Shown here one piece after another: positions 1 to 64,000 of a stretch of DNA of 64,000 nt (the stretch's first letter is position 1; every line of letters begins with the position of its first letter). Under the pieces are notes generated by a model, which saw nothing but the letters and a program-made list of their open reading frames with translations, searched no databases and was not told the origin of the DNA. The translations under genes were made by a program, and so were the position numbers. Location of the stretch: the NCBI GenBank assembly GCA_021307315.1, contig JAJSPD010000069.1, positions 176,063 through 240,062 of the forward strand, in the 5' to 3' direction. The stretch is from Bisporella sp. PMI_857. Its lineage: Eukaryota > Ascomycota > Leotiomycetes > Helotiales > Helotiaceae.

Positions 1-366
1 CACAAAGTACTTAAGCTTTCACATTATTTTTTAAAGATGAGATCGTGCGGACTTGATTGAACATGGAGCTTTTATTTTCCTCCCATTTCTAATCTTTGTT
101 GTGTAAAATCTGTTTGTTTTTCCATTGTCCGACGTCTCTCTAAGCCGATCACATTGACATTCATGAGCGGTTGGCATGTCCTAGATAGTTTTCAGGCGTT
201 TCAACGAAAATATACATAAAAAATTAGGAGTAAACCTTGTGCTAATGTCCACGCATTTTACTGGTGCAAGGTTACGCTCTACCACTGTCAAGTGGTGGTT
301 GTGGGACTTCAATAATTAAATGCGATTCTCTTGCGTCAGTGGTCCAATAAATGGGAAGGAGGCGAA
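1..366. other. Intergenic, window edge
   Basis: No coding region is supported here. The stretch is the 3' flank of the Clr5-domain gene that ends at 367 on the minus strand. A short inverted repeat (CCACTGTCAAGTGG) lies near 280-296; nothing else stands out. Confidence 0.5.
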
Positions 367-2207
367 CTATTCTTCTTCTGTGTCATCACGAATCTTATCA
401 CGTTCCATAAGATCTGCCATCTCTGCCTTTATATCATCTGCCTCCTGTATGCGGCCATCTTTTCGAACCCAGTCTTCCAGTATACCCAGCAGATAGACAC
501 CCCAAGTGGCTGAAGTTGCCTCAAGCTTTGCGAGCATGGTATCCGCAGCTTCCCGTATATGAGCTTCTGCTATTGCCTTTTCTCCCATATGGTGGTACAT
601 GTTCGCGTTGAGATTGAGTGCGTTGACAAGATCATCAATATCTCCATACACTCGAGCATGCGCAAGATGTTGCTTTGCAATGATAATACCTTCGTTATAT
701 TTTCCTTGGAGACGCAAGTTTCTCGCTAAGTGAAACATGGCTTTAAAGTACGACTTGTATGTCCCATTGGATGGGTCTGCACTCTCTGGGATGAGGCTCC
801 GCAGAGCTGTCTCGGCGGCGGGGAGGTCACGACTATACTTCCATTTAGTGTGGAGTAGCCGTCCATTGACGGCAATCCCTTGATAGGATCCTATGTTTCT
901 TTTTAGAGTATTAACCATGCAGTCTAATGAGACAAGGAGTATTTCTCGAACTTGATCGGTGTTAACGGCTCCTATTACAACCCAGATTGTTCGCCAAGGG
1001 TGTCCATAAGGGAGAACAATCGCTGCCATTCTGCTTATGTAAGCTCTAAATAAATCATTGAATTGGTGGAGAAACTCAGATGGCTCATCCCAATACTCAA
1101 GCATCGTATTCACCAGGTTCATGTACGCTATGGGATTTTCATCTTCGAGTAAGGTACGGATCAAACCGCAAGCCATTGAAAGTACTTTTCTTGCTTCCAC
1201 AAGCATGTCCTTGGCGGCAAACTGTAGTGCCTGCTTAGTATATCCAACGAATTTCTCCAACGTCGTTGCTTTTGTTTCACTATCGGGAATATTGAAACGA
1301 TAGTCGCGATTCCCGGTTTTGATAAAAGCCGCTCTCCAGCACAGTTGTTCCATATACAAGTCCACATTAAAGAAAAGATTTTCAGGAAGCAGGAAAATTC
1401 TTGGTGATGAGGGCTGATAAGATGAAGCAGGATTGTCGTGTTGGCTATACCTCGAACTCTCATCCCATGGGCTATCTATCATCTCTGAAGGCTTGGAGTG
1501 GTGCGGTAGTTGATCTATGTTAAAATCTTTAGACGCTTGTCAATTTTATTGATATTTTTCTTACCAATTCTTTGTTGTGCCGCAGGCATATTATCAAATC
1601 CAGCGGCTTGTCCCATCTCTTTCTTCCATCGAATAATTTTCTCAACAGTGAGATTAAAGTTGCCCACACGGCTCTCTTCTGAGACGTCCTCCTTACTTTC
1701 TCCGAGATCATTGAGGATTTTTTGGCGGTCGCGTTTGGTAGTGTTCTTTTTCATTCCCCATTTCCGGCGCCAGCCAGAAAATTGTTTCTGTCTATATTCT
1801 TCTAGTCAATTAAAGCGTCTACTGATGGTAAACAGAAGAAAAGGAAGAAATCCCTCTAGTAACACACCCTCTAATAACAAACAATATATTGACACGCCAT
1901 ACGTCAACATGAAAGCGCTTCCTCCATTCATGTACTGAAGCAAAACCTACGTTGGATCGACGTTGTAATTTTCGAAAAGATATTTCCTGACATCTTCATA
2001 CCTCAAGCCCTCTTCGATATATAGTCGAGTTATCACAGGTCTAAGAGCTTCCAATTCTTGCTCAGTCAGTTGCCTTTTTGTCGTGGTTGGCTGAAGTAGC
2101 AAGGCTGGTTGGGCCATCACTAAATCGGATACGCCCGTTGCACTGTTGCGTAGACCTAGAATCCCTAGCTCTCCTGATTGAGATGACGTTTCAATCGACC
2201 CGCCCAT
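367..2207 (-). CDS. Clr5-domain protein with TPR-like C-terminal half
   Basis: Three exons are read as 2207-1951, 1791-1565 and 1514-367, giving 543 aa. Both introns have clean signals (GTAGGT...ATAG and GTAAGA...ACATAG) and each join restores frame. Residues about 50-102 match a Clr5 domain: a helix with RLYIEEGLRYEDVRKYL, then WRRKWGMKKN directly across the first intron, as expected for this fungal DNA-binding-like module. The C-terminal 370 residues are helical with TPR-like pairs (for example LARNLRLQGKYNEG). This combination is common in filamentous ascomycetes, usually as uncharacterised nuclear proteins named after fission-yeast Clr5. An in-frame ATG at 2273 would add 22 hydrophobic, low-complexity residues, so the ATG at 2207 is preferred. 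No truncation is seen. Family assignment is firm; biological role is unknown. Confidence 0.85.
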
Positions 2208-3029
2208 TCTGATGGCATCTTTAGACAAGAAAAGAAAAAGGAAAACGGGAGAATCAACTGGGTTTATTTTCATGTATGATGAGGAATCATGCAGCCTTGG
2301 TATTGTTGGTTACACCTGCAGCCTTGCTTTTCCTTATGCACCCTTCGATAAGCCATGGGCCAATTGCCGACTTTAGCAGTCATCAACATTAACATCTATT
2401 TCTTGAATCAACAAATGAGTACAAAAGCTACCTGAGGCATGTCTAGGGAGTGAATCGCAAGTCACGTGCACGGTCACAGCATCTTTAGAAGTCTGGTCCG
2501 TATACCTACTCGGGGCAGTGTAGGGAGAGGATATCGGGTCCTGTTTTCGCAGTAATATATCAATGAAGCCTTGCTTATTGTAAGCAAGTATGTCAAGACG
2601 ATGGGGAGGTAGAAGCCCCCCCGTCTGCCTATACCGCCTTCGCCCCAATTTAAGGCATGACCTCGCCCAGTAAAGTGACCCCACCTTTTCTCCCCAGCAA
2701 AAATGCAGAACCCTCTTAGGCCATCCTCAGCCTCTGGTTCGCTGAAGAAGCAACGCGTAGTGGCGCCCGGCTTGTAGAACTTCAAGGTGGCGCAGCAGAT
2801 GGCGAATCATTTGCATCATAGAACATGCAGCTCTTTTAAAGCCGCTTGGCTCTTCACGAGGGGATGATTTTAATGAACTTCGCAATCTTTTGTGTCTTGA
2901 TTCATACCAGCAGTCTAATTTGACTCATCAACAGACAGCTCGTTGACTACTGCCAAGGAATATAGAAGAAGTAGTGATGGCTCGACATTGAGTTCGCCAA
3001 GAGAACGTCACTGGGATCACAACTGCACC
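2208..3029. other. Divergent intergenic region
   Basis: This is the shared upstream region between the Clr5-domain gene (-) and the lipase gene (+). Minus-strand reading frames at 2373-2785 show no recognisable protein and no splice logic. No RNA gene seen. Confidence 0.5.
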
Positions 3030-4815
3030 ATGGCGATCTTCGGCAGGTCCAAAAAGAGTAAATCAACGACACCTGCTGCCCCTCTCGCCCATACAAAACC
3101 ACAGAATATCCCACTCAAATACTCCAGCACAGGAGGAGGCTCCCATGGCTACAGCCATAGCTATCCTGAGCCTCAACCGTCATCTTCACCCCCATACCGG
3201 CCTCAGTATGTGCCTCAGAACTCCTTAGCTCCTCCCCCGCAGCCTCTTCTGAGGCCTAAGAAAAGCGCATACGGCCTGGATAAGCTTTGGTTGGGTTCTG
3301 CTACGAATCTTTTGGCTAATAGCAAGTTGCCTGACTGCCCGCATTTGTATGAAGGCGCTGCTCTGTATGATTCAATCGCAGCAAAGTTTAATGCGGTTGT
3401 CACTCAAATTGATAGCGAGAGCTTCAGTGGGAAAGAGAGCGATCTGGCCATATACCAGGAACCGCAGCCTCTTTGGCAGCAGGAGCAACAACCATCCGGT
3501 TATGACAGCCAGATAACCAGCCAAGGGAAGTCGAAGGGGATGGTGAACAATTCCGTATCTTCTGCTCTGACGACAACGAATTACTTCTCAAAGGTCAACC
3601 TCTACGCGAATTCAAGGCTTCCACCCGATCTTCCTCCGATGAAACTGTAAGCCTTAGCATGCCATTCGGTCGCTTTCACTGACAAATTCAAGCTATATTC
3701 CGACGTTCCCACTACTCTGCTTGGCAGCTCAGTACTCAGAGCGCGTGTATACAAAGCCAGCCGGGCAAGAGAGAGAAACGCATGTTGATTCTGACTGGAG
3801 GATGGGCACTAAGGCGATGGTCATTAAATCCGTGCCCATGGACGACATGAATGTCATTGTATTTGCTATTAGAGGCACTCAGACTTTCATGGATTGGGCA
3901 GTAAATCTGAAGTCAGCACCAGTGTCTCCCCAAGGATTCCTAGTAAGAGGCGATTACATGTGATTTTATCTCACCACACTAACATAATGCCAGGATGACC
4001 CGGGCAATCTTTGTCATGCCGGATTCCTCTCAGTTGCAAAGAAGATGGTCAAATCAGTAGCAGCTCGACTACGATACCTCCTTCTGGAGGACCCAAGCCG
4101 TTCGAAATGTTCACTCCTCATTACAGGCCATTCAGCCGGAGGAGCAGTCGCTGCTCTGCTCTACTCGCATATGCTAGCAACAACTCCAGAAGCTGAATCG
4201 GAACTCAATATTCTGACTGGCTGCTTCAAGCGTATTCATTGTATCAGCTTTGGCGCCCCTCCCATATCACTTTTACCAATTGAGCGACCAAACAATCCAG
4301 CGCTCCGCAAATCAGTATTTCTATCCTTTGTCAACGAAGGCGACCCAGTTCCAAGAGCAGACAAGGAATACGTCCGATCACTCCTCAACCTCTACTCCAC
4401 GCCCGCACCAGGAAATTCCTGTATCGTGGACACTCTCACTCCTCCAAAGTTGCAGCCGCTCATCACGGGTCTGGGAGGAAAGTCCAGCAGCTCGCTCACC
4501 ATTAATAAAATCCGGCCGGGTTCCAAAAAATCTAATTCGTATCCACCACCCACGCAAGCACCACACTGGCCAGTGCCGGTAGCGACATTAAGTAATGCCG
4601 GGAGACTGGTGCTTTTGAGAGCCGTGCAGCGTTATGAGACGCGACCAAAAAAGAAGAAACCGATTCAGCAGAGAATGGATGAGGGCGTAGTTGCGCAGAT
4701 GATCTCTGATGAAGAGTTGAGAGGCGTCATCTGGGGAGATCCTGTATGCCACATGATGAGACTGTACGCAAGGCGCATCGAGGTGCTGGCTACCAACGCG
4801 GTGATTGGGCGTTAA
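3030..4815 (+). CDS. Class 3 lipase (alpha/beta hydrolase)
   Basis: Exons 3030-3646, 3693-3942 and 3994-4815 give 562 aa. Introns are 46 and 51 nt (GTAAGC...TTCAAG; GTAAGA...TGCCAG), each with a branch-like CTGAC or CTAAC. The start is the ATG in CACCATGG; the frame is open upstream but has no ATG. Residues 1 to about 170 are a Pro/Ser/Gln-rich, probably disordered extension. The hydrolase domain follows: AIRGTQTFMDW before the second intron, the nucleophile elbow GHSAGG (residues 334-339, Ser336), and likely triad partners Asp406 (NEGDP) and His542 (GDPVCHM), the last two inferred from spacing. This is the fungal lipase_3 fold acting on acylglycerols or phospholipids. No signal peptide or transmembrane segment is seen, so an intracellular location is likely. 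Substrate is unknown. Confidence 0.9.
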
Positions 4816-5966
4816 CGAGAGAAACGAGCCCTCTGGGATCTTTTGATTTACGAATATGGCGTACATGGTATATACCCACTTTTCAAAAAAATTACCCTCG
4901 TTTCTTTTGGAAATGTTTTACCCGCGACCTTTCATTATGGTGGGTACCTGTTCCGGTATTGGATTCTTGGTGTAGCTGTTATTGGTAGATCCATAATAAT
5001 ACACGATTAACGATATCCACCCGCTAGGCAACGCGGGTTGATCTTTTGGCACTTTTACATTGCTGCTTCAAGCACGCTCTACGTACCTCGAAATATGCGA
5101 AGCCACCTCCATCCACATGTGCTTTTGTGGGAATCTGACAGTGGCCAGTGCTCTCTGTTTCTTCTGTGGGCTTTCGTCCTCGACTTCCCTCAATCGGAGA
5201 AAGATCTGTGCACTCTAAGTCGTGCAGCAGGTATATTTCACGCAGCTGTTACAGCATGTTATGCTGCTCGTTCTGATCTGTTACTTTCGCATTAAGTCTG
5301 GTGCAATTGAGAAGATCCACCATCGCCTCCGCAAGTTGCAGACGCATTTCATTCTGCCTGTCTTCTTCCATACTTCCATTTCCCAAGATTATAATATTCT
5401 TGGGGCGCTATTCCAAGTCGTTCTCATTTTGGTGCAATTATTGGATCAAAATCGTGAATGCATTTTTTGGTTATAATGGGAAGTTATGGTTTATGGATAA
5501 GAAATGAGCGATTGGGTTAATAGATATCTAAAGACCTTCATGTATCGTTGGATTTATTATCCTTCATTGCTTTTCGAGACTCGGTAAATTTGATTTTGTT
5601 ATTCTAATCAGAATCAAGGCACAGATTTGTCCATGGGTCATCGATGGTCCTTGATGTTGCCTTGTCGGCGCTTACCACTTGATTTGTATGACTACACGCT
5701 AAGCATTGGCGGAAGAGAGAACGTACTTAAGGCGCTTCGTACTATGGCTTAGTATCTATGGATTTACTCGGTTTTCATTAATCCACGGCATTTAAGGAAG
5801 TTTCATTACTTTCTAAAGAGGCACCGTTGGTCTTGCCATCCCAGGTACATGTCAGCAAAATTCGTCTTCCATTATCCTACATTCGTTTCCTCCTCTTTCA
5901 AAAGCACATTTTCAACTGTTCAAGCATTTCTCTGAAGGGCCAAGATCATCCCTCCCCAGGAAAATT
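4816..5966. other. Gene-free interval
   Basis: About 1.15 kb between the convergent lipase gene and small membrane protein copy A. Reading frames here (for example 5038-5295) are hydrophobic but lack splice signals or recognisable motifs. No repeat or RNA gene is visible. Confidence 0.5.
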
Positions 5967-6443
5967 TCACACCTCCAACGCTTCTTCTTCAGGGCAAGTC
6001 AGGGTCTGGCGGTGCGAGCGTACTAGCCTTGAGAAAGCATCCAGGGCATCGCTGACGGCATTAAGAAGGTGGTTGTTATCATGAGGAGGCGTAGGGAGCG
6101 GAACATCGAGACGTAAAGAGTCTTCGATCAGAGAATGCGTGGATGAGGATGGGCCATGACGTCCCAGCTCAATATCGGAATCCGACGCTTCTCTTTCAGC
6201 TTGTACACGCAACTTTTTTATTAGCCCAAGGTTGATATTTCGTACTGTCACTACAGCTCGGCATGAAGGAACGTAAGACATACTCTGAATTGACCTGATT
6301 GCGAATCTACCATTCATCCATAAGTTGATAATAGCTACGAGAATTGCAACGTGGCCGAGCGCCAAGGCTATCGTATCACCAGTTGACACTGTATACTAAA
6401 GTATGCAGAAATAAAATTTGTTGGTAAAAGACTACACACGCAT
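5967..6443 (-). CDS. Small single-pass membrane protein, copy A (DALDAFSR-tail subtype)
   Basis: Exons 6443-6440 (ATG plus C), 6388-6284 and 6199-5967 give 113 aa. Intron 1 is GTGTGT...ATACAG (51 nt) and intron 2 is GTATGT...TACAAG (84 nt, with GGGCTAATA before the acceptor); both are phase 1. The protein starts MLSTGDTIALALG, continues into one hydrophobic helix (residues about 8-27), then a basic stretch (RFAIRS), an acidic linker (SDSDIELG), a Ser/Pro-rich region, and near the end NAVSDALDAFSRLVRSH. Copies B and C share this order and tail motif. By the positive-inside rule the tail should be cytosolic. Without the 4-nt exon no ATG precedes the helix, which supports the model. Function is unknown; I know of no named family that fits. 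Confidence 0.72.
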
Positions 6444-8073
6444 GTTTGATCGTGGGATATATCTAGAAGCGGTTCTTCAAGAGTTTCTTAATGAGCAAAA
6501 AATGACAAGGTAGAATTAAGTGAAATTATGTAGCGCGGTGGTTACGTTATTGAGTTGGGCAGGCAAACAGAAAATTGAAGACGATTAATTGGTTGGGGAA
6601 GTGGGTGGTGCTCATGCGATCCCCATGGTGGTATTGGTTGGTCCAGGACAAGGGATCGCTTACGCTTCCCAAAAGATTTAAGCTAACTCCGGCAGATTCT
6701 CGGAATTTTGATTGTCTACAGAATAGACCCGAATACTTTTTTTTTTCACTCTGTTTCACGTTATAGAGCTTGTAACCTCTGAGACTACTGTTCGGCATTG
6801 CACGCTTTGTGGCTACTGTAAAGCTTCGCAAACACAGAGCGTGCTGCAACGCCTGGGAGCATTCCTGCTCTCCACATGTTTTTCTGTTTTGTTGGGATAA
6901 ATTCTGGTCAGAAGAAAATTTAATCAAAAATTTAACAATATCAAATTAGAGTAACGTCAATAGAAGAAGATATGTATGGTAAGGAGTGGAGGTGAACGAG
7001 GATGCGCTTGGTTCGTTAGAGCCTGTTAGTGCTTTAGCTCCGTTTTCCAATTGTTCTTTTCCATCTCCAAGGAAAAAGCTCAAACGACAGGTTCTCAGCA
7101 GCGTGATCTTTTAGAGACGACCTGCTGAGCATTCCAGAATTGCCAGTCAGGAAATTCTAAGATGGAATACCAGGAGCCACAGGCGAGAGATGGGCTTTCA
7201 ATGAAGAGAGTTTCGGACAAGACATCTATAGAAGAAAGTTTACAGCTAACTACATCGGGTATTAATTGGATGAATACACGCCAGGGGGTAAGAAGCCAGC
7301 CGGGATTCTATGCGTGGGTATCACGCGCCGAATGGATGCGGTGTGGAGATCCATAAATGGATGTGGGGCATACTACAGGTAGCCACTCCACAACTACGTA
7401 CAACCAAGACCAGTCAACAATGATTTACCCTGTTTCTGAGCCTCACTGCTTCAAGTCGGGCGAACTGATGGTGCTGTATACAGTCCAGAGAGAGTTTTTG
7501 TATTCAATTAGAACAACTTCTTCAGCTCCCGCCAACTATCTCCTGGCTCGGTGAGCTTGAGTTGCTTTCGCATTATAGAATTTGTTTTTAAATCGCTGTT
7601 CCCACATCGAGGACATCCTGATCATAATCATCTTCGTATTCAAAGTCGAAATTACACGAATTAGCTGGCTCTCAGAGTTAAGTCGATTTAGGGATTACCC
7701 CCCGGCCATCAAGAACCCGAGTCGTGATCCAGCGGTGATCCAGGTGTGCCTTTTGAGGTGCGTTGCTACCAACGGCTCCAGCCTGCATCCTGGTTGCGCT
7801 CCCGCGGCTGTCGCCGGAGGAAGCGGGCACAACTTTCGTGGCTTGGCGTGCAAAACTTGGCCATATATTATCACATAAACGTAAAAGACCGTTCCTCGTA
7901 ATAAACCAGCTTTCTACAAATCGATGCAGCCGCACGTAAATGTGTGTATTTCTCAATTCTTCAGAATTTATTCCCTTTGAACGTGTCTTGACTTCGCCCC
8001 ACCAAACTCGAATTTCTAAGACTAATAGTGCTAAAACTGGCTCTCCATCCTGCAAGAACAAGAACATGGAGGG
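6444..8073. other. Gene-free interval between copies A and B
   Basis: No gene is supported. The frame at 6547-6927 (-) and several short frames at 7162-7878 (+) have no motifs. A frame at 7678-8067 (-) just downstream of copy B is hydrophobic and basic at its start, but cannot be joined to any initiator by plausible splicing. Confidence 0.45.
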
Positions 8074-8508
8074 CTATTGATGAGAACGCAGTAGTCTCGA
8101 AAATGCATCAAGAGCATCACCAACGGCGCCGGATATTTGGCTACGGTCAAGTTCACCTATAGGTTCCGGAGGCAGCGAAAGTCTTAATGATACATGCGGC
8201 GATTCTTCTGGAGTCGAAGGTTGGGCAAGAAATGGCTCATTTATGGACGCAAGTTCAAAATCGTCTACCGCTATTCGTACCATCAGCAAACTTATTCGTA
8301 TGTTAAGAATGAATTGTATCAATAACCCCTTTGAGATAACATACCTCTTCTTGATGCGTGGTTTCTAAATTTCCACATCATGTACACGTTGATGATGGCT
8401 ACAAGTATTGCAACAAGGCCAAGGGCCAGTGCTATTGTGTTATCACTCGACACTATCTTAATATGAGCCTTGTTAGATATATATCCATCAGCCAATTCAC
8501 TCACACAT
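8074..8508 (-). CDS. Small single-pass membrane protein, copy B (DALDAFSR-tail subtype)
   Basis: Exons 8508-8505 (ATG plus T), 8452-8345 and 8270-8074 give 102 aa. Intron 1 begins GTGAGT and ends AGATAG with ATCTAAC upstream (52 nt); intron 2 begins GTATGT and ends GAATAG (74 nt). Both are phase 1. The protein starts MLSSDNTIALALG, has one helix (residues about 8-29) ending in a basic segment (WKFRNHASRR), an acidic linker, a Ser/Pro-rich region and the tail GAVGDALDAFSRLLRSH, nearly identical to the tail of copy A while the linker has diverged. This pattern suggests selection on the two ends. A TATAAA lies 78-83 nt upstream of the ATG. The best-formed copy of its subtype; function unknown. 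Confidence 0.78.
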
Positions 8509-9142
8509 TTCAATGGTAGAAATTTTGTATGTTCGAAGTGAAGTTCTCTCTGGATGTAAGGTAAGGCGGAAAAGGTTGCCCATTGTTTATATGGAGTGCT
8601 CGGTTAAAATAATTAGTGACCCAACGCATGCAAGGCAAGGGTCAAGTCATTCATTTCGGTCCCGTTATATCGTGCAACCGAGATGGCGCGCTAGGGAATC
8701 GTAGGAAAACCACAGAAAAACCATTATAACTAATTAGTCTTTCCATACTATATTCGGTATCATAGGGCAATCATTCGCTTTTTTTTTTTTAGCAGCTATG
8801 GCCTCACACATAGTTTCTAGAACTGTTTACTGCGCTTTATCTGCGAAAATTTTCGATTTGGATATTCTGTATTCCGTGACCAGGCTTCAAAAGACACTAT
8901 TCCGATGTTTCATCACTGTCACGCCGAAAGGCAATATTCTCTTGGGCCGCCAATTAAGTCATGTTCGTGCTCCTCTATTTGAACCCAGGCTCGAAGGAGC
9001 GATGTAAAGCCGCTCTATTCTGGGAGATATTCTCTATCGTCAAGGCAGACCGCCCGTCTGCATGTCAGAGAAGAAGGTGCGCTGGTGTGGCTGAATGAGG
9101 ATTAATGTTAAGTGCTGACGTTATGATAGGGTCAGGTTTTTA
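8509..9142. other. Upstream flank of copy B
   Basis: Apart from the TATA box at 8586-8591 no feature is supported. A 69-codon frame at 8798-9007 (+) has no recognisable content. Confidence 0.4.
8586..8591 (-). promoter_or_regulatory. TATA box of copy B
   Basis: TATAAA on the minus strand, 78-83 nt upstream of the copy B start. Copies C, F and G carry a TATA-like motif at nearly the same distance, which argues for a duplicated core promoter. Confidence 0.45.
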
Positions 9143-9446
9143 GGGGAGTGATACACGCCCTCCTCCCCTTACTATACGTCCTCCCCCCCTTGTCTTTCGT
9201 CAACTTCCAACTTTAACTTCAACTTTTTTTAAAAAATATATACTAATATGGGGGTCAGACACCCCCCCAACCTTCCAACCCCCCAGAAACTAACGCTAAC
9301 GCTAACTACTAACCCTAACCATTGACTTTATTTACTTAGCAGTTGAAATTATACCTTTTTTTTAAAAAAAATCACATGATACTTTGCAAAATCACGAGAA
9401 AACAAAAGAAAAAGACAAGGGGGGGAAGGACGTGTATCACTCTCCG
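9143..9446. mobile_element. MITE-like foldback element with telomere-like core
   Basis: The left end reads GGGGAGTGATACACG and, after a 19-nt insertion, CGTCCTCCCCCCCTTGTCTTT. The right end, reverse-complemented, reads GGAGAGTGATACACG then TCCTTCCCCCCCTTGTCTTT. The arms are therefore imperfect terminal inverted repeats of about 35-45 nt around a core of roughly 200 nt with no reading frame. A clean target-site duplication is not obvious. The core includes CTAACG/CTAACCCTAACC runs at about 9285-9320. Size, inverted ends and absence of coding fit a non-autonomous DNA transposon; the superfamily cannot be assigned. Confidence 0.5.
9285..9320. repeat. Interstitial telomere-like repeat
   Basis: Degenerate copies of CTAACC (CTAACG twice, then ACTAACCCTAACC) lie inside the foldback element. 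They resemble TTAGGG telomeric repeats in reverse complement but are too few and too divergent to be a telomere. Confidence 0.4.
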
Positions 9447-10532
9447 TTTTCTAATGAGTTACGATATTTGGCTTTACATTCAGCCCTGACGTTGCTAACG
9501 ACGGATAAGGATAAGTTGCTGACATTTATGGTGGGTGTGGCCACACCAGTCAGCCAGTGAATCCTGACTGACTCGAAAATGGCCTGAATAGCCATCAACT
9601 CCCACTAAATCTCATTCGAAAATTCCGTTATTGAACCCATCTTTGGTATTACCAGTAGAATCTGCTTTTGAGTAAATGAAAGGTATCTTTTCAATCTCCT
9701 AATTTACTTACCACCCTTCTTGTGCGTATATATAGCCTTAATGAAGCAACGATACTATGGAACTTCAATTTCAACAAACAATAGCGGGCTAGACTTAAAT
9801 CTACAAAAAAAGATCAAATCGATCGTCACCAACAAGGAATCCCACAGATTAGCTATGGAATACGGTCAGGCTCCGGAAAAGCCTCAGCAGGCTACAAAGC
9901 CATCTGTCGTCGGAAGAGCGTTCTACTGCTTGACTACAAGCCATTCGCTAGCCTAGTTGAGGTGGCTGCAGAACGATCATGGGCGGCGCATCCGGTAAGT
10001 AATTGCTGATTGGCTATGATCTTGCCAAGGCTTCCAGTGAGTTTACTACATGGTAGATGCCGCCTACGGAGTTCGGCAGGTTCGATTTTTCCCTGATAGG
10101 AACCCACTACCCGAGTCTCACCTATTAATCCGAAGTAAGAGCAGTTACTTGCAGCTTTTCTGGGTGATCCCGTCAGCCGTCAGCCAACCCATACCCTTTG
10201 CAATAAAGAAGCACCCACGCTCGCCACCCCCTTCCCCCCCCCAACCCCCCCCTTTTTTTTTTTTTTTGGAAGATGATTCTCTCAAAGCATACAGTTTTCT
10301 ACGAAGTCAAAATACAACCACAGCATTAATACGAAAAGAATGCTTGGACTTTCGAGTTTTCAATAACTCGTTTGTCATTTTATCGCAAGGAGTTCCTTTA
10401 ATACAAGGCTGCAAGGCTCGGATTGCTGGCAATATATCTATATAAATTAGCTTTTCCCCTACAAGGCAACCAACTTAATTATGAAAACGTGTGCTATGCA
10501 AGTATTGCGTTACTTTACTATTATTATTGTGA
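9447..10532. other. Gene-free interval with polypyrimidine tract
   Basis: No gene is supported. A long C-then-T tract occupies about 10226-10267. Frames at 9720-9956 and 10050-10445 (+) are interrupted by this low-complexity tract and show no motif. Confidence 0.4.
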
Positions 10533-11222
10533 TTATTGTTGCCACATACACTGTATTTTCTTTAACTTTCTTGTTCGTGTCTTCGTGCTCTTGACTTCAA
10601 TGCATTTTGCCTCCACCATCACGAGACCTGCATATATGCCTTTGACTTCCGCAACCAACTGCTCTTGAGAGATAGGACGAGTTTCGGGCTACATAGCTAT
10701 ATCTGTTGAACAGGCTAGGTCTAAGGATCATACCTAGTCTATTGTAGGCACCGGTAGGCACCGGTAGGCAACGGTAGGCAACGGTAGGCAACAGTGTGAT
10801 GACATGTGAGTATCGTACCTCTATAAGTAGAGGGATTATCTCCTGTAGTTTAGGTTCTATAACCTTCAGCAATTGATACTTATTTGCCCTATACTCTCTG
10901 AAGGCCACGTGACTTTCTTCCTCTATTTGAACAATATCACATATCTCCTCGGCTTGGCCTGCATGATCTTGCATAGGAGCTGCTGGTCTACTACTTAAGA
11001 TGACTGATGGAAAAATGAACACAATTTTTGACGCTTCAAATGCTCGAGCACTTCCGAAAGGCGTATTGTAAGCGGCTATAGAGTATTGCTGGGGAAACGA
11101 ATCAAATGTTGTGTTCCGATTGCAGTAGCCGATGCCGTGGATTCATATTTTATCGCCATAGTGAAGTTCGGGCGTCGATAGCCATTCGGTATTGGACTAG
11201 GTTGTTGAGGCACTCGATCCAT
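10533..11222 (-). pseudogene. N-terminal fragment of an Est1-type DNA/RNA-binding protein family
   Basis: Two exons can be read. The first, entering at about 11083 after a TTTCCCCAG acceptor, encodes AAYNTPFGSARAFEAS, then a helical stretch with EEESHVAFREYRANKYQ and ending LQEIIPLLIE; it runs to about 10819. The second starts after TATGTAG near 10700 and encodes PETRPISQEQLVAEVKGIYA followed by GLVMVEAKCIEV before stopping at 10533. The VAEVKGIYAGLVMVEAKCIEV block is one I associate with fungal proteins carrying an Est1-like domain, from memory and unverified. The family continues for several hundred residues; here it ends after about 20 unrelated residues. An upstream stretch (ATG at 11222, MDRVPQQPSPIPNGYRRP) looks related but cannot be joined in frame. 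Most likely a truncated, broken copy. Confidence 0.45.
10744..10793. repeat. 10-bp tandem repeat, five units
   Basis: GTAGGCACCG appears twice, followed by two copies of GTAGGCAACG and a final GTAGGCAACA. On the minus strand the array lies inside the intron of the Est1-type fragment. Confidence 0.8.
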
Positions 11223-14200
11223 GTATCTACAAAAGCTGACACTGTTTCCATAGATCAAAGCCATCATTGAGTAGGCAACGTATATAGAAGCTGGCATATG
11301 ACCATAATGAAGCTTGCAAACCGTCAATTTCATCGTTGGTAGCTGAACACGACTTTTTTTATCTTCCTCCCAAGGTTGGCTAGTAGCCGTCACCGCTCTG
11401 CTCAGGCACTACTCACCCTCGCCTCACCCTCTACTAAGGTTACTCAGTCAAGATCCTGCCCTCCCTTCCAGTGACCAATCATGATTTTCTTATCATTCGG
11501 TTTTGCTATGCGAAAGTTGTCCACTTTATACAACTGTATACAGGAGGGCTAAGTCGGCAACTACGGAGCCTAAATAATATGCCCCAAAAATACATCTTTC
11601 TAATCTATATTATATCTCTTACTAAATTCTTATAGATGATTCTCGTTCACTGAACTTACTAATATTTTTCGGAGATATTGACTAATTAATTGTAACACTC
11701 AAACAAAAACCCCTCAAGCTCCCGTTTTAAGCCAAGGGGTTCTCGACTCTGCAGTGATTGGCCACTCTACTATGCGTTACAAACTCTCGCCTTGTGAATT
11801 CATTTCTCTGCAACTCTTGCATCTTAATCACACTTAAACCTAGATATCATTAACGCAATATTATTATTCTTGTCGCTTGGCCAAGCTCGTGTCAAAATCT
11901 TTTCAAGGCTATAATAAAATAAAATACTATCTTATACTAGAGATTATCGAGATAAAAGTACGATGGATTTCTCTTTTACTATTCAAGTAGTGTTAGTTTT
12001 AATGTTGAAAATTCAGCTTGCTCTAAGTTCTACTAATATGGACGTTAGAATTTGAAGAGTAGACAATTTTAATCTATAAATTGATATAGGAATGCCCTAT
12101 ACTTTAGTACTACTATCCGGAGTAGTTTTGGTTTGAGTGCAAAATTTCGGCTTACTCTAAGTTTGAGTAGGCCGAATTTGTGTTTTTTAAGCCGAAGTAA
12201 TTCGAATTGTGTTGTTATAAGCCGGACGGCCTTGGCTTAGAGTAAAAATAAGGTACCTACCCTGTCTTGTAGTATGTGAAAGTGTTGTACTTTAGAAGAG
12301 GTCACTTTGAAGTATAGTCTTCCAAACCGACACACTCGCCATTGTAGTACTCCGAATCTGACAAAAATAAAGCTAGGGGTCCCAGAAAATGCCTCTCCTT
12401 AAACTTATCGCGCAGCACTGCTTCTAGGAGACCGTGCGTGTTGCCACAGCGTGGTGTCCTATAAGGAGCGCTGTAGTGAGAGGCCGAATTTGGCCCTGGG
12501 TGCTAGCGTTTGGAACGGGCAAAATTCGGCCCTTTATGCTGTGATGTTCAAGCGGCTAATGAGACGATGCCAGAACATTGTTAGTTCAAGATTAGAACAG
12601 TTTTAAAAGACGATGAAGCTAGATTATCAATTAAGCTATAAGCATAATACATCGTTCTATCTGAACAAAAAAGCGCCAGCTGTATCATTCCATCTGAGAG
12701 AAGCGTCAAGTGTCAACTGTCAACTGTATACATCTATTTCACAAAACTACTATTCTCGCTCAAGTTACGATTATTTGCACTAGCTGGTGAAGGGAAGTCG
12801 CGATTCGTAAATATGGGTAAATCTTCAAACTTGCTAATCAAAGAGCAGCACTCGGCAAATATAAAGTGTCTGGAATTATGGGCATAAGCTGACCCCAATT
12901 TTCATATAGTGCCAGTTGTAAAATAGCATCATAATTGCGCGATTAACGTGCACAAGATAGGATATCAGATATGGGCCTTCTATAGAAGAATATCATCCTG
13001 TAAGACTTTTGAGTTGTTAAGTTCGACTCGATTACAGAACTAAGGTAGGTTCTTGGAGTGAGTTTATATACATGGGTTGATACAATAGTGTGACGCACTC
13101 TGTTGCATCATTACATGTGACCATAATTCAACACATCCCTTTTACATCTTAGAACCAAGGCCCTTGATCTTCCACCAACAAATAGCCTGCCCCTCCAATA
13201 GCCTTAGTCCACCTCGTTAGTCAGGATAATCAGTCGAAGTGTTGATAGTCAACCTGTAGAGGCTTCTCAGTAGTCATCTGCCGAAGGAATGAGCGTGTGC
13301 GTGAAGTGAGAGATTAGCTAATAAGAGATAGTCGAGTTGTGGTCTTCTCATAGCCGTGCGGAGCAGCATTCGAATTTAGTCTAATAGATGTAATAAGGGA
13401 TTACCCCAGTTCCTAGGTAAGCTCTCGGTCTTTCTTTCGAAGTTGGGCTTGGTGCTCTAGTGGCTGTAATAATATCCCTCAAGTATATATGTCTTTGTGG
13501 CGGAGGTGCAGGCAAAATCTCTAGCCTAATAGCATGTTCGTCCTGGCAGGGTGGGGCTCTGCGATCAAGCGGATATCTATCCTAGTACCGCCGAAGGTCA
13601 AAATGGAAGGTACCGACTACTAGTAAGGGATGCGCTGTCAGTTTGGAGATCATCACATGGACTTGACTAATGAAACATATCACTTACATCTGTTTCAAGT
13701 TCAGAACTCCCAAATGGCTTAGAGAAGCATGATCTCCCGAGTTGGTAGGATACCCAACAAGAACAGGACTTGTAGTGGCAGTAGAATATCCAAGAGTAGT
13801 AAGATATTTAGAAGCAGTAACATCTCTGTCCTTTTGCGATGGTTCTGATTTCGGCGAAGTGATTGATGCCCGACAGAATGGCCGAAAGAGCAAGCTATTG
13901 AATTGAGGATGGGTTTTGCAGTAGCAGCGATCAATCTTAGCTCAGCATACATCGAGATATTCTGTGGAGGAGGTTAGTACTGCTGTGCATAGCTACAGTA
14001 AAGGCATCGAAGGGCGGAGTGAGTACCTGTAGCAGGAGTCATCTTGTATGGGAGCCTTAACGAGATTGTTCGACGCTGGCGCTTAGTGAATAGTAGAAAG
14101 CGAATCATTGTCGTGTGGGTTGTAGGTTGATGCCTGTGATATCCATGTTGTATGCAGTCGCTGAGTCTGTCGTCAATATTGTGTGCAGTCTTACAATCGG

Positions 14201-14431
14201 ATTGCCACATAAAGAGACTCCTCCTAGTTAGAAAAGATCAGCCTAGTTAGCCCCTCTCACTCACTTTCACTACGCCAGAGCATTGCACCAAGCGCCGCCA
14301 CAACAAAGCACATACTGTGATACGCCCGGGGTTGGCCCATCCTCCCGCCCACGCCCTCCCTCCCTCTCTGCTTTAGCGTGTGCATCTAGGTATACGCCGT
14401 GGTCAGTCTAAGCAGTAGGAGGCTGCTTCGA
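11223..14431. other. AT-rich, gene-free region with decayed repeats
   Basis: Between about 11.4 and 13.68 kb there is no reading frame of 60 codons on either strand, unusual for this window. A degenerate block of about 45 nt recurs (near 11988-12030 and 12121-12165), and a near-perfect hairpin lies at 12141-12179. The sequence looks like old, mutated repeat DNA. Frames at 13684-14210 (-) are leucine-rich but cannot be made into a supported gene. Confidence 0.5.
12141..12179. repeat. Hairpin-forming inverted repeat
   Basis: The left arm AAATTTCGGCTTACTC pairs with the right arm GAGTAGGCCGAATTT across a short loop, with one or two mismatches. Related GGCCGAATT words recur at about 12480-12535, suggesting remnants of one repeat family. 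Confidence 0.5.
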
Positions 14432-14842
14432 TCAAACCACGTTTGAGTTCGACGCCTGTGAGCTCGGAACCGAAGCTGTCAGCCTCCTCCGAAGGAACAG
14501 AGCTTCTAACACGGCCTTTGCAGACATTTGCCACATCCTCACATAAGACCCTTCTTCATCACCATCCCTCGCTTGGAGACACTCGTTGTCAGACAGGCGA
14601 ATGGAGAGCGTCCCCAGCTCCCCAAGCACGCCAACCCCAGCAAAACACCCGGAGGCGATTGCCCAGGTGCGAAGGGGAGCAATTGGTTCTTCCGCCCCTA
14701 TAGCCCTCTGAAGCAGAGCGAGTATAACCGAAGCCCCAAAAATGGGAAGAGTCAGGATGGCGCTAAAACAGAGGAACGCACAAAGGTAGAGCACAGGTTT
14801 CTTAAGCCTGCGGAGAAAAGATAAGAATAATTTGAGAGCCAT
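14432..14842 (-). CDS. Two-TM small membrane protein (first of an adjacent pair)
   Basis: A single-exon gene of 136 aa is read from the ATG at 14842, which follows a good context (CACAATGG); the frame remains open further upstream but without a likely initiator. A TATATAA lies about 60 nt upstream. Residues about 15-46 form a long hydrophobic segment (KPVLYLCAFLCFSAILTLP) and residues about 58-80 a second helix (SGCFAGVGVLGELGTLSI), followed by an acidic stretch and a basic, Ser-rich tail. The gene at 15280-15717, same strand and 437 nt upstream, encodes a protein with a similar first helix (KPVLYL / VPVCIVGLYL, then S-x-I-x-x-x-P) and size. I do not recognise the family. Confidence 0.55.
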   Translation of the reverse strand: MALKLFLSFLRRLKKPVLYLCAFLCFSAILTLPIFGASVILALLQRAIGAEEPIAPLRTWAIASGCFAGVGVLGELGTLSIRLSDNECLQARDGDEEGSYVRMWQMSAKAVLEALFLRRRLTASVPSSQASNSNVV

Positions 14843-14898
14843 TGTGCTATTAGGAGATCGCAAAGAAAAGAAGAGAAGATGAAGAAGACGACCGGAAA

Positions 14899-14905
14899 TT
14901 ATATA
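14899..14905 (-). promoter_or_regulatory. TATA box
   Basis: TATATAA on the minus strand, 57-63 nt upstream of the start of the two-TM protein at 14842. Position suggests a core promoter. Confidence 0.4.
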
Positions 14906-15279
14906 TTTAAGCGTTCCATAGGCAGTCGTTTCCTCATTCACTAAGAAGGCGGGCGCCGTCAGGTTCCTGCCGCGAAGGGAAGGAAGGAAAGAAAGAAGAT
15001 GGGGAACTGCCATGTACACCGATATCAGCCACTATTTGCTCATTGATAAAGCCTCATTAGGAGCGTTAGAATATTATTTTCATGCGGTACGCACTAAGAC
15101 AGGGACATAGCATGAGGTACATCACATATTGGCTACCAGATCTTTATCCTCTACCGAACGGTAACCTAAGGCCACTAGAGCACTGCCTTTACCATTCCCA
15201 TTAGTTCCAAGCAATCTCTTCCGCAGAAATAGAGTAAGGCAAGACTATGCGACGAATCTGTTGATGCTAGGGTGGAAGT

Positions 15280-15717
15280 CTAGTCAACCTGAGCGGTCCA
15301 CGCCTGTTTTCCCCCTCTCTCATGGTTCTCCCGATTCGGTACGAAAAGACGAACATATTTATCCATAGTCCAATGAATAGCAATATTTACTGCCCACCAA
15401 ACCCTTTTCGCCAGGATGCTGTACTTCTGGTCGCCGCTATCCTCGCGCTTCCTTAATACTTTCATCAGAAGCCATCCAGCGTACGTGAGTACCTCTATGC
15501 TGATGCCAAGCATGAAAAGGAGGAACCAAATCTCGAAAAGAAACTCGGAGAAAGTCCGTTCGGAGAAGAGTATATGGGCATCTGGTATTAGGTGTCCCAG
15601 AAACCGAAGTAAGAGATATACCGCGGCGAAGGGGATAGCAAAGATATAGCTGCTGCAAAGGTAAAGACCAACAATGCAGACAGGAACTTGGAAGATCGCG
15701 ATGCATTTTGAGGACAT
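15280..15717 (-). CDS. Two- or three-TM small membrane protein (second of an adjacent pair)
   Basis: A single exon of 145 aa is read from the ATG at 15717 (MSSKCIAIFQ). Hydrophobic segments lie at residues about 5-41 (long enough for one helix plus a re-entrant or second helix) and about 59-88 (FEIWFLLFMLGISIEVLTYA), followed by a basic segment (MKVLRKRE) and an amphipathic tail with several Trp and Arg residues. It lies on the same strand as the gene at 14432-14842 and resembles it in length, first-helix pattern and layout, so the two may be diverged tandem duplicates. No catalytic motif is visible and no function is proposed. Confidence 0.5.
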   Translation of the reverse strand: MSSKCIAIFQVPVCIVGLYLCSSYIFAIPFAAVYLLLRFLGHLIPDAHILFSERTFSEFLFEIWFLLFMLGISIEVLTYAGWLLMKVLRKREDSGDQKYSILAKRVWWAVNIAIHWTMDKYVRLFVPNRENHERGGKQAWTAQVD

Positions 15718-16434
15718 ATTCAGAGCTGCGGATTGGGGCGGCAATAGTGGCGTTATTCTGGAGATGGAATCTTGTCGATGAACGGAGGTAAGAGGACGCC
15801 TTGATTCTTTCTGTATTGAGAGGCATGGGTTAATTCTCTAAGACCTATAGTGTGCAAGGAAAGAACATCTAACTGATGTACTAAGCCTTAAAGAACTAGT
15901 CGACCTCGTGATCCTGAACCACCCTCCACAATATCCCAGTGTGGTCTTGGCGTTCACTCAACAAAGAAGACCACATTCGGACTAAGCTACAAAACAAAAT
16001 ATATTGTAAAAAACAGCAAATAGCTGACAACTTGATTGATTAGGTCTGCTGTACGTGGCCTATTTAGCTATCTGGAAATCTCGTAACACCGCTTACATAA
16101 TGTCTCTTATGCGTGCATCACTAAAGTATCATCCCAACTGGCGAATAAACTCCTATGGATCACGTGCAAGTGGACCAAAAGGTATTCAAATCGGGTCTAA
16201 CAAGGACCCTTGATAAGTAAAGGAAGGGAGCGAAAACGGACACTGTTGCAATGTCTTGATAGACCCAAAGAGGTGGCTATGTTAAGTAACAAGGGTCCTG
16301 AAAAGGACTCCCTAAGCAAAATCCGGTTGACTCATTAGCGTGCTCAGGACTCAGGACTCAGGAGTCAAGACTCGGCACAGGTTAGAGCAGCACTACTCAG
16401 ATCCAAAGACAAAAGCGGACTTTGATAAGCTGAA
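15718..16434. other. Gene-free interval
   Basis: No coding region or RNA gene is supported. A short direct repeat (CAGGACTCAGGACTCAGGA, about 16345-16365) is the only structure noticed. Confidence 0.4.
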
Positions 16435-16856
16435 TTATTGTCTGTGATTATATCGGTAGTTATGCAAGATCCTTGACACGGCTTCAAACACATCACCAAG
16501 CGCCTGGTGCACCTGTGGTGTTGATACTGGTGAAGGGCTATCAACTAATGGTACTAGTTGAGCATCAGCATCGTGCGGTGTTGAGTTTAGAATTCCCATT
16601 TCAAGATCTGTTCGCATGTGTTAGCAAGTGATAATAACAACTGTACAGAGTCATCAGAAGGCGGTTCGTATCATAGACCATACCCCTAGAAGCGATTGTC
16701 TGCCTACGAGTGAAGAAAATGGCGATGATGGCCAGAAGTGTTGCCGTGAGGCCGAAGCTCAAAGAAAGAATATCGTTGATCTCTGTGTTGACAGGTCAGT
16801 ACACCAGGGCAACCACCAGAGAGATAAGATATTGTCGAGAAGACTCGCTTACGCAT
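16435..16856 (-). CDS. Small single-pass membrane protein, copy C (diverged DALDAFSR-tail subtype)
   Basis: Exons 16856-16853 (ATG plus C), 16782-16684 and 16607-16435 give 91 aa. Intron 1 is GTAAGC...CAACACAG with TACTGAC as branch (70 nt); intron 2 is GTATGG...GCGAACAG with TGCTAAC (76 nt). Both are phase 1, exactly as in copies A and B. The leader is shorter (MQINDILSLSFG); the helix LTATLLAIIAIFF is followed by TRRQTIASR, an acidic linker starting DLEMGI, a Pro/Ser/Val-rich middle and the tail HQALGDVFEAVSRILHNYR, a diverged form of the ALDAFSRLLRSH tail. A TATAAG lies 79-84 nt upstream. Function unknown. Confidence 0.72.
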
Positions 16857-16934
16857 GATAGTGAATACTCGGGTATCGAGCGTTTGATCTTGGTCGACGT
16901 TGTGATGCCATGTTTGCGACTTGGAGACCAACTT

Positions 16935-16940
16935 CTTATA
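16935..16940 (-). promoter_or_regulatory. TATA box of copy C
   Basis: TATAAG on the minus strand, 79-84 nt upstream of the copy C start, matching the spacing in copies B, F and G. Confidence 0.4.
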
Positions 16941-19908
16941 ATAACGGAGATGGGTTGGAGGTGGATTAGGAAGAGGGGGGAATGGGGTAAGAACATACAT
17001 AATGGTTCGCCCTTGGATAGCGGCTCGCATTGTTTGCTTACTCCGTCACTACATTTGTCCAATTATGATATCCAACTTTGTCTACGACATATCTCAACAC
17101 GACACGCGCACCGGGATGGCGCATCTTACTTTTTTGGTGCGTTCATTACCAAAATGCAGCAAAGCCTGAACCTAAAGCAGCATTTGCTGTTTTGTCGGGC
17201 GATATTTTAGCCACATGAAAAAAGAAATTTTGCGGCCACTCACTAACAGGTAAGTCGACTTCATCAACATTGTTCAACATCTTGATTGGATGAATTATCA
17301 CAACGTTTTGAATTGAGCATCCCCTTGCCGCATCGTAAGGCAAGTATGATGGGGATTAGACTTTGGTGTGCAGACACGTATGTAATCTCAGCTGAATGAT
17401 GTTAAGCTCTACAGTTAAAAGCGGCGCCCGAAAGCGTAGTCTGCCACGCATCTTGATACTTTTCACATTTGTCTTTTACTTATTCCATAGAGTGACGCCG
17501 GCATAGAAGACGCGTTTGGCTGGAAACCGCTAAAAAGAGGGGCTTTGGTGCCTCTTTCCCGATCAGAACCGCTTCCTAGAATACAACATGGCACATCCAC
17601 CCCTCCCCAAAAAAAATGCCCAGTCGTAGATGAGGTTTCTGTCCGGCGCGGATGATTCGTGATCAAGAAACTCGTGCATCCATCAACGTTCATAATATGA
17701 GCATACCGCTCTTGATCGTAATATCTGTCTCACTCGAATGCACATATCCCTGGTCAGGCACATTCTCCACTTCATATCAAGCCATATATACAGCCTTTTC
17801 TGTAAAATAAGAAGGAATGTCATGATTGCACCATATATGAAGACTTTCTGGAGAAACGCGAGTAGAAGCAGAGTCTTGACTTGATGTCTGGCTGGCCTCC
17901 GGCTGACGAGACTCAAAGATATCCCTCCGCATATTTTATTCTCCAGGCAATTGCATTGGTACCCGCTCTCGAAATGTTATTGTTGCGATATCCAATGGAG
18001 CCTTTGAGCAACATAATATGTAATGACAACGATAAAAGAAGAATATTAGAGCTGGAAATTTTGGTAGGGTAAATGGATCGATAGTTATCTGAACAGCACC
18101 ACGATGTAGCTAATTGGTATATTAAAGTGCATGTAAGTTGATATCGTTGATGATAGTGAACTCGATTTCTTTCTCCTCCTAGATGCTTGCTTCCGCTGTG
18201 CGTCAGATATGTAATGAATGTTTGCCTTGCAGAGCGGTGAAGAATCCATAATGTTTTTTGATAGTTAAGGACTGAGTAGTTGCCCATCAGGGGAGTAGGA
18301 AGAAGTTTTGAATATACGAGACTTTTTTTGCCAAAAGTCAAATTCTGAAAATTTGGTTTTTGGCGCTAAGGTGTGCCACAAACTTGGCAAGTATTATTGC
18401 AGTGGCCTGCTAGTTCATGTTCCATGCTTGCCTTTACAACCCCATCGAATTGTCCGTTTCTTTTTCTACACGAAGGTCAGTCCGAAGCTTTAGGCACTCA
18501 CCCAAGTAGGTCTGTAACACGAGGCCGAAAAGATAATCTGACCTATGACTATCTGAGTAATTACTCAAAGGTACTAAAACGATGAATCGTTTTAGTTATC
18601 GACGTTTTTTTTTAGCGTTGTATCTCTCCAGTAAGGGGATGATCCCGGAATATACTTCTTGCGTATGTGATTATGATTCTTATGAGACTCAGAGATTATA
18701 TGTACATTTGAAAAAGATGTTTTCATAAACTCATGTCCGCAACATCCATACTGCTAGGTCGGGTATAGAGACATAAGCCTTCTAAAGTCAAGGTGCTGCA
18801 AAACGGCGAAGTAAAGTAAAGGCCTAATCGTGGTGACTCTACTGCAAGCTGCGAGCTTGTATCCTCCGATTAGATCTACCCAACGCGTCTTTAAAGTCTT
18901 GAAGGCTGAGTTGCTCGAACCTGTTGGCTTTTGGGCAATGAACATTAGTTTTGAAGCTACCTGAAAAATGCTGCAAATTGGAGAGACGTTCCACCTGACC
19001 TGCCGACCTGCAAAATAACGGCTGCAAGCTGTAGGTCTAGAGAGTGGAGCGTGCATATACAGGAACGGTTGTGTGGATAAAAATAACGATGTAATTGGTC
19101 ATAGCGAGAGCCTTCTATTGTAGAATGCTCTATAGACGGGAAAGAGCCCTATATAGAGTGTTTAGAAAGTCTTGGCAAAATACTCAATCACATGACTTGG
19201 CATGTAAGCGGATGTGCTTAGAATGGACACCGAATGGAGGAATATCCAGAATCGATTATGAAATCTTTCGAAATAAAATAAGTATGACGAATCGACATTA
19301 GGCAGCGTTGGATATACGGCTCAGTCTTCGTAATTGATTTAGCGTGATATATTGACTGAAGACACGCTTGAACTTCAATATTCGTAGGAAGGAAAGCCGG
19401 GACCTATCCAAATTTGAAAGCCCTTACGCAACGCAGAAGTTACTTTCTTGCAATTTAGAGATTAGTACTCAAAATAGCCTCATTGAGCATTCTTGGGGAA
19501 TTTGTTTGTCAAAACTGTCCCACGACGGTGCTCCTCAGTGAACGACGTCAGTGCTTGACACCAATTTTCAGGTTACACAGTGTGGCGGGAGCAACGAAAA
19601 TCGCGAGTCTACTTAAATTCTGCTATACGAATTAAAATATTTCAGGAATCGCAACGGCCCAACTAGGAAAGCCTCTACCTCTTCAAGAAAATAATAGATA
19701 ATGTACAGGATCAACGGTTTAAAGGTACTTGGATTGGCTTTACCCTTTGCAGCATGGAGGGGGAATGCGGGGTAGCTTTTGCGGGGTATCGCCAGTCGTT
19801 CGATATAACCTAGAGCAACCTCACCTCACCTCATTATCCCCAAACTCGAGCAGAGCTCAAAAATTCGTCCTTGATTACCGTTTCGCATTGCCAAATTATC
19901 CCGAAGCT
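16941..19908. other. Gene-free interval
   Basis: About 3 kb with only short frames on both strands. None has an initiator plus splice structure that I can support, and no protein motif is recognised. A frame at 16710-17210 (+) is antisense to copy C and its upstream region. Confidence 0.45.
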
Positions 19909-20858
19909 ATGAGTAAAGAGAAGGTAACATACATCACCTACAACGAGGGAGTCGATGCGAAGCATCTCCATCTCGGAAACCTCGTCCACGACTACAATCA
20001 TCCGATTTACCTCGAGCCATATGTGGAGAAAGCATATGCTGAGTGAGTATCTGCGCCGACTGCCAGTGGTCATTGGTGGTCCAGCTACTGATATGCAGAT
20101 CAGTGTATCAGAGCTCCCGCCTTCATGGGTACGATCAGCCACCTTACAAGACTATGCCTTGACATTAGGAAGCACCTCTTCGGATGGTACCAAGCCTAGA
20201 TATCAGATTGCCGCAGCAGCAAAAGCCACCAAACTCGAAATCAAAGAGTAAGACAGCATCCATCCCATCCCTTCATAGCTAACCTCATTCCCTCAGCCCT
20301 AACAAGTTCTTTAACGAAGTGACCCTCAAATCCGAGAAAGCGACCAAATGGCTGGCATCGCGCCTCTCCGCCGCCGAAGAGCTCAAGCAACTCAAACCGC
20401 AGATCTGGATACTCACCGGCCTCATCCTCATGACGCACGCCACATGGACAAGCCTCTCAAGCGACCAGACCTTCACGCCAGGCCAGCAAGCACCGTTCAA
20501 CCCCAGCGGGGTATCCGCGATCCGCCGGCTCTCCGTGAGCGAGGACGTCAAGCCCGCATTCGGGTTCCGCGCCAACGCGGAGGAACACCATGTCTCAGGC
20601 TCCGTAATCCACGAGACGGGGAAATATCCAGGGACCCGGGCCTGGGCGGCACAATGGCAGCTGGTTGACGTGGAAGTGCGTTCCGGCAAGGCGCAGGATG
20701 GGGCGGCCAATCAGATTAAGCTGAGGGACGGGGCCAAGGTTGCGGTAGTTGAGCTGCAGTCGGGTTCGTATGCCGATGGTTCGAAATTACAGGCAGCGGA
20801 GGATTCAAACGATGAGTTGTGGGATGCTCTCCTTGACAAGGCGGAGGACTATGTATAA
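19909..20858 (+). CDS. Hypothetical protein, gasdermin-like candidate
   Basis: Exons 19909-20042, 20104-20247 and 20297-20858 give 279 aa. Introns are 61 and 49 nt (GTGAGT...GATCAG; GTAAGA...CCTCAG), both phase 2, and every junction is in frame. The protein starts MSKEKVTYITYNEGVDAKHL, has NHPIYLEPYVEKAY near residue 35, a beta-rich segment, a helical part (KWLASRLSAAEELKQL) leading to KPQIWILTGLILM, then a glycine- and charge-rich beta region. Length, layout and the hydrophobic I-W-I-L-T-G strand remind me of fungal gasdermin-type pore-forming cell-death proteins, but this rests on pattern memory. No signal peptide. Fungal gasdermins often sit beside a protease gene; none is seen here. If the resemblance fails, it is an unassigned cytosolic protein. 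Confidence 0.6.
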
Positions 20859-21238
20859 ACTGAAACCCGCAAAGTTTGTATGGTAACCTTTTTTTTAATC
20901 ATTTCCCGCTGTTTTCATGGATGATCTCATGTGGAGAAAAATTCATAGAATCCCAGACAGAGCCCTAAACTCGAAATTTTTCCGAGAACTTGATTGGTAT
21001 TAGAGAATTCTCATCATAATTCTACCTCGAATGAGTTCCATTGCCAATTATTGCAGCTATGGCTGCCCCGCCTCAAAATTTTATACATATCATACAATAT
21101 TGTTATGTCCTTTGTATTTTTGTTTCTTAACTTTTTTGGTCTCCTGCAACGCCTATATCGCGCGAACACTCTATTTTGTTTCGTGTTGCGGATATCATGC
21201 CGCGTGTTACGCTATCCAGCACAACATATCGATTAGAT
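20859..21238. other. Convergent 3' intergenic region
   Basis: Lies between the convergent gasdermin-like gene (+) and rhodopsin-fold gene (-). T-rich, with no supported gene or RNA. Confidence 0.5.
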
Positions 21239-22475
21239 TCACCTATCGTAGTTGTTGTTCTTCCACCCTAGCACCTGGCTCTGTTCCCATTCTCCAGGCG
21301 CAGACCGTTCATTCGATGTCATTGTGACCTTAGTCTCCTTCAAGATATGTTTCTGGCTATCTCCATCCCCATCCACATCTCCATCCTTATCTCCTAATTG
21401 CTGAAAAGTATCCATTTTAATGTCCGGACGCTGATTTCTGCTGGGCTGTTTGAAGTTGCCTGCCGAAGCCTCGCCGCTGCTGCCGGCGTTGGTGGTAAGG
21501 TTGAATATTGGAAGGGAGAGGAGCGGACGAAGAGCGGGGAGCGAACCCGCAATGATGCCGATGCCTTCTTCGATGACAGACCAGAGGCCAATTTTGCCAG
21601 TGCCATACAAAAATTCCTTGGGGTCACTGTAGAGACTCAGGTAGCGGAGTCGGACGATAGTTGCGCAGCTTGCACTGGAGGAGTGTTAATCAGCTATCCC
21701 AGGTTGGGAACCACACCAAGATACTCACAAAGCAGCCATCGAAAGAATCATAGCAACAGAGACCTTGATCCTTCTCTTCATCTGAATATTCCACAGCAAG
21801 ACGGCTGGCAACACCGCCAAAGCCCAGTCGGTCGCGATTTCAACAGCAGAGAAGAAGAAGCTAACATCGCTGTTGAGTTTTAGATTACAGGTACCGGTGG
21901 TTTCACCCCATAACGCAGTGATCGGACGACAGATGTTGGCGATTACGAGGATAAATATGACAGCGGAAATGGCAGTGGAGATCATGATGCTCCAAATAGT
22001 CCACACAAAACGACGGCGGGCATCAGCGATGCGAAGGAGAGTTACGGCGATGCTGCACTTGATGGCAACTGCGCCGGAGGCATAGAAAAATTCGGCAATG
22101 AAGAACAACTTAAGTTCATGGTTAGATTGTTTATTAAGAGAGAACCAGAATACGCACCTTAACTCCCTTCATTATATCATGTGGGTTTAGTTCGGCGGCA
22201 TACCTCCCGCTTCCATAGAAGGTGCAGACAATACACAAGCTACTCGTAACCGTGAATAGCAGCTGCGGTAACGCATCGGATTAGCCTTGACGCCTGATAC
22301 TGAAAGAGGCTATGGGCACACATACAAGGCCTACAAACATCAAGACATCATCCAAACCGAACGCTTTTCGCCATATCCGTACTCCTACCCGTAAGGTATA
22401 CGTGATCCAACTGAAGGCTAATAGGATTATCGAGGTATAGAGGAGCGCCGCGCCGTCCCCTTGGGGCTTTACCAT
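21239..22475 (-). CDS. Pth11-type integral membrane protein (fungal rhodopsin domain)
   Basis: Four exons, 22475-22326, 22262-22158, 22108-21729 and 21674-21239, give 356 aa. Introns are 63, 49 and 54 nt with GTATGT, GTGCGT and GTGAGT donors, and all joins are in frame. The start is the ATG opening MVKPQGDGAALLYTS. The protein shows about seven hydrophobic helices, the FGLDDVLMFVGL motif after TM2, a YASGAVAIKCSIAVTLLR helix, NICRPITALWG, and FFFSAVEIATDWALAVLPAVLLW; these are hallmarks of the fungal rhodopsin-like (DUF3112/Pth11-related) membrane family. The C-terminal tail of about 85 residues is polar with an acidic repeat (DKDGDVDGDGD). Family members are plasma-membrane proteins thought to sense surface or chemical cues; a ligand cannot be inferred. 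Confidence 0.9.
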
Positions 22476-24487
22476 GATGACCAAAAATGCAACGCCACGA
22501 TGAAGGGTAGTGAAAGCAAAAGGGGATACGAAGCGTACTAAAAGGGAACAAAAAGGTAAGTGAAGGAAGTTGGCGGTTCGCCTTGAAACGTCGATTGTGG
22601 TTCGATACTGCTTTAAAAGAGTAATTTTGACTGGGTTTTCTCCACCGTTTGGCCTCTGATGGGCCCTACCCTGGTTTGGCAGTGATCTTCGTGTAGGGGG
22701 GTGTTCCTTGGATGTGCTTCGTCTTCCATAGACATGGGGCTAAACTTCCGGCTCGTGGGCTCTCGGGTTATGCCTCCTGGACGTGCACCCGGCTGTTAGA
22801 TGGGAAGTATGTATCGTAGCAAGATCGGCATCTAGATTAATGTTTTGAGATTCGATGTCAGGTCATATATCGAGTGCAGGAAGAGGGGGTCATTGTTCCC
22901 ACAATTTTGGTGTTGACCTTACTATTCCTCCAGTCTAAACCCTTTACGTCTCTTCCATACTTTTCCATAACGCTTTTTTAGTGGGTGCCTTGCTAGCAAA
23001 GCTCTAGTACCGCAGACGCTGGTGGGATTATCCCAGACATAAAATTCTGACATCTACAGATACCCACTCTTTGCTATCCAGTAAGTAGACGAGTTTACAA
23101 ATGGGAGCATGTAATCGTACCAGGGTCCACAGCCTTAGTTGAACTAAGTATACGACCCTGAGGCACACGAAAACACTATCCAGTGCAGTCTCGACTACAC
23201 CATAGCTAAAAACTTGATTTTTTAAAAAAAATTAAAAATACTATTCATTTCGAAGGACTTCTATGTCATCGTGGTCTCTTGGCTAGTCCAGTATCTGAAA
23301 TTAATGGTAGGATGATCATAAAGCCGATAGGCACTTCAGACGCTCGGGCCAACTGTCAAGCTCGCTCATGCGGCACCAAATCTCGCGGAAGCGAAGCTAC
23401 TGTAGAAGAATTGCAGGCACTAACCCTACAAGTACCGTGCTGTAACAAGCTAACACCACTTGCGGTATAGTTCCTAAGTGCAATCCATCATGCATATTCG
23501 ACCTTGGCAGATTGGGAGACATGTATTGTAGAGATCGCCTACTTATAGTACTGTATAGGACAGAGACGGGCTGATCCAACGTCTGTTTTCACGTATAGCT
23601 TGAAAACGAGTCTTTGCCGAGGGCATGTGCCTGACACTCAGCCGATCAGGTTCCTCGGTACACGTACCATATCCCTCAAATCTTCGAACCAAGTCCATGA
23701 GAACGAGAATATTTCTTCGGGAAGGGAATGCCACGGCAAAGACGATAGAGGGATGAGGTTATCTCGTAAAGATTTGGCGAAGTCCACACAAGTGAGAATC
23801 TGTCAAAACGGCCCCAGAAATTCTTAAAACATCGGAACGGTCCGAAAGCGGGAATTAAAGCCGCCACAGAGTCAATTTAAAAGTGGACCGCTCTCGTCAG
23901 TTCAACACGATTCAGTCTCCTAAAACTATTTGTCGTTGTCCCTGGCGTAACCGCCCGTTGCGTAGCCGTCCTCGGCTAACACCGTCTCCCCCGCCCTAGA
24001 CATCCCCTGAGCCAAGCCTCAAAACTCGTGATCAGCGTCTTCGCCAATGTTTTGGCTGCGGCGCATTTGGTCAACCCAGTGCCTCCAAAACGGGAGAGGT
24101 TGTCTGCTCCCCCCTCTTGCGTTCAGGGTCCCCCCCAAACATGCTTAGTTTCATGCCGAACCACACTCATAGCTAAGGTTTTATACGCCTAACGTGAGGA
24201 GTAAAAGCTCGACATTAAGTGCTTAAAGCAAAAATCTGGATTGGCTAACAATTTTAAAGAGACCCACCAGAGGACCGCTGGTGGTGATGTCCACACCGCT
24301 CTAGGTGGTGTCCTACCCACTTGATCCCCTCAGTTAGCTACAAACTCGTTTGTTCTTACCAAGATTCCTGAACAAGCAATCATTTAACCCTTTGACCTGT
24401 CGTATTATCTTACTTTTCTGCTTCCAGGATTCCAAGAATTCGTTTCCAATCTATCCATCTGCCGGCTACGCACTCCATCTCAACGCC
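22476..24487. other. Divergent intergenic region
   Basis: About 2 kb between the rhodopsin-fold gene (-) and the SDR gene (+). Only short frames without motifs are present (for example 23543-23867). No repeat or RNA gene recognised. Confidence 0.45.
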
Positions 24488-25477
24488 ATGTCAGAATTTT
24501 TTATCAAGGACGAGGATTTAACCGGTCTCAAAGGCAAGGTTGCCATTGTCACAGGTATGGCTATCTCATTGCCTCGCGAGGTATTCTCATCATGTTTGAC
24601 TCGGACTAATGGACCTATTGGATTATTGCAGGCACTTCTTCAGGTATTGGCCTGGCAACTGCCGATCTGCTGGTATCGCTGGGGGCACTGGTTGTCGGCG
24701 GCGACATCCAGCCACAACCTGATACGACAGAGAAGACTGGCTTCACATTTATACAAACTAATGTTACCAATTGGGCCCAACTGAGTGCGCTGTTCAAGAA
24801 AACGAAGGAACAACATGGCCGAATTGACTATGTGTTCGCCAACGCTGGTATTGGTCCCCGCGCTAATTACTTGGCACTTGAATCGGACGAGAGCGGAAAC
24901 CTGAAGGAACCAGTACACGATACCCTGGAAGTCAATCTGAAGAGCGTGGTCAACACGGCTTCTCTTGCCGTTCATTATCTGAAACAGCAACCTGAAGGTG
25001 GTAGTATTGTGCTCATGGGCTCCAGCACCGGCTTGCAGCCACTTCGAGCTCCCGATTATTGTAAGTCAAGAGCAGAGCATAACATAAAGGAATTCAAGTT
25101 CACACGATGATGTAGCCACGGCCAAACATGGTGTTCTGGGGTTCGGAAGAGGCTATGCAAGGCTTGTTGAGGTTTCGGGTCTCCCAATACGGATTAACAC
25201 ACTCATGCCATCATGGACGTCCACCAACGTCCTCCCAAATGTGGAGGGAATCATGAAGGCAGTCTCGCACGAGTCGCAGCCATGTTTAGTGATTGCACGG
25301 GCTGTTGCTTACCTGTTTCTTGATGCATCCAGACATGGAGAAGTAATCTTCATCGCCGATGGGAAGTACCAGGAAATCGAAAAGTCCGTGCTCGCACCTG
25401 CGTATGAAACCATCAAGGGAGCTGGGAATCCCAGTGATGATGAGATTCTAAGGCGTATATTCGCACTGGGGCAATGA
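24488..25477 (+). CDS. Short-chain dehydrogenase/reductase (SDR)
   Basis: Exons 24488-24554, 24632-25060 and 25116-25477 give 285 aa. Introns are 77 nt (GTATGG...TTGCAG) and 55 nt (GTAAGT...TGTAG). The start is MSEFFIKDEDLTG in good context (CCATGT). The nucleotide-binding motif TGTSSGIG (residues 22-29) spans the first intron; GGD after beta-strand 2 suggests NAD(H) preference, though this is inferred. ANAGIG, the active-site Ser near 153-154 (LMGSST), and Tyr165/Lys169 (YSTAK, split by intron 2) complete a classical SDR. The C-terminal part holds FLDASRHGEVIFIADGKYQE, as in many fungal 15-hydroxyprostaglandin-dehydrogenase-like SDRs. Cytosolic oxidoreductase; substrate unknown. No biosynthetic neighbours suggest a pathway. 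Confidence 0.92.
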
Positions 25478-27103
25478 CCTGGAACGATGTTGGTATAGAT
25501 ATCTTGTGCCCGTTCGGGTATATTAACGTAACGATTATGAAATCTTGAATGCTAGCCAGGCAATCAACTGCGCACCAGTTTCTTCAGAGTATTTTGAATC
25601 TGAATCTTCATGACACTAGCTAAGAAAACGAAGATATTGACAGATATCGATTAGCTTAACCTCGAGGCTTTAGGGCATTTAGTTTATAAGAGTATGCTGA
25701 AAATAATACTAAAAATGATAACGCAAGAGTGCAAGCTCTGGAAATAAGGTAGATCATATTGGAGGATGAGAGCGAGAGGTCTTGACGCAAGGAGTGAGTA
25801 TCGGGTTATTGCTGAAATTACTATCCATTAGTACGCGCTAGAGCCTAGGAAGTCGAAATTAAATCGGCAAATCCTCTAGGAGAACGAATGCCAATAACGG
25901 ATCTGGCAACTGGATGCATGGAACTGTAACGAAATTAGTTACCCAATACATCGGACTCCTTCGAGGAAGCCGTCATTTTACATTCCACCACCACATAGGT
26001 CAGCTTCTCTCGGAGGACATTTATGCAGATAAGTGTGATGGTTAACCAACAAATTGTGTTGCGTCGACGACAACGTTGAAGGGTTCAATGAATGATATTT
26101 TGAGGGAAAGCACTAATTGAACAATACGAGGGATATCTACGGGAGTAAACTGCTCAATGTGCAGAAGTTCGCCTGGAGCGGTTCATAGCATTATTTCTTC
26201 TAAGGTGTAACGACTCATTGACTCGATTACGCAAGGTTTCTGAATCATGAAATGGCCAATCGTAAACTTCTCAAAGCACTCTCCAACAAATTCTCAGCAA
26301 TCTCCGTATATACTGTAGCGTCAGAAAGTTCTATTAATGGAGTGACCGAAGAGCTTAAATGAGTGTGATACACAAGTAGAGAGGAGAGATTTAAACAACC
26401 AGTTTTGGTAGACTTTCAGCATTGGAATTGTCAATGAAGCTGTTTGTATCTTTAGGCGATTGACAAATAAGTGTCAAACCCGAGGCTTTTAAAGGGGCTC
26501 GTGAATCAACAACAGGTTCCATATGGAACTGGTTGGTCCCTTAGAGGTATGGAGGTGAAGCACCGAATAAACTAAGGCCCAGGGTATCACTTCGGTTTTA
26601 CATTAGGAGGTAATCCAAGCTCCAGCTGGTCATCAACCCAAAAAATACCTAACTACAATGGTACAAAAGATTCACCACTGATGTGAGCATAAAGATGCTG
26701 TTGGTGTTTCTCATGGTTGCCTGAGGCCGTTATCAGTCAGTTCAAAATGCCAAGTCTCTTATCTCCTTCAGCCTCATAACGTCACTATCGGAAGAAAATG
26801 CAGTTCCACTTCCGACCTCGGCTTTCTCATTAATCACCCACAAAATCATTACAGTCTCATTTATGGGCTCGTCACAAGCTCACCATGGAGTCATTCATTC
26901 GACCCACAAATGTCCACTCTGAAGGAGTACACGCGCGGTAGGTGAGCAGCGCCGGTCAGATTCACATGCCTCGGTATCTAGAGCTTCTCGACTTATTACA
27001 TGCTGCTTTTCCTTCGCAAGTTTGCCTTTTCCTTCTTTCCTCATAGATTTTTTGTGTTTAGACCAGGTGCTTTAGATTTCTCTGCTATTAAAGCATATAC
27101 AGG
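25478..27103. other. Gene-free interval
   Basis: About 1.6 kb with no reading frame of note. No RNA gene or repeat seen. The 3' part upstream of 27104 is expected to hold the promoter of the peroxidase gene. Confidence 0.5.
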
Positions 27104-28130
27104 ATGAGTAAGGTTGGCGACTTTGATACTGTGCGAAAGGATATTGTGGAGCTTCTTCACCAGCCCGAGTACGATGATGGAAGCGCAGGGCCAGTGTTGG
27201 TGCGATTAGCATGGTATGTTCTCGACTTGATATTCAAGTTTTGATACTGATCTGAATAGGCATTCTTGTGGAACATATGATGCTGAAACAGATACCGGAG
27301 GTTCAAACGGCGCTGGAATGCGGTACGAGCAAGAAGGTGGCGATCCAGCAAACGCAGGCCTCCAACATGCGCGTGTCTTTCTGGAACCTGTCAAAGAGAA
27401 GCATTCTTGGATAACATACTCCGATCTGTGGACACTGGCTGGTGTCGTAGCGATCAAGGAAATGGGCGGTCCTGATATTCCCTGGCGAGGCGGTCGTACC
27501 GATTACGTCGACGACAGCAAGCTTCCACCTCAAGGACGCCTCCCAGACGCAGCACAAGGCTCTGACCACATCCGTTTCATATTCTACAGAATGGGATTCA
27601 ACGACCAGGAGATTGTGGCATTGAGCGGAGCGCATAATTTAGGACGTTGTCATAGTGATCGTTCGGGATTTGAAGGAGCGTGGGTCAACAATCCTACTCG
27701 ATTCTCAAATCAATACTTTCGCCTTCTTCTTTCGCTTCAATGGAGCAAGAAGACGTTGCCTAATGGAGTCGAACAATTCACCAACTATGATGCGGATTCT
27801 GAGACAGAGTTAATGATGCTGCCGACTGATATTGCTTTACGGAATGACAGTGAATTCCTGCCATACGTCGAATTGTATGCGAAGGATAAGGACCAATTTT
27901 TCGAAGACTTTGCCAAAGTTTTTGAGAAGCTGAGCGAATTGGGTATTAAGAGAGATGCATATGGTAATATCACAAATACCGATTCTGCGTTTGGGGGCTA
28001 TATTTCGGCACCGAAAAAGTCTTCAAAGCCTGGCGTCCCAGAAAAGACAACAGATGACAGAGTTAGGCCAAGCGGAGCATGCCCTGTGGCGAAAGAGAAC
28101 AGGAGGTTTGTGGAGAGGAGCGTGTTGTGA
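27104..28130 (+). CDS. Cytochrome c peroxidase-like class I heme peroxidase
   Basis: Exons 27104-27213 and 27260-28130 give 326 aa; the 46-nt intron (GTATGT...GAATAG) splits the codon for the distal Trp. The distal site RLAWHSCGTYD provides Arg34, Trp37 and His38. The proximal ligand lies in [11 protein letters not shown] (His162), and Trp178 stands 16 residues later, the spacing of the radical-forming Trp in yeast cytochrome c peroxidase. These residues identify a class I haem peroxidase that reduces H2O2. The protein starts [18 protein letters not shown] with no mitochondrial presequence, unlike classical mitochondrial Ccp1, so a cytosolic form is likely. A C-terminal extension of about 40 residues ([20 protein letters not shown]) is polar and basic. 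No damage is seen. Confidence 0.95.
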
Positions 28131-28586
28131 GCGCGATTTCATGATTGGCTAGAGTCCATATAGAGAACCATTCGCAAGAGGCTATAGACTTAGATTAGAC
28201 TTAGATTAGACTTAGATGTGGATAGATATAGAATTGTACAATACTAGAAGTTGCATTATGCCTTTCCAATGACTTTCATGTTCCTAGTCACGTCATAGTA
28301 CTCAACCCAGAAACAATTCGAGTCCTTCAATAGCTGGAGGTTGCACAATGATTGCTTTAAAAATATAGCCCACACCGGCCCATTCTAGTTCCTCTTTCTC
28401 TCTAAACATGCTCAACATACAAATTAAGCATCAAAAAGCCATCTTCGGTTTGGATTCTTCGATCAAAAATAACCAAGTCCGTCATAACGCTCGTGACTTA
28501 CCTCGACAAACCAGAAGTCCACGCCAAGCGCCCCACAAAAACACCACAAAAACACCACAAAAAGCACAAAGTCTAAAACTCAAAAG
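28131..28586. other. Intergenic with minisatellite
   Basis: Contains the 11-bp tandem repeat at 28186-28217 and CACCACAAAAA repeats near 28540-28565 just before the MYND gene. No other feature seen. Confidence 0.5.
28186..28217. repeat. 11-bp tandem repeat, three units
   Basis: AGACTTAGATT is repeated almost exactly three times, downstream of the peroxidase gene. Confidence 0.8.
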
Positions 28587-29207
28587 ATGTCTTCAGCACT
28601 TATAAATTCGACAACCGCCCAAGGATCACCCGCGGCTATCCGACAAACCAGAGTCCCGGTTCCAAACTCACGACATCCGACCGACACGGAAACCGCCAGC
28701 CCTACCTCAGAAGGCAAAATGGGTCCTCCAGCACCCGACGAGGCATCGTCAAGCACCAGCAACGCCCCGACCCAGGACGCCGGACCCCCGCCCGCGTCCG
28801 CGCCCGCGCCGACCAAATGCTCCGCGTGCCCCAGCACGGAAGCGGAATCCAAGCCCTTCAAGCCGTGCTCCAAATGCCAGTCCGAGGCCTACTGCTCGCG
28901 GGACTGCCAGAAGTCCCACTGGAAGACGCACAAGAAGGTCTGTCCCGAGCGGGCCCAGGCGTGGGCCCAGACGGCGAACCTCAAGATGGGCGGCGGAAGG
29001 CGGGAGACGAGGGAGGGCCACCGTGGCGGTAAGTCTAGAGAGGTTTGGGGGGCGGGGGATGGAGAGGGGGAAGAAGGTGCTAGAGGGGAGCTGATCTTGT
29101 TTTCTATTTGCTCTTCTATTTTGTTTTAATATTTATACTTAGGGGAAGGCTAATCAATGATGTGTTGGTATTTCGTAGGGTTGCAGAAGTGGCAGTTTGA
29201 CACGTGA
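28587..29207 (+). CDS. Small MYND zinc-finger protein
   Basis: Exons 28587-29028 and 29179-29207 give 156 aa; the 150-nt intron starts GTAAGT and ends TTCGTAG. The first about 75 residues are Ser/Thr/Pro/Ala-rich. The finger follows: CSACPST, then CSKCQSEAYCSRDCQKSHW and KTHKKVC, the Cys and His pattern of a MYND domain (protein-protein interaction rather than DNA binding). The short last exon encodes GLQKWQFDT, a C-terminal motif I associate with other small fungal MYND proteins; reading through the intron instead gives a low-complexity Gly/Glu-rich tail, so the spliced form is favoured. No enzymatic domain such as SET is present. Probably a nuclear or cytosolic adaptor; partner unknown. Confidence 0.88.
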
Positions 29208-29816
29208 TTTGTTGGAGGAGGATTTGGGCGGGAAGGAGTTCGGGAGGGGGATATGGGATGGGTATTGTATGAGAGAGCCTTGGGATTGGGCTGGGAGTAT
29301 GGCGTAAGTGATCCCCGAGCTGGGTTGGGTTATTCATGGGCTGACTTGCGGGAGAGAATTCGAATTGAAATGTTTTACGACGCCTTTTCAGACGAAGATA
29401 TAGCTTAAAAGTTACAGCAACAAAGATGAAATATGAAATTGACGGCCGTGGTGCTTTATTATGTCTCAAATACCTTACCCCACTCCTACTGGTTGTACTC
29501 CGAACCACTTTTCACTAATGCTTTGAAGCCCCGTCCCCGTATGTCAATCAGCCAGAAGAAGTTCAAGTACTCAATCCCGTCGATTTTTTCAAAATTTATA
29601 CTGAACCTTTAGCATTGGAAGACCCTCCTAGTACCTCCTCTCTCCCGCTCTCCCTCACTCACCACCGGCTCAAATCTATCCATAGTCCGCAATAGCTGCA
29701 GCACAATTACAGGCCTTACTGCTATACGAGCACCATAATTTTGGAGTACGTCACATTGGCTGGGTTTATGAGGTTGACCCAACGTTTCCGGCTAGATATA
29801 CTGCTGTTGCGTCTGT
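29208..29816. other. Gene-free interval
   Basis: No gene supported. A minus-strand frame at 29116-29508 has no recognisable content. Confidence 0.4.
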
Positions 29817-30373
29817 TTGGGTTGGCCGTTTCGTGGCTTTCGCAGCGTTCATAAGCGCTATCCTAACAAGCCCAACGAGTATATTTACCGTCATGAAATC
29901 TTTGCTTGGGCGTATTCCTTATCAGTAATTGCTGCTTGCATTCAACAGTATGAAAGGCCGACAGATTTTCGTTGCTTAACAGTTCAAGGATTCTTTGAAT
30001 GTATTGTCAGATGTTTCTGCTACTTTTGCGGCTCTGGTGTGGCTTTCGTGTCATTACCTGAAGCAAGGAGAAATGTATTATCATCGCCGTTTGCTTGGCG
30101 ATTACTGGAGACTTCAATCGTGGTCGAATCCATTGCACTCACATTTACGCATACTGCAGCCTTGACTTGTCTTCTACGCCCACCCGCGTCATGTCGTTGG
30201 CTTATCGACTTCTCAGGCTGCTCCTTAGTATTTCTGGTAAGTATGCCTGAGCTCGACTCTGAAGACTGGTGTCGGCTTACTGGACATGTCCGAACTCGTC
30301 CCTACAGGTCAGATGGTGCTCAAATCGTCCCTTCCTGCTCCTTGCCACCGTAGTAGTACATAAGCACTCTTAG
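29817..30373 (+). pseudogene. Possible decayed membrane-protein gene
   Basis: A 140-codon open frame ends at a good donor (CTG|GTAAGT, 30237), and a matching acceptor (CCCTACAG, 30307) with CTTACTGG upstream extends it in frame to a stop at 30373. The translation is hydrophobic in several stretches (FAWAYSLSVIAACIQ). No ATG precedes it in this frame. Upstream, a different frame over about 29742-29910 also looks protein-like (VRHIGWVYEVDPTFPARYTA), so an indel may have separated two parts of one gene. I do not recognise the family. Weak evidence. Confidence 0.22.
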
Positions 30374-32017
30374 CTATTGGTTCTGAGGCCGAGGTTGCGA
30401 GTGCGAACATGTTAGCTATATACTTAGTCTACTGGAATTTCAAACTGTTGGAGCCTGACTGTTTTAGTCTTCCTCGTCTATGGAAACATATCTCGTGCTG
30501 CCCTTGCTTTGAGAAAAGATAATGCACTGTGGTGAGGTGAGTCTTTGATTCAAGCGTAAAGAATGGAACATTGTTCAACTGTATCAGATGAACTTCGTGC
30601 CATACAGACAAGAGTGCCTAATCTTGCCGCAAAGGGTCTGATGGCGCGCAGACAAGCAAGAGCAACTCAATCTCTTACTGGAAGAGGTTCCCAGAAGACT
30701 TGGGAATGACCAATTCATCTCTATAGACATTCCATCTGTTCAGGCCGAGACCCAAATTTGCATCAACATTGTTGTCGTTGTCTTTCCTCAGGCATCCTGA
30801 CATTTGAGACTTTCCCAAGTCTGGCGTTTGAAGTAGAACATTCTTCTTAATTATTGCCAAGCAGCTGATACCCTCTCAATTAGAAATCACATCAAAAGTT
30901 CAAGAAATCATCTAGGCAATCTCAAATGATTATTCCTCTCTATATGGCACAAGACATTTAGATTTCATTTGATAATTGTTCGCTTGGGACTCTATCAAAG
31001 TCGATCTTGGATTCGTCAAATTGAGTGGATGACATGAATCGCTTGACAAATAAAAACCAGCCTGCGCCGTGATGATGGGTCACGCTCTGAGATCAGCCTT
31101 GCAACTCGGTGATGGTTGTGGCAGAACCTTGGCGGCATCGGTTGTTAGTCCATACGGATCAGCCAATTGGGGCGTTAGTTTCGACTCGTGTTCTACCGTA
31201 CACGCTGAGGATTGAAGCTCGAAACAGGAAAGAATCTAAATATAGCGTGACGATGCTCCCTGGGACCTGATGCAGAATGTGGAGAACCATTAGATGCAGA
31301 ACGATACGAATCCAGGTTGAGATATAATTGCATCCAAGCCGTTCAATGCCAGCGGGTGAGTAAGACTCTTTTCTTGGTCAAAGCATGAGTAGTTACTTTG
31401 GTAGATGAGAGAAAAAGATATGAGAGGCTGAATCCAACCAATCTCGGCAACAGGCGAGTACTAGGTCCCCCCTTATATAGTGGGGTTGTCCCCACATCTC
31501 AAAAAGAGAGAGAGAGAGTGAGGACAGATAGAAAATGTGATGCATCATTCCAGAATAAACCTTAAACGGCTTTGTCACTGATTGCACGCTATAAATCCCG
31601 CAAAATATGTCAGTCAGAGCCTTGCAGCCGATAGAAATGCTACGTTCCATCATCATCATGCCTTATCAATCAATCTATCGATAGATATATTTTCACCCAA
31701 CAGGAACAAGACAGACGTTCAATCGACGCTTCAAATTTAAGCTCCTTGCTGCCAAGAAATTAATCCTTTCCCTGAGCTCAGCCTAGACCCAGACCACGTC
31801 CCTCCTCCACCACCCCCCAAATTCTAAATCCCACTTCTTTTCACCACGTCCGCATCATTTTCTTACCCACCTCATGTGGCTGTCCGCCAACATCAATCGA
31901 CCTCGTGTTACGTCGGGGTAGATTGCATTTGGGCCTGCAGCGTCTCCTATCATCCGGTCCAGGTCCCCTCCGATATCCTTATCAAGCCGGACGAAGACCC
32001 TTCGAGTTTCCCCCGCC
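30374..32017. other. Gene-free interval upstream of the kinase
   Basis: About 1.6 kb without supported genes; a GA-rich simple run (AGAGAGAGAGAG) lies near 31506-31518. It includes the promoter of the kinase gene and probably its 5' leader. Confidence 0.45.
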
Positions 32018-34310
32018 ATGTCAAGTCTTGGACCAAGCACCCCAGCACAAAATTATAAGGCCAGCGGCGTAGCAACGGCAGAGGTTGCCTCCTCACCATG
32101 GACAAACAAGAATGAACAAGATGACAACATGCAGGCGAGAGACCCTTTCGGGATTGCGCCGGGCAGTCTGACGCCGGATGCGGGATTCAAGTTCAAGTCG
32201 ACGACCATAGCACCCTCTCCTCCTCCAACCACCCCCCAGAACCAATCTTCGAATCTGCTGCCGCTTGATACCTCTGCGCGGCTCCATTCATCACTAAGTA
32301 CATCAGACGGAAGGTTGAGTCCGAGCCCTTTAAGTGCTAGCCTACGAATACAAACGGATATCATACCTGGCTGTGTCGTGACAGCAGCGAGTGCGATTAA
32401 CACTGCGGGAACGTCAGGAGATTTCACGCACATAGCTCCAAGACCTGAAATCAAGCGAACACCAAGCATAAAAAACGTGTTGGCAAGCAGTTTTGGTAGC
32501 AGCGGATCAGCTCCTAGCTCTGCGCTATCCTCTCCCATGCTCAACGCGATGCCAGACGTTACTCCGTTGCCGTCGCCCCTCATGTCGAATGGTTCGCCAG
32601 GCCCTTGGAGGAAAGCGGCCAGGCCGCCTTCACGAGAACATTTACCACTGACCGCTGACTCGGCATTGGTAACGTCGAATGGTGAGTCTGTATCTGCAGC
32701 TATCGCAAACCAGACCAAACGGCGTGCATATCATGGGTTAGTGACGAGTGCCAATGAGAATGCTTTACATAATTCTGCTCTGGGAATCAATCGGGAAAAA
32801 ATTGTAGATGGCCACCAACGAAACAGGAGCCTAAGCGACTATACTCCTGACGCAATTCAAATACCAAAGCCTAGGCACATTACAGTATCTGGCTCCCATG
32901 CTGAGGCAACGCCGGATTCTGCTACGTCAGACTCAACAATGAGGAGAGAACCGCATTTGGCCGTACAAAGAGGTCTCGAGGTAGCCCCACGGTAAGCGCT
33001 ATATGATTCTTTGTTGAGCATTAATATAAGTATATACCGAGGCTGTGACTCGTAATACTGATGCTTTTATCTTATAGACCCCCAACTCCTCCACCAAGCA
33101 ACACTGGACAAGAGGGTAGCGATAGCGAATCATCTTTGACTGCAGATCAAGTCTGGGATATTATGAAAGCCAAGTATGAATATTTTGATGCATATAGTCG
33201 AGGTGATAAGAAGAAAAGAAGGTGGAGAGGTTTGAAAGTTCTCGGGGAAGGAACATTCAGTAAAGTGGTGCTTGCAACGAGCCAAGTCCCCGATGATTCC
33301 CCAGACGCCCAAGTCGCTGATTCTCAAGCGGATGGGCCGCCGTCACCATCACCTGAAGCTCAAATCGATCGCAAAAAACTTGTAGCGGTGAAAGTATGTG
33401 AGCACGGTCCCAAAGGAGGGGCTTCCGAAGATAGAATCGAGGTATCTTTGAAAAGAGAGTTAGAGATCATGAAATCAGTCAATCACCCATCATTGGTCCG
33501 CCTTAAAGCCTGGGCTACGGAGGAATCAAGGATGATATTAGTTCTCACATATTGTCCTGGTGGCGATTTGTTTGACGTTGCGACTAAGTACAAGGACCTC
33601 CTTGTCCCGGGACTCTTGAGACGCATGTTTGCAGAATTAGTCGGTGCGGTGAGATATTTACACTCAGCACACATCGTCCATCGTGACATCAAACTCGAGA
33701 GTGAGTCAAGACTTACGTCATTTGATATTCAAAACTAATAAAAGCAGATGTCCTTGTCAATTTAACTCAGAATGAGCTTGCGGAAAATCGAGACTGGGCT
33801 ACGTACCCATACTCGGTTGTTACTCTGACTGATCTTGGTCTTTCACGTTATGTGACTGATGACCAGCTCCTTCAGACAAGATGCGGCTCCGACGATTACG
33901 CAGCGCCAGAAGTCATCATGGGACAAGACTATAATGGTCGTGCAACAGATGCGTGGTCTCTAGGCGTTCTGCTTTACGCACTGCTTGAGTCACGACTCCC
34001 ATTCGATGTTCATCCTCGTATGACGGAAGCTCAGCGGATGCGCAGCCGAACCACCCATCGCATAGCAAGAATTGAGTGGGTCTGGGTCGAGTACGGAGGC
34101 GATGAGGGAGACAATGAAGCTGATTCAGCAAAGTTCAAAGCAGCTGGTCTGGAGGGAGCACAAATAACAACAGAAGGACTTCTCAAGCGAGCACGTAGTC
34201 GCTGGACCATGGACAAACTCGCAGAGTATGAATGGGTAAAAGACGGCATAACCGTAGAAGGAGGGGTCAAATTCCGCGAAGAAGACACGCCAAAAGAGGT
34301 CGTTGGATAG
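32018..34310 (+). CDS. Serine/threonine protein kinase with long N-terminal extension
   Basis: Exons 32018-32991, 33078-33700 and 33748-34310 give 719 aa; introns of 86 nt (GTAAGC...TTATAG) and 47 nt (GTGAGT...AAGCAG) restore frame. Residues 1 to about 350 are Ser/Thr/Pro-rich and probably disordered. The kinase domain begins near LKVLGEGTFSKVVLA (glycine loop), with LVAVKVCE (catalytic Lys), HRDIKLENVLVN spanning intron 2 (catalytic Asp), TDLGLSRYV as the metal-binding motif with DLG in place of DFG, and TRCGSDDYAAPEV as the activation segment end. An insert of about 30 residues separates the glycine loop from the VAVK Lys. Fungal CAMK-like kinases with CGSDDYAAPE are known, but I cannot name the orthologue. 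Likely an active kinase; DLG is tolerated in some families. Confidence 0.92.
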
Positions 34311-34696
34311 TAAATTCAAAAGACAGTAACACCGCTACAAGAAAAGGGGGCAATGTAGATTTTTAACGTCCAAGCGCCTGGGTTTTGGGAAGAGCGAAGG
34401 AAATATTACCAGGATGGTCGGCGTTTCATGGATTTACTGTATTTGCGCTATAGGGATTGATGGACAATATATAGGTGTATTATTAAAAGAGGCCATATAC
34501 TTCTGCGAGGAAGATGTGTGGAATAGATAGGATCGTTCAGGGGAATTCAAGATCTTTCTTCCTGTGGCCCACAGTGTGGTGTGATATGTAACGTAAGCGC
34601 ATGTGCTTATAGCTTTCCGACCAAATGTATATATATATATATTTTCATTCTATCGATTACCAAGTATCAAAAATTAAATAGCGTTTAGTTTGACCT
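34311..34696. other. 3' flank of the kinase gene
   Basis: AT-rich sequence with a short TA microsatellite near 34628-34642. No gene supported. Confidence 0.4.
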
Positions 34697-34954
34697 CTAC
34701 TTGGGATTCTCGTACTTGGTTATGTCTTGTTGCCAATCTAGAGCAAACGCTTCCTTCGGATGTCTCTGTATAATTTGTATTGCTTGTATACGAATGAATG
34801 CCTGAGGCAATAACCGCCAATAAAATCTCGCTGCCGTTGAGTGGTCGTAAGCTATATATACTTTTACAGGCGAGCTCTCTTCAGGATTATCACGTGTGTT
34901 CGGGTTCTCGTCGTCGAAGAATAGCAGCTCATTGTCTTTTTTTGAATGAACCAT
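34697..34954 (-). CDS. Hypothetical 85-aa protein
   Basis: An intact ATG-to-stop frame encodes an acidic, asparagine-rich N-terminus (NELLFFDDENPNTRDNPEES) followed by VKVYIAYDHSTAARFYWRLL and a helical, Gln/Ile-rich part. The composition is protein-like, but no family is recognised and no splice signals or promoter motif support it. It could be a remnant of a longer gene or a chance frame. Confidence 0.28.
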   Translation of the reverse strand: MVHSKKDNELLFFDDENPNTRDNPEESSPVKVYIAYDHSTAARFYWRLLPQAFIRIQAIQIIQRHPKEAFALDWQQDITKYENPK

Positions 34955-35472
34955 ATGTTTTTACGGTGGAATTCATAATTTAGTTAATCACGGGTTCGGT
35001 TGTGTTCACCGAAAGAGGCGTTTTGTGCAACAACATTGAAAAACGGAATCAGCTCTAAGTGAGCTTTTCGGTTTTCCTGTTTTGGTTAGTCTATACACAA
35101 AGTACACGTTATGCCTTGTTGATTTCTTTTCTAGAGCCTTTCCGTTGTGGTAGCAGGACAATAGTCAACTCGTAATGGTTCTGGGTCGCGCGTGCGAGCT
35201 TTACAGGGACAGTTTCCTGCAGTTCTAGCGCAGGTCAACTTGGTTTTCATTCGTCGCTGCGCGATCCCGTGCATAAAGGCGGAGTGAGGCGGGACTTGTG
35301 GCGCCTAACTCTAAATTACTGTGGTGTATTCCAACACCTTTCTGAAGTTTTTGCCTTTGCGCATTTCGGATCCCTATACTGTCTCAACCAGAAATATGAA
35401 TAGAACACCCTCCCCTTCTTTAAACTCACAAAAGTTTCACGAAAATATATCAGACATCAAAAAGCGCGCAAT
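34955..35472. other. Upstream flank of copy D
   Basis: No gene supported. The last about 100 nt should hold the promoter of copy D; only a weak TATA-like TATGAATA near 35395 is seen. Confidence 0.35.
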
Positions 35473-35811
35473 ATGTGTATGACCCCTAGCTTTCGCCCAA
35501 GCTTTATTACCCGTCACGTACTAACGCCACAAGTAGTATCTTCTAGCGACACCATAGCCTTGTCGTGTGGCGTCGCATCTATCAGCCTCGCCATAGTGAC
35601 CATTTGGCTAACTTGTACAGTTCGTCGTCAGTCTCATGGTATGATTCCTTCTGCTATTTTGTGTATGTCTCTTCTGATACAATATTCAGGCGACCTCGAG
35701 AGGACAAACCCTCATCCTGAACCAGATTTATACAGGAACGTGATGATGGAGGAATTCCATTCACGGAGATGGTGGATGAAACACAACGGATATCGTCCAA
35801 AGACTTGTTGA
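35473..35811 (+). CDS. Small single-pass membrane protein, copy D (RRWWM-tail subtype)
   Basis: Exons 35473-35476 (ATG plus T), 35537-35638 (102 nt) and 35690-35811 give 75 aa. Intron 1 is GTATGA...CAAGTAG with a perfect TACTAAC branch (60 nt); the tandem acceptors AAG and TAG would differ by one residue. Intron 2 is GTATGA...ATTCAG (51 nt). Both are phase 1. The protein reads MLSSSDTIALSCGVASIS, one helix to about residue 28, a basic stop (TVRRQSHG), DLERTN, an acidic/Pro linker and the tail VMMEEFHSRRWWMKHNG. Copies G and H share this tail. In the unspliced frame the helix is preceded by unrelated residues, so the microexon model is preferred. Function unknown. Confidence 0.76.
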   Translation: MCMTPSFRPSFITRHVLTPQVVSSSDTIALSCGVASISLAIVTIWLTCTVRRQSHGMIPSAILCMSLLIQYSGDLERTNPHPEPDLYRNVMMEEFHSRRWWMKHNGYRPKTC

Positions 35812-37340
35812 TGGATTAAGGATAAATCTACATTAAGCCGGCGAAAATTGCGGAAATCAATCGCATTCGAAGGTCTACCTCCTTGGTGCTTGTGCGCAGA
35901 AGTTTATTTTCTTCATTGGTTAGATGTTTTGATTCTGAATAACTTGCAGTACATAGGATATTCATGAAAAACGAAACAATTCTTCAGGCTGCTGGTATGC
36001 GAGTATATTATATATCGATGATCATCTTTTGGGATATCTTAATTATCATCCATTCGGACAGCCTTTGGCTGTTTTAATGCATTGGAGCTCTTGTAACCAG
36101 TTCTAGAACTACAAGTTCGTGCCAGTTTGGTCGTTCTAAGGAGGATTGTCTCTTTTCTTCGTGTTGTAATTTTTCTGCACTTGTATAGAAGGTTTAAACG
36201 GTCATAGACAGCTGGAACCTCTGCACCATATGGACAAGTGCTCAGATAAACATCAGCTAGTATTATCAAATCGCTCTTGTGATGCATCTTTGATATAATG
36301 GACGACTAGTGGGCTTTGTCACGTGCTCCCTAGAGAGTAGGCTCTTGCTTGGGGTTTCGGAGGTTTCCACTCTGACGACACGAGTGATAGGTTGATTGCA
36401 CCTACCAGACCTACGGACTTTAAGCGTGTTTATCGGTCTTAGCAAGGCAGGATTATGAGGTAGTGTAACCAATGTTGTATATTTGCTATTGGAGTGTTGG
36501 CTTTGAGATTACACAACGTTGCCTAGCTAACCCTCTGAGTATGTCACATAAGCAGAAGGAGTCGAGGACCTGTATTGTCATGTTTCTCAATGTTCTTGGG
36601 AAGTCACCTGAGCCAGAGAGCTAGGCCCACGTACCCAAGCACCCTCTAATCGCAACTTCTGTTTGGAAGAGTCTAGATGCCATTGTCAGCGTGGATGAGC
36701 TTGTTTACTCATCAACAGCACCCGGGTCATCACAAAATGTCCCTCATTGGGCGGGGCGAGTAGGAGTAAAGACTTTCTAGCTCTATTTCTCTGGGGCCAG
36801 CCCGATCGAGTATGCAGCCAACAATCAGAAACCCGACCGGGCTGCCGTGAAGGTCTGAAATAGCAGAGGCTATTGGAGCATTGGATCATTGTATTTGTGT
36901 GCACCGAGTGAGAATACTTCAGAAATACAAGATTTGGGCCATGCATGAGTACGCAGAAGCTATACTTCCTTACCGACGATTGGGATATATTTGCCGATTC
37001 TAGTTTAGCCTCAACCACTGTGGCTGATGCGAGGGACCAAAAGAACTCGCTTGAGTTTTGGTATCTGTTGTACAGTATGCACTGCTCCCTCAGGCAGCCA
37101 ATCACGGTGTTGACCAGGACTTTAGAGCGCCGACTGCATGCAGCCTTATCCGCATCTTCATACCACTAGAGAGAGGCGTAGTCGATGAGGCACATTTGCC
37201 GGCATACGGGGTTAGCAGTGTTGACTCGTATCTCAATAATAGTGCTTACTCTACAAATATATGAGTTGAATCTTCTTACAGTTCGATAAGTCTGAAGGAA
37301 CCAACAAACCAAATGCTTAAAGATTATAGAGGGCCTCGTT
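35812..37340. other. Gene-free interval between copies D and E
   Basis: About 1.5 kb with only short, motif-less frames (for example 36686-37105 on the minus strand). No RNA gene or repeat recognised. A TATATG lies at 37258-37263, 78-83 nt upstream of copy E. Confidence 0.4.
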
Positions 37341-37611
37341 ATGTGCATGTCCTTTCGTTCCAAGAATCTATCACAGGTTGAGCATCATGTGCTAACTTTG
37401 AAGCAGTGTCTTCCAATGATATCATAGCCTTGTCCTTCGGCCTTGCCTCTGTCATACTGGCTTTAGTAACGATTTGGGTCACTCGTATAGCTCGTCGTCG
37501 TTCTACTCGTATGCTATCTTCAGCTAGTATTAGTTGCGTTTCTGCTAATACTTTATAGGGGACCGTGAAAGACATCTCGCCCACGAGCCACAGTTATACG
37601 AGCTGGCATGA
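37341..37611 (+). CDS. Small single-pass membrane protein, copy E (YELA-tail subtype)
   Basis: Exons 37341-37344 (ATG plus T), 37407-37508 (102 nt) and 37559-37611 give 52 aa, the smallest copy. Intron 1 starts GC rather than GT (GCATGT) and ends GAAGCAG, with TGCTAAC as branch; this is either a GC-AG intron or a splice-site mutation. Intron 2 is GTATGC...TTATAG with TGCTAAT. Both are phase 1. The protein starts MLSSNDIIALSFGLASVI, with one helix, then RIARRRSTR, and ends EPQLYELA. Copy F ends KPYELA, and the two introns 1 share the word CTTTCGTTCCAA, so E and F are the closest pair. Function unknown; whether this copy is spliced correctly is uncertain. Confidence 0.6.
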
Positions 37612-38282
37612 CTGGATATTCTCATGTATGTCACAAAGGTAGTGCTTAATTAGAGTTTTGGCACAATACATAGTACTCATTCTGGTGCCAGAACACACAA
37701 TAATAAGAGAGAGATCAGGAGAAGAATAATATCTTTTTCTTGGATTTTCTGGCTAGTTTCCGGTATTACAGCCTTAGGAATCAAGGCTTATCTTCTTGCA
37801 ACATCCTTTGCAGATGCATTAAATAGACACTGTCTTCGAGAATTTCAAGTGGGTAGCACTACTCTCCAGGTAGTTATGGATAACATGGGCATTAGTGACA
37901 TGGGAGTAAGGGGAGTAAGGGTCGAGACATTCCGTGCAGTTCATGAACACCTCTTCCTGTTGCAACGTTATCCCCACATATATATTACCGCGGTGCCTCT
38001 TCAAGAAATCGGTAAATACAAATCAAGCGTCATGATATAGGGCAATCGTAATCGAATTTTACAGTACTCCAAGGACATGGATGGAATTGAAGGATAAGTG
38101 ACAGATATTCTGGCTGAAAATATGTGGGTGAATCACATAGTTTGAGAATATATACCTGCAGATATCTCTTAATCACGATGAAGTGAGATTATTGAGGTAG
38201 GATTTTGAGAAGTATTAAAGGGGCTGGAAAAAAGGAAGGTAGGGCTGCGAAAGATGGCATACAGTTCCAGATATAATTGCAG
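37612..38282. other. Gene-free interval
   Basis: No gene supported in this 670-nt stretch. Confidence 0.4.
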
Positions 38283-38486
38283 ATGGATCCCAAGAAACAC
38301 TTCACAGAATTTTTAAAGCAAAGGGAGGAGAAGTACAAACATATCTGGGATGATACCATCGCCGCTGCTCACGAGGTGGAATCGAATTGGCTGGACGTTT
38401 GGGGGTTAGAAACATGCTACCTTCGAAAAGGACTGGAAAGAAGAGAATCAGCGCTTGAAGAAAGAGCGGAAGACGGATTCCAATGA
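38283..38486 (+). CDS. Hypothetical 67-aa charged helical protein
   Basis: An ATG frame encodes MDPKKHFTEFLKQREEKYKH followed by a Trp-containing, highly charged helical sequence ending EERAEDGFQ. It looks like a coiled-coil or helical-hairpin fragment, not random translation, but no family is recognised. An acceptor-like TAATTGCAG directly precedes the ATG, so it may be an exon of a lost longer gene. Confidence 0.25.
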   Translation: MDPKKHFTEFLKQREEKYKHIWDDTIAAAHEVESNWLDVWGLETCYLRKGLERRESALEERAEDGFQ

Positions 38487-39023
38487 ATTCCAAAACCATC
38501 AAGCGCCCAAGGAAAGGAATTTGGTGGAGAAGTAAACCCAAAAGGAAAGGATTAACAACGAAAGCGAAGCCAATCTAATCTCGATCAAAAACCAAAATAG
38601 AAGTACAGAAACAATTAGTGCATAGACTAGATGAAGTGTTGGAAACTAAGTGCTCTGAACATCGGATTCGGACTCGAATGACGTCAAAAGGCTAGAGATA
38701 TAACGTCAATCCATGGTATATTAAAGCCACAGTTAACTAAGACGGATCTAGTATAGAGCCAGCACGCGCCACCATCAACCCTTTTCAGGGGCTCGGTTAC
38801 CCTCCAATTGCGGTCGTTGTATTTCAAAGAAATATAAAGCTGAATTTGGTTTGAACTACTAGCTTTATAAACATAATTAGCAAAAAAGATTTTACACTAT
38901 CTCAAGATATACCGTATTAACAGGAATATATATAAAACCAAGTTTAATTAAGTTAGTTTTCATTAAATATTTTAATTTTATTTTGTTTACACAATAGCTT
39001 ATTGCAAGTAAAATAATACTAAT

Positions 39024-39173
39024 TGTCACGCGACAGGATCCTACGTGCCGAGTCGGTCGGTCCTCGGAGGCGGATCGTAAGGTATAAGTAGAGGGGTACG
39101 GGTAAAAGGAGAAGGGTAGATTAAGTTGTACACCAGAGCCTTTATAGTGGAACGCCTACGAATTTATATCACA
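39024..39173. mobile_element. Putative solo-LTR or repeat fragment
   Basis: The segment begins TGTCACGCGACAGG and ends ATATCACA (TG...CA), is GC-richer than its AT-rich surroundings, and contains a TATAAG-like box. A 7-nt direct repeat ATACTAA occurs at 39016-39022 and 39189-39195, which would suggest slightly different ends. No internal coding region or second LTR is present. Confidence 0.32.
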
Positions 39174-42100
39174 CTGCTTGCGGACCTTATACTAACAAAA
39201 ACTTTATGCTTTTACCAGAGTAACAATACCGTCTTTTACAAATTACTTTATCTTTTTACTGTATTACTCACTTTACCTCAAAAAAAAAAAAAAATTTAAC
39301 TAAAGTACGAAGCAAGCATAGATGGGCTACGGTTAATTAAGATATAAAAGTATATGATTTCTTGTATAAACTTAGTACCAGCGGAGATAGCATGGTATGA
39401 AACGCATTGTGCGGGTGGGTTTTAAGGGCCGAAACACTGCAATGTTGTGACATTGCTTCCTATGTACGATATGGAATCATGAATTTCAATTCCTGTAGTT
39501 CGAGCAAAGACTCTGGTCACTTAGATTCCATGCAAGAGAATTCTATTTGGTAGAATACAGTATATGGAGGCAGTATTTACGTAAGGCAAAATAGGAACCG
39601 ATATGCGAATGGATGCAAGTATTAATATGGAGGTGCGGAAGTGAGGATGGAGGTGGAAAGAAATAAATATCAAGGTGTTGAGATGCGCTGCGGGGTTCAA
39701 CAGAATCGGTCAGGGCATCACCGTCGCCCACTCGTGGATTGAGCAGAGATCGCAAGGCTGGCGAAAGGAGGTTGCAGAAACTTGACCTAACAATTCGAGT
39801 CGGAGCGAAGGATATTATTGAGGATATTATGGTGAACAAGAACTAAGCATATACGCGACGACTTGGAAAAGATGGCATGCGTGAACCGTGGAAGTACCGG
39901 ACAAAGGTTGAAGAATTATGTAGAACCGGTGAATGAGAATGGACGGATTGATGACTGCCCCAAATGCAAACAATGCGGACCACTTATTCCACATGTGCCC
40001 GGCGTTGAGAAACAAGGGATCTAGAAACTTCAATTCCTTCCTTTGCTTGAACCGAGGTGGGAAACTAATGAATGCGTATCCAGTCAATTTGAGGGTATGG
40101 TTCCTTTACGGATGAACGCCAAGGATCATTAACTGAGTGCCAGAGACAGACTACACGGTGCCAGAAGCAGTAATGAACCGGCTATTTCCGACCCTTCTTG
40201 AAAGACTGGAGTAGGAATGCGCAAGATTTCAGAGATATTCCTCTGTGGGCAGACAGAGTCCAGGGAGAGCACAATTTCTTTGTGTTAGCCGGATATGAAA
40301 TTGAGTCGAAGAGAACTATATCATCGGAATATAGAAGATTGTAGGTTGGATGTTGGTGGTGACCAGCTGCCAATGGCTGATTCATCTTTGGTCGAAGGAG
40401 GAAATGCTAGGCCGGCAGGTGACGAATCATTGGCGGGCAAGATTCTAGATGAACCAGCAAGAAAATGGGCCTCACCCATATTGCTGAGCCATCAAGGGAT
40501 CGAAGGTTGAGTGTGCAAACTATGGCAACGTGCACCCTAGGGGCATCCACCATTCTTGTGGCAAACTTGGTGTTGCGGAGCATCAAGTAGAGCAGTGCGA
40601 GCGATTGTGTTGATCGTTTCCGGGCCCATTTGTCCCCACCCCCTCTGCCTTGCATACACCAATGGCAGATATATACACAATCCAATTGTATCACCGTTTC
40701 CATGGGTCTGTTTTGTTGACCGATATTCGTGGATGAAGAGCGAACAGAGATCTATTAGCAGTTAGATTGCAGGTCCATCATGATTGCTCTGAGAAGTTGT
40801 CTACATAGTGAATTGCAACATACAAACCTCTCGTCATTTTAAGCAGATCCCATTTGCCCCAGGCCTAAATCCAACAATCAGCCATATGAATCATGGCTGC
40901 TATCAAGGCGCACCAGCTGTCTCGCACAATATGCGGATGACGGCGTAGATATTGTCGAGCAATTTACATATATAGGTGGAAGAGGCAGTCGACTTGACGG
41001 ACATCTCGAGCGGGGCCACAGCCCTCTACCTTATAGTAAGTATTCGCGTCGTGTCGGCGCTTGAAGGAGATAGCTTACTGATTACCGCGTAGTCCTTGAT
41101 AGGCTTTTTCGGCACGTCTTTGTTAATTGTTGCGATTACAAAATCTAGTCACAGGGTTGGCAATGCAACTACGTACTATTGGAATACGTGGAATTGTAGT
41201 CTGGATGAAAAAGCGTGGGGAGTGGTATGGCGCGACAGAGTTGTTGCTGTCCTCGGTTAATAAGCCAAGGGGTCATTGTTGTTGCTAGCAGGTGATAGTG
41301 CAGTTTTAACTCATCATTTCGATTAACCGCGCATTCCACATCAAATTGCATAGTTCGGACTATCGAATTGACTCAAGTGTTGATTTTGAATGCGACTCTC
41401 ACGCTTCTACCTTACACGGCAATCAGTCTATGGAAACCAAGCAGCGAATCAGTTCCTGCTTGCTCAAGCAAAGTTAATATTCAGGCAATACTAGCTATCT
41501 ACCAGATACAATGCGTCAGTGCCAATATCCAGCAACCAGTTAGACATAGTGTCATGAGGAATCTACTATTTCGCAGATTCTTTTGGTGCGAATTCTCTGG
41601 CCCAATTCTGCATATTCCGCTGGAACCCGGACAACTGCGTTTATTGCTCGAGCTCAACGAGCTCAAGGTGTTGTTCTTCCAAAGGCTCGATCTCCTTCAA
41701 CTCCTTGTGGGGGTTTCGGCCGATCTGGGCAAGGTATCACCCCACACTTTGCCTTGCCAGTCGGGGACTTGTGAGAGCATTGGTGTGGTGCTTGATGATT
41801 ATCGCTTCTAGTTCGATGTGCTCTGGCCTTGTACTTCATGCCTTGCCAATCCTCTCCCTACACCATCCTTATTGTTGCTTCGTAACATATCTGGTTGGCG
41901 TGTCTGCCGCATGTTGTATCAGTTCGACAAAATAACTCGACAAAGTCTGAGCCTTTCTTGCAGCAACGTCTCATAGAATTCTGGAGCGAAGCCTCTGTAA
42001 GCTTTTGGAACGCTGAATAGCAATAACTTCCTATCCTGGTCGCTCTGATATTTATTCAGACTTGCACACATCTTATTTGTTACAGATTTCTTCTTCCACC

Positions 42101-45100
42101 GCGCTCCCTTTGCCCCAAGCACTCACCTCCTCACGGCATATTTTGTAGATTCGACATATGTGACCCAAGCTCATTTCGGATGCTCCAAGCGTTCGTCTAT
42201 TCTGCGAATTTATTCTAAGAATATGTGCTATCAGCTTTTATCGATTGAAAGCTATTTGATAGGTGCTTTGTGTGTTTGTTGATGTTGTAGATTGATGTCA
42301 TACCAGCTTACGCTCCCAATGGTGCTCCTTCCGGCGGAGGTCCGGCTCGAGTTTTCAGGAAAATAATAAACTTTTAACCAGAACATTGACTCGCAGAATC
42401 TTGCACAAGATAGGTAGTTCTTTTGTGTTGTTTTTCTCTTATAGATCGCGTGAATATCCCGAGTTTACCTCGCAGCTTGCATTGGCTTTCGATTGGGACT
42501 GGGATACACATGGAGGGACACAAAGGGGCCGAAAATCCAGTGCAGTACGAAAGTGGTGAGGAATCTGGCTTAAATAAAGGTGATGTGTACAAGCACTTCA
42601 GTGAATTAATGGGAAAAGATAGGGTCATAATTCTAATATTGCAAAAGTGTGTCCACACCATCTGTGCTCTATTGCGCTCCAAACCTTGTGTTGGTTAACT
42701 TCAGCCAGCTTCCCTGGGGCCAATACTGATACACCCACGACTCGCATCAGGCCGCCGCATCAGGCACATGAAACCTTGTTCGAATTTCCTTACTTTGTCA
42801 TATCTCTTCTTAGCAAAGAGGAATCCATTGGTTCTCCCCCCTCAAATCTCTTCTGATCGCCCATCTAACTTCTGTGCAATTATAGCTCCCTGGCTATCAC
42901 ACCAGCTTTCGTGCCGTGTCGTTTTCAGCGTACGGCACGTATTCTTCTCATAGCCACGGCGTCTGCAAGTCTGGTATATCGAGTGGTCGAGTGGGATTGT
43001 TTCGGGAGGATACTGGCAGGGGACATCATAAACTCCCTGTCTACAATTTGATGGCCCAAGTGGCCCTAATTACCACCACCACCATTCCAACGATCACTTT
43101 GCAAACAAGCTAGGGCATTCCTGGATAACGCTACGCTCGGTGAACAGCTCCTGGCCACTAAACCTGCAATGGCCAAGACTGAATCGAGTGTACTCGAACT
43201 CCTATGCACAAGACATATCCGCAAACGTTCATGTTAATCTATGGTGATTAGATCCTGCGCTGAGCGTCCCAGACTGGTTCTCGTTGTCACCGTCGTGAAC
43301 AGTGGCCGAAATAACTGAGCTTCATATAGTGAATGTTTAGGAGGCTCTCATATTGCTACCGTCGCAGGGGATATGTACACCGTGTAGGATCCAGTGTATG
43401 CGGCACCTGACTCGTTGATTGAGGGGTTTTACATTGAACGTTACACAGAAATCTTACTCCGGGGATACGGGGAGCTCTGACAATCCTAAAATTCTGATGG
43501 TGTCTGTCAGCCATCCGATGCATTACCTTTTAGACTTAATGCAAGTTGGAAACTACCAAGTCATGTTTTGGGCCTCTAGATTTGCTCTCAAACACTTGAA
43601 AGATCCATTATGGCCAGGAGAAGAATTAATAGACCTGGGCCGCTCAGGGTCAGCTTTGGATAATAATTCCCGGCGTTGTGTTGAGGAGGAGCATTCCCAG
43701 GCTGCAATATTGAGGCCACACTACAGCCTTCTATTTTCGCACTACCCCCCTGAAAAAAAACAAAGAATGCAACTACAATAGCCTAGGCCGTCGGAAGCCA
43801 TTCTATTCCATTCCGCCCCTTCGCCCCCACCGCGCTTTCACGCGTTTTTTGGTAGATCCTTGACCCACTACAGTGCTTTGCTGGGCGTGGGTATGGTAGG
43901 GTCGTATTAAGGACTTATATCCAGCCTTATGCTAGCCAACCACAAGCACATCCACATGTTGGTTGTAAATATTATTTCTTGTATTGCAGCCCAAGATCAT
44001 ATTTACCCTGTTGCACCGTGTTCGTTGTTCTGAAATCGCCTACATCTCTCTATCTCTGGACTCTGTGTAGCGGGAGTGAAATACAAAGCACTAAATAGGC
44101 GCGGACAGTTTTCACAGTCAGCAGCGGTCGTGGAATAACTTCCCAGGTGACCTCTCGATTACAAATACCGTGGAATATGCATCGGATATTCAAGTTCACG
44201 AAAAAGCGAGCTCCTACCTGATACTCGCTTTACACAGGAATTATTTTCAAGTGATATCATCCACGTGTCATGTGGAATCACCTGTCATAACACGGTGGTG
44301 GTAAATCTATAAATTACCCATGCAGTTCACTGTTATTTCCAGGTACGTTTTAATTCCTCCTGGCAAATGTAAATCTATACACTAACATTAAAAGAACAGG
44401 GGATTTTGGAAGCTAAAATCTGATGTATCCATCCTTCAAGTTCGATAATGAACTTCGAGTACAACAACAAAGGCCATAATAAAGGAAGTTCACAAGGAGG
44501 CGTACGGATAGGGAGGTCTCAATCGAAGCGATAGCAAGTGGCAGGCTGGGAGAATACTTTGATGCTTCAGTCGTGAAGGGAGTGAAGATGTGTTCTAGCT
44601 CACGTCGAATGCGACTTCAATCTTTGCAGTTTCGCCATTTACATTCTGGCTAGCTTGTATTTTCAGAGACAAAAGGCGAATTCTACATCAGCCATGGCCA
44701 CTGAACACACGGCAGTAGATACGGCATGCAAGGACGGAGTCTCAACCAGCAACTTCACGAATGGCGGGTTGAGCAACGGTCTGCACTTACCCCAGAATCT
44801 GGAGCTCAGAAGCTCTGCCAATCTTGGAGAAGCCCAACTATAATGTCTCGGATTATTACGAGATATTTTAATACGCAAGTCTGCTGAACTTCTTTGCACT
44901 GTTGAGCTGAAAGCCTCATAGACTCTGATTGCAGAATAAATCTTTGAACCATACTCCTGTTCGCTACGGTTGGGAAGCAAGAGACTGCCTCGGAATCTTT
45001 GTAGGACAACCAAAATATCCTCTCCTTCGAGGACCTCTTTATCTCTCCTAGACAAGAATACTGACTCCTTGACCTCCACGGAGAGGTGTCTGCCGTTTGA

Positions 45101-45986
45101 TTCAAGGTTCATACTACATATCTGATAATGCGATGTGATACGAAGATCTACTGCATCGATGGCTTTGCAGCCTCCTTGCGAGAATTTTTAACAATATCCG
45201 GTATCGTAAATCCACACACGGAAAACAGGCTTGTATCTCAGCGGTGGACGAGGTTTGTTGCGCCAAAAAGAAGTGTGCTTTGACGTAAAGTGACGATTTG
45301 GCCCACACTTTTACTGAATAATCTGGACCTTCACTTCCTCATTGTGCGGTACGTGCGCTCGATTCCGTGCGGAGTCGGTTCAAGTGTGTCAAGTGCGCAG
45401 CACCGAGCTGGAAGCTTCTAACATCCCATCATTGGACGAAGGAATGCTTAGCAACACGGGGGGAGGGCTTATCCCTGGACCGCCATCCCCCTCTCCTTGT
45501 CCGGATGTCGCCTTCTTGTAGTGCACACCGCCAGGGCCATTACATCTACTTTCCTCGCGCAACTTGTAATATAATACAGGCCGCACCAAGAGGCTTTCCC
45601 ACCGGACCAGTCCCCAATCTGAGACAATGCCAAACAAAAGCAACAAAAGGTTTTTCGTTTTTAGCAGGTACCGCATCCACACTGTTGCAATGTTGCTTTT
45701 GTCCACGTCGGTCAATACGTATCTGCAATGCGCCATACCTCAATCACAATCAAGAATTTTGGCCTGCAAAACTCGCTCTTTACCATGTACGGCGTAGCGA
45801 ATATCCACAGGGCCAAATATGATATGCTCTCTTACATTTCATTCATCGATCTTTGCTTGGGCTGCGGAGGTGGATGACCCGGGACGGTTGAGCCTTGTGT
45901 TTCCTTAGGATGCGTTGCCTGGCGGAATCACGAATAAATCGATTGACAACCTGTGGGTGCGGCGATGTTCTCTCCCTTCAAAAAAG

Positions 45987-45993
45987 TATAAAT
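45987..45993 (+). promoter_or_regulatory. TATA box of copy F
   Basis: TATAAAT lies 81-87 nt upstream of the copy F start codon, within the same spacing as in copies B, C and G. Confidence 0.5.
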
Positions 45994-46073
45994 CCTCCTT
46001 CCCCTTCCGAATTGACGCTTCTCCAATATTCTACTCCTTCAGTACTTTCGAGAAACTCAATAGAGATCTGAAT

Positions 46074-46343
46074 ATGTGTATGTTCTTTCGTTCCAAACTC
46101 AGATCTTGAACTCCATATGCTGACCAACACACAATAGCGTCTTCCAGCGATATTATCGCCTTGTCGGTTGGACTTGTATCTGTCAGCCTCAATATAATAG
46201 CAATATGGGTTACCAGAATTCCCTGTCATCATTGCCAAGGCATGCTACACTGTTATCCAGATATGAACTCCTTCTTACACGTCGCAGACGACATCCAAAA
46301 AATTCATCATCACGAACTTCAAAAACCGTACGAACTGGCGTGA
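46074..46343 (+). CDS. Small single-pass membrane protein, copy F (YELA-tail subtype)
   Basis: Exons 46074-46077 (ATG plus T), 46138-46239 (102 nt) and 46288-46343 give 53 aa. Intron 1 is GTATGT...CACAATAG with TGCTGAC as branch (60 nt). Intron 2 would start GC (GCATGC) and end GTCGCAG (48 nt). Because 48 nt is a multiple of three and contains no stop, retaining it gives a 69-aa form, so both products are possible. The protein starts MSSSSDIIALSVGLVSVS, has one helix, a weakly basic segment with CHHC, and ends HELQKPYELA. Its exon 2 length matches copies D, E, G and H exactly. Function unknown. Confidence 0.7.
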
Positions 46344-46940
46344 CTGGGGAGCCTCAAGTTTGAAGGTGGCAGATGATCGGAACGTTGATAAAATACGGAC
46401 TTCTGGGGTTGGGTTTACATAGAGACGTGGAAATATGAGGTGTTTCAGAAAAACGATACTGCTTCCTCCTGGAGTCCGCGAAGAAGGATTCCATATCACA
46501 GACTCAGGAGCAGAAGTCTGCTGTCTCGTTTGTTGCAAGATTGTGATGGAGCAATACCTGGACTTGTGTGAGGTTTCTTACCAGACCTGTTTTTTATCTA
46601 TGCGTTTCTCTGCATCCTCTATAAGAAGTTTGCCTCTAGCGAGAGCAAGGTATCATTGCGTGTCTCATAAAACATACCACAGCGTCTGGGACATAGGCGT
46701 ACCATAACTTAGCATTCTATTTTATCACCCTGGCAAGGAGGATACAAAGGGGCTATGAACACTTCAAGACTTCGCATGAATCTCTCCATCAAAGTGTGCT
46801 CCAGCGAGCGGGAGAGACTCCAGTGCCTTACTCAGTGCAGCAGGAGACACAGTGACAATAAGGCAGCAAGTTTATGTTCCGGATTCTGGGTGCTTTGAGG
46901 TTTCCAATTTCTGTTATTCTCGCTTCTATTAGATCTGCTT
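46344..46940. other. Gene-free interval between copies F and H
   Basis: Separates convergent copies F (+) and H (-). No feature supported. Confidence 0.4.
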
Positions 46941-47289
46941 TCATGGCCCATCCCCATTCCTCATCCATAACCTTCGCAACTGCAATTCTTCAATCATCAT
47001 ATCTGCCTCCATAGTCCTCTTTACGGCTCGTCCTCCATGAATATTTCCTCCATGAAGCCTTTCAAGGTCTCCTACAACTTCTAGTTAGAAGACAAAGTAT
47101 GCTGTCGGGAGAATATAGTTACGAACTGTGGGTCTCCAGCCTAGCAGCTTTAGTGACCCAAATTGTCGCCACTGCTAGTGTTATAGAAATGACCCCGCAT
47201 GACAAGGCTATCACATCGCTCGAGGATACTGTATATGCGTGAGCAGTGACTTATTAGTCATCAAATTTACTAAAATAGCACCTACACAT
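46941..47289 (-). CDS. Small single-pass membrane protein, copy H (RRLWM-tail subtype)
   Basis: Exons 47289-47286 (ATG plus T), 47228-47127 (102 nt) and 47071-46941 give 78 aa. Intron 1 is GTAGGT...TATACAG (57 nt). Intron 2 is GTTCGT...GTTGTAG with TTCTAAC as branch (55 nt); the donor is weak but is the only one that keeps the conserved phase-1 join to RDLER. The protein starts MLSSSDVIALSCGVISIT, has one helix to about residue 28, KAARLETH, a Gly-rich linker and the tail DMMIEELQLRRLWMRNGDG, as in copies D and G. This is the only right-hand copy on the minus strand. No frame of 60 codons reveals it, so standard annotation would miss it. Confidence 0.72.
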
Positions 47290-49681
47290 TTTCAGCAATG
47301 GCAACCTTAGTACGAAATTATATTCAAGTGTGATTGAGTTTATTGGGATCTTTTTGCTTGTCGAAGAAGAAACTCAGACAAGAAGTCTTCAGAACTCTAG
47401 TTGCAAACCAGATTAAAGCTTGCGGCCTCTTATACTTCCTGAGAAGAGGGCCCCGAGAGACATCATCAACCCGGGAAACCATTTTTGGATCATGACCAAT
47501 TATACAGCGAGAAAATGCTTCCACCAACGACATTTGGCACACGGAAGTACGCGAGGCTGCATCCTCGCAGATATACAATCATCTATTGCCGCATGCATTG
47601 GGGCGATGCAACGAGGCATACCATGCCATATTCAGCGGCTTTTTGTGAATAGGGAGGCGGCAATTTATTGATTGGAACACTCCGCCATAAAAATGGGGCA
47701 TGTAAACGGGTCAGATGTGGCTGAACAGGGCCGCTGGAAGAGGTTCATAGAAACGGGCAGACACTACCCTGCGAGCCCTCTTCTCCACGAAATTCAATTC
47801 GCCACGAATCATCAGATTTTTGTGGGGAATAATACTGAAATGAATATGAGCTGAGTAAAAAGATTGGATTTTAAGAATATATGTAAAACCTGGAAAAATC
47901 GGTGATGGTGACCTCAACATTAGTTGAACATTGAGTTGCAGGTACGAACACTTCTTCCTGCAGTTGCTTATCCTTGATTTAAGTGTCATTTCGACAGGTT
48001 TGACTGCTGCAAAACGAGCTACATACTGTTGTCGATAAGGAGCTACATACAACAGAAGGGGCAACGAGGTAGCGACGACGAGGTCGAAATGGTTTTCAGA
48101 GCTGTGGTACAAATCTCCCGGCCAAATTACTAAAGTCAAGATACATACCTTAACTTAGGCACTCACCGCCTGCCTTAACCAGGAGCGGGGTCATACAACA
48201 AACGACAGGGCACCCATGTATGAAAACTCGCTAATTTCCTGCTGGTTCGTTGCTCATGGGCATATGCTAAACCAATGAGTAGTTCTTCGGACCACTTAAG
48301 TCCAAGAAATGAAAGATCAAATCCGAGAAATGATGTTAGTCTTGGAAATTGAGCCTTTCAAACCAAAAGAGCGGCAGACTTGAGGCACATATGATCCAAT
48401 TTGAACCAAACTCCAGCTTCTAGATCTAACAACAGTTGTGTTGCGGGGATAAAATCCAAGTGTCCAGTTTCGATACCCCTCATGCAAACGGCGATCATGA
48501 GTGCAGCGCTTGGGACCCTTTTAGTTTCTGACAGAGCTTGGCATCACCACTCCAGAACCAGGATGCAATCTATCTTACGAGAATATATCTATAGTTATTG
48601 TTGTTAAAATGACTTCCTTAAATACCTGTCTAAAAGGAACACGGCGACGGGTGTGGAAGGATGGGTGGTGGAGGATGATCTACCTGTCGTGCAGTGTGCA
48701 GTAGTAGTAGTAGTTTTATTACGCCCGGCTAAGCCTAGAGGCCGCAGTGTGCAGTATATAGCAGTGGTGACTGGCGGAACTCGCGGGCATGGGTCATCGA
48801 AAGGCTAACCGGAAATGGCTCACTCACTGAGTGTGCCATTTCCGTTCACATTTCCCATTTCTCTTTCAACATATGCATCCACCTTGACCGCTTCTAGATA
48901 CAGGATTCAGCATCTCGGATTGATCGTTTTCAACTGCGAGTATACTGTTTGCCTAGAGTCATTAGTCCTACAGAGCAATTCATCTCGTCCTTCTGTTCCC
49001 TCTCCCCCCTCTTCGCGCTGTGATGTGTGCCGAACCCATCGATAGCTCTGATAGTGATGATTTTGCTCACGACGCATTTCGATTCATGCTATACAAGCCA
49101 GAGAAAGTTACACAGGGTTGCTGTCCCCAACAGCACGCAAATCAAAACGTGGTGAGTATTTCAGCCTATGCTAAAGGTCCAACCCCCTGCGCCACTGTGC
49201 CAAGTAGCCCCCTATCGCCTAGGTTCTTCGACGGGAGATAGACTTGTGAACTAGTCTGTTGGATCCAGCGGCTTGGGTTGGGCCCAATCACGTTACGATG
49301 GAACTACACCATATCCAGACTCTCGTCACGAAACAGCCATTCCTTTCAACTGATTCATGGCCTTCTCGGTATTTTGACATGCATACCATCAAACTTCAGT
49401 ATTGTTGGCATATCCTGTTGTAATGGGCCACGACCATGCAAGTAGGAACGATAGGCTCTAAAAGAGAGTGAAAGGGGAGGCTTTGTAACCGTGGTATATA
49501 TTGTCTAAGGAGCACGAAGGAAAAAGAGCTCGCTAATAAACCGTGTGATGCTAGCGTGGGTGCCTAAGGCTGCGACTCCAACAGGGTAGCATGAATGTCA
49601 TTGGTAGATCTCTAAGGCTTGGCATGCATGCAGGTCTAGTTGATGCGTCAATCAGCCCGTAGCTTAGCAAGAGGAACAAGA
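47290..49681. other. Gene-free interval
   Basis: About 2.4 kb with short frames only. A small TAG microsatellite (AGTAGTAGTAGTAG, about 48703-48716) is followed by TTTTATTACGCCCGGCTAAG and flanked by two copies of GCAGTGTGCAGTA (about 48692 and 48744), possibly a small insertion. No gene supported. Confidence 0.4.
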
Positions 49682-49688
49682 TATAAAA
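49682..49688 (+). promoter_or_regulatory. TATA box of copy G
   Basis: TATAAAA lies 82-88 nt upstream of the copy G start, consistent with copies B, C and F. Confidence 0.5.
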
Positions 49689-49769
49689 TGTTCACAAGCT
49701 TGCTCCCTAATTGCGATCGCAAGAAGATCAACCAGGTCCTTCTAAATTTATTGACTTTATCATAGCAAT

Positions 49770-50139
49770 ATGTGTAGGCACTGAATATTGAATGTCACAA
49801 ACCAAGTGCTTATTCTATGGTCACACAAGCAGTATCTTCCAGCGATATCATAGCCTTGTCTTGTGGAATCGCCTCCATCAACCTTGCAGTTGCTACGATA
49901 TGGCTCACGCTTTCATCTCGCCGTCAATCGTGTAGTACGTATTATTGAGACTCAACTTGTATGTTGCTTCGAATTGACATCGCGCTACAGGAGATCTAGA
50001 ATGCTCTCATCTAAGTTCCAAGCCAGGGGGCGATCGTGAGATACGGATACAAAGACAAGGAGACATAATGATGGAGGAGTCCCACTCACGGAAATGGTGG
50101 ATGGGGAAGAGAGAAGCTACTTCCAAGCGTTGTAGTTAA
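49770..50139 (+). CDS. Small single-pass membrane protein, copy G (RKWWM-tail subtype)
   Basis: Exons 49770-49773 (ATG plus T), 49833-49934 (102 nt) and 49991-50139 give 84 aa. Intron 1 is GTAGGC...CAAGCAG (59 nt); intron 2 is GTACGT...GCTACAG (56 nt). Both are phase 1. The protein starts MLSSSDIIALSCGIASIN, has one helix (about residues 8-28), the stop-transfer SSRRQSC, then RDLE, a longer polar linker and the tail DIMMEESHSRKWWMGK. It is closest to copy D. It lies 429 nt from, and converges on, the intact HET-domain gene. Without the spliced model no frame of useful length is visible, so this copy would be overlooked. Function unknown. Confidence 0.76.
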
Positions 50140-50567
50140 AATAAGTAGCATTGGGCCGAGAAAAGGATGACTGATTATATTTATTAGTGTACCAATAGCA
50201 GAAAGAATTTATAACTACTTTTCTTCAAGTGAAATATTATTTTATGGTTTACATGCGAAAATATCATCAGGCTTTGCTCTTCAACAATTTGTATCCTTAT
50301 CGAGCTAGACAATACAAACTGTAATGCGTTACCTTTTTTTCGCACCCCTTTCAGAGACCTTGATGCTCACTATCATGTGCCTAAGAACCTAAGTTAGAGA
50401 ACCGTTCCGCTAAAGATTCCCTCCGAAGAATAAAAATACCTACCAGGGTTCTACAGCATTTTAAATATAAGTACATTGTAATAGCTAATTCGGCAGCGCA
50501 CTGAAGTTGGGTTTCAGGAAGCTTCATTTGAGGACGGTGTTCGGAGGACCATGACAGACCCTTCAGT
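50140..50567. other. Convergent 3' intergenic region
   Basis: Separates copy G (+) from the HET-domain gene (-). No feature supported. Confidence 0.45.
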
Positions 50568-52694
50568 CTAAATAATGATGATTTCATGAACTAAATCAGC
50601 TATGGCTGGATTTGCAAGGTCTAACGAATCCCTGAACTTGCTATCATCTGTGATATATCCTAATCCTTTTCCTTGGAGCAGTTCATTTGGCTCATGTGCC
50701 TTGAAACTTCCGAGTCTTGAATATGAAGGCCTTTCTTCTCCTGACACGGCTACTTGTTTCAACACTAGACCCACAAGCTCCCGTTGATCCCCCCAATGGT
50801 CGCCTAGATATATAAACATAAACCATAGGTTCCCCCCTCGCCCTTCCTCTATTCTGAGCCGCCGATCTGGATCTTTCTCGGAGGAAGATAAGTTCTCATC
50901 CCAAAGAATGATGACCTCCAAAGCTGTTGCCAATCGTAATCCTAACGTGGCCACTTCGTCGTATAAGGATAGCGAGTACTTATAGGGGTGATCTCCGTCC
51001 TCATCGCCTGTGTATGTGGCGTTCCCTGAGAGAGCAACTCCTTGCAAAGTCAAGCTAAGGTATGTAAAACCATGCAGCTGGGACGGATCCTCCGCTTTTA
51101 CTGAGACGCCCTTAACGTGCACCAGCGAAGTCCCGTTGAAATCATTATTATAGTAGAAAAGGTCCATCAAAATTGGGCCGGCAAAACTTGCCCATGACCA
51201 GGTAGGAGCAACATAGGATGGATATCTAGACCGAGTAAATCCGTGGAGATGATCGACTTCGTGCGTCCAGCATAGTTGTCTGTGGAGGTTTCGTCTCCAA
51301 TGCCCAGCTAAGTAGATGTCGTTCGTTGTATTTCGCATCTCTCCAGCTAGGCCCGCCAAGGCGCTCATTTTATCTGTACCATGGCTCAAACTGCAGGTTG
51401 AGTACTCTTCCACTAGCTCACACCAAGACCGAACCAGTTTTATTTCATTCTCATAATTCAATCTCGGGCTTGGCTCGGCGCGGGGAAGGATAGAATAGTT
51501 CCACATCTCTGGTGGCACGCCAGCGGGAAATTGCTCCGAGGCAAATAGTTCGCGACATTCCCAATACGTTTGCCGTTTGGCGAAGTTGAGCTGCCTCTTT
51601 GCGAGATATCGCTCTTGCATGACCCAAGCCCGAGTGTTAAGCGGAGCTTTTGTGACATCCTCATGCAGGGTAGAGTATTCATATAACAGATACTCCCTCG
51701 TATTGTTTAGTGTAAAATCAAGCGTAATTGTTGTCGGCTCTATCACGCATGTATCTCTCTCACTGAAACATCCATCATTTCCATCTTCGCCCCAGGTAGC
51801 AGCAATGTTGCATTGGGCGTTACCGTATATATTACCCATATTCGAAGATTGAGTTCGCCAGTCCTCATTATCATCTTGAAGGATGCACATGGAGTCTATC
51901 CAGATATATCCACAACCCAAGGATAATGCTATTTTGAAGGCATCTTGGTATGTTTTGGGTAGATCAACATCAGTGGAAACCTCAAAGAAATCGGCATATT
52001 TGTCTTTCTCAAGCCGTGTATGTTGAGATGAGCCCCAGCAATGGCTCAAGGAGAGATAAGGGACAATGCCAGTATCTGAACCACAGACAAGTCGCCACCT
52101 GACTTTATTTTCGGCCTTGTCAAGGGTCAATTTGATAAGTCTGTCGGGAACAAAACTCTGACTCTGTTTTGACTGACTACACGTCACATGGCTTTTGGTG
52201 CAAGCCGTAAACCAATGGCACCAGAGACTAGTACTATTTGCAGTAGAATGATTTTGACTTGAGAACTCGACCGGGAGTGCCAAGGCAGAAGATACATATT
52301 TGGGTGTTATTGGCCACAAGATGAAGTCGACTCTTACGTCACAACCAGACAAACGCATGACGATCCATGCTTTCTCATTGGTAGAGCCGGCCTCAAAGCG
52401 AACTTGAGACTGTGGATCTGCATCACCGATATTGTCTTTCAGAGCCTCGATATCCGCATAAAAGCTATCGTATGATTTGGGTACAGTTTCGTCGACAGAA
52501 GTCAGGCGAACACACTCCAATTCTTCAAGAATTCTCACCCATAGCTGCCGACAGATGAAACATCCTATTCTTATCGATTGATAGAAGCTCTCTAACAAAT
52601 CATGGATTATTCCGGAGGCTTTGATAGACCCGTTATCCAGATTGGAGGGATTGAATGCAATCTTGATGGATGTTTGGCACATTTGACAAAGCAT
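50568..52694 (-). CDS. HET-domain protein (heterokaryon incompatibility), intact
   Basis: A single uninterrupted exon encodes 708 aa from MLCQMCQTSI. The N-terminal part has paired cysteines (Cys3/Cys6 and Cys45/Cys48), common in HET proteins. The HET domain runs from about residue 212: PYLSLSHCWG, LPKTYQDAFKIALSLG, YIWIDSMCILQDDNEDW, SSNMGNIYGNAQCNIAAT and later LNTRAWVMQERYLAKRQLNF with YWECRELFASEQFP, the canonical order of conserved blocks. The C-terminal half contains YVAPTWSWASFAGPI, typical of these proteins. HET domains (TIR-related fold) trigger programmed cell death after nonself recognition in filamentous ascomycetes. No partner domain (NACHT, ankyrin) is fused. No disabling mutation is seen, unlike the HET copy at 55.6-57.8 kb. 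Confidence 0.94.
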   Translation of the reverse strand: MLCQMCQTSIKIAFNPSNLDNGSIKASGIIHDLLESFYQSIRIGCFICRQLWVRILEELECVRLTSVDETVPKSYDSFYADIEALKDNIGDADPQSQVRFEAGSTNEKAWIVMRLSGCDVRVDFILWPITPKYVSSALALPVEFSSQNHSTANSTSLWCHWFTACTKSHVTCSQSKQSQSFVPDRLIKLTLDKAENKVRWRLVCGSDTGIVPYLSLSHCWGSSQHTRLEKDKYADFFEVSTDVDLPKTYQDAFKIALSLGCGYIWIDSMCILQDDNEDWRTQSSNMGNIYGNAQCNIAATWGEDGNDGCFSERDTCVIEPTTITLDFTLNNTREYLLYEYSTLHEDVTKAPLNTRAWVMQERYLAKRQLNFAKRQTYWECRELFASEQFPAGVPPEMWNYSILPRAEPSPRLNYENEIKLVRSWCELVEEYSTCSLSHGTDKMSALAGLAGEMRNTTNDIYLAGHWRRNLHRQLCWTHEVDHLHGFTRSRYPSYVAPTWSWASFAGPILMDLFYYNNDFNGTSLVHVKGVSVKAEDPSQLHGFTYLSLTLQGVALSGNATYTGDEDGDHPYKYSLSLYDEVATLGLRLATALEVIILWDENLSSSEKDPDRRLRIEEGRGGNLWFMFIYLGDHWGDQRELVGLVLKQVAVSGEERPSYSRLGSFKAHEPNELLQGKGLGYITDDSKFRDSLDLANPAIADLVHEIIII

Positions 52695-53800
52695 TATGCG
52701 CGCAAGTTTCCTCTTCCAGAGGTAAATATCGACATACAGAGAATTCCTCTAAGATATTTCAGTAGAAAAGCTCAGTTACCACTAGGTATATTTGTGAAAG
52801 CGAACTTTTCCGCACGATCAGTGCCGAGATACTCCGATGAGAGTCAATGTTCACCGAGTGACTCTACTATTGCGCCATCATTTGTTGTTGTACATTGATA
52901 TGAGTCTCGATCATGTTAGCGTACATACAATACTGAATGGCATAGTCTTGACGCATCGAAGTTAAGGATGCGGAGTTCGAATGAACAAGCGTGAGGACAA
53001 CATGCGAAAGGCACACTTTGCTTCCTGTCTATATTATTCTAAGAGTGGGGCTAGAGTCAGGTGACAATCCAATCCCAATCCATGGTAGAAGAGCCTAGTT
53101 TCTGGCGTCTTTCTTAATACCTTTGATTATCCTGGTATAACATGCCATGTCTAGAAAGGGTGACCCGGCCACGCTTAGGTCTAGGCTTAGTTTCACAACT
53201 TCAGTAGCCTTACCCCTATTCTGGTCGCTTAACAGTGGAGTAATTATGTAGGTCATGAACATCCATCTATATTTCGCATTTAAAATCTCGCACCAGGCTT
53301 CGATCTGAAGGCAGAGATAGCCTGCCTATGCCTGGTTTTGATCTGAAGAGTAACTAACTAAAGCCGCTATAGCTATTTGTTCTCTAATGCCTTAGGACAG
53401 GCTACCAATCAATACCACCAGTCCATCAGACCGCCTTCCGGTCTGTGACATCGATATAAGTCCAGAATATACATTTTAAAAAATCCCAACAAACATAATA
53501 TGCATTGCATACATTCTTTTTTGTATTCACCGTTCATCTCGTGACTGCCAAGCTCCTCAGATATACAAATGGTGGCTACCCCGCATTCCAAGATGCTGGG
53601 TGGCTTGGGCGCTTGAACCTGCTTTTTGGGGCAGCATGGAACGATTCTGAACACCACGAGTCGTGATGGCATCTCTCGAGGAGGATCACCTGCAGTGAAA
53701 GACGCTATATCAGCCAAGTCTCGTGGCAGATCAACTAGAAGACAAGTCTATCTTACTGCCCAACAAGTTTAGTCCTTGCTTGCTTCCGCTTATCTCCAAC
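52695..53800. other. Divergent intergenic region
   Basis: About 1.1 kb between the HET gene (-) and the four-TM protein (+). No gene supported; a minus-strand frame at 53409-53717 has no recognisable content. Confidence 0.45.
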
Positions 53801-54801
53801 ATGCTCTGGCGCCAGCTCGCAGTTCTCCTCGTCCTCACTCTGAGCCTTCTGCTCTCGATATTGGCGCTCATCGCGGGCTACAAAAGAGGTGTCCTGAGTG
53901 AAGTCGCAATAGCTACAGTACTCCCACCATCCTATCTACCAACCCCCCTCACTAACCCACTTGCGACAGTACGCTTACCGATACAACGAAACCGTTCTGA
54001 CAGAGCACAACTCCAGCATCCCATACTTCATCTATCCTCTCGGGTATGAATCAGGAGCACGCGAATACCCTATCCAATCCTTCTTCTTTACAGTCCACTA
54101 CCTCTCCCTATGTGCTGGCTGGATAGCTGGCGAATCTGGTGACGTACGTTACATACAACCAGAATGTGTGTCTAGGCCTATTGGATGGGATTTTGGGACC
54201 AATGATCCTTTCATTGTGAATTTTGCAGCGGAGAATGGGTCATACCCGGTCGTATCAGAAGGCGTAGAATTTGGTGAGGTGCATACAAAGGGTCCGGCAG
54301 CTACGTTGATCTTGGGGTTGGTGTTCTCCATATTGGCTATGGTGGTGTATTTTTATGAGCTTTCAGGAGCTGGGACGTGGTTGGAACTCAATATTGCAAA
54401 GCTCTCGACGGTGCTCATGGCGGTTCGTGCCTCTCTCTACCTAACTTTGACGTTCGGTACTGATAAGATGCAGCTAGCAGGAGCGGCTCTGTTGGTCTCC
54501 TCGGCACTGGTTACTCATACAATCAGAGGGATAAATAGACCAAAGGATCCTCTCGATTTGAACCATACTCAATGGAGCACACGATATGATGGCTGGACGG
54601 ATAGATTCTTGGGGTTCGTTTGGACTAGTGTGGTGATGATGTATGTGTCCCTGATTGGGAAGGCTTGGAATGATGTTTGGCAGAAAGAGCAAAGAAGACG
54701 AATGCTACGAAACAGTAAGTGATTTCTAATACTGCTGTATTTTACCAGAAGGGATTTGAAGTTAAGTTGCATGCTAATATTTTCTTCTAGGTCATGTTTG
54801 A
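53801..54801 (+). CDS. Four-TM membrane protein, SUR7/claudin-like layout
   Basis: Exons 53801-53917, 53970-54714 and 54791-54801 give 290 aa. Intron 1 is GTACTC...GCGACAG (52 nt); intron 2 is GTAAGT...TTCTAG (76 nt) and leaves a last exon of 11 nt encoding SHV or similar. Without intron 2 the protein would end NSK, so the last residues are uncertain. An N-terminal helix (LAVLLVLTLSLLLSILALIA) is followed by an external loop of about 120 residues with several Asn-x-Ser/Thr sites and two cysteines (LCAGW, PECVS). Three more helices follow (TLILGLVFSILAMVVYFY; a Leu/Ala-rich pair; FVWTSVVMMYVSLIG). The layout fits fungal SUR7/PalI-type plasma-membrane proteins; I cannot confirm the family. Confidence 0.75.
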
Positions 54802-55572
54802 AAGTTTTATGTTGTCATGAAATCATTTATAATACCCAGGATTAGTTTAGATTCACTCTATATCATGTGTTGGGCGACTGAGTTAATAATGGTTCTTTAA
54901 AACCCATTATCTGACGTGCAGAAGCCCACATCCAGTCGCTACAATTATGGGTCTTGAACCCCTGAGATAAGCGAAGTGCTGATATTGATTTTATTGTGGC
55001 TTCGATATCTGATGTCCATATGAACCCAGATTGGATGCTTAGGTGTTACGCAAGGGCTTATATGACGTCAAAGCAGTAGGTATCCTTCGTTTGATAACTC
55101 TGAGGATGCTCCTTCGAGTACGAACAACTTGGCTTGGGCTAAGCCTAATAGAGTAAATGGCTGACTTTAAGTTGTCAAGCCTTCTCCGACTCCATTCCAC
55201 TATCTAAAAAAAGGCTTCTCCCTCCTTCAACGTTTATATTTTCTCTTTAGTTGAGTCCACCAAGGTTTACGATAGTTATTCCGCGAAGATCCATTAGCCC
55301 AGAGCATGACAATTCCAACCCATAGATTGTCATCACAATACCTGCATCCTGACTCATATCGTCACTAACAAACATTTAATATATCAAACTCGACCGAAAT
55401 GTGAGCCTGGATGTCGAAGTCTGTAGATGAATGCATAGACAATTGTTATTGGTCGAAAGCGCATGCAGCAGGTACAGGGGTTGTAACCGTACTATCACAC
55501 ACCTGTAGGTTAACGACATCAGTATCTCCAAATCAACACATTATGTATTTATTATGACATTAGATAGAGAAT
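54802..55572. other. Intergenic
   Basis: No gene supported between the four-TM protein and the HET pseudogene. Confidence 0.45.
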
Positions 55573-57769
55573 ATGGATAGCTTCCCATACATTCCACTGC
55601 AGACACCAAATTCAATACGATTACTCTGCTTCCAGCGTGATAAATCAGGTAATATCACTTGCTGCCTACAGCCCTTCTCCCTCAGAGATACAGCATGCCC
55701 TGACTTCACCACGCTCTCGTATGTATGGGGCAAGAAGAAGTATTCAAACTCCATCAAAGTCAATGGGCACACATTTCCCATATTGAACGCCCTCTGTCCC
55801 GTTCTGGAAGTGATTTGTGGGGACGAGGGCTTAAACAAATGTTGGTGGATAGACTCGATATGTATTGATCAGAAGATCGACGGTACTGCGGAGGTGGAGA
55901 GGAATGCGCAGGTCCGAATGATGAAGAAGATCTATGAACGTTCGGCATGGACGATGGGATGGCTTGGACGAGGTAAAAGGACGGAGAGGATGGGATCGGC
56001 TTCCTGCAAGTTCTCCTGAAGAATAAGAAAAGATTAGAGAAGCAGAAGGAAAAGGAAGTTAAGATTCTTGGTAAAGAGCTTAGTGATAGAAAGAAATGGG
56101 CGGCGGTAGAGAGGTTGTTACTGAGACCGTAAGTCACTCTTTTTTTCCCCTCATATAATTCTTTTCAGATGATCCGTAAGTTTGGGGTATATTTCGCTTT
56201 TCCTAGTGAGCTTCAAGAGTAAGCGATGTTTTAGATGCTATTTAAATCGAGAACGGTCCTAAATGTGCTGGTTAAACTTGTTGAAGATGTACAAGAATTT
56301 CTCAGGCATTCCGAAGAATTGAGGCTCTCAGAAAATTAGTAACCGGGAAGAATATTGGACTGACCTGAGTTAGATGGCGGGCAAGAGTCTGGACATTGCA
56401 AGAGTATATCGTAGCCAAGAAATTTTCCTTCTACTACGGCAAAGAAAATATAAGTCGGCATTATCTCCACATGGCCGCCAATGCCATACATCTCTGCACT
56501 AGGATTGATGACACCTTGATCTCAGGAAGAGCATTCGAAGGAGCTTGGATCCGGTGACGAATACTGAAATGGAAGTATGAGCCAGAAGTTGTATCATTGG
56601 TCGGACTTCTAGCCTATGTTAGAGATTATAAAGCAACGGACCCTCGAGATCGTATTTACTCTCTTCTTGGCCTTGCGTGGGATGGCGAGTTAACAGAGCC
56701 AAGATATCAGGATGATGTTGCAATAGTGTACTCGATGCTGGTCAAAGAGTTTGTGGAGTACCACCACAGCTTGGATATCATATGCTTCACAGACCGGTTT
56801 AACAAATATGCAATCAGCTTGGCAACTTACAGCCCATTGCCATCGTGGGTACCCGACTGGAGAGCCACGGCTGTACCTTGGGTCATTCCGGCCATGGCGT
56901 GTCAAAGCTCTAAGAATCACATTAGAAATTTTCGTCCGTTGTCGGAGAGATCTCAAAACCACAAGGAATACATAGCAGATCCTCTTCTAGAAGGTGCTGG
57001 ACGGACAATGCAACTCTCATCCGATCTTCGTACGCTGCATTGTCGAGGAATCTTGCTCGATTATGTTGACGGAATCGGAGGGTTAAAAGTATCCCATCGA
57101 GTCGAGCATGCTAACGCCACATGGGACTCAATACACCCAACCATTCCCTCAACATCACCCGCCAACACCAATGTACCACCAAAGAGATCCCCAACCCCGC
57201 CACCAAATTCCTAGAACAGCTCCTCCGCTGCCTCCTACTAAATCGCAAAGACTGCTACCTAAACTATGAGCTGTCGCCAGGCTATTTCTACAAAGCCTTC
57301 CAAACCCTCCTCATCGCGGCCAAAGAGCGCCCCCGAGATATAGATCCTCAATTTTTTGTCCTGGTTCCAGCTCAACTCCTCTATTCTTATCCGTGGACAG
57401 TCTCTCTCCTCCATCTTTTCCTCCATTGCTCCGCTCTCTCTCAAGTCTAGAAAATTAGTGGAAAAGCCTCCCGATTTCACCGTGTTTTTGAAGAGGTTCA
57501 AGGACACGACGCATTGGATGATGCGTAGGCTGATTATTACCGCTGGAGGAGACATGGGGATGGCACCTACGAGGGTGAGGAAGGATGATCAGGTCTGGGT
57601 GTTGCTGGGTTGCAGTATCCCATTGATATTGCTAAGATGTGACGGGGATGTTCTGGGAAGGTATGAGGTTGTGGGTGAGTATTATTTAGATGGGTATACG
57701 GATGGGGATATTGTGAGGAGGGAGTTAGGAAAGGGTAATATGAAGGTTGAGAATATTGAAATTAGATGA
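55573..57769 (+). pseudogene. HET-domain protein, disabled copy
   Basis: The 5' part (ATG at 55573) encodes IRLLCFQ, TTLSYVWGKKKYSNSI, KCWWIDSICIDQKIDG and YERSAWTMGWLGRG, the start of a HET domain. After GRG (about 55975) the frame shifts: the continuation GEDGIGFLQVLLKNKKRLEK lies in another frame. A probable intron (GTAAGT at about 56130 to TGAGTTAG at about 56373) leads to WRARVWTLQEYIVAKKFSF, the conserved W-x-x-QE block. A TGA at 56555-56557 interrupts the open frame; TGA read as CGA (Arg) fits. The rest (ATDPRDRIYSLLGLA, PLPSWVPDWRA, then VWVLLGCSIPLILL) is split over three frames near 57130-57190 and 57340-57360. With one nonsense codon and at least three frame breaks it cannot make a full protein. 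It belongs to a different HET subfamily from the intact gene. Confidence 0.85.
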
Positions 57770-58517
57770 TAGCTTTGTAGCAATTTATGGAGAGTTGAGA
57801 ACTTTGCGTCTGGAAATTGATTGATTTCAACAAAGGAGCAGCTATACAGATCATATAATTATAATGCTATTTCCCCACGGACCATAATAGACCACAACAC
57901 TCGTGAAGAGCTGATATCATCATATTACTGAAACAGCAATCAAAGAACAGCAATCACATTATCTGGCCCGCAACCACCAATACATGTTCGCGGAAAGCTA
58001 AGCATCACCTCAAATCATTCTCTGTCTGTATCCAATTCAATTTAAGGCTCTCACAACATCATTGTCGCCTTTTGCAAGTTGTATTTGAATCCATCAGAGA
58101 AAGTAATAAGTGGCATCTGGGCTAAATTCAATTTTGGTTTATTCAAGAGGCAGTTTAAGCAGTATTTACAGAATTAAATAAGGCTAATAACATGGTTCTC
58201 ACCTTCGGATGCATCCCATGCAGATCTCCGCCTTCTTTGCCCTTGCAATTGACAGAGCGTTAGCTACGAGGTTGTTGGTCTTGGAGTTATGTCAGTCATT
58301 ATCACTCCACCATTATCTTCCAATGCAAGATAGCACAAACCTGTCTGCCATTGTATTTGTGTCTAGCCAAGTCGTCGAGATCTCCGGCTGTAATTGGGCT
58401 AAACGCTCCAGCACATTTCAATGATCTCTGGATGAAGGTTGACCAGATCTTCCTTCTCAAATCAAAATTCATATCTGGATATTGGATTGGTAGATGAATT
58501 TGACCGATAGTATGACA
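57770..58517. other. Intergenic
   Basis: No gene supported between the disabled HET gene and the AAA+ fragment. Confidence 0.4.
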
Positions 58518-58880
58518 TCAGAAATAGTGTGCAGGAAATTTCGGATAGGAACATGCTTTACTTTCGAAGGCTGGATCACAATCATCAATACGATTCGTTG
58601 TGAGAAACAACATTCCTTGAAAGTATTCGATATGACGTAGAAGTATCGATGCCACTACGTTTCTCTTGATGCTGGTATTATCCCGCTTCTGTAGAAAGAC
58701 ATCCGTCTCGTCCAGAAGCAACACAGAGTCCCACCTTTGAGAGAGCTCGAGGATAAGTTTTAAGCATTTATCGACATCTTCGGCATTGGTTCCCAGATCA
58801 CCTGCGCTGACGGGATACAGAGGCTTCTTACAAGCTTCAGCCACAGCCAGGAAAACCACTGCATTATGCCTGAGAAGCAA
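58518..58880 (-). pseudogene. AAA+ ATPase fragment
   Basis: About 120 residues are recognisable. They include EACKKPLYPVSAGDLG, the Walker B motif VLLLDETDVFL, an arginine-containing helix (LQKRDNTSIKRN) and the sensor 1 block MLFLTTNRIDDCDPAF. This is the middle of the ATPase core of a large fungal AAA+ family (often with an N-terminal DUF7025-like region). Walker A should lie upstream but is absent, and the sequence diverges after DPAFESK instead of giving the arginine finger. Both ends are therefore lost, leaving an internal fragment. It lies between two decayed recognition-type genes. Confidence 0.8.
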
Positions 58881-59399
58881 TCATCCAAATACGCCTGAGA
58901 GGGTGTGCGAGCGCATCACCCAAATCAAGCTCCAGCATGCGCAGAAGAAGAGCGACAAGATGCTGGGCAGGGTTTTGAAGCCAATAGTTGCAGAGCTACA
59001 ACCATTTTATACATGGGTACTACCCTTATCCAGATCTCACTGATATTAACATAACCCGCGATTAGTTCAATGAGATCCAACATCAGCGGCAATCATTTGT
59101 GGCGGCGTGAAGATTATTATCAATGTATCATACCTAATTATTATATCATTCTTTCGGTCTGCCTAATAATAATGTAATAGGCTTTAGGAAGATACTTCGA
59201 CTTGTTCGACAAGATAAGGAACATGCTGTTGTCCTTGCGAACCAAAGTAAAGTGAACGTCAATGTTTGAGGACTTATACAGTGACTCGGCCAATATGTGT
59301 GAATATCTTTGCCGAGCATACATCGCAATACTACTATTTTACTATAGAATTGATAAAGAATGTTCTAAGAATAGTCAGTATTATTCAAAACACTTTCTT
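58881..59399. other. Intergenic between AAA+ fragment and NACHT pseudogene
   Basis: A plus-strand frame (58786-59043) with QHAQKKSDKMLGRVLKPIVA is weakly helical and might be a far upstream exon of the NACHT gene, but I cannot connect it. Confidence 0.35.
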
Positions 59400-62300
59400 G
59401 ATAATCTTGGCAAGGCTAAGAGCCGTGGTCATTTGCCAACTCACTAAAAGTACACTCTCATTTAATTCAAAAAAGTTATCGGCTATCATCTTAGAGATAG
59501 AGAACTCTGCAAACCAGATTGGGAAATTGATTCCAATTGTCGAGCTTCGAAAGGGGAGAGGGGAGAGGGAGGATGCAGGACGAGAGAGAACGGAAGCAGG
59601 CATTATGAGAAGAGAAGCTAAGATGGAAAGTCTCCAATCTGTCAAATGGAGGGAAATTCAGCAGAATGATCGGTCTCGTAAGTTCAAATATCCTCCAGTT
59701 GAAAGTATGTTGATCCTCTCTAGGTGACATGTATCAAGCTATCAGTGGTTGGCTTCAACACACTGGGTCTGATGAAGTTATAGCCCGAGAGCATAATCTT
59801 AAACGTCACAAAGATAACACCAAGGAGCGATTTGACAATAGCTGTGAATGGTTACTTGATGAGGTGACATTTGTTGACTGGATAGACAAAACCTCTAGCA
59901 GCTCTGTCATATGGCTCCGTGGAGGTCCTGGAACCGGAAAATCGGTGCTTTGTTCCCATGCTATTCAAAAAGTGGAATCACTTGAAAATTTCTCTACCAC
60001 TGCTTTTCACTTTTTCCAGGCCAACGATCAGTGGACTGCTCTACAAACGACCAAAAATCTAGCCTCCCAGTTGTTTGAAAAAGCATTAGAAACAAAATGG
60101 CGCAATATCGGAGCAACTCTACGAAGCTATTCAACGAAGCTCTTCAAATATCGAAAATATCAGAGCTCTTGTTACACTATTGATCAAGGAACTGCCATCT
60201 GTACACATATTTCTTGACGGCGTAGACGAAGAAGACGAAAAGCGAAGGTGACCAGAGGCATCAGACATAATTCACATTGTTCTAGACATGATGAAATCAT
60301 GTCCAGCTTCAGTCAAGGTATGGTTCAGCAGTCAAAATAATTATAGAATCCGGGAGAAGCTTCAAGAATTTCCTACAGTCACAATCCAACAACAAGTCAA
60401 GGGATATGTCGATGAATACCTCGCCCGGGCTGTACCTTTGCTTCACAAAAACGAGGTTGACTAGGCTAACAGCCAATGGATTTTGCGTCAATTGCAACAT
60501 CGGGCAGGATGTAATTTCATATTTGCCCAATGCATTGTCAAAGATATTGAAGATGAGATTGAGAAATTCGACGACATGAAAGTCTTCATCCTGGATGGCC
60601 TCCCAGTAGACTTAGAAGCCTACTACGATAAGGCGTTCTCTCGCTACGGAAAACAGCAGAAAAGTATTGTATGGTAAGTTAAATCTCCCAATATAAAAAT
60701 TTCATCTGACAGCAAGCAGCAAAGGATTCAATCTTCTCACCTTTGTAAGAAGACCACTTCGTCTCACTGAGTTGATTGATGCTATTGGTATTTCAGGAAA
60801 AATTTAGTCAAAGTTCTAGCTCCCATGATTGATGTTCAGCAAGATCTACAGCATGGGAATGGTGGGATTTCCCATATCTTTCACTCCACTATTCGCACAT
60901 TTATTTTGCAGCATCCAGGTGTATTTGAAGGTAACCACACACCAGGGGTCGTTACTAATTTGCCAGTAACACAATCCGCCATTGCAGAAGCTTGCTTATC
61001 ATACCTTGCCCAAGGTAAACATGCGCAGCTTCTCCGAAGAGCCTATAATCATTGGGTAACTAGCACTGGCGAAGATATAGTCACAAAACCACTTCCTTAC
61101 TTACTCTGCAAAATACCGGGATAAACACATGCAGTGTAAGAACAACTTCCCGGATATTCTCCCCAAAGTTCAAAGTTTCATGTGCTCTAAGAATTTTGTT
61201 ACAACACTTCAGGTTCAGCCTGTGCATAGCGTTGACATTTGGAGGCCTGCCACTGACAATCCATTGATTTGTAAAAGATCGCTAACTATGTGGACCGGAG
61301 TGACATAGGGTGTGCATAGTAGCCGAGAATTCTGAAATCGATATCGTGGCCCATTCCGTCGCAACTACAATGAGTTTTTGCACGAGTGGAAATTCTTCTT
61401 CCATCGGTCAACGTGCGATCAGGAGATTTGTCACAAAGCACCATTCCAGGGCGAAATAGACAGAGTTTTGTGGCAGCATTAGGCTACGAAAGCTTCTTGA
61501 GTGGCAGCGAATCGCGATATTCGAATTTCGTTCTAAACACTCCAAGAGATCAGGAAGCTTGCTACGTTAACGAGGACCAAGGATGGTAGTGGGAGTCTAT
61601 GAATGTTGACGCGAACAAATCTCACGTGCTGTAGCTTCTGCTACTGATGCAAGTATCTCCTCAATATCGGTCACCATTTTCGATAGTAACTTTATATTAT
61701 TAGCGGTTTGGACAGTGAACAACTTCGATTCTCATGCACAACATGGAAGATAGCCAACGTGGAAGCTAAATGTGTAGTGGTGGAGATAATTACTGCCTCA
61801 AAGGTTGCAGCACCATAGATACCGGCCAAACAGTATATGGAAGCCGCAGCCGAACGAAATAGCCAACGCAATTTGCTTCAGCCATGACCTCTCAACTCTT
61901 CGAATAGGCTCTTTGGTCTACTTCAAGGATGCAAAAGGCCGATTTGAGCAAAGGATTTGTCTCAGTTCTGCAGAGGAGAGAAACGATAAAATCTATGAAG
62001 AGTTTGCGGCTTCTGGAGATCTTGTCGCCGTAGCAACAAGACAGGGGAGCCGCGAAATAATGATTACTATCGTACTGAAACTATATGAGGCTCCAAAAAG
62101 GCTGCGGTTTCTTCCCAGGGAGAGAGTAACTTGGCTAATGAGAGTTCATCTTCTGATGAAGATATGCTTCATGTTGACTCAGCATCTGAAAGCTGAAGTG
62201 AAGGATCTACAGACGTTGTCGAATTGAGCGAGAGTGATGGTGATTCTACTCAATCATCAGCCGCTAATTCTAAATAATATTCAGTAGCTTCTTTGCAACA

Positions 62301-63529
62301 TGCAGCCGTCATCACAACTAGAGAGGAACTACTCAATGAGTCTGATGAGGACGGCTATGCTAGTGGAGCACAGAGTAGTGTGGCGGAGGCTAGCGACGAG
62401 CCCCAAACTGGAGGCGAGGTCTCTCCCTCCTCTGGTGAGAGTTCTGATGAGGGAGCAGAGGAATACAGGGCTTTCATTAGACAAAATTTACCAAAGAGTA
62501 TAGAAGGAGCGCAAGAAAAGAATGGAACTCTTCTGACATACGACACTCGCTCACAGCCACCCAAACCAATAGTTCGGCTTCGCTACAACCTTCCAGCAAA
62601 GGCTTCAAATTCGCCACCTTCGATTCACCCAAGCAAGTCCCTGCTTGTGTAGCCACTTTACAACGAGAACTTGCTCTTTGCTGACTTCCAGCTCAATACC
62701 TTTTTCACGAGAAAAGCTTGAACCTATTCTGGAAATAGTACGTTCTCTCTTCACGCTGCATGTAAGCTCAAGCTGATTTTATTCATAGCGCGACTTGTGT
62801 TCACCCATGCTCCTTCTCAGCTAACGGACAATTTTTGCATACAGCTTCTCTGGAGCCTCAAACCAAGGCCCCAGCAATAGTGAAAGCAAACTCTGGAAAC
62901 GCCGCTACAGGAACAAGTCTGCATATATTCCTTGCCACATACCAACTCTCCTCTCGGAAAACCTCACGGAGCCCACCCGTAATCGGCACCGCATCAAACT
63001 CTACCTTGGAGATTGTACTTCAGACCCTTTCCTGCATCTTCCAGTAACACTGGTTTAGAACCCTCGATATCTGTATGTTACATGCCGCAGTAACCAACTT
63101 ACCGTCTATCGCATCAGCTTATTCAAAGGCCTTTCCAATACTGGTCGTGAAGTCGTCGTCCCTAAGCTCCCAATATACCTGCCCGACTCTGCTTGCATCT
63201 GTGATGTTCGATAATTCCCCCTAAACATAACTCCAGGCTCTGGCCATGGAATGGTTATTATCAGTAACCGTTTCCCGGCGCAAGAGATTGCCGTGGGTTG
63301 GGTGAAAGCGGATGCCCAAAAGCTATGCAGAAGCCCAGATCAAAGACCACTTACCAGCGTCGCGCCACCAATCGGATTATTTATTAGTGAGAATACGGAT
63401 TTAGGTGGCTGGGAGAAGCGCGAGGATGTTGTGGAGATTATCGACGAAGGCTTTGGGGATGGTACTCTAAATCGACGACTAGAGTTTGAAGGAGGAATAG
63501 ACTGTATCCTGGAGTCTTTTCTCTTTTAG
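59400..63529 (+). pseudogene. NACHT/STAND NTPase (NLR-like), heavily decayed
   Basis: The N-terminal part is helical. The NACHT core then starts: CEWLLDEVTFVDWIDKTSSS, Walker A GGPGTGKS (59920-59943), and HFFQANDQWTALQTTKNLAS. A frameshift near 60095-60110 moves the continuation (EAIQRSSSNIENIRALV, then Walker B IFLDGVDEEDE at about 60208-60240) to another frame. In-frame stops follow at 60249-60251 (TGA, TGG by context) and 60462-60464 (TAG). A helical post-NACHT region (FDDMKVFILDGLPVDLEAYYDKAF; HIFHSTIRTFILQHPG) fits STAND proteins. The C-terminal part, 61.4-63.5 kb, is scattered over several frames (AEEYRAFIRQNLPKSIEG; a TAG at about 62650). Fungal STAND proteins sense nonself or invasion; this copy is not functional as read. 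Confidence 0.8.
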
Positions 63530-64000
63530 TTTTTAAGAGCAACAATCTCTTATTAACAGGCAATTATGCGCATCAGCTACCTACAAAAGTATTTGTTTCC
63601 ATGTGTTATACGTTAGGGCAGAATTATTTATACGCAGTATTATCAGTATAACAACAGTTCTGTTTTCGGCTAAATTATATAAGTCTTCACGTTCTCACAC
63701 TCAAATATTGATAACTAAAGGCCCATCCACATCAACAACAAACAAACCATAACTGTGTTACATAGTCGATCTTGACAGAAATAGTTTGTATTAGGCAGAG
63801 AATGGATGAGAGGATTAGTGAAGGTATCACAGCGATTGTACGTAGGCTTGTTTGGAGTGTTACGGATAATGATTATCTACAGTTCTCAGCCGTAAATATA
63901 TACGTGTCAGGTATGCCCTAACTTTTTGGCCTACTTACGTAAGCCGATTCCTGACACTTTTTTAAGCGTCGTAAGATTTAAAAGTATAGAAAATTATAGT
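63530..64000. other. Intergenic, window edge
   Basis: No feature supported. Confidence 0.45.

Follow-up and report, generated by a model that had tools for sequence, protein, structure and literature searches.

A locally expanded, undescribed family of small, predicted single-pass membrane proteins in Bisporella sp. PMI_857

Within a 44-kilobase stretch of the genome of Bisporella sp. PMI_857, whose genus is placed in Helotiales, we found eight related small genes and one broken copy, which together form a family that is undescribed, real and locally expanded. The window, that is the whole stretch of DNA analysed (64,000 nucleotides), is the terminal part of a 240,062-base contig (C251:176063-240062) in a genome of 55.6 Mb and 284 contigs. 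Our best account of the family, which we put forward tentatively, is that the genes encode single-pass, N-out proteins of 52-109 residues that may well pair through a strip of small residues in the membrane helix, and whose tails might serve as cytosolic adaptors. The family is new, but small single-pass membrane proteins as such are loosely known, and we do not claim that it represents a novel sort of system. The coordinates that an earlier note had given for the eight loci were borne out, first and last bases included (Table 1). The protein lengths, given there as 52-113 residues, become 52-109 with the present splicing, in which the acceptor of copy 1 is uncertain. The ninth site is additional to those eight copies and was found by scanning with a core profile.

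Table 1. Members of the family and the broken copy, with positions counted from the first base of the window.
Feature	Position	Strand	Length	Exons	Remarks
Copy 1	5967..6443	-	109 aa	6443-6440, 6388-6284, 6187-5967	amphipathic tail helix
Copy 2	8074..8508	-	102 aa	8508-8505, 8452-8345, 8270-8074	amphipathic tail helix
Copy 3	16435..16856	-	91 aa	16856-16853, 16782-16684, 16607-16435	most divergent core; amphipathic tail helix
Copy 4	35473..35811	+	75 aa	35473-35476, 35537-35638, 35690-35811	tail with MMEE...RRWWM
Copy 5	37341..37611	+	52 aa	37341-37344, 37407-37508, 37559-37611	short tail, end YELA; GC-type donor in intron 1
Ninth site, broken copy	~44238-44342	+			relic of membrane-helix exon; in-frame stop at 44310-44312
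Copy 6	46074..46343	+	53 aa	46074-46077, 46138-46239, 46288-46343	short tail, end YELA; GC-type donor in intron 2
Copy 7	46941..47289	-	78 aa	47289-47286, 47228-47127, 47071-46941	
Copy 8	49770..50139	+	84 aa	49770-49773, 49833-49934, 49991-50139	tail with MMEE...RKWWM

All eight copies can be spliced according to one plan. The first exon consists only of the ATG and one further base. It is followed by a phase-1 intron of 51-70 nt, a middle exon of 99-108 nt that encodes the predicted membrane helix, another phase-1 intron of 48-96 nt and finally the tail exon, which has approximately 17-73 codons, stop included. The donor is GT in 14 of the 16 introns and GC in the remaining two. Of the residue order previously proposed as common to all copies, the SSSD leader is lacking in copy 3, which has QIND in its place. 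The IALS-x-G motif of the same proposal is exact in five of the eight proteins and reads IALALG in copies 1 and 2 and LSLSFG in copy 3.

The public model of copy 7 (B0O99DRAFT_638118, P0004) is identical to the present splicing. That of copy 1 (B0O99DRAFT_600350, P0002) reads through intron 2, and those of copies 2 (B0O99DRAFT_692998, P0001) and 3 (B0O99DRAFT_693000, P0003) have N-termini that are 25 and 58 residues longer, respectively; otherwise all three agree with our structures. For copies 4, 5, 6 and 8, no public model was found in profile searches of public proteins with their sequences in the alignments. An in-frame ATG upstream of the conserved one, before any stop, is absent from six copies and present in copies 2 and 3. 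A TATA[AT] motif is located at -83 to -88 in five of the eight copies (P 0.009 compared with background). With TATAA at -83 or -84, it lies 8 nt before the extension start of copy 2 and within the extension of copy 3. Because of this position, the conserved ATG appears to be the more likely start in both copies than the public upstream starts.

A 27-residue core profile was scanned on both strands of the whole 240-kb contig, with the reversed contig as null. The eight copies scored 54.5-79.5, the ninth site 29.5 and the remaining matches 19.8 or less, compared with a maximum of 22.9 in the reversed contig; leave-one-out profiles scored 44.9-74.9 against the same reversed best. Chance resemblance among the eight loci is excluded. 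The ninth site is also matched by blastn with copy 8 (43 nt, 79%). It has no GT directly after the candidate ATG plus one base, the ends of its exon being placed at splice-like sites, and judged by its sequence it is plainly a broken copy.

For the helix core (26 codons), dN/dS was 0.05-0.20 in nine of the ten pairs among copies 4-8; in the pair of copies 6 and 7 it was incalculable, as synonymous sites were saturated. Third codon positions accounted for half or more of the differences in each of the 11 pairs tested, and amino-acid changes were fewer than in a neutral simulation (P 0.0065 or less). Random codon-level divergence, named earlier as grounds for doubting the family, is contradicted by this third-position bias and by the shortage of amino-acid changes. 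With dN/dS of the helix core this low, the loci look like genuine genes under selection. Copies 4-8 share a mean nucleotide identity of 69% in the helix core. Their 60-nt flanks are 22-38% identical, which is chance level, and their 25-nt intron ends, splice signals included, are 24-52% identical with two exceptions at 68%, one where intron 1 begins in copies 5 and 6 and the other where intron 2 begins in copies 4 and 5. The divergence of flanks and intron ends to such low identity indicates that the duplications are old, and synonymous divergence near saturation among the copies indicates the same for the family. A mobile element or a recent duplication was rejected as an origin: only the 99-bp helix exon repeats as DNA, in four copies, and the flanks are at chance. 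A search for inverted repeats of at least 60 bp, seeded with 14 bases, found none, and the window contains no telomere repeat motifs.

Five protein queries (the core of copy 8, copies 2, 3 and 7, and a family consensus) were run against the 55.6-Mb genome. Every match fell within this cluster, the consensus query recovering all eight copies and nothing else, which agrees with the local expansion suggested before; as this search scores only the best first-look candidates, it could have overlooked strongly diverged copies. A loose DNA pattern matched one site on another contig (C215), but its frames have no membrane helix after the motif and the site was dropped. Among 5.8 billion proteins, the matches were the four Bisporella proteins and one metagenome protein, P0005, which comprises 54 residues on a 940-base contig and is identical to the tail of copy 1 at 45 of 53 residues; these searches cover annotated proteins that have 5-residue words in common with the query and would not register unannotated relatives. 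Given the age of the family and the single fragment found outside this genome, relatives may be unannotated or lost elsewhere. A viral origin was rejected, since copies 4-8 brought up no relative in one scan of viral contigs. That the family is undescribed, as the earlier note had it, is supported. The eight proteins gave five weak matches in a Pfam-A scan (best E 0.086) and six in an NCBIfam scan (best E 0.0091), none of them shared by two members; non-membership was judged from these weak E-values, as the tallies print no cut-offs. The profile of copies 4-8 had no match in PDB, and none of the titles and abstracts returned by literature searches describes this family.

Each protein contains one hydrophobic segment (Kyte-Doolittle 19-mer maximum 1.94-2.62). 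In all eight, the N-terminal flank has a net charge of -1, and 2-7 K/R occur among the 15 residues past the helix. From this distribution of charges we predict a single-pass, N-out/C-in topology, which is consistent with the external leader and cytosolic tail envisaged previously. Net charge past the helix ranges from 0 to +5 and is 0 in copies 1 and 6. A rough insertion score is unfavourable for copies 1 (0.20), 6 (1.23) and 8 (1.42), and the public N-terminal extensions of copies 2 and 3 hold basic residues that would weaken the topology call.

At positions 9, 13, 16, 20, 23 and 27 of the helix, 47 of 48 cells contain a small residue or Asn, and G13 is invariant. These positions form a heptad-spaced strip with a mean residue volume of 93 cubic angstroms, compared with 152 at the other helix positions; two overlapping ribbons on another face are only 3-8% small. 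A column permutation taking the best of seven ribbons gave P 0.00064 with GASTCN and 0.00094 with GAST, in a post hoc test of a pattern noticed before testing, and a plain helical-moment test gave P 0.051. The strip suggests that the helices may pair. AlphaFold predicted a long N-terminal and a C-terminal helix for one protein per subgroup, namely the public, N-terminally extended form of copy 2 (mean pLDDT 60.2, 5 sequences) and copy 7 (68.8, 4 sequences), with low confidence in both cases and as monomers only.

Instead of the one conserved tail described earlier, there are three kinds. The tails of copies 1-3 are strongly amphipathic when read as helices (moment 0.57-0.67, shuffle P 0.0002 or less). 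Those of copies 4, 7 and 8 contain a motif with M and W and are not amphipathic, and those of copies 5 and 6 stop early at YELA after approximately 17-18 residues. Among six tail pairs, codon constraint was significant in the pair of copies 1 and 2 only, in which 12 of 14 differences lie at third positions, indicating purifying selection; the tests were not significant for copies 4, 7 and 8 (P 0.06-0.19) or for the pairs 1-3 (P 0.35) and 2-3 (P 0.15).

According to the account that we tentatively prefer, the helices would pair with their siblings through the small-residue strip. The paralogues would mix, so that each assembly holds different cytosolic tails, and these tails would recruit different cytosolic partners, giving a set of membrane adaptors. 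A more far-reaching version, a mix-and-match toolkit in which eight paralogues with one pairing strip form many homo- and hetero-oligomers, each displaying its own set of tails and gathering signalling partners, seems to us improbable.

The nearest rival is that the proteins are small regulatory micropeptides, subunits that sit beside one larger membrane protein such as a pump, channel or transporter in the manner of phospholamban, with the strip facing that partner. The same helix data accommodate it: size, the single helix, the conserved small-residue face and the constraint on the helix fit equally well. On the other hand, eight diverged copies with differing tails in one cluster would be unusual for the subunit of a single pump, and a search of the window for a duplicated partner ORF found none. 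We regard this alternative as possible but rather unlikely. When all window ORFs of 30 aa or longer were compared with one another, only family members, overlapping or antisense frames of these, and two stray pairs were returned. Tandem toxin-antitoxin pairs were rejected as well, as no partner is co-duplicated beside the copies.

Small, clustered, lineage-restricted genes are typical of fungal cell-death and allorecognition systems, and the family might accordingly be thought to supply membrane executors or adaptors that nearby HET or NLR proteins switch through the tails. Pfam assigns two of the window's ORFs to HET and one to an NLR-type NTPase, and copy 8 is convergent with the HET ORF at 50571-52748 (- strand), approximately 430 bases away. 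However, such domains are scattered over the whole genome, with at least 150 matches for HET (150 of 729 candidates scored) and at least 152 for NPHP3_N, the NLR NTPase (150 of 264 candidates scored). By chance, 0.17-0.84 HET and 0.17-0.30 NPHP3_N are expected per 64 kb, matches giving the low and candidates the high count. Because these domains abound, two HETs and one NLR nearby are weak evidence. The proposed link with neighbouring HET, NACHT and gasdermin-like genes was not supported for the last of these either: the window has 125 ORFs of 88 aa or longer, Pfam matched no gasdermin family in the 79 that were scanned, and two ORFs considered as candidate gasdermin neighbours had no PDB match. 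Tail profiles run against the 240-kb contig scored 55-80 on their own copies and next 23.5 (reversed null 27.0) and 25.3 (reversed null 25.0), with no other match clearly above the reversed null. With neither tail clearly matching a neighbour and HET and NLR genes common genome-wide, the association was discarded as evidence. The proteins carry no effector domain, and selection on the helix between copies is purifying, not diversifying. Little beyond location favours a role in cell death, which we consider quite improbable.

It is very unlikely that the family is a poison-antidote or drive system with two products per gene, one in the membrane and the other a soluble tail that arises when the helix exon is skipped. 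The exon is of phase 1-1 in all eight copies, and its skipping leaves the tail frame open in six. Symmetric exons are common, however, and skipping leads to an immediate stop in copies 7 and 8, where a dual isoform would fail. That the loci are non-functional, by chance or as decaying fragments of one old element, could be argued from the four copies for which no public model was found and from the further copy that is plainly broken, but is hardly credible against third-position-biased divergence, common splice positions, TATA[AT] in five of eight copies and the lack of conserved flanks marking an element.

Very small spliced genes are easily missed, as the four of eight copies for which no public model was found illustrate. 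If helix pairing holds, the family would offer a small natural collection in which partner choice by single helices can be studied, and the cluster would allow a direct test of whether local duplication yields new membrane adaptors. Should the mix-and-match version be true, filamentous fungi would possess a lineage-restricted system of signalling or recognition that was hitherto unknown and whose protein components each have fewer than 110 residues.

Among known systems, the wtf spore-killer genes are likewise clustered, lineage-restricted and encode small membrane proteins. The wtf proteins are multi-pass and arise from alternative starts, whereas the Bisporella copies have one helix and no alternative product that exon skipping would leave open in all eight. 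The gasdermin fold sits in proteins of a few hundred residues. The Bisporella proteins, of 52-109 residues with one membrane helix and no gasdermin match in Pfam, differ from it, and the two members modelled appear, at low confidence, to consist of two helices only. They share with fungal gasdermins, of which RCD-1 is one (PMC12881547), a fungal origin and a relation to membranes.

In fungal NLR-linked cell death, effector motifs pair with NLR motifs, as PMC9815663 describes. The Bisporella genes are also fungal, lie in a region with NLR and HET genes and end in a conserved C-terminal segment. HET-S, HELLP and SesB are effectors of this NLR-linked type with C-terminal amyloid motifs. In contrast to them, the Bisporella copies have no effector domain (none of the eight proteins matched HeLo, HeLo-like or similar N-terminal effector domains in Pfam), the tails of copies 1-3 resemble amphipathic helices, and tail profiles run against the 240-kb contig gave no clear sign that a C-terminal motif recurs at the N-terminus of an NLR nearby.

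Phospholamban and sarcolipin are single-pass micropeptides of tens of residues with one helix and a short cytosolic part. No sequence relation to them was found in a Pfam scan of the eight copies or a PDB search with the profile of copies 4-8. The Bisporella proteins resemble this type in size and in their single helix, one hydrophobic stretch being present in all eight, which is a general feature and not proof of membership. They differ from it in being fungal, in their eight clustered copies, in their three kinds of tail and in the two phase-1 introns of their genes.

Over its opening 25 bases, intron 1 of copy 5 (window 37345-37369) shares 68% identity with that of copy 6 (46078-46102), and the start of intron 2 was likewise 68% identical between copies 4 and 5, whereas the remaining intron-end comparisons gave lower values of 24-52%. 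The relic of a ninth family copy, which carries a stop inside the membrane-helix exon, is localized between copies 5 and 6.

Additional features of the window (positions in the window)
Feature	Position	Strand	Basis
Relic of ninth family copy	44238-44342	+	Stop inside membrane-helix exon
Uninterrupted ORF, 726 aa, full HET domain	50571-52748	-	Domain match
Two overlapping ORFs	59251-60214	+	NPHP3_N NTPase match in second ORF

Copy 8 and the HET ORF are convergent and lie approximately 430 bases apart. In the overlapping ORF pair, the NPHP3_N match covers only profile positions 1-84 of 164; the pair is a putative NLR gene, either intron-split or broken.

Elsewhere in the assembly, several HET and NPHP3_N matches, among those listed, occur with equal scores and in mirror-image order on contigs C241 and C263, which suggests a duplicated (haplotype) contig.
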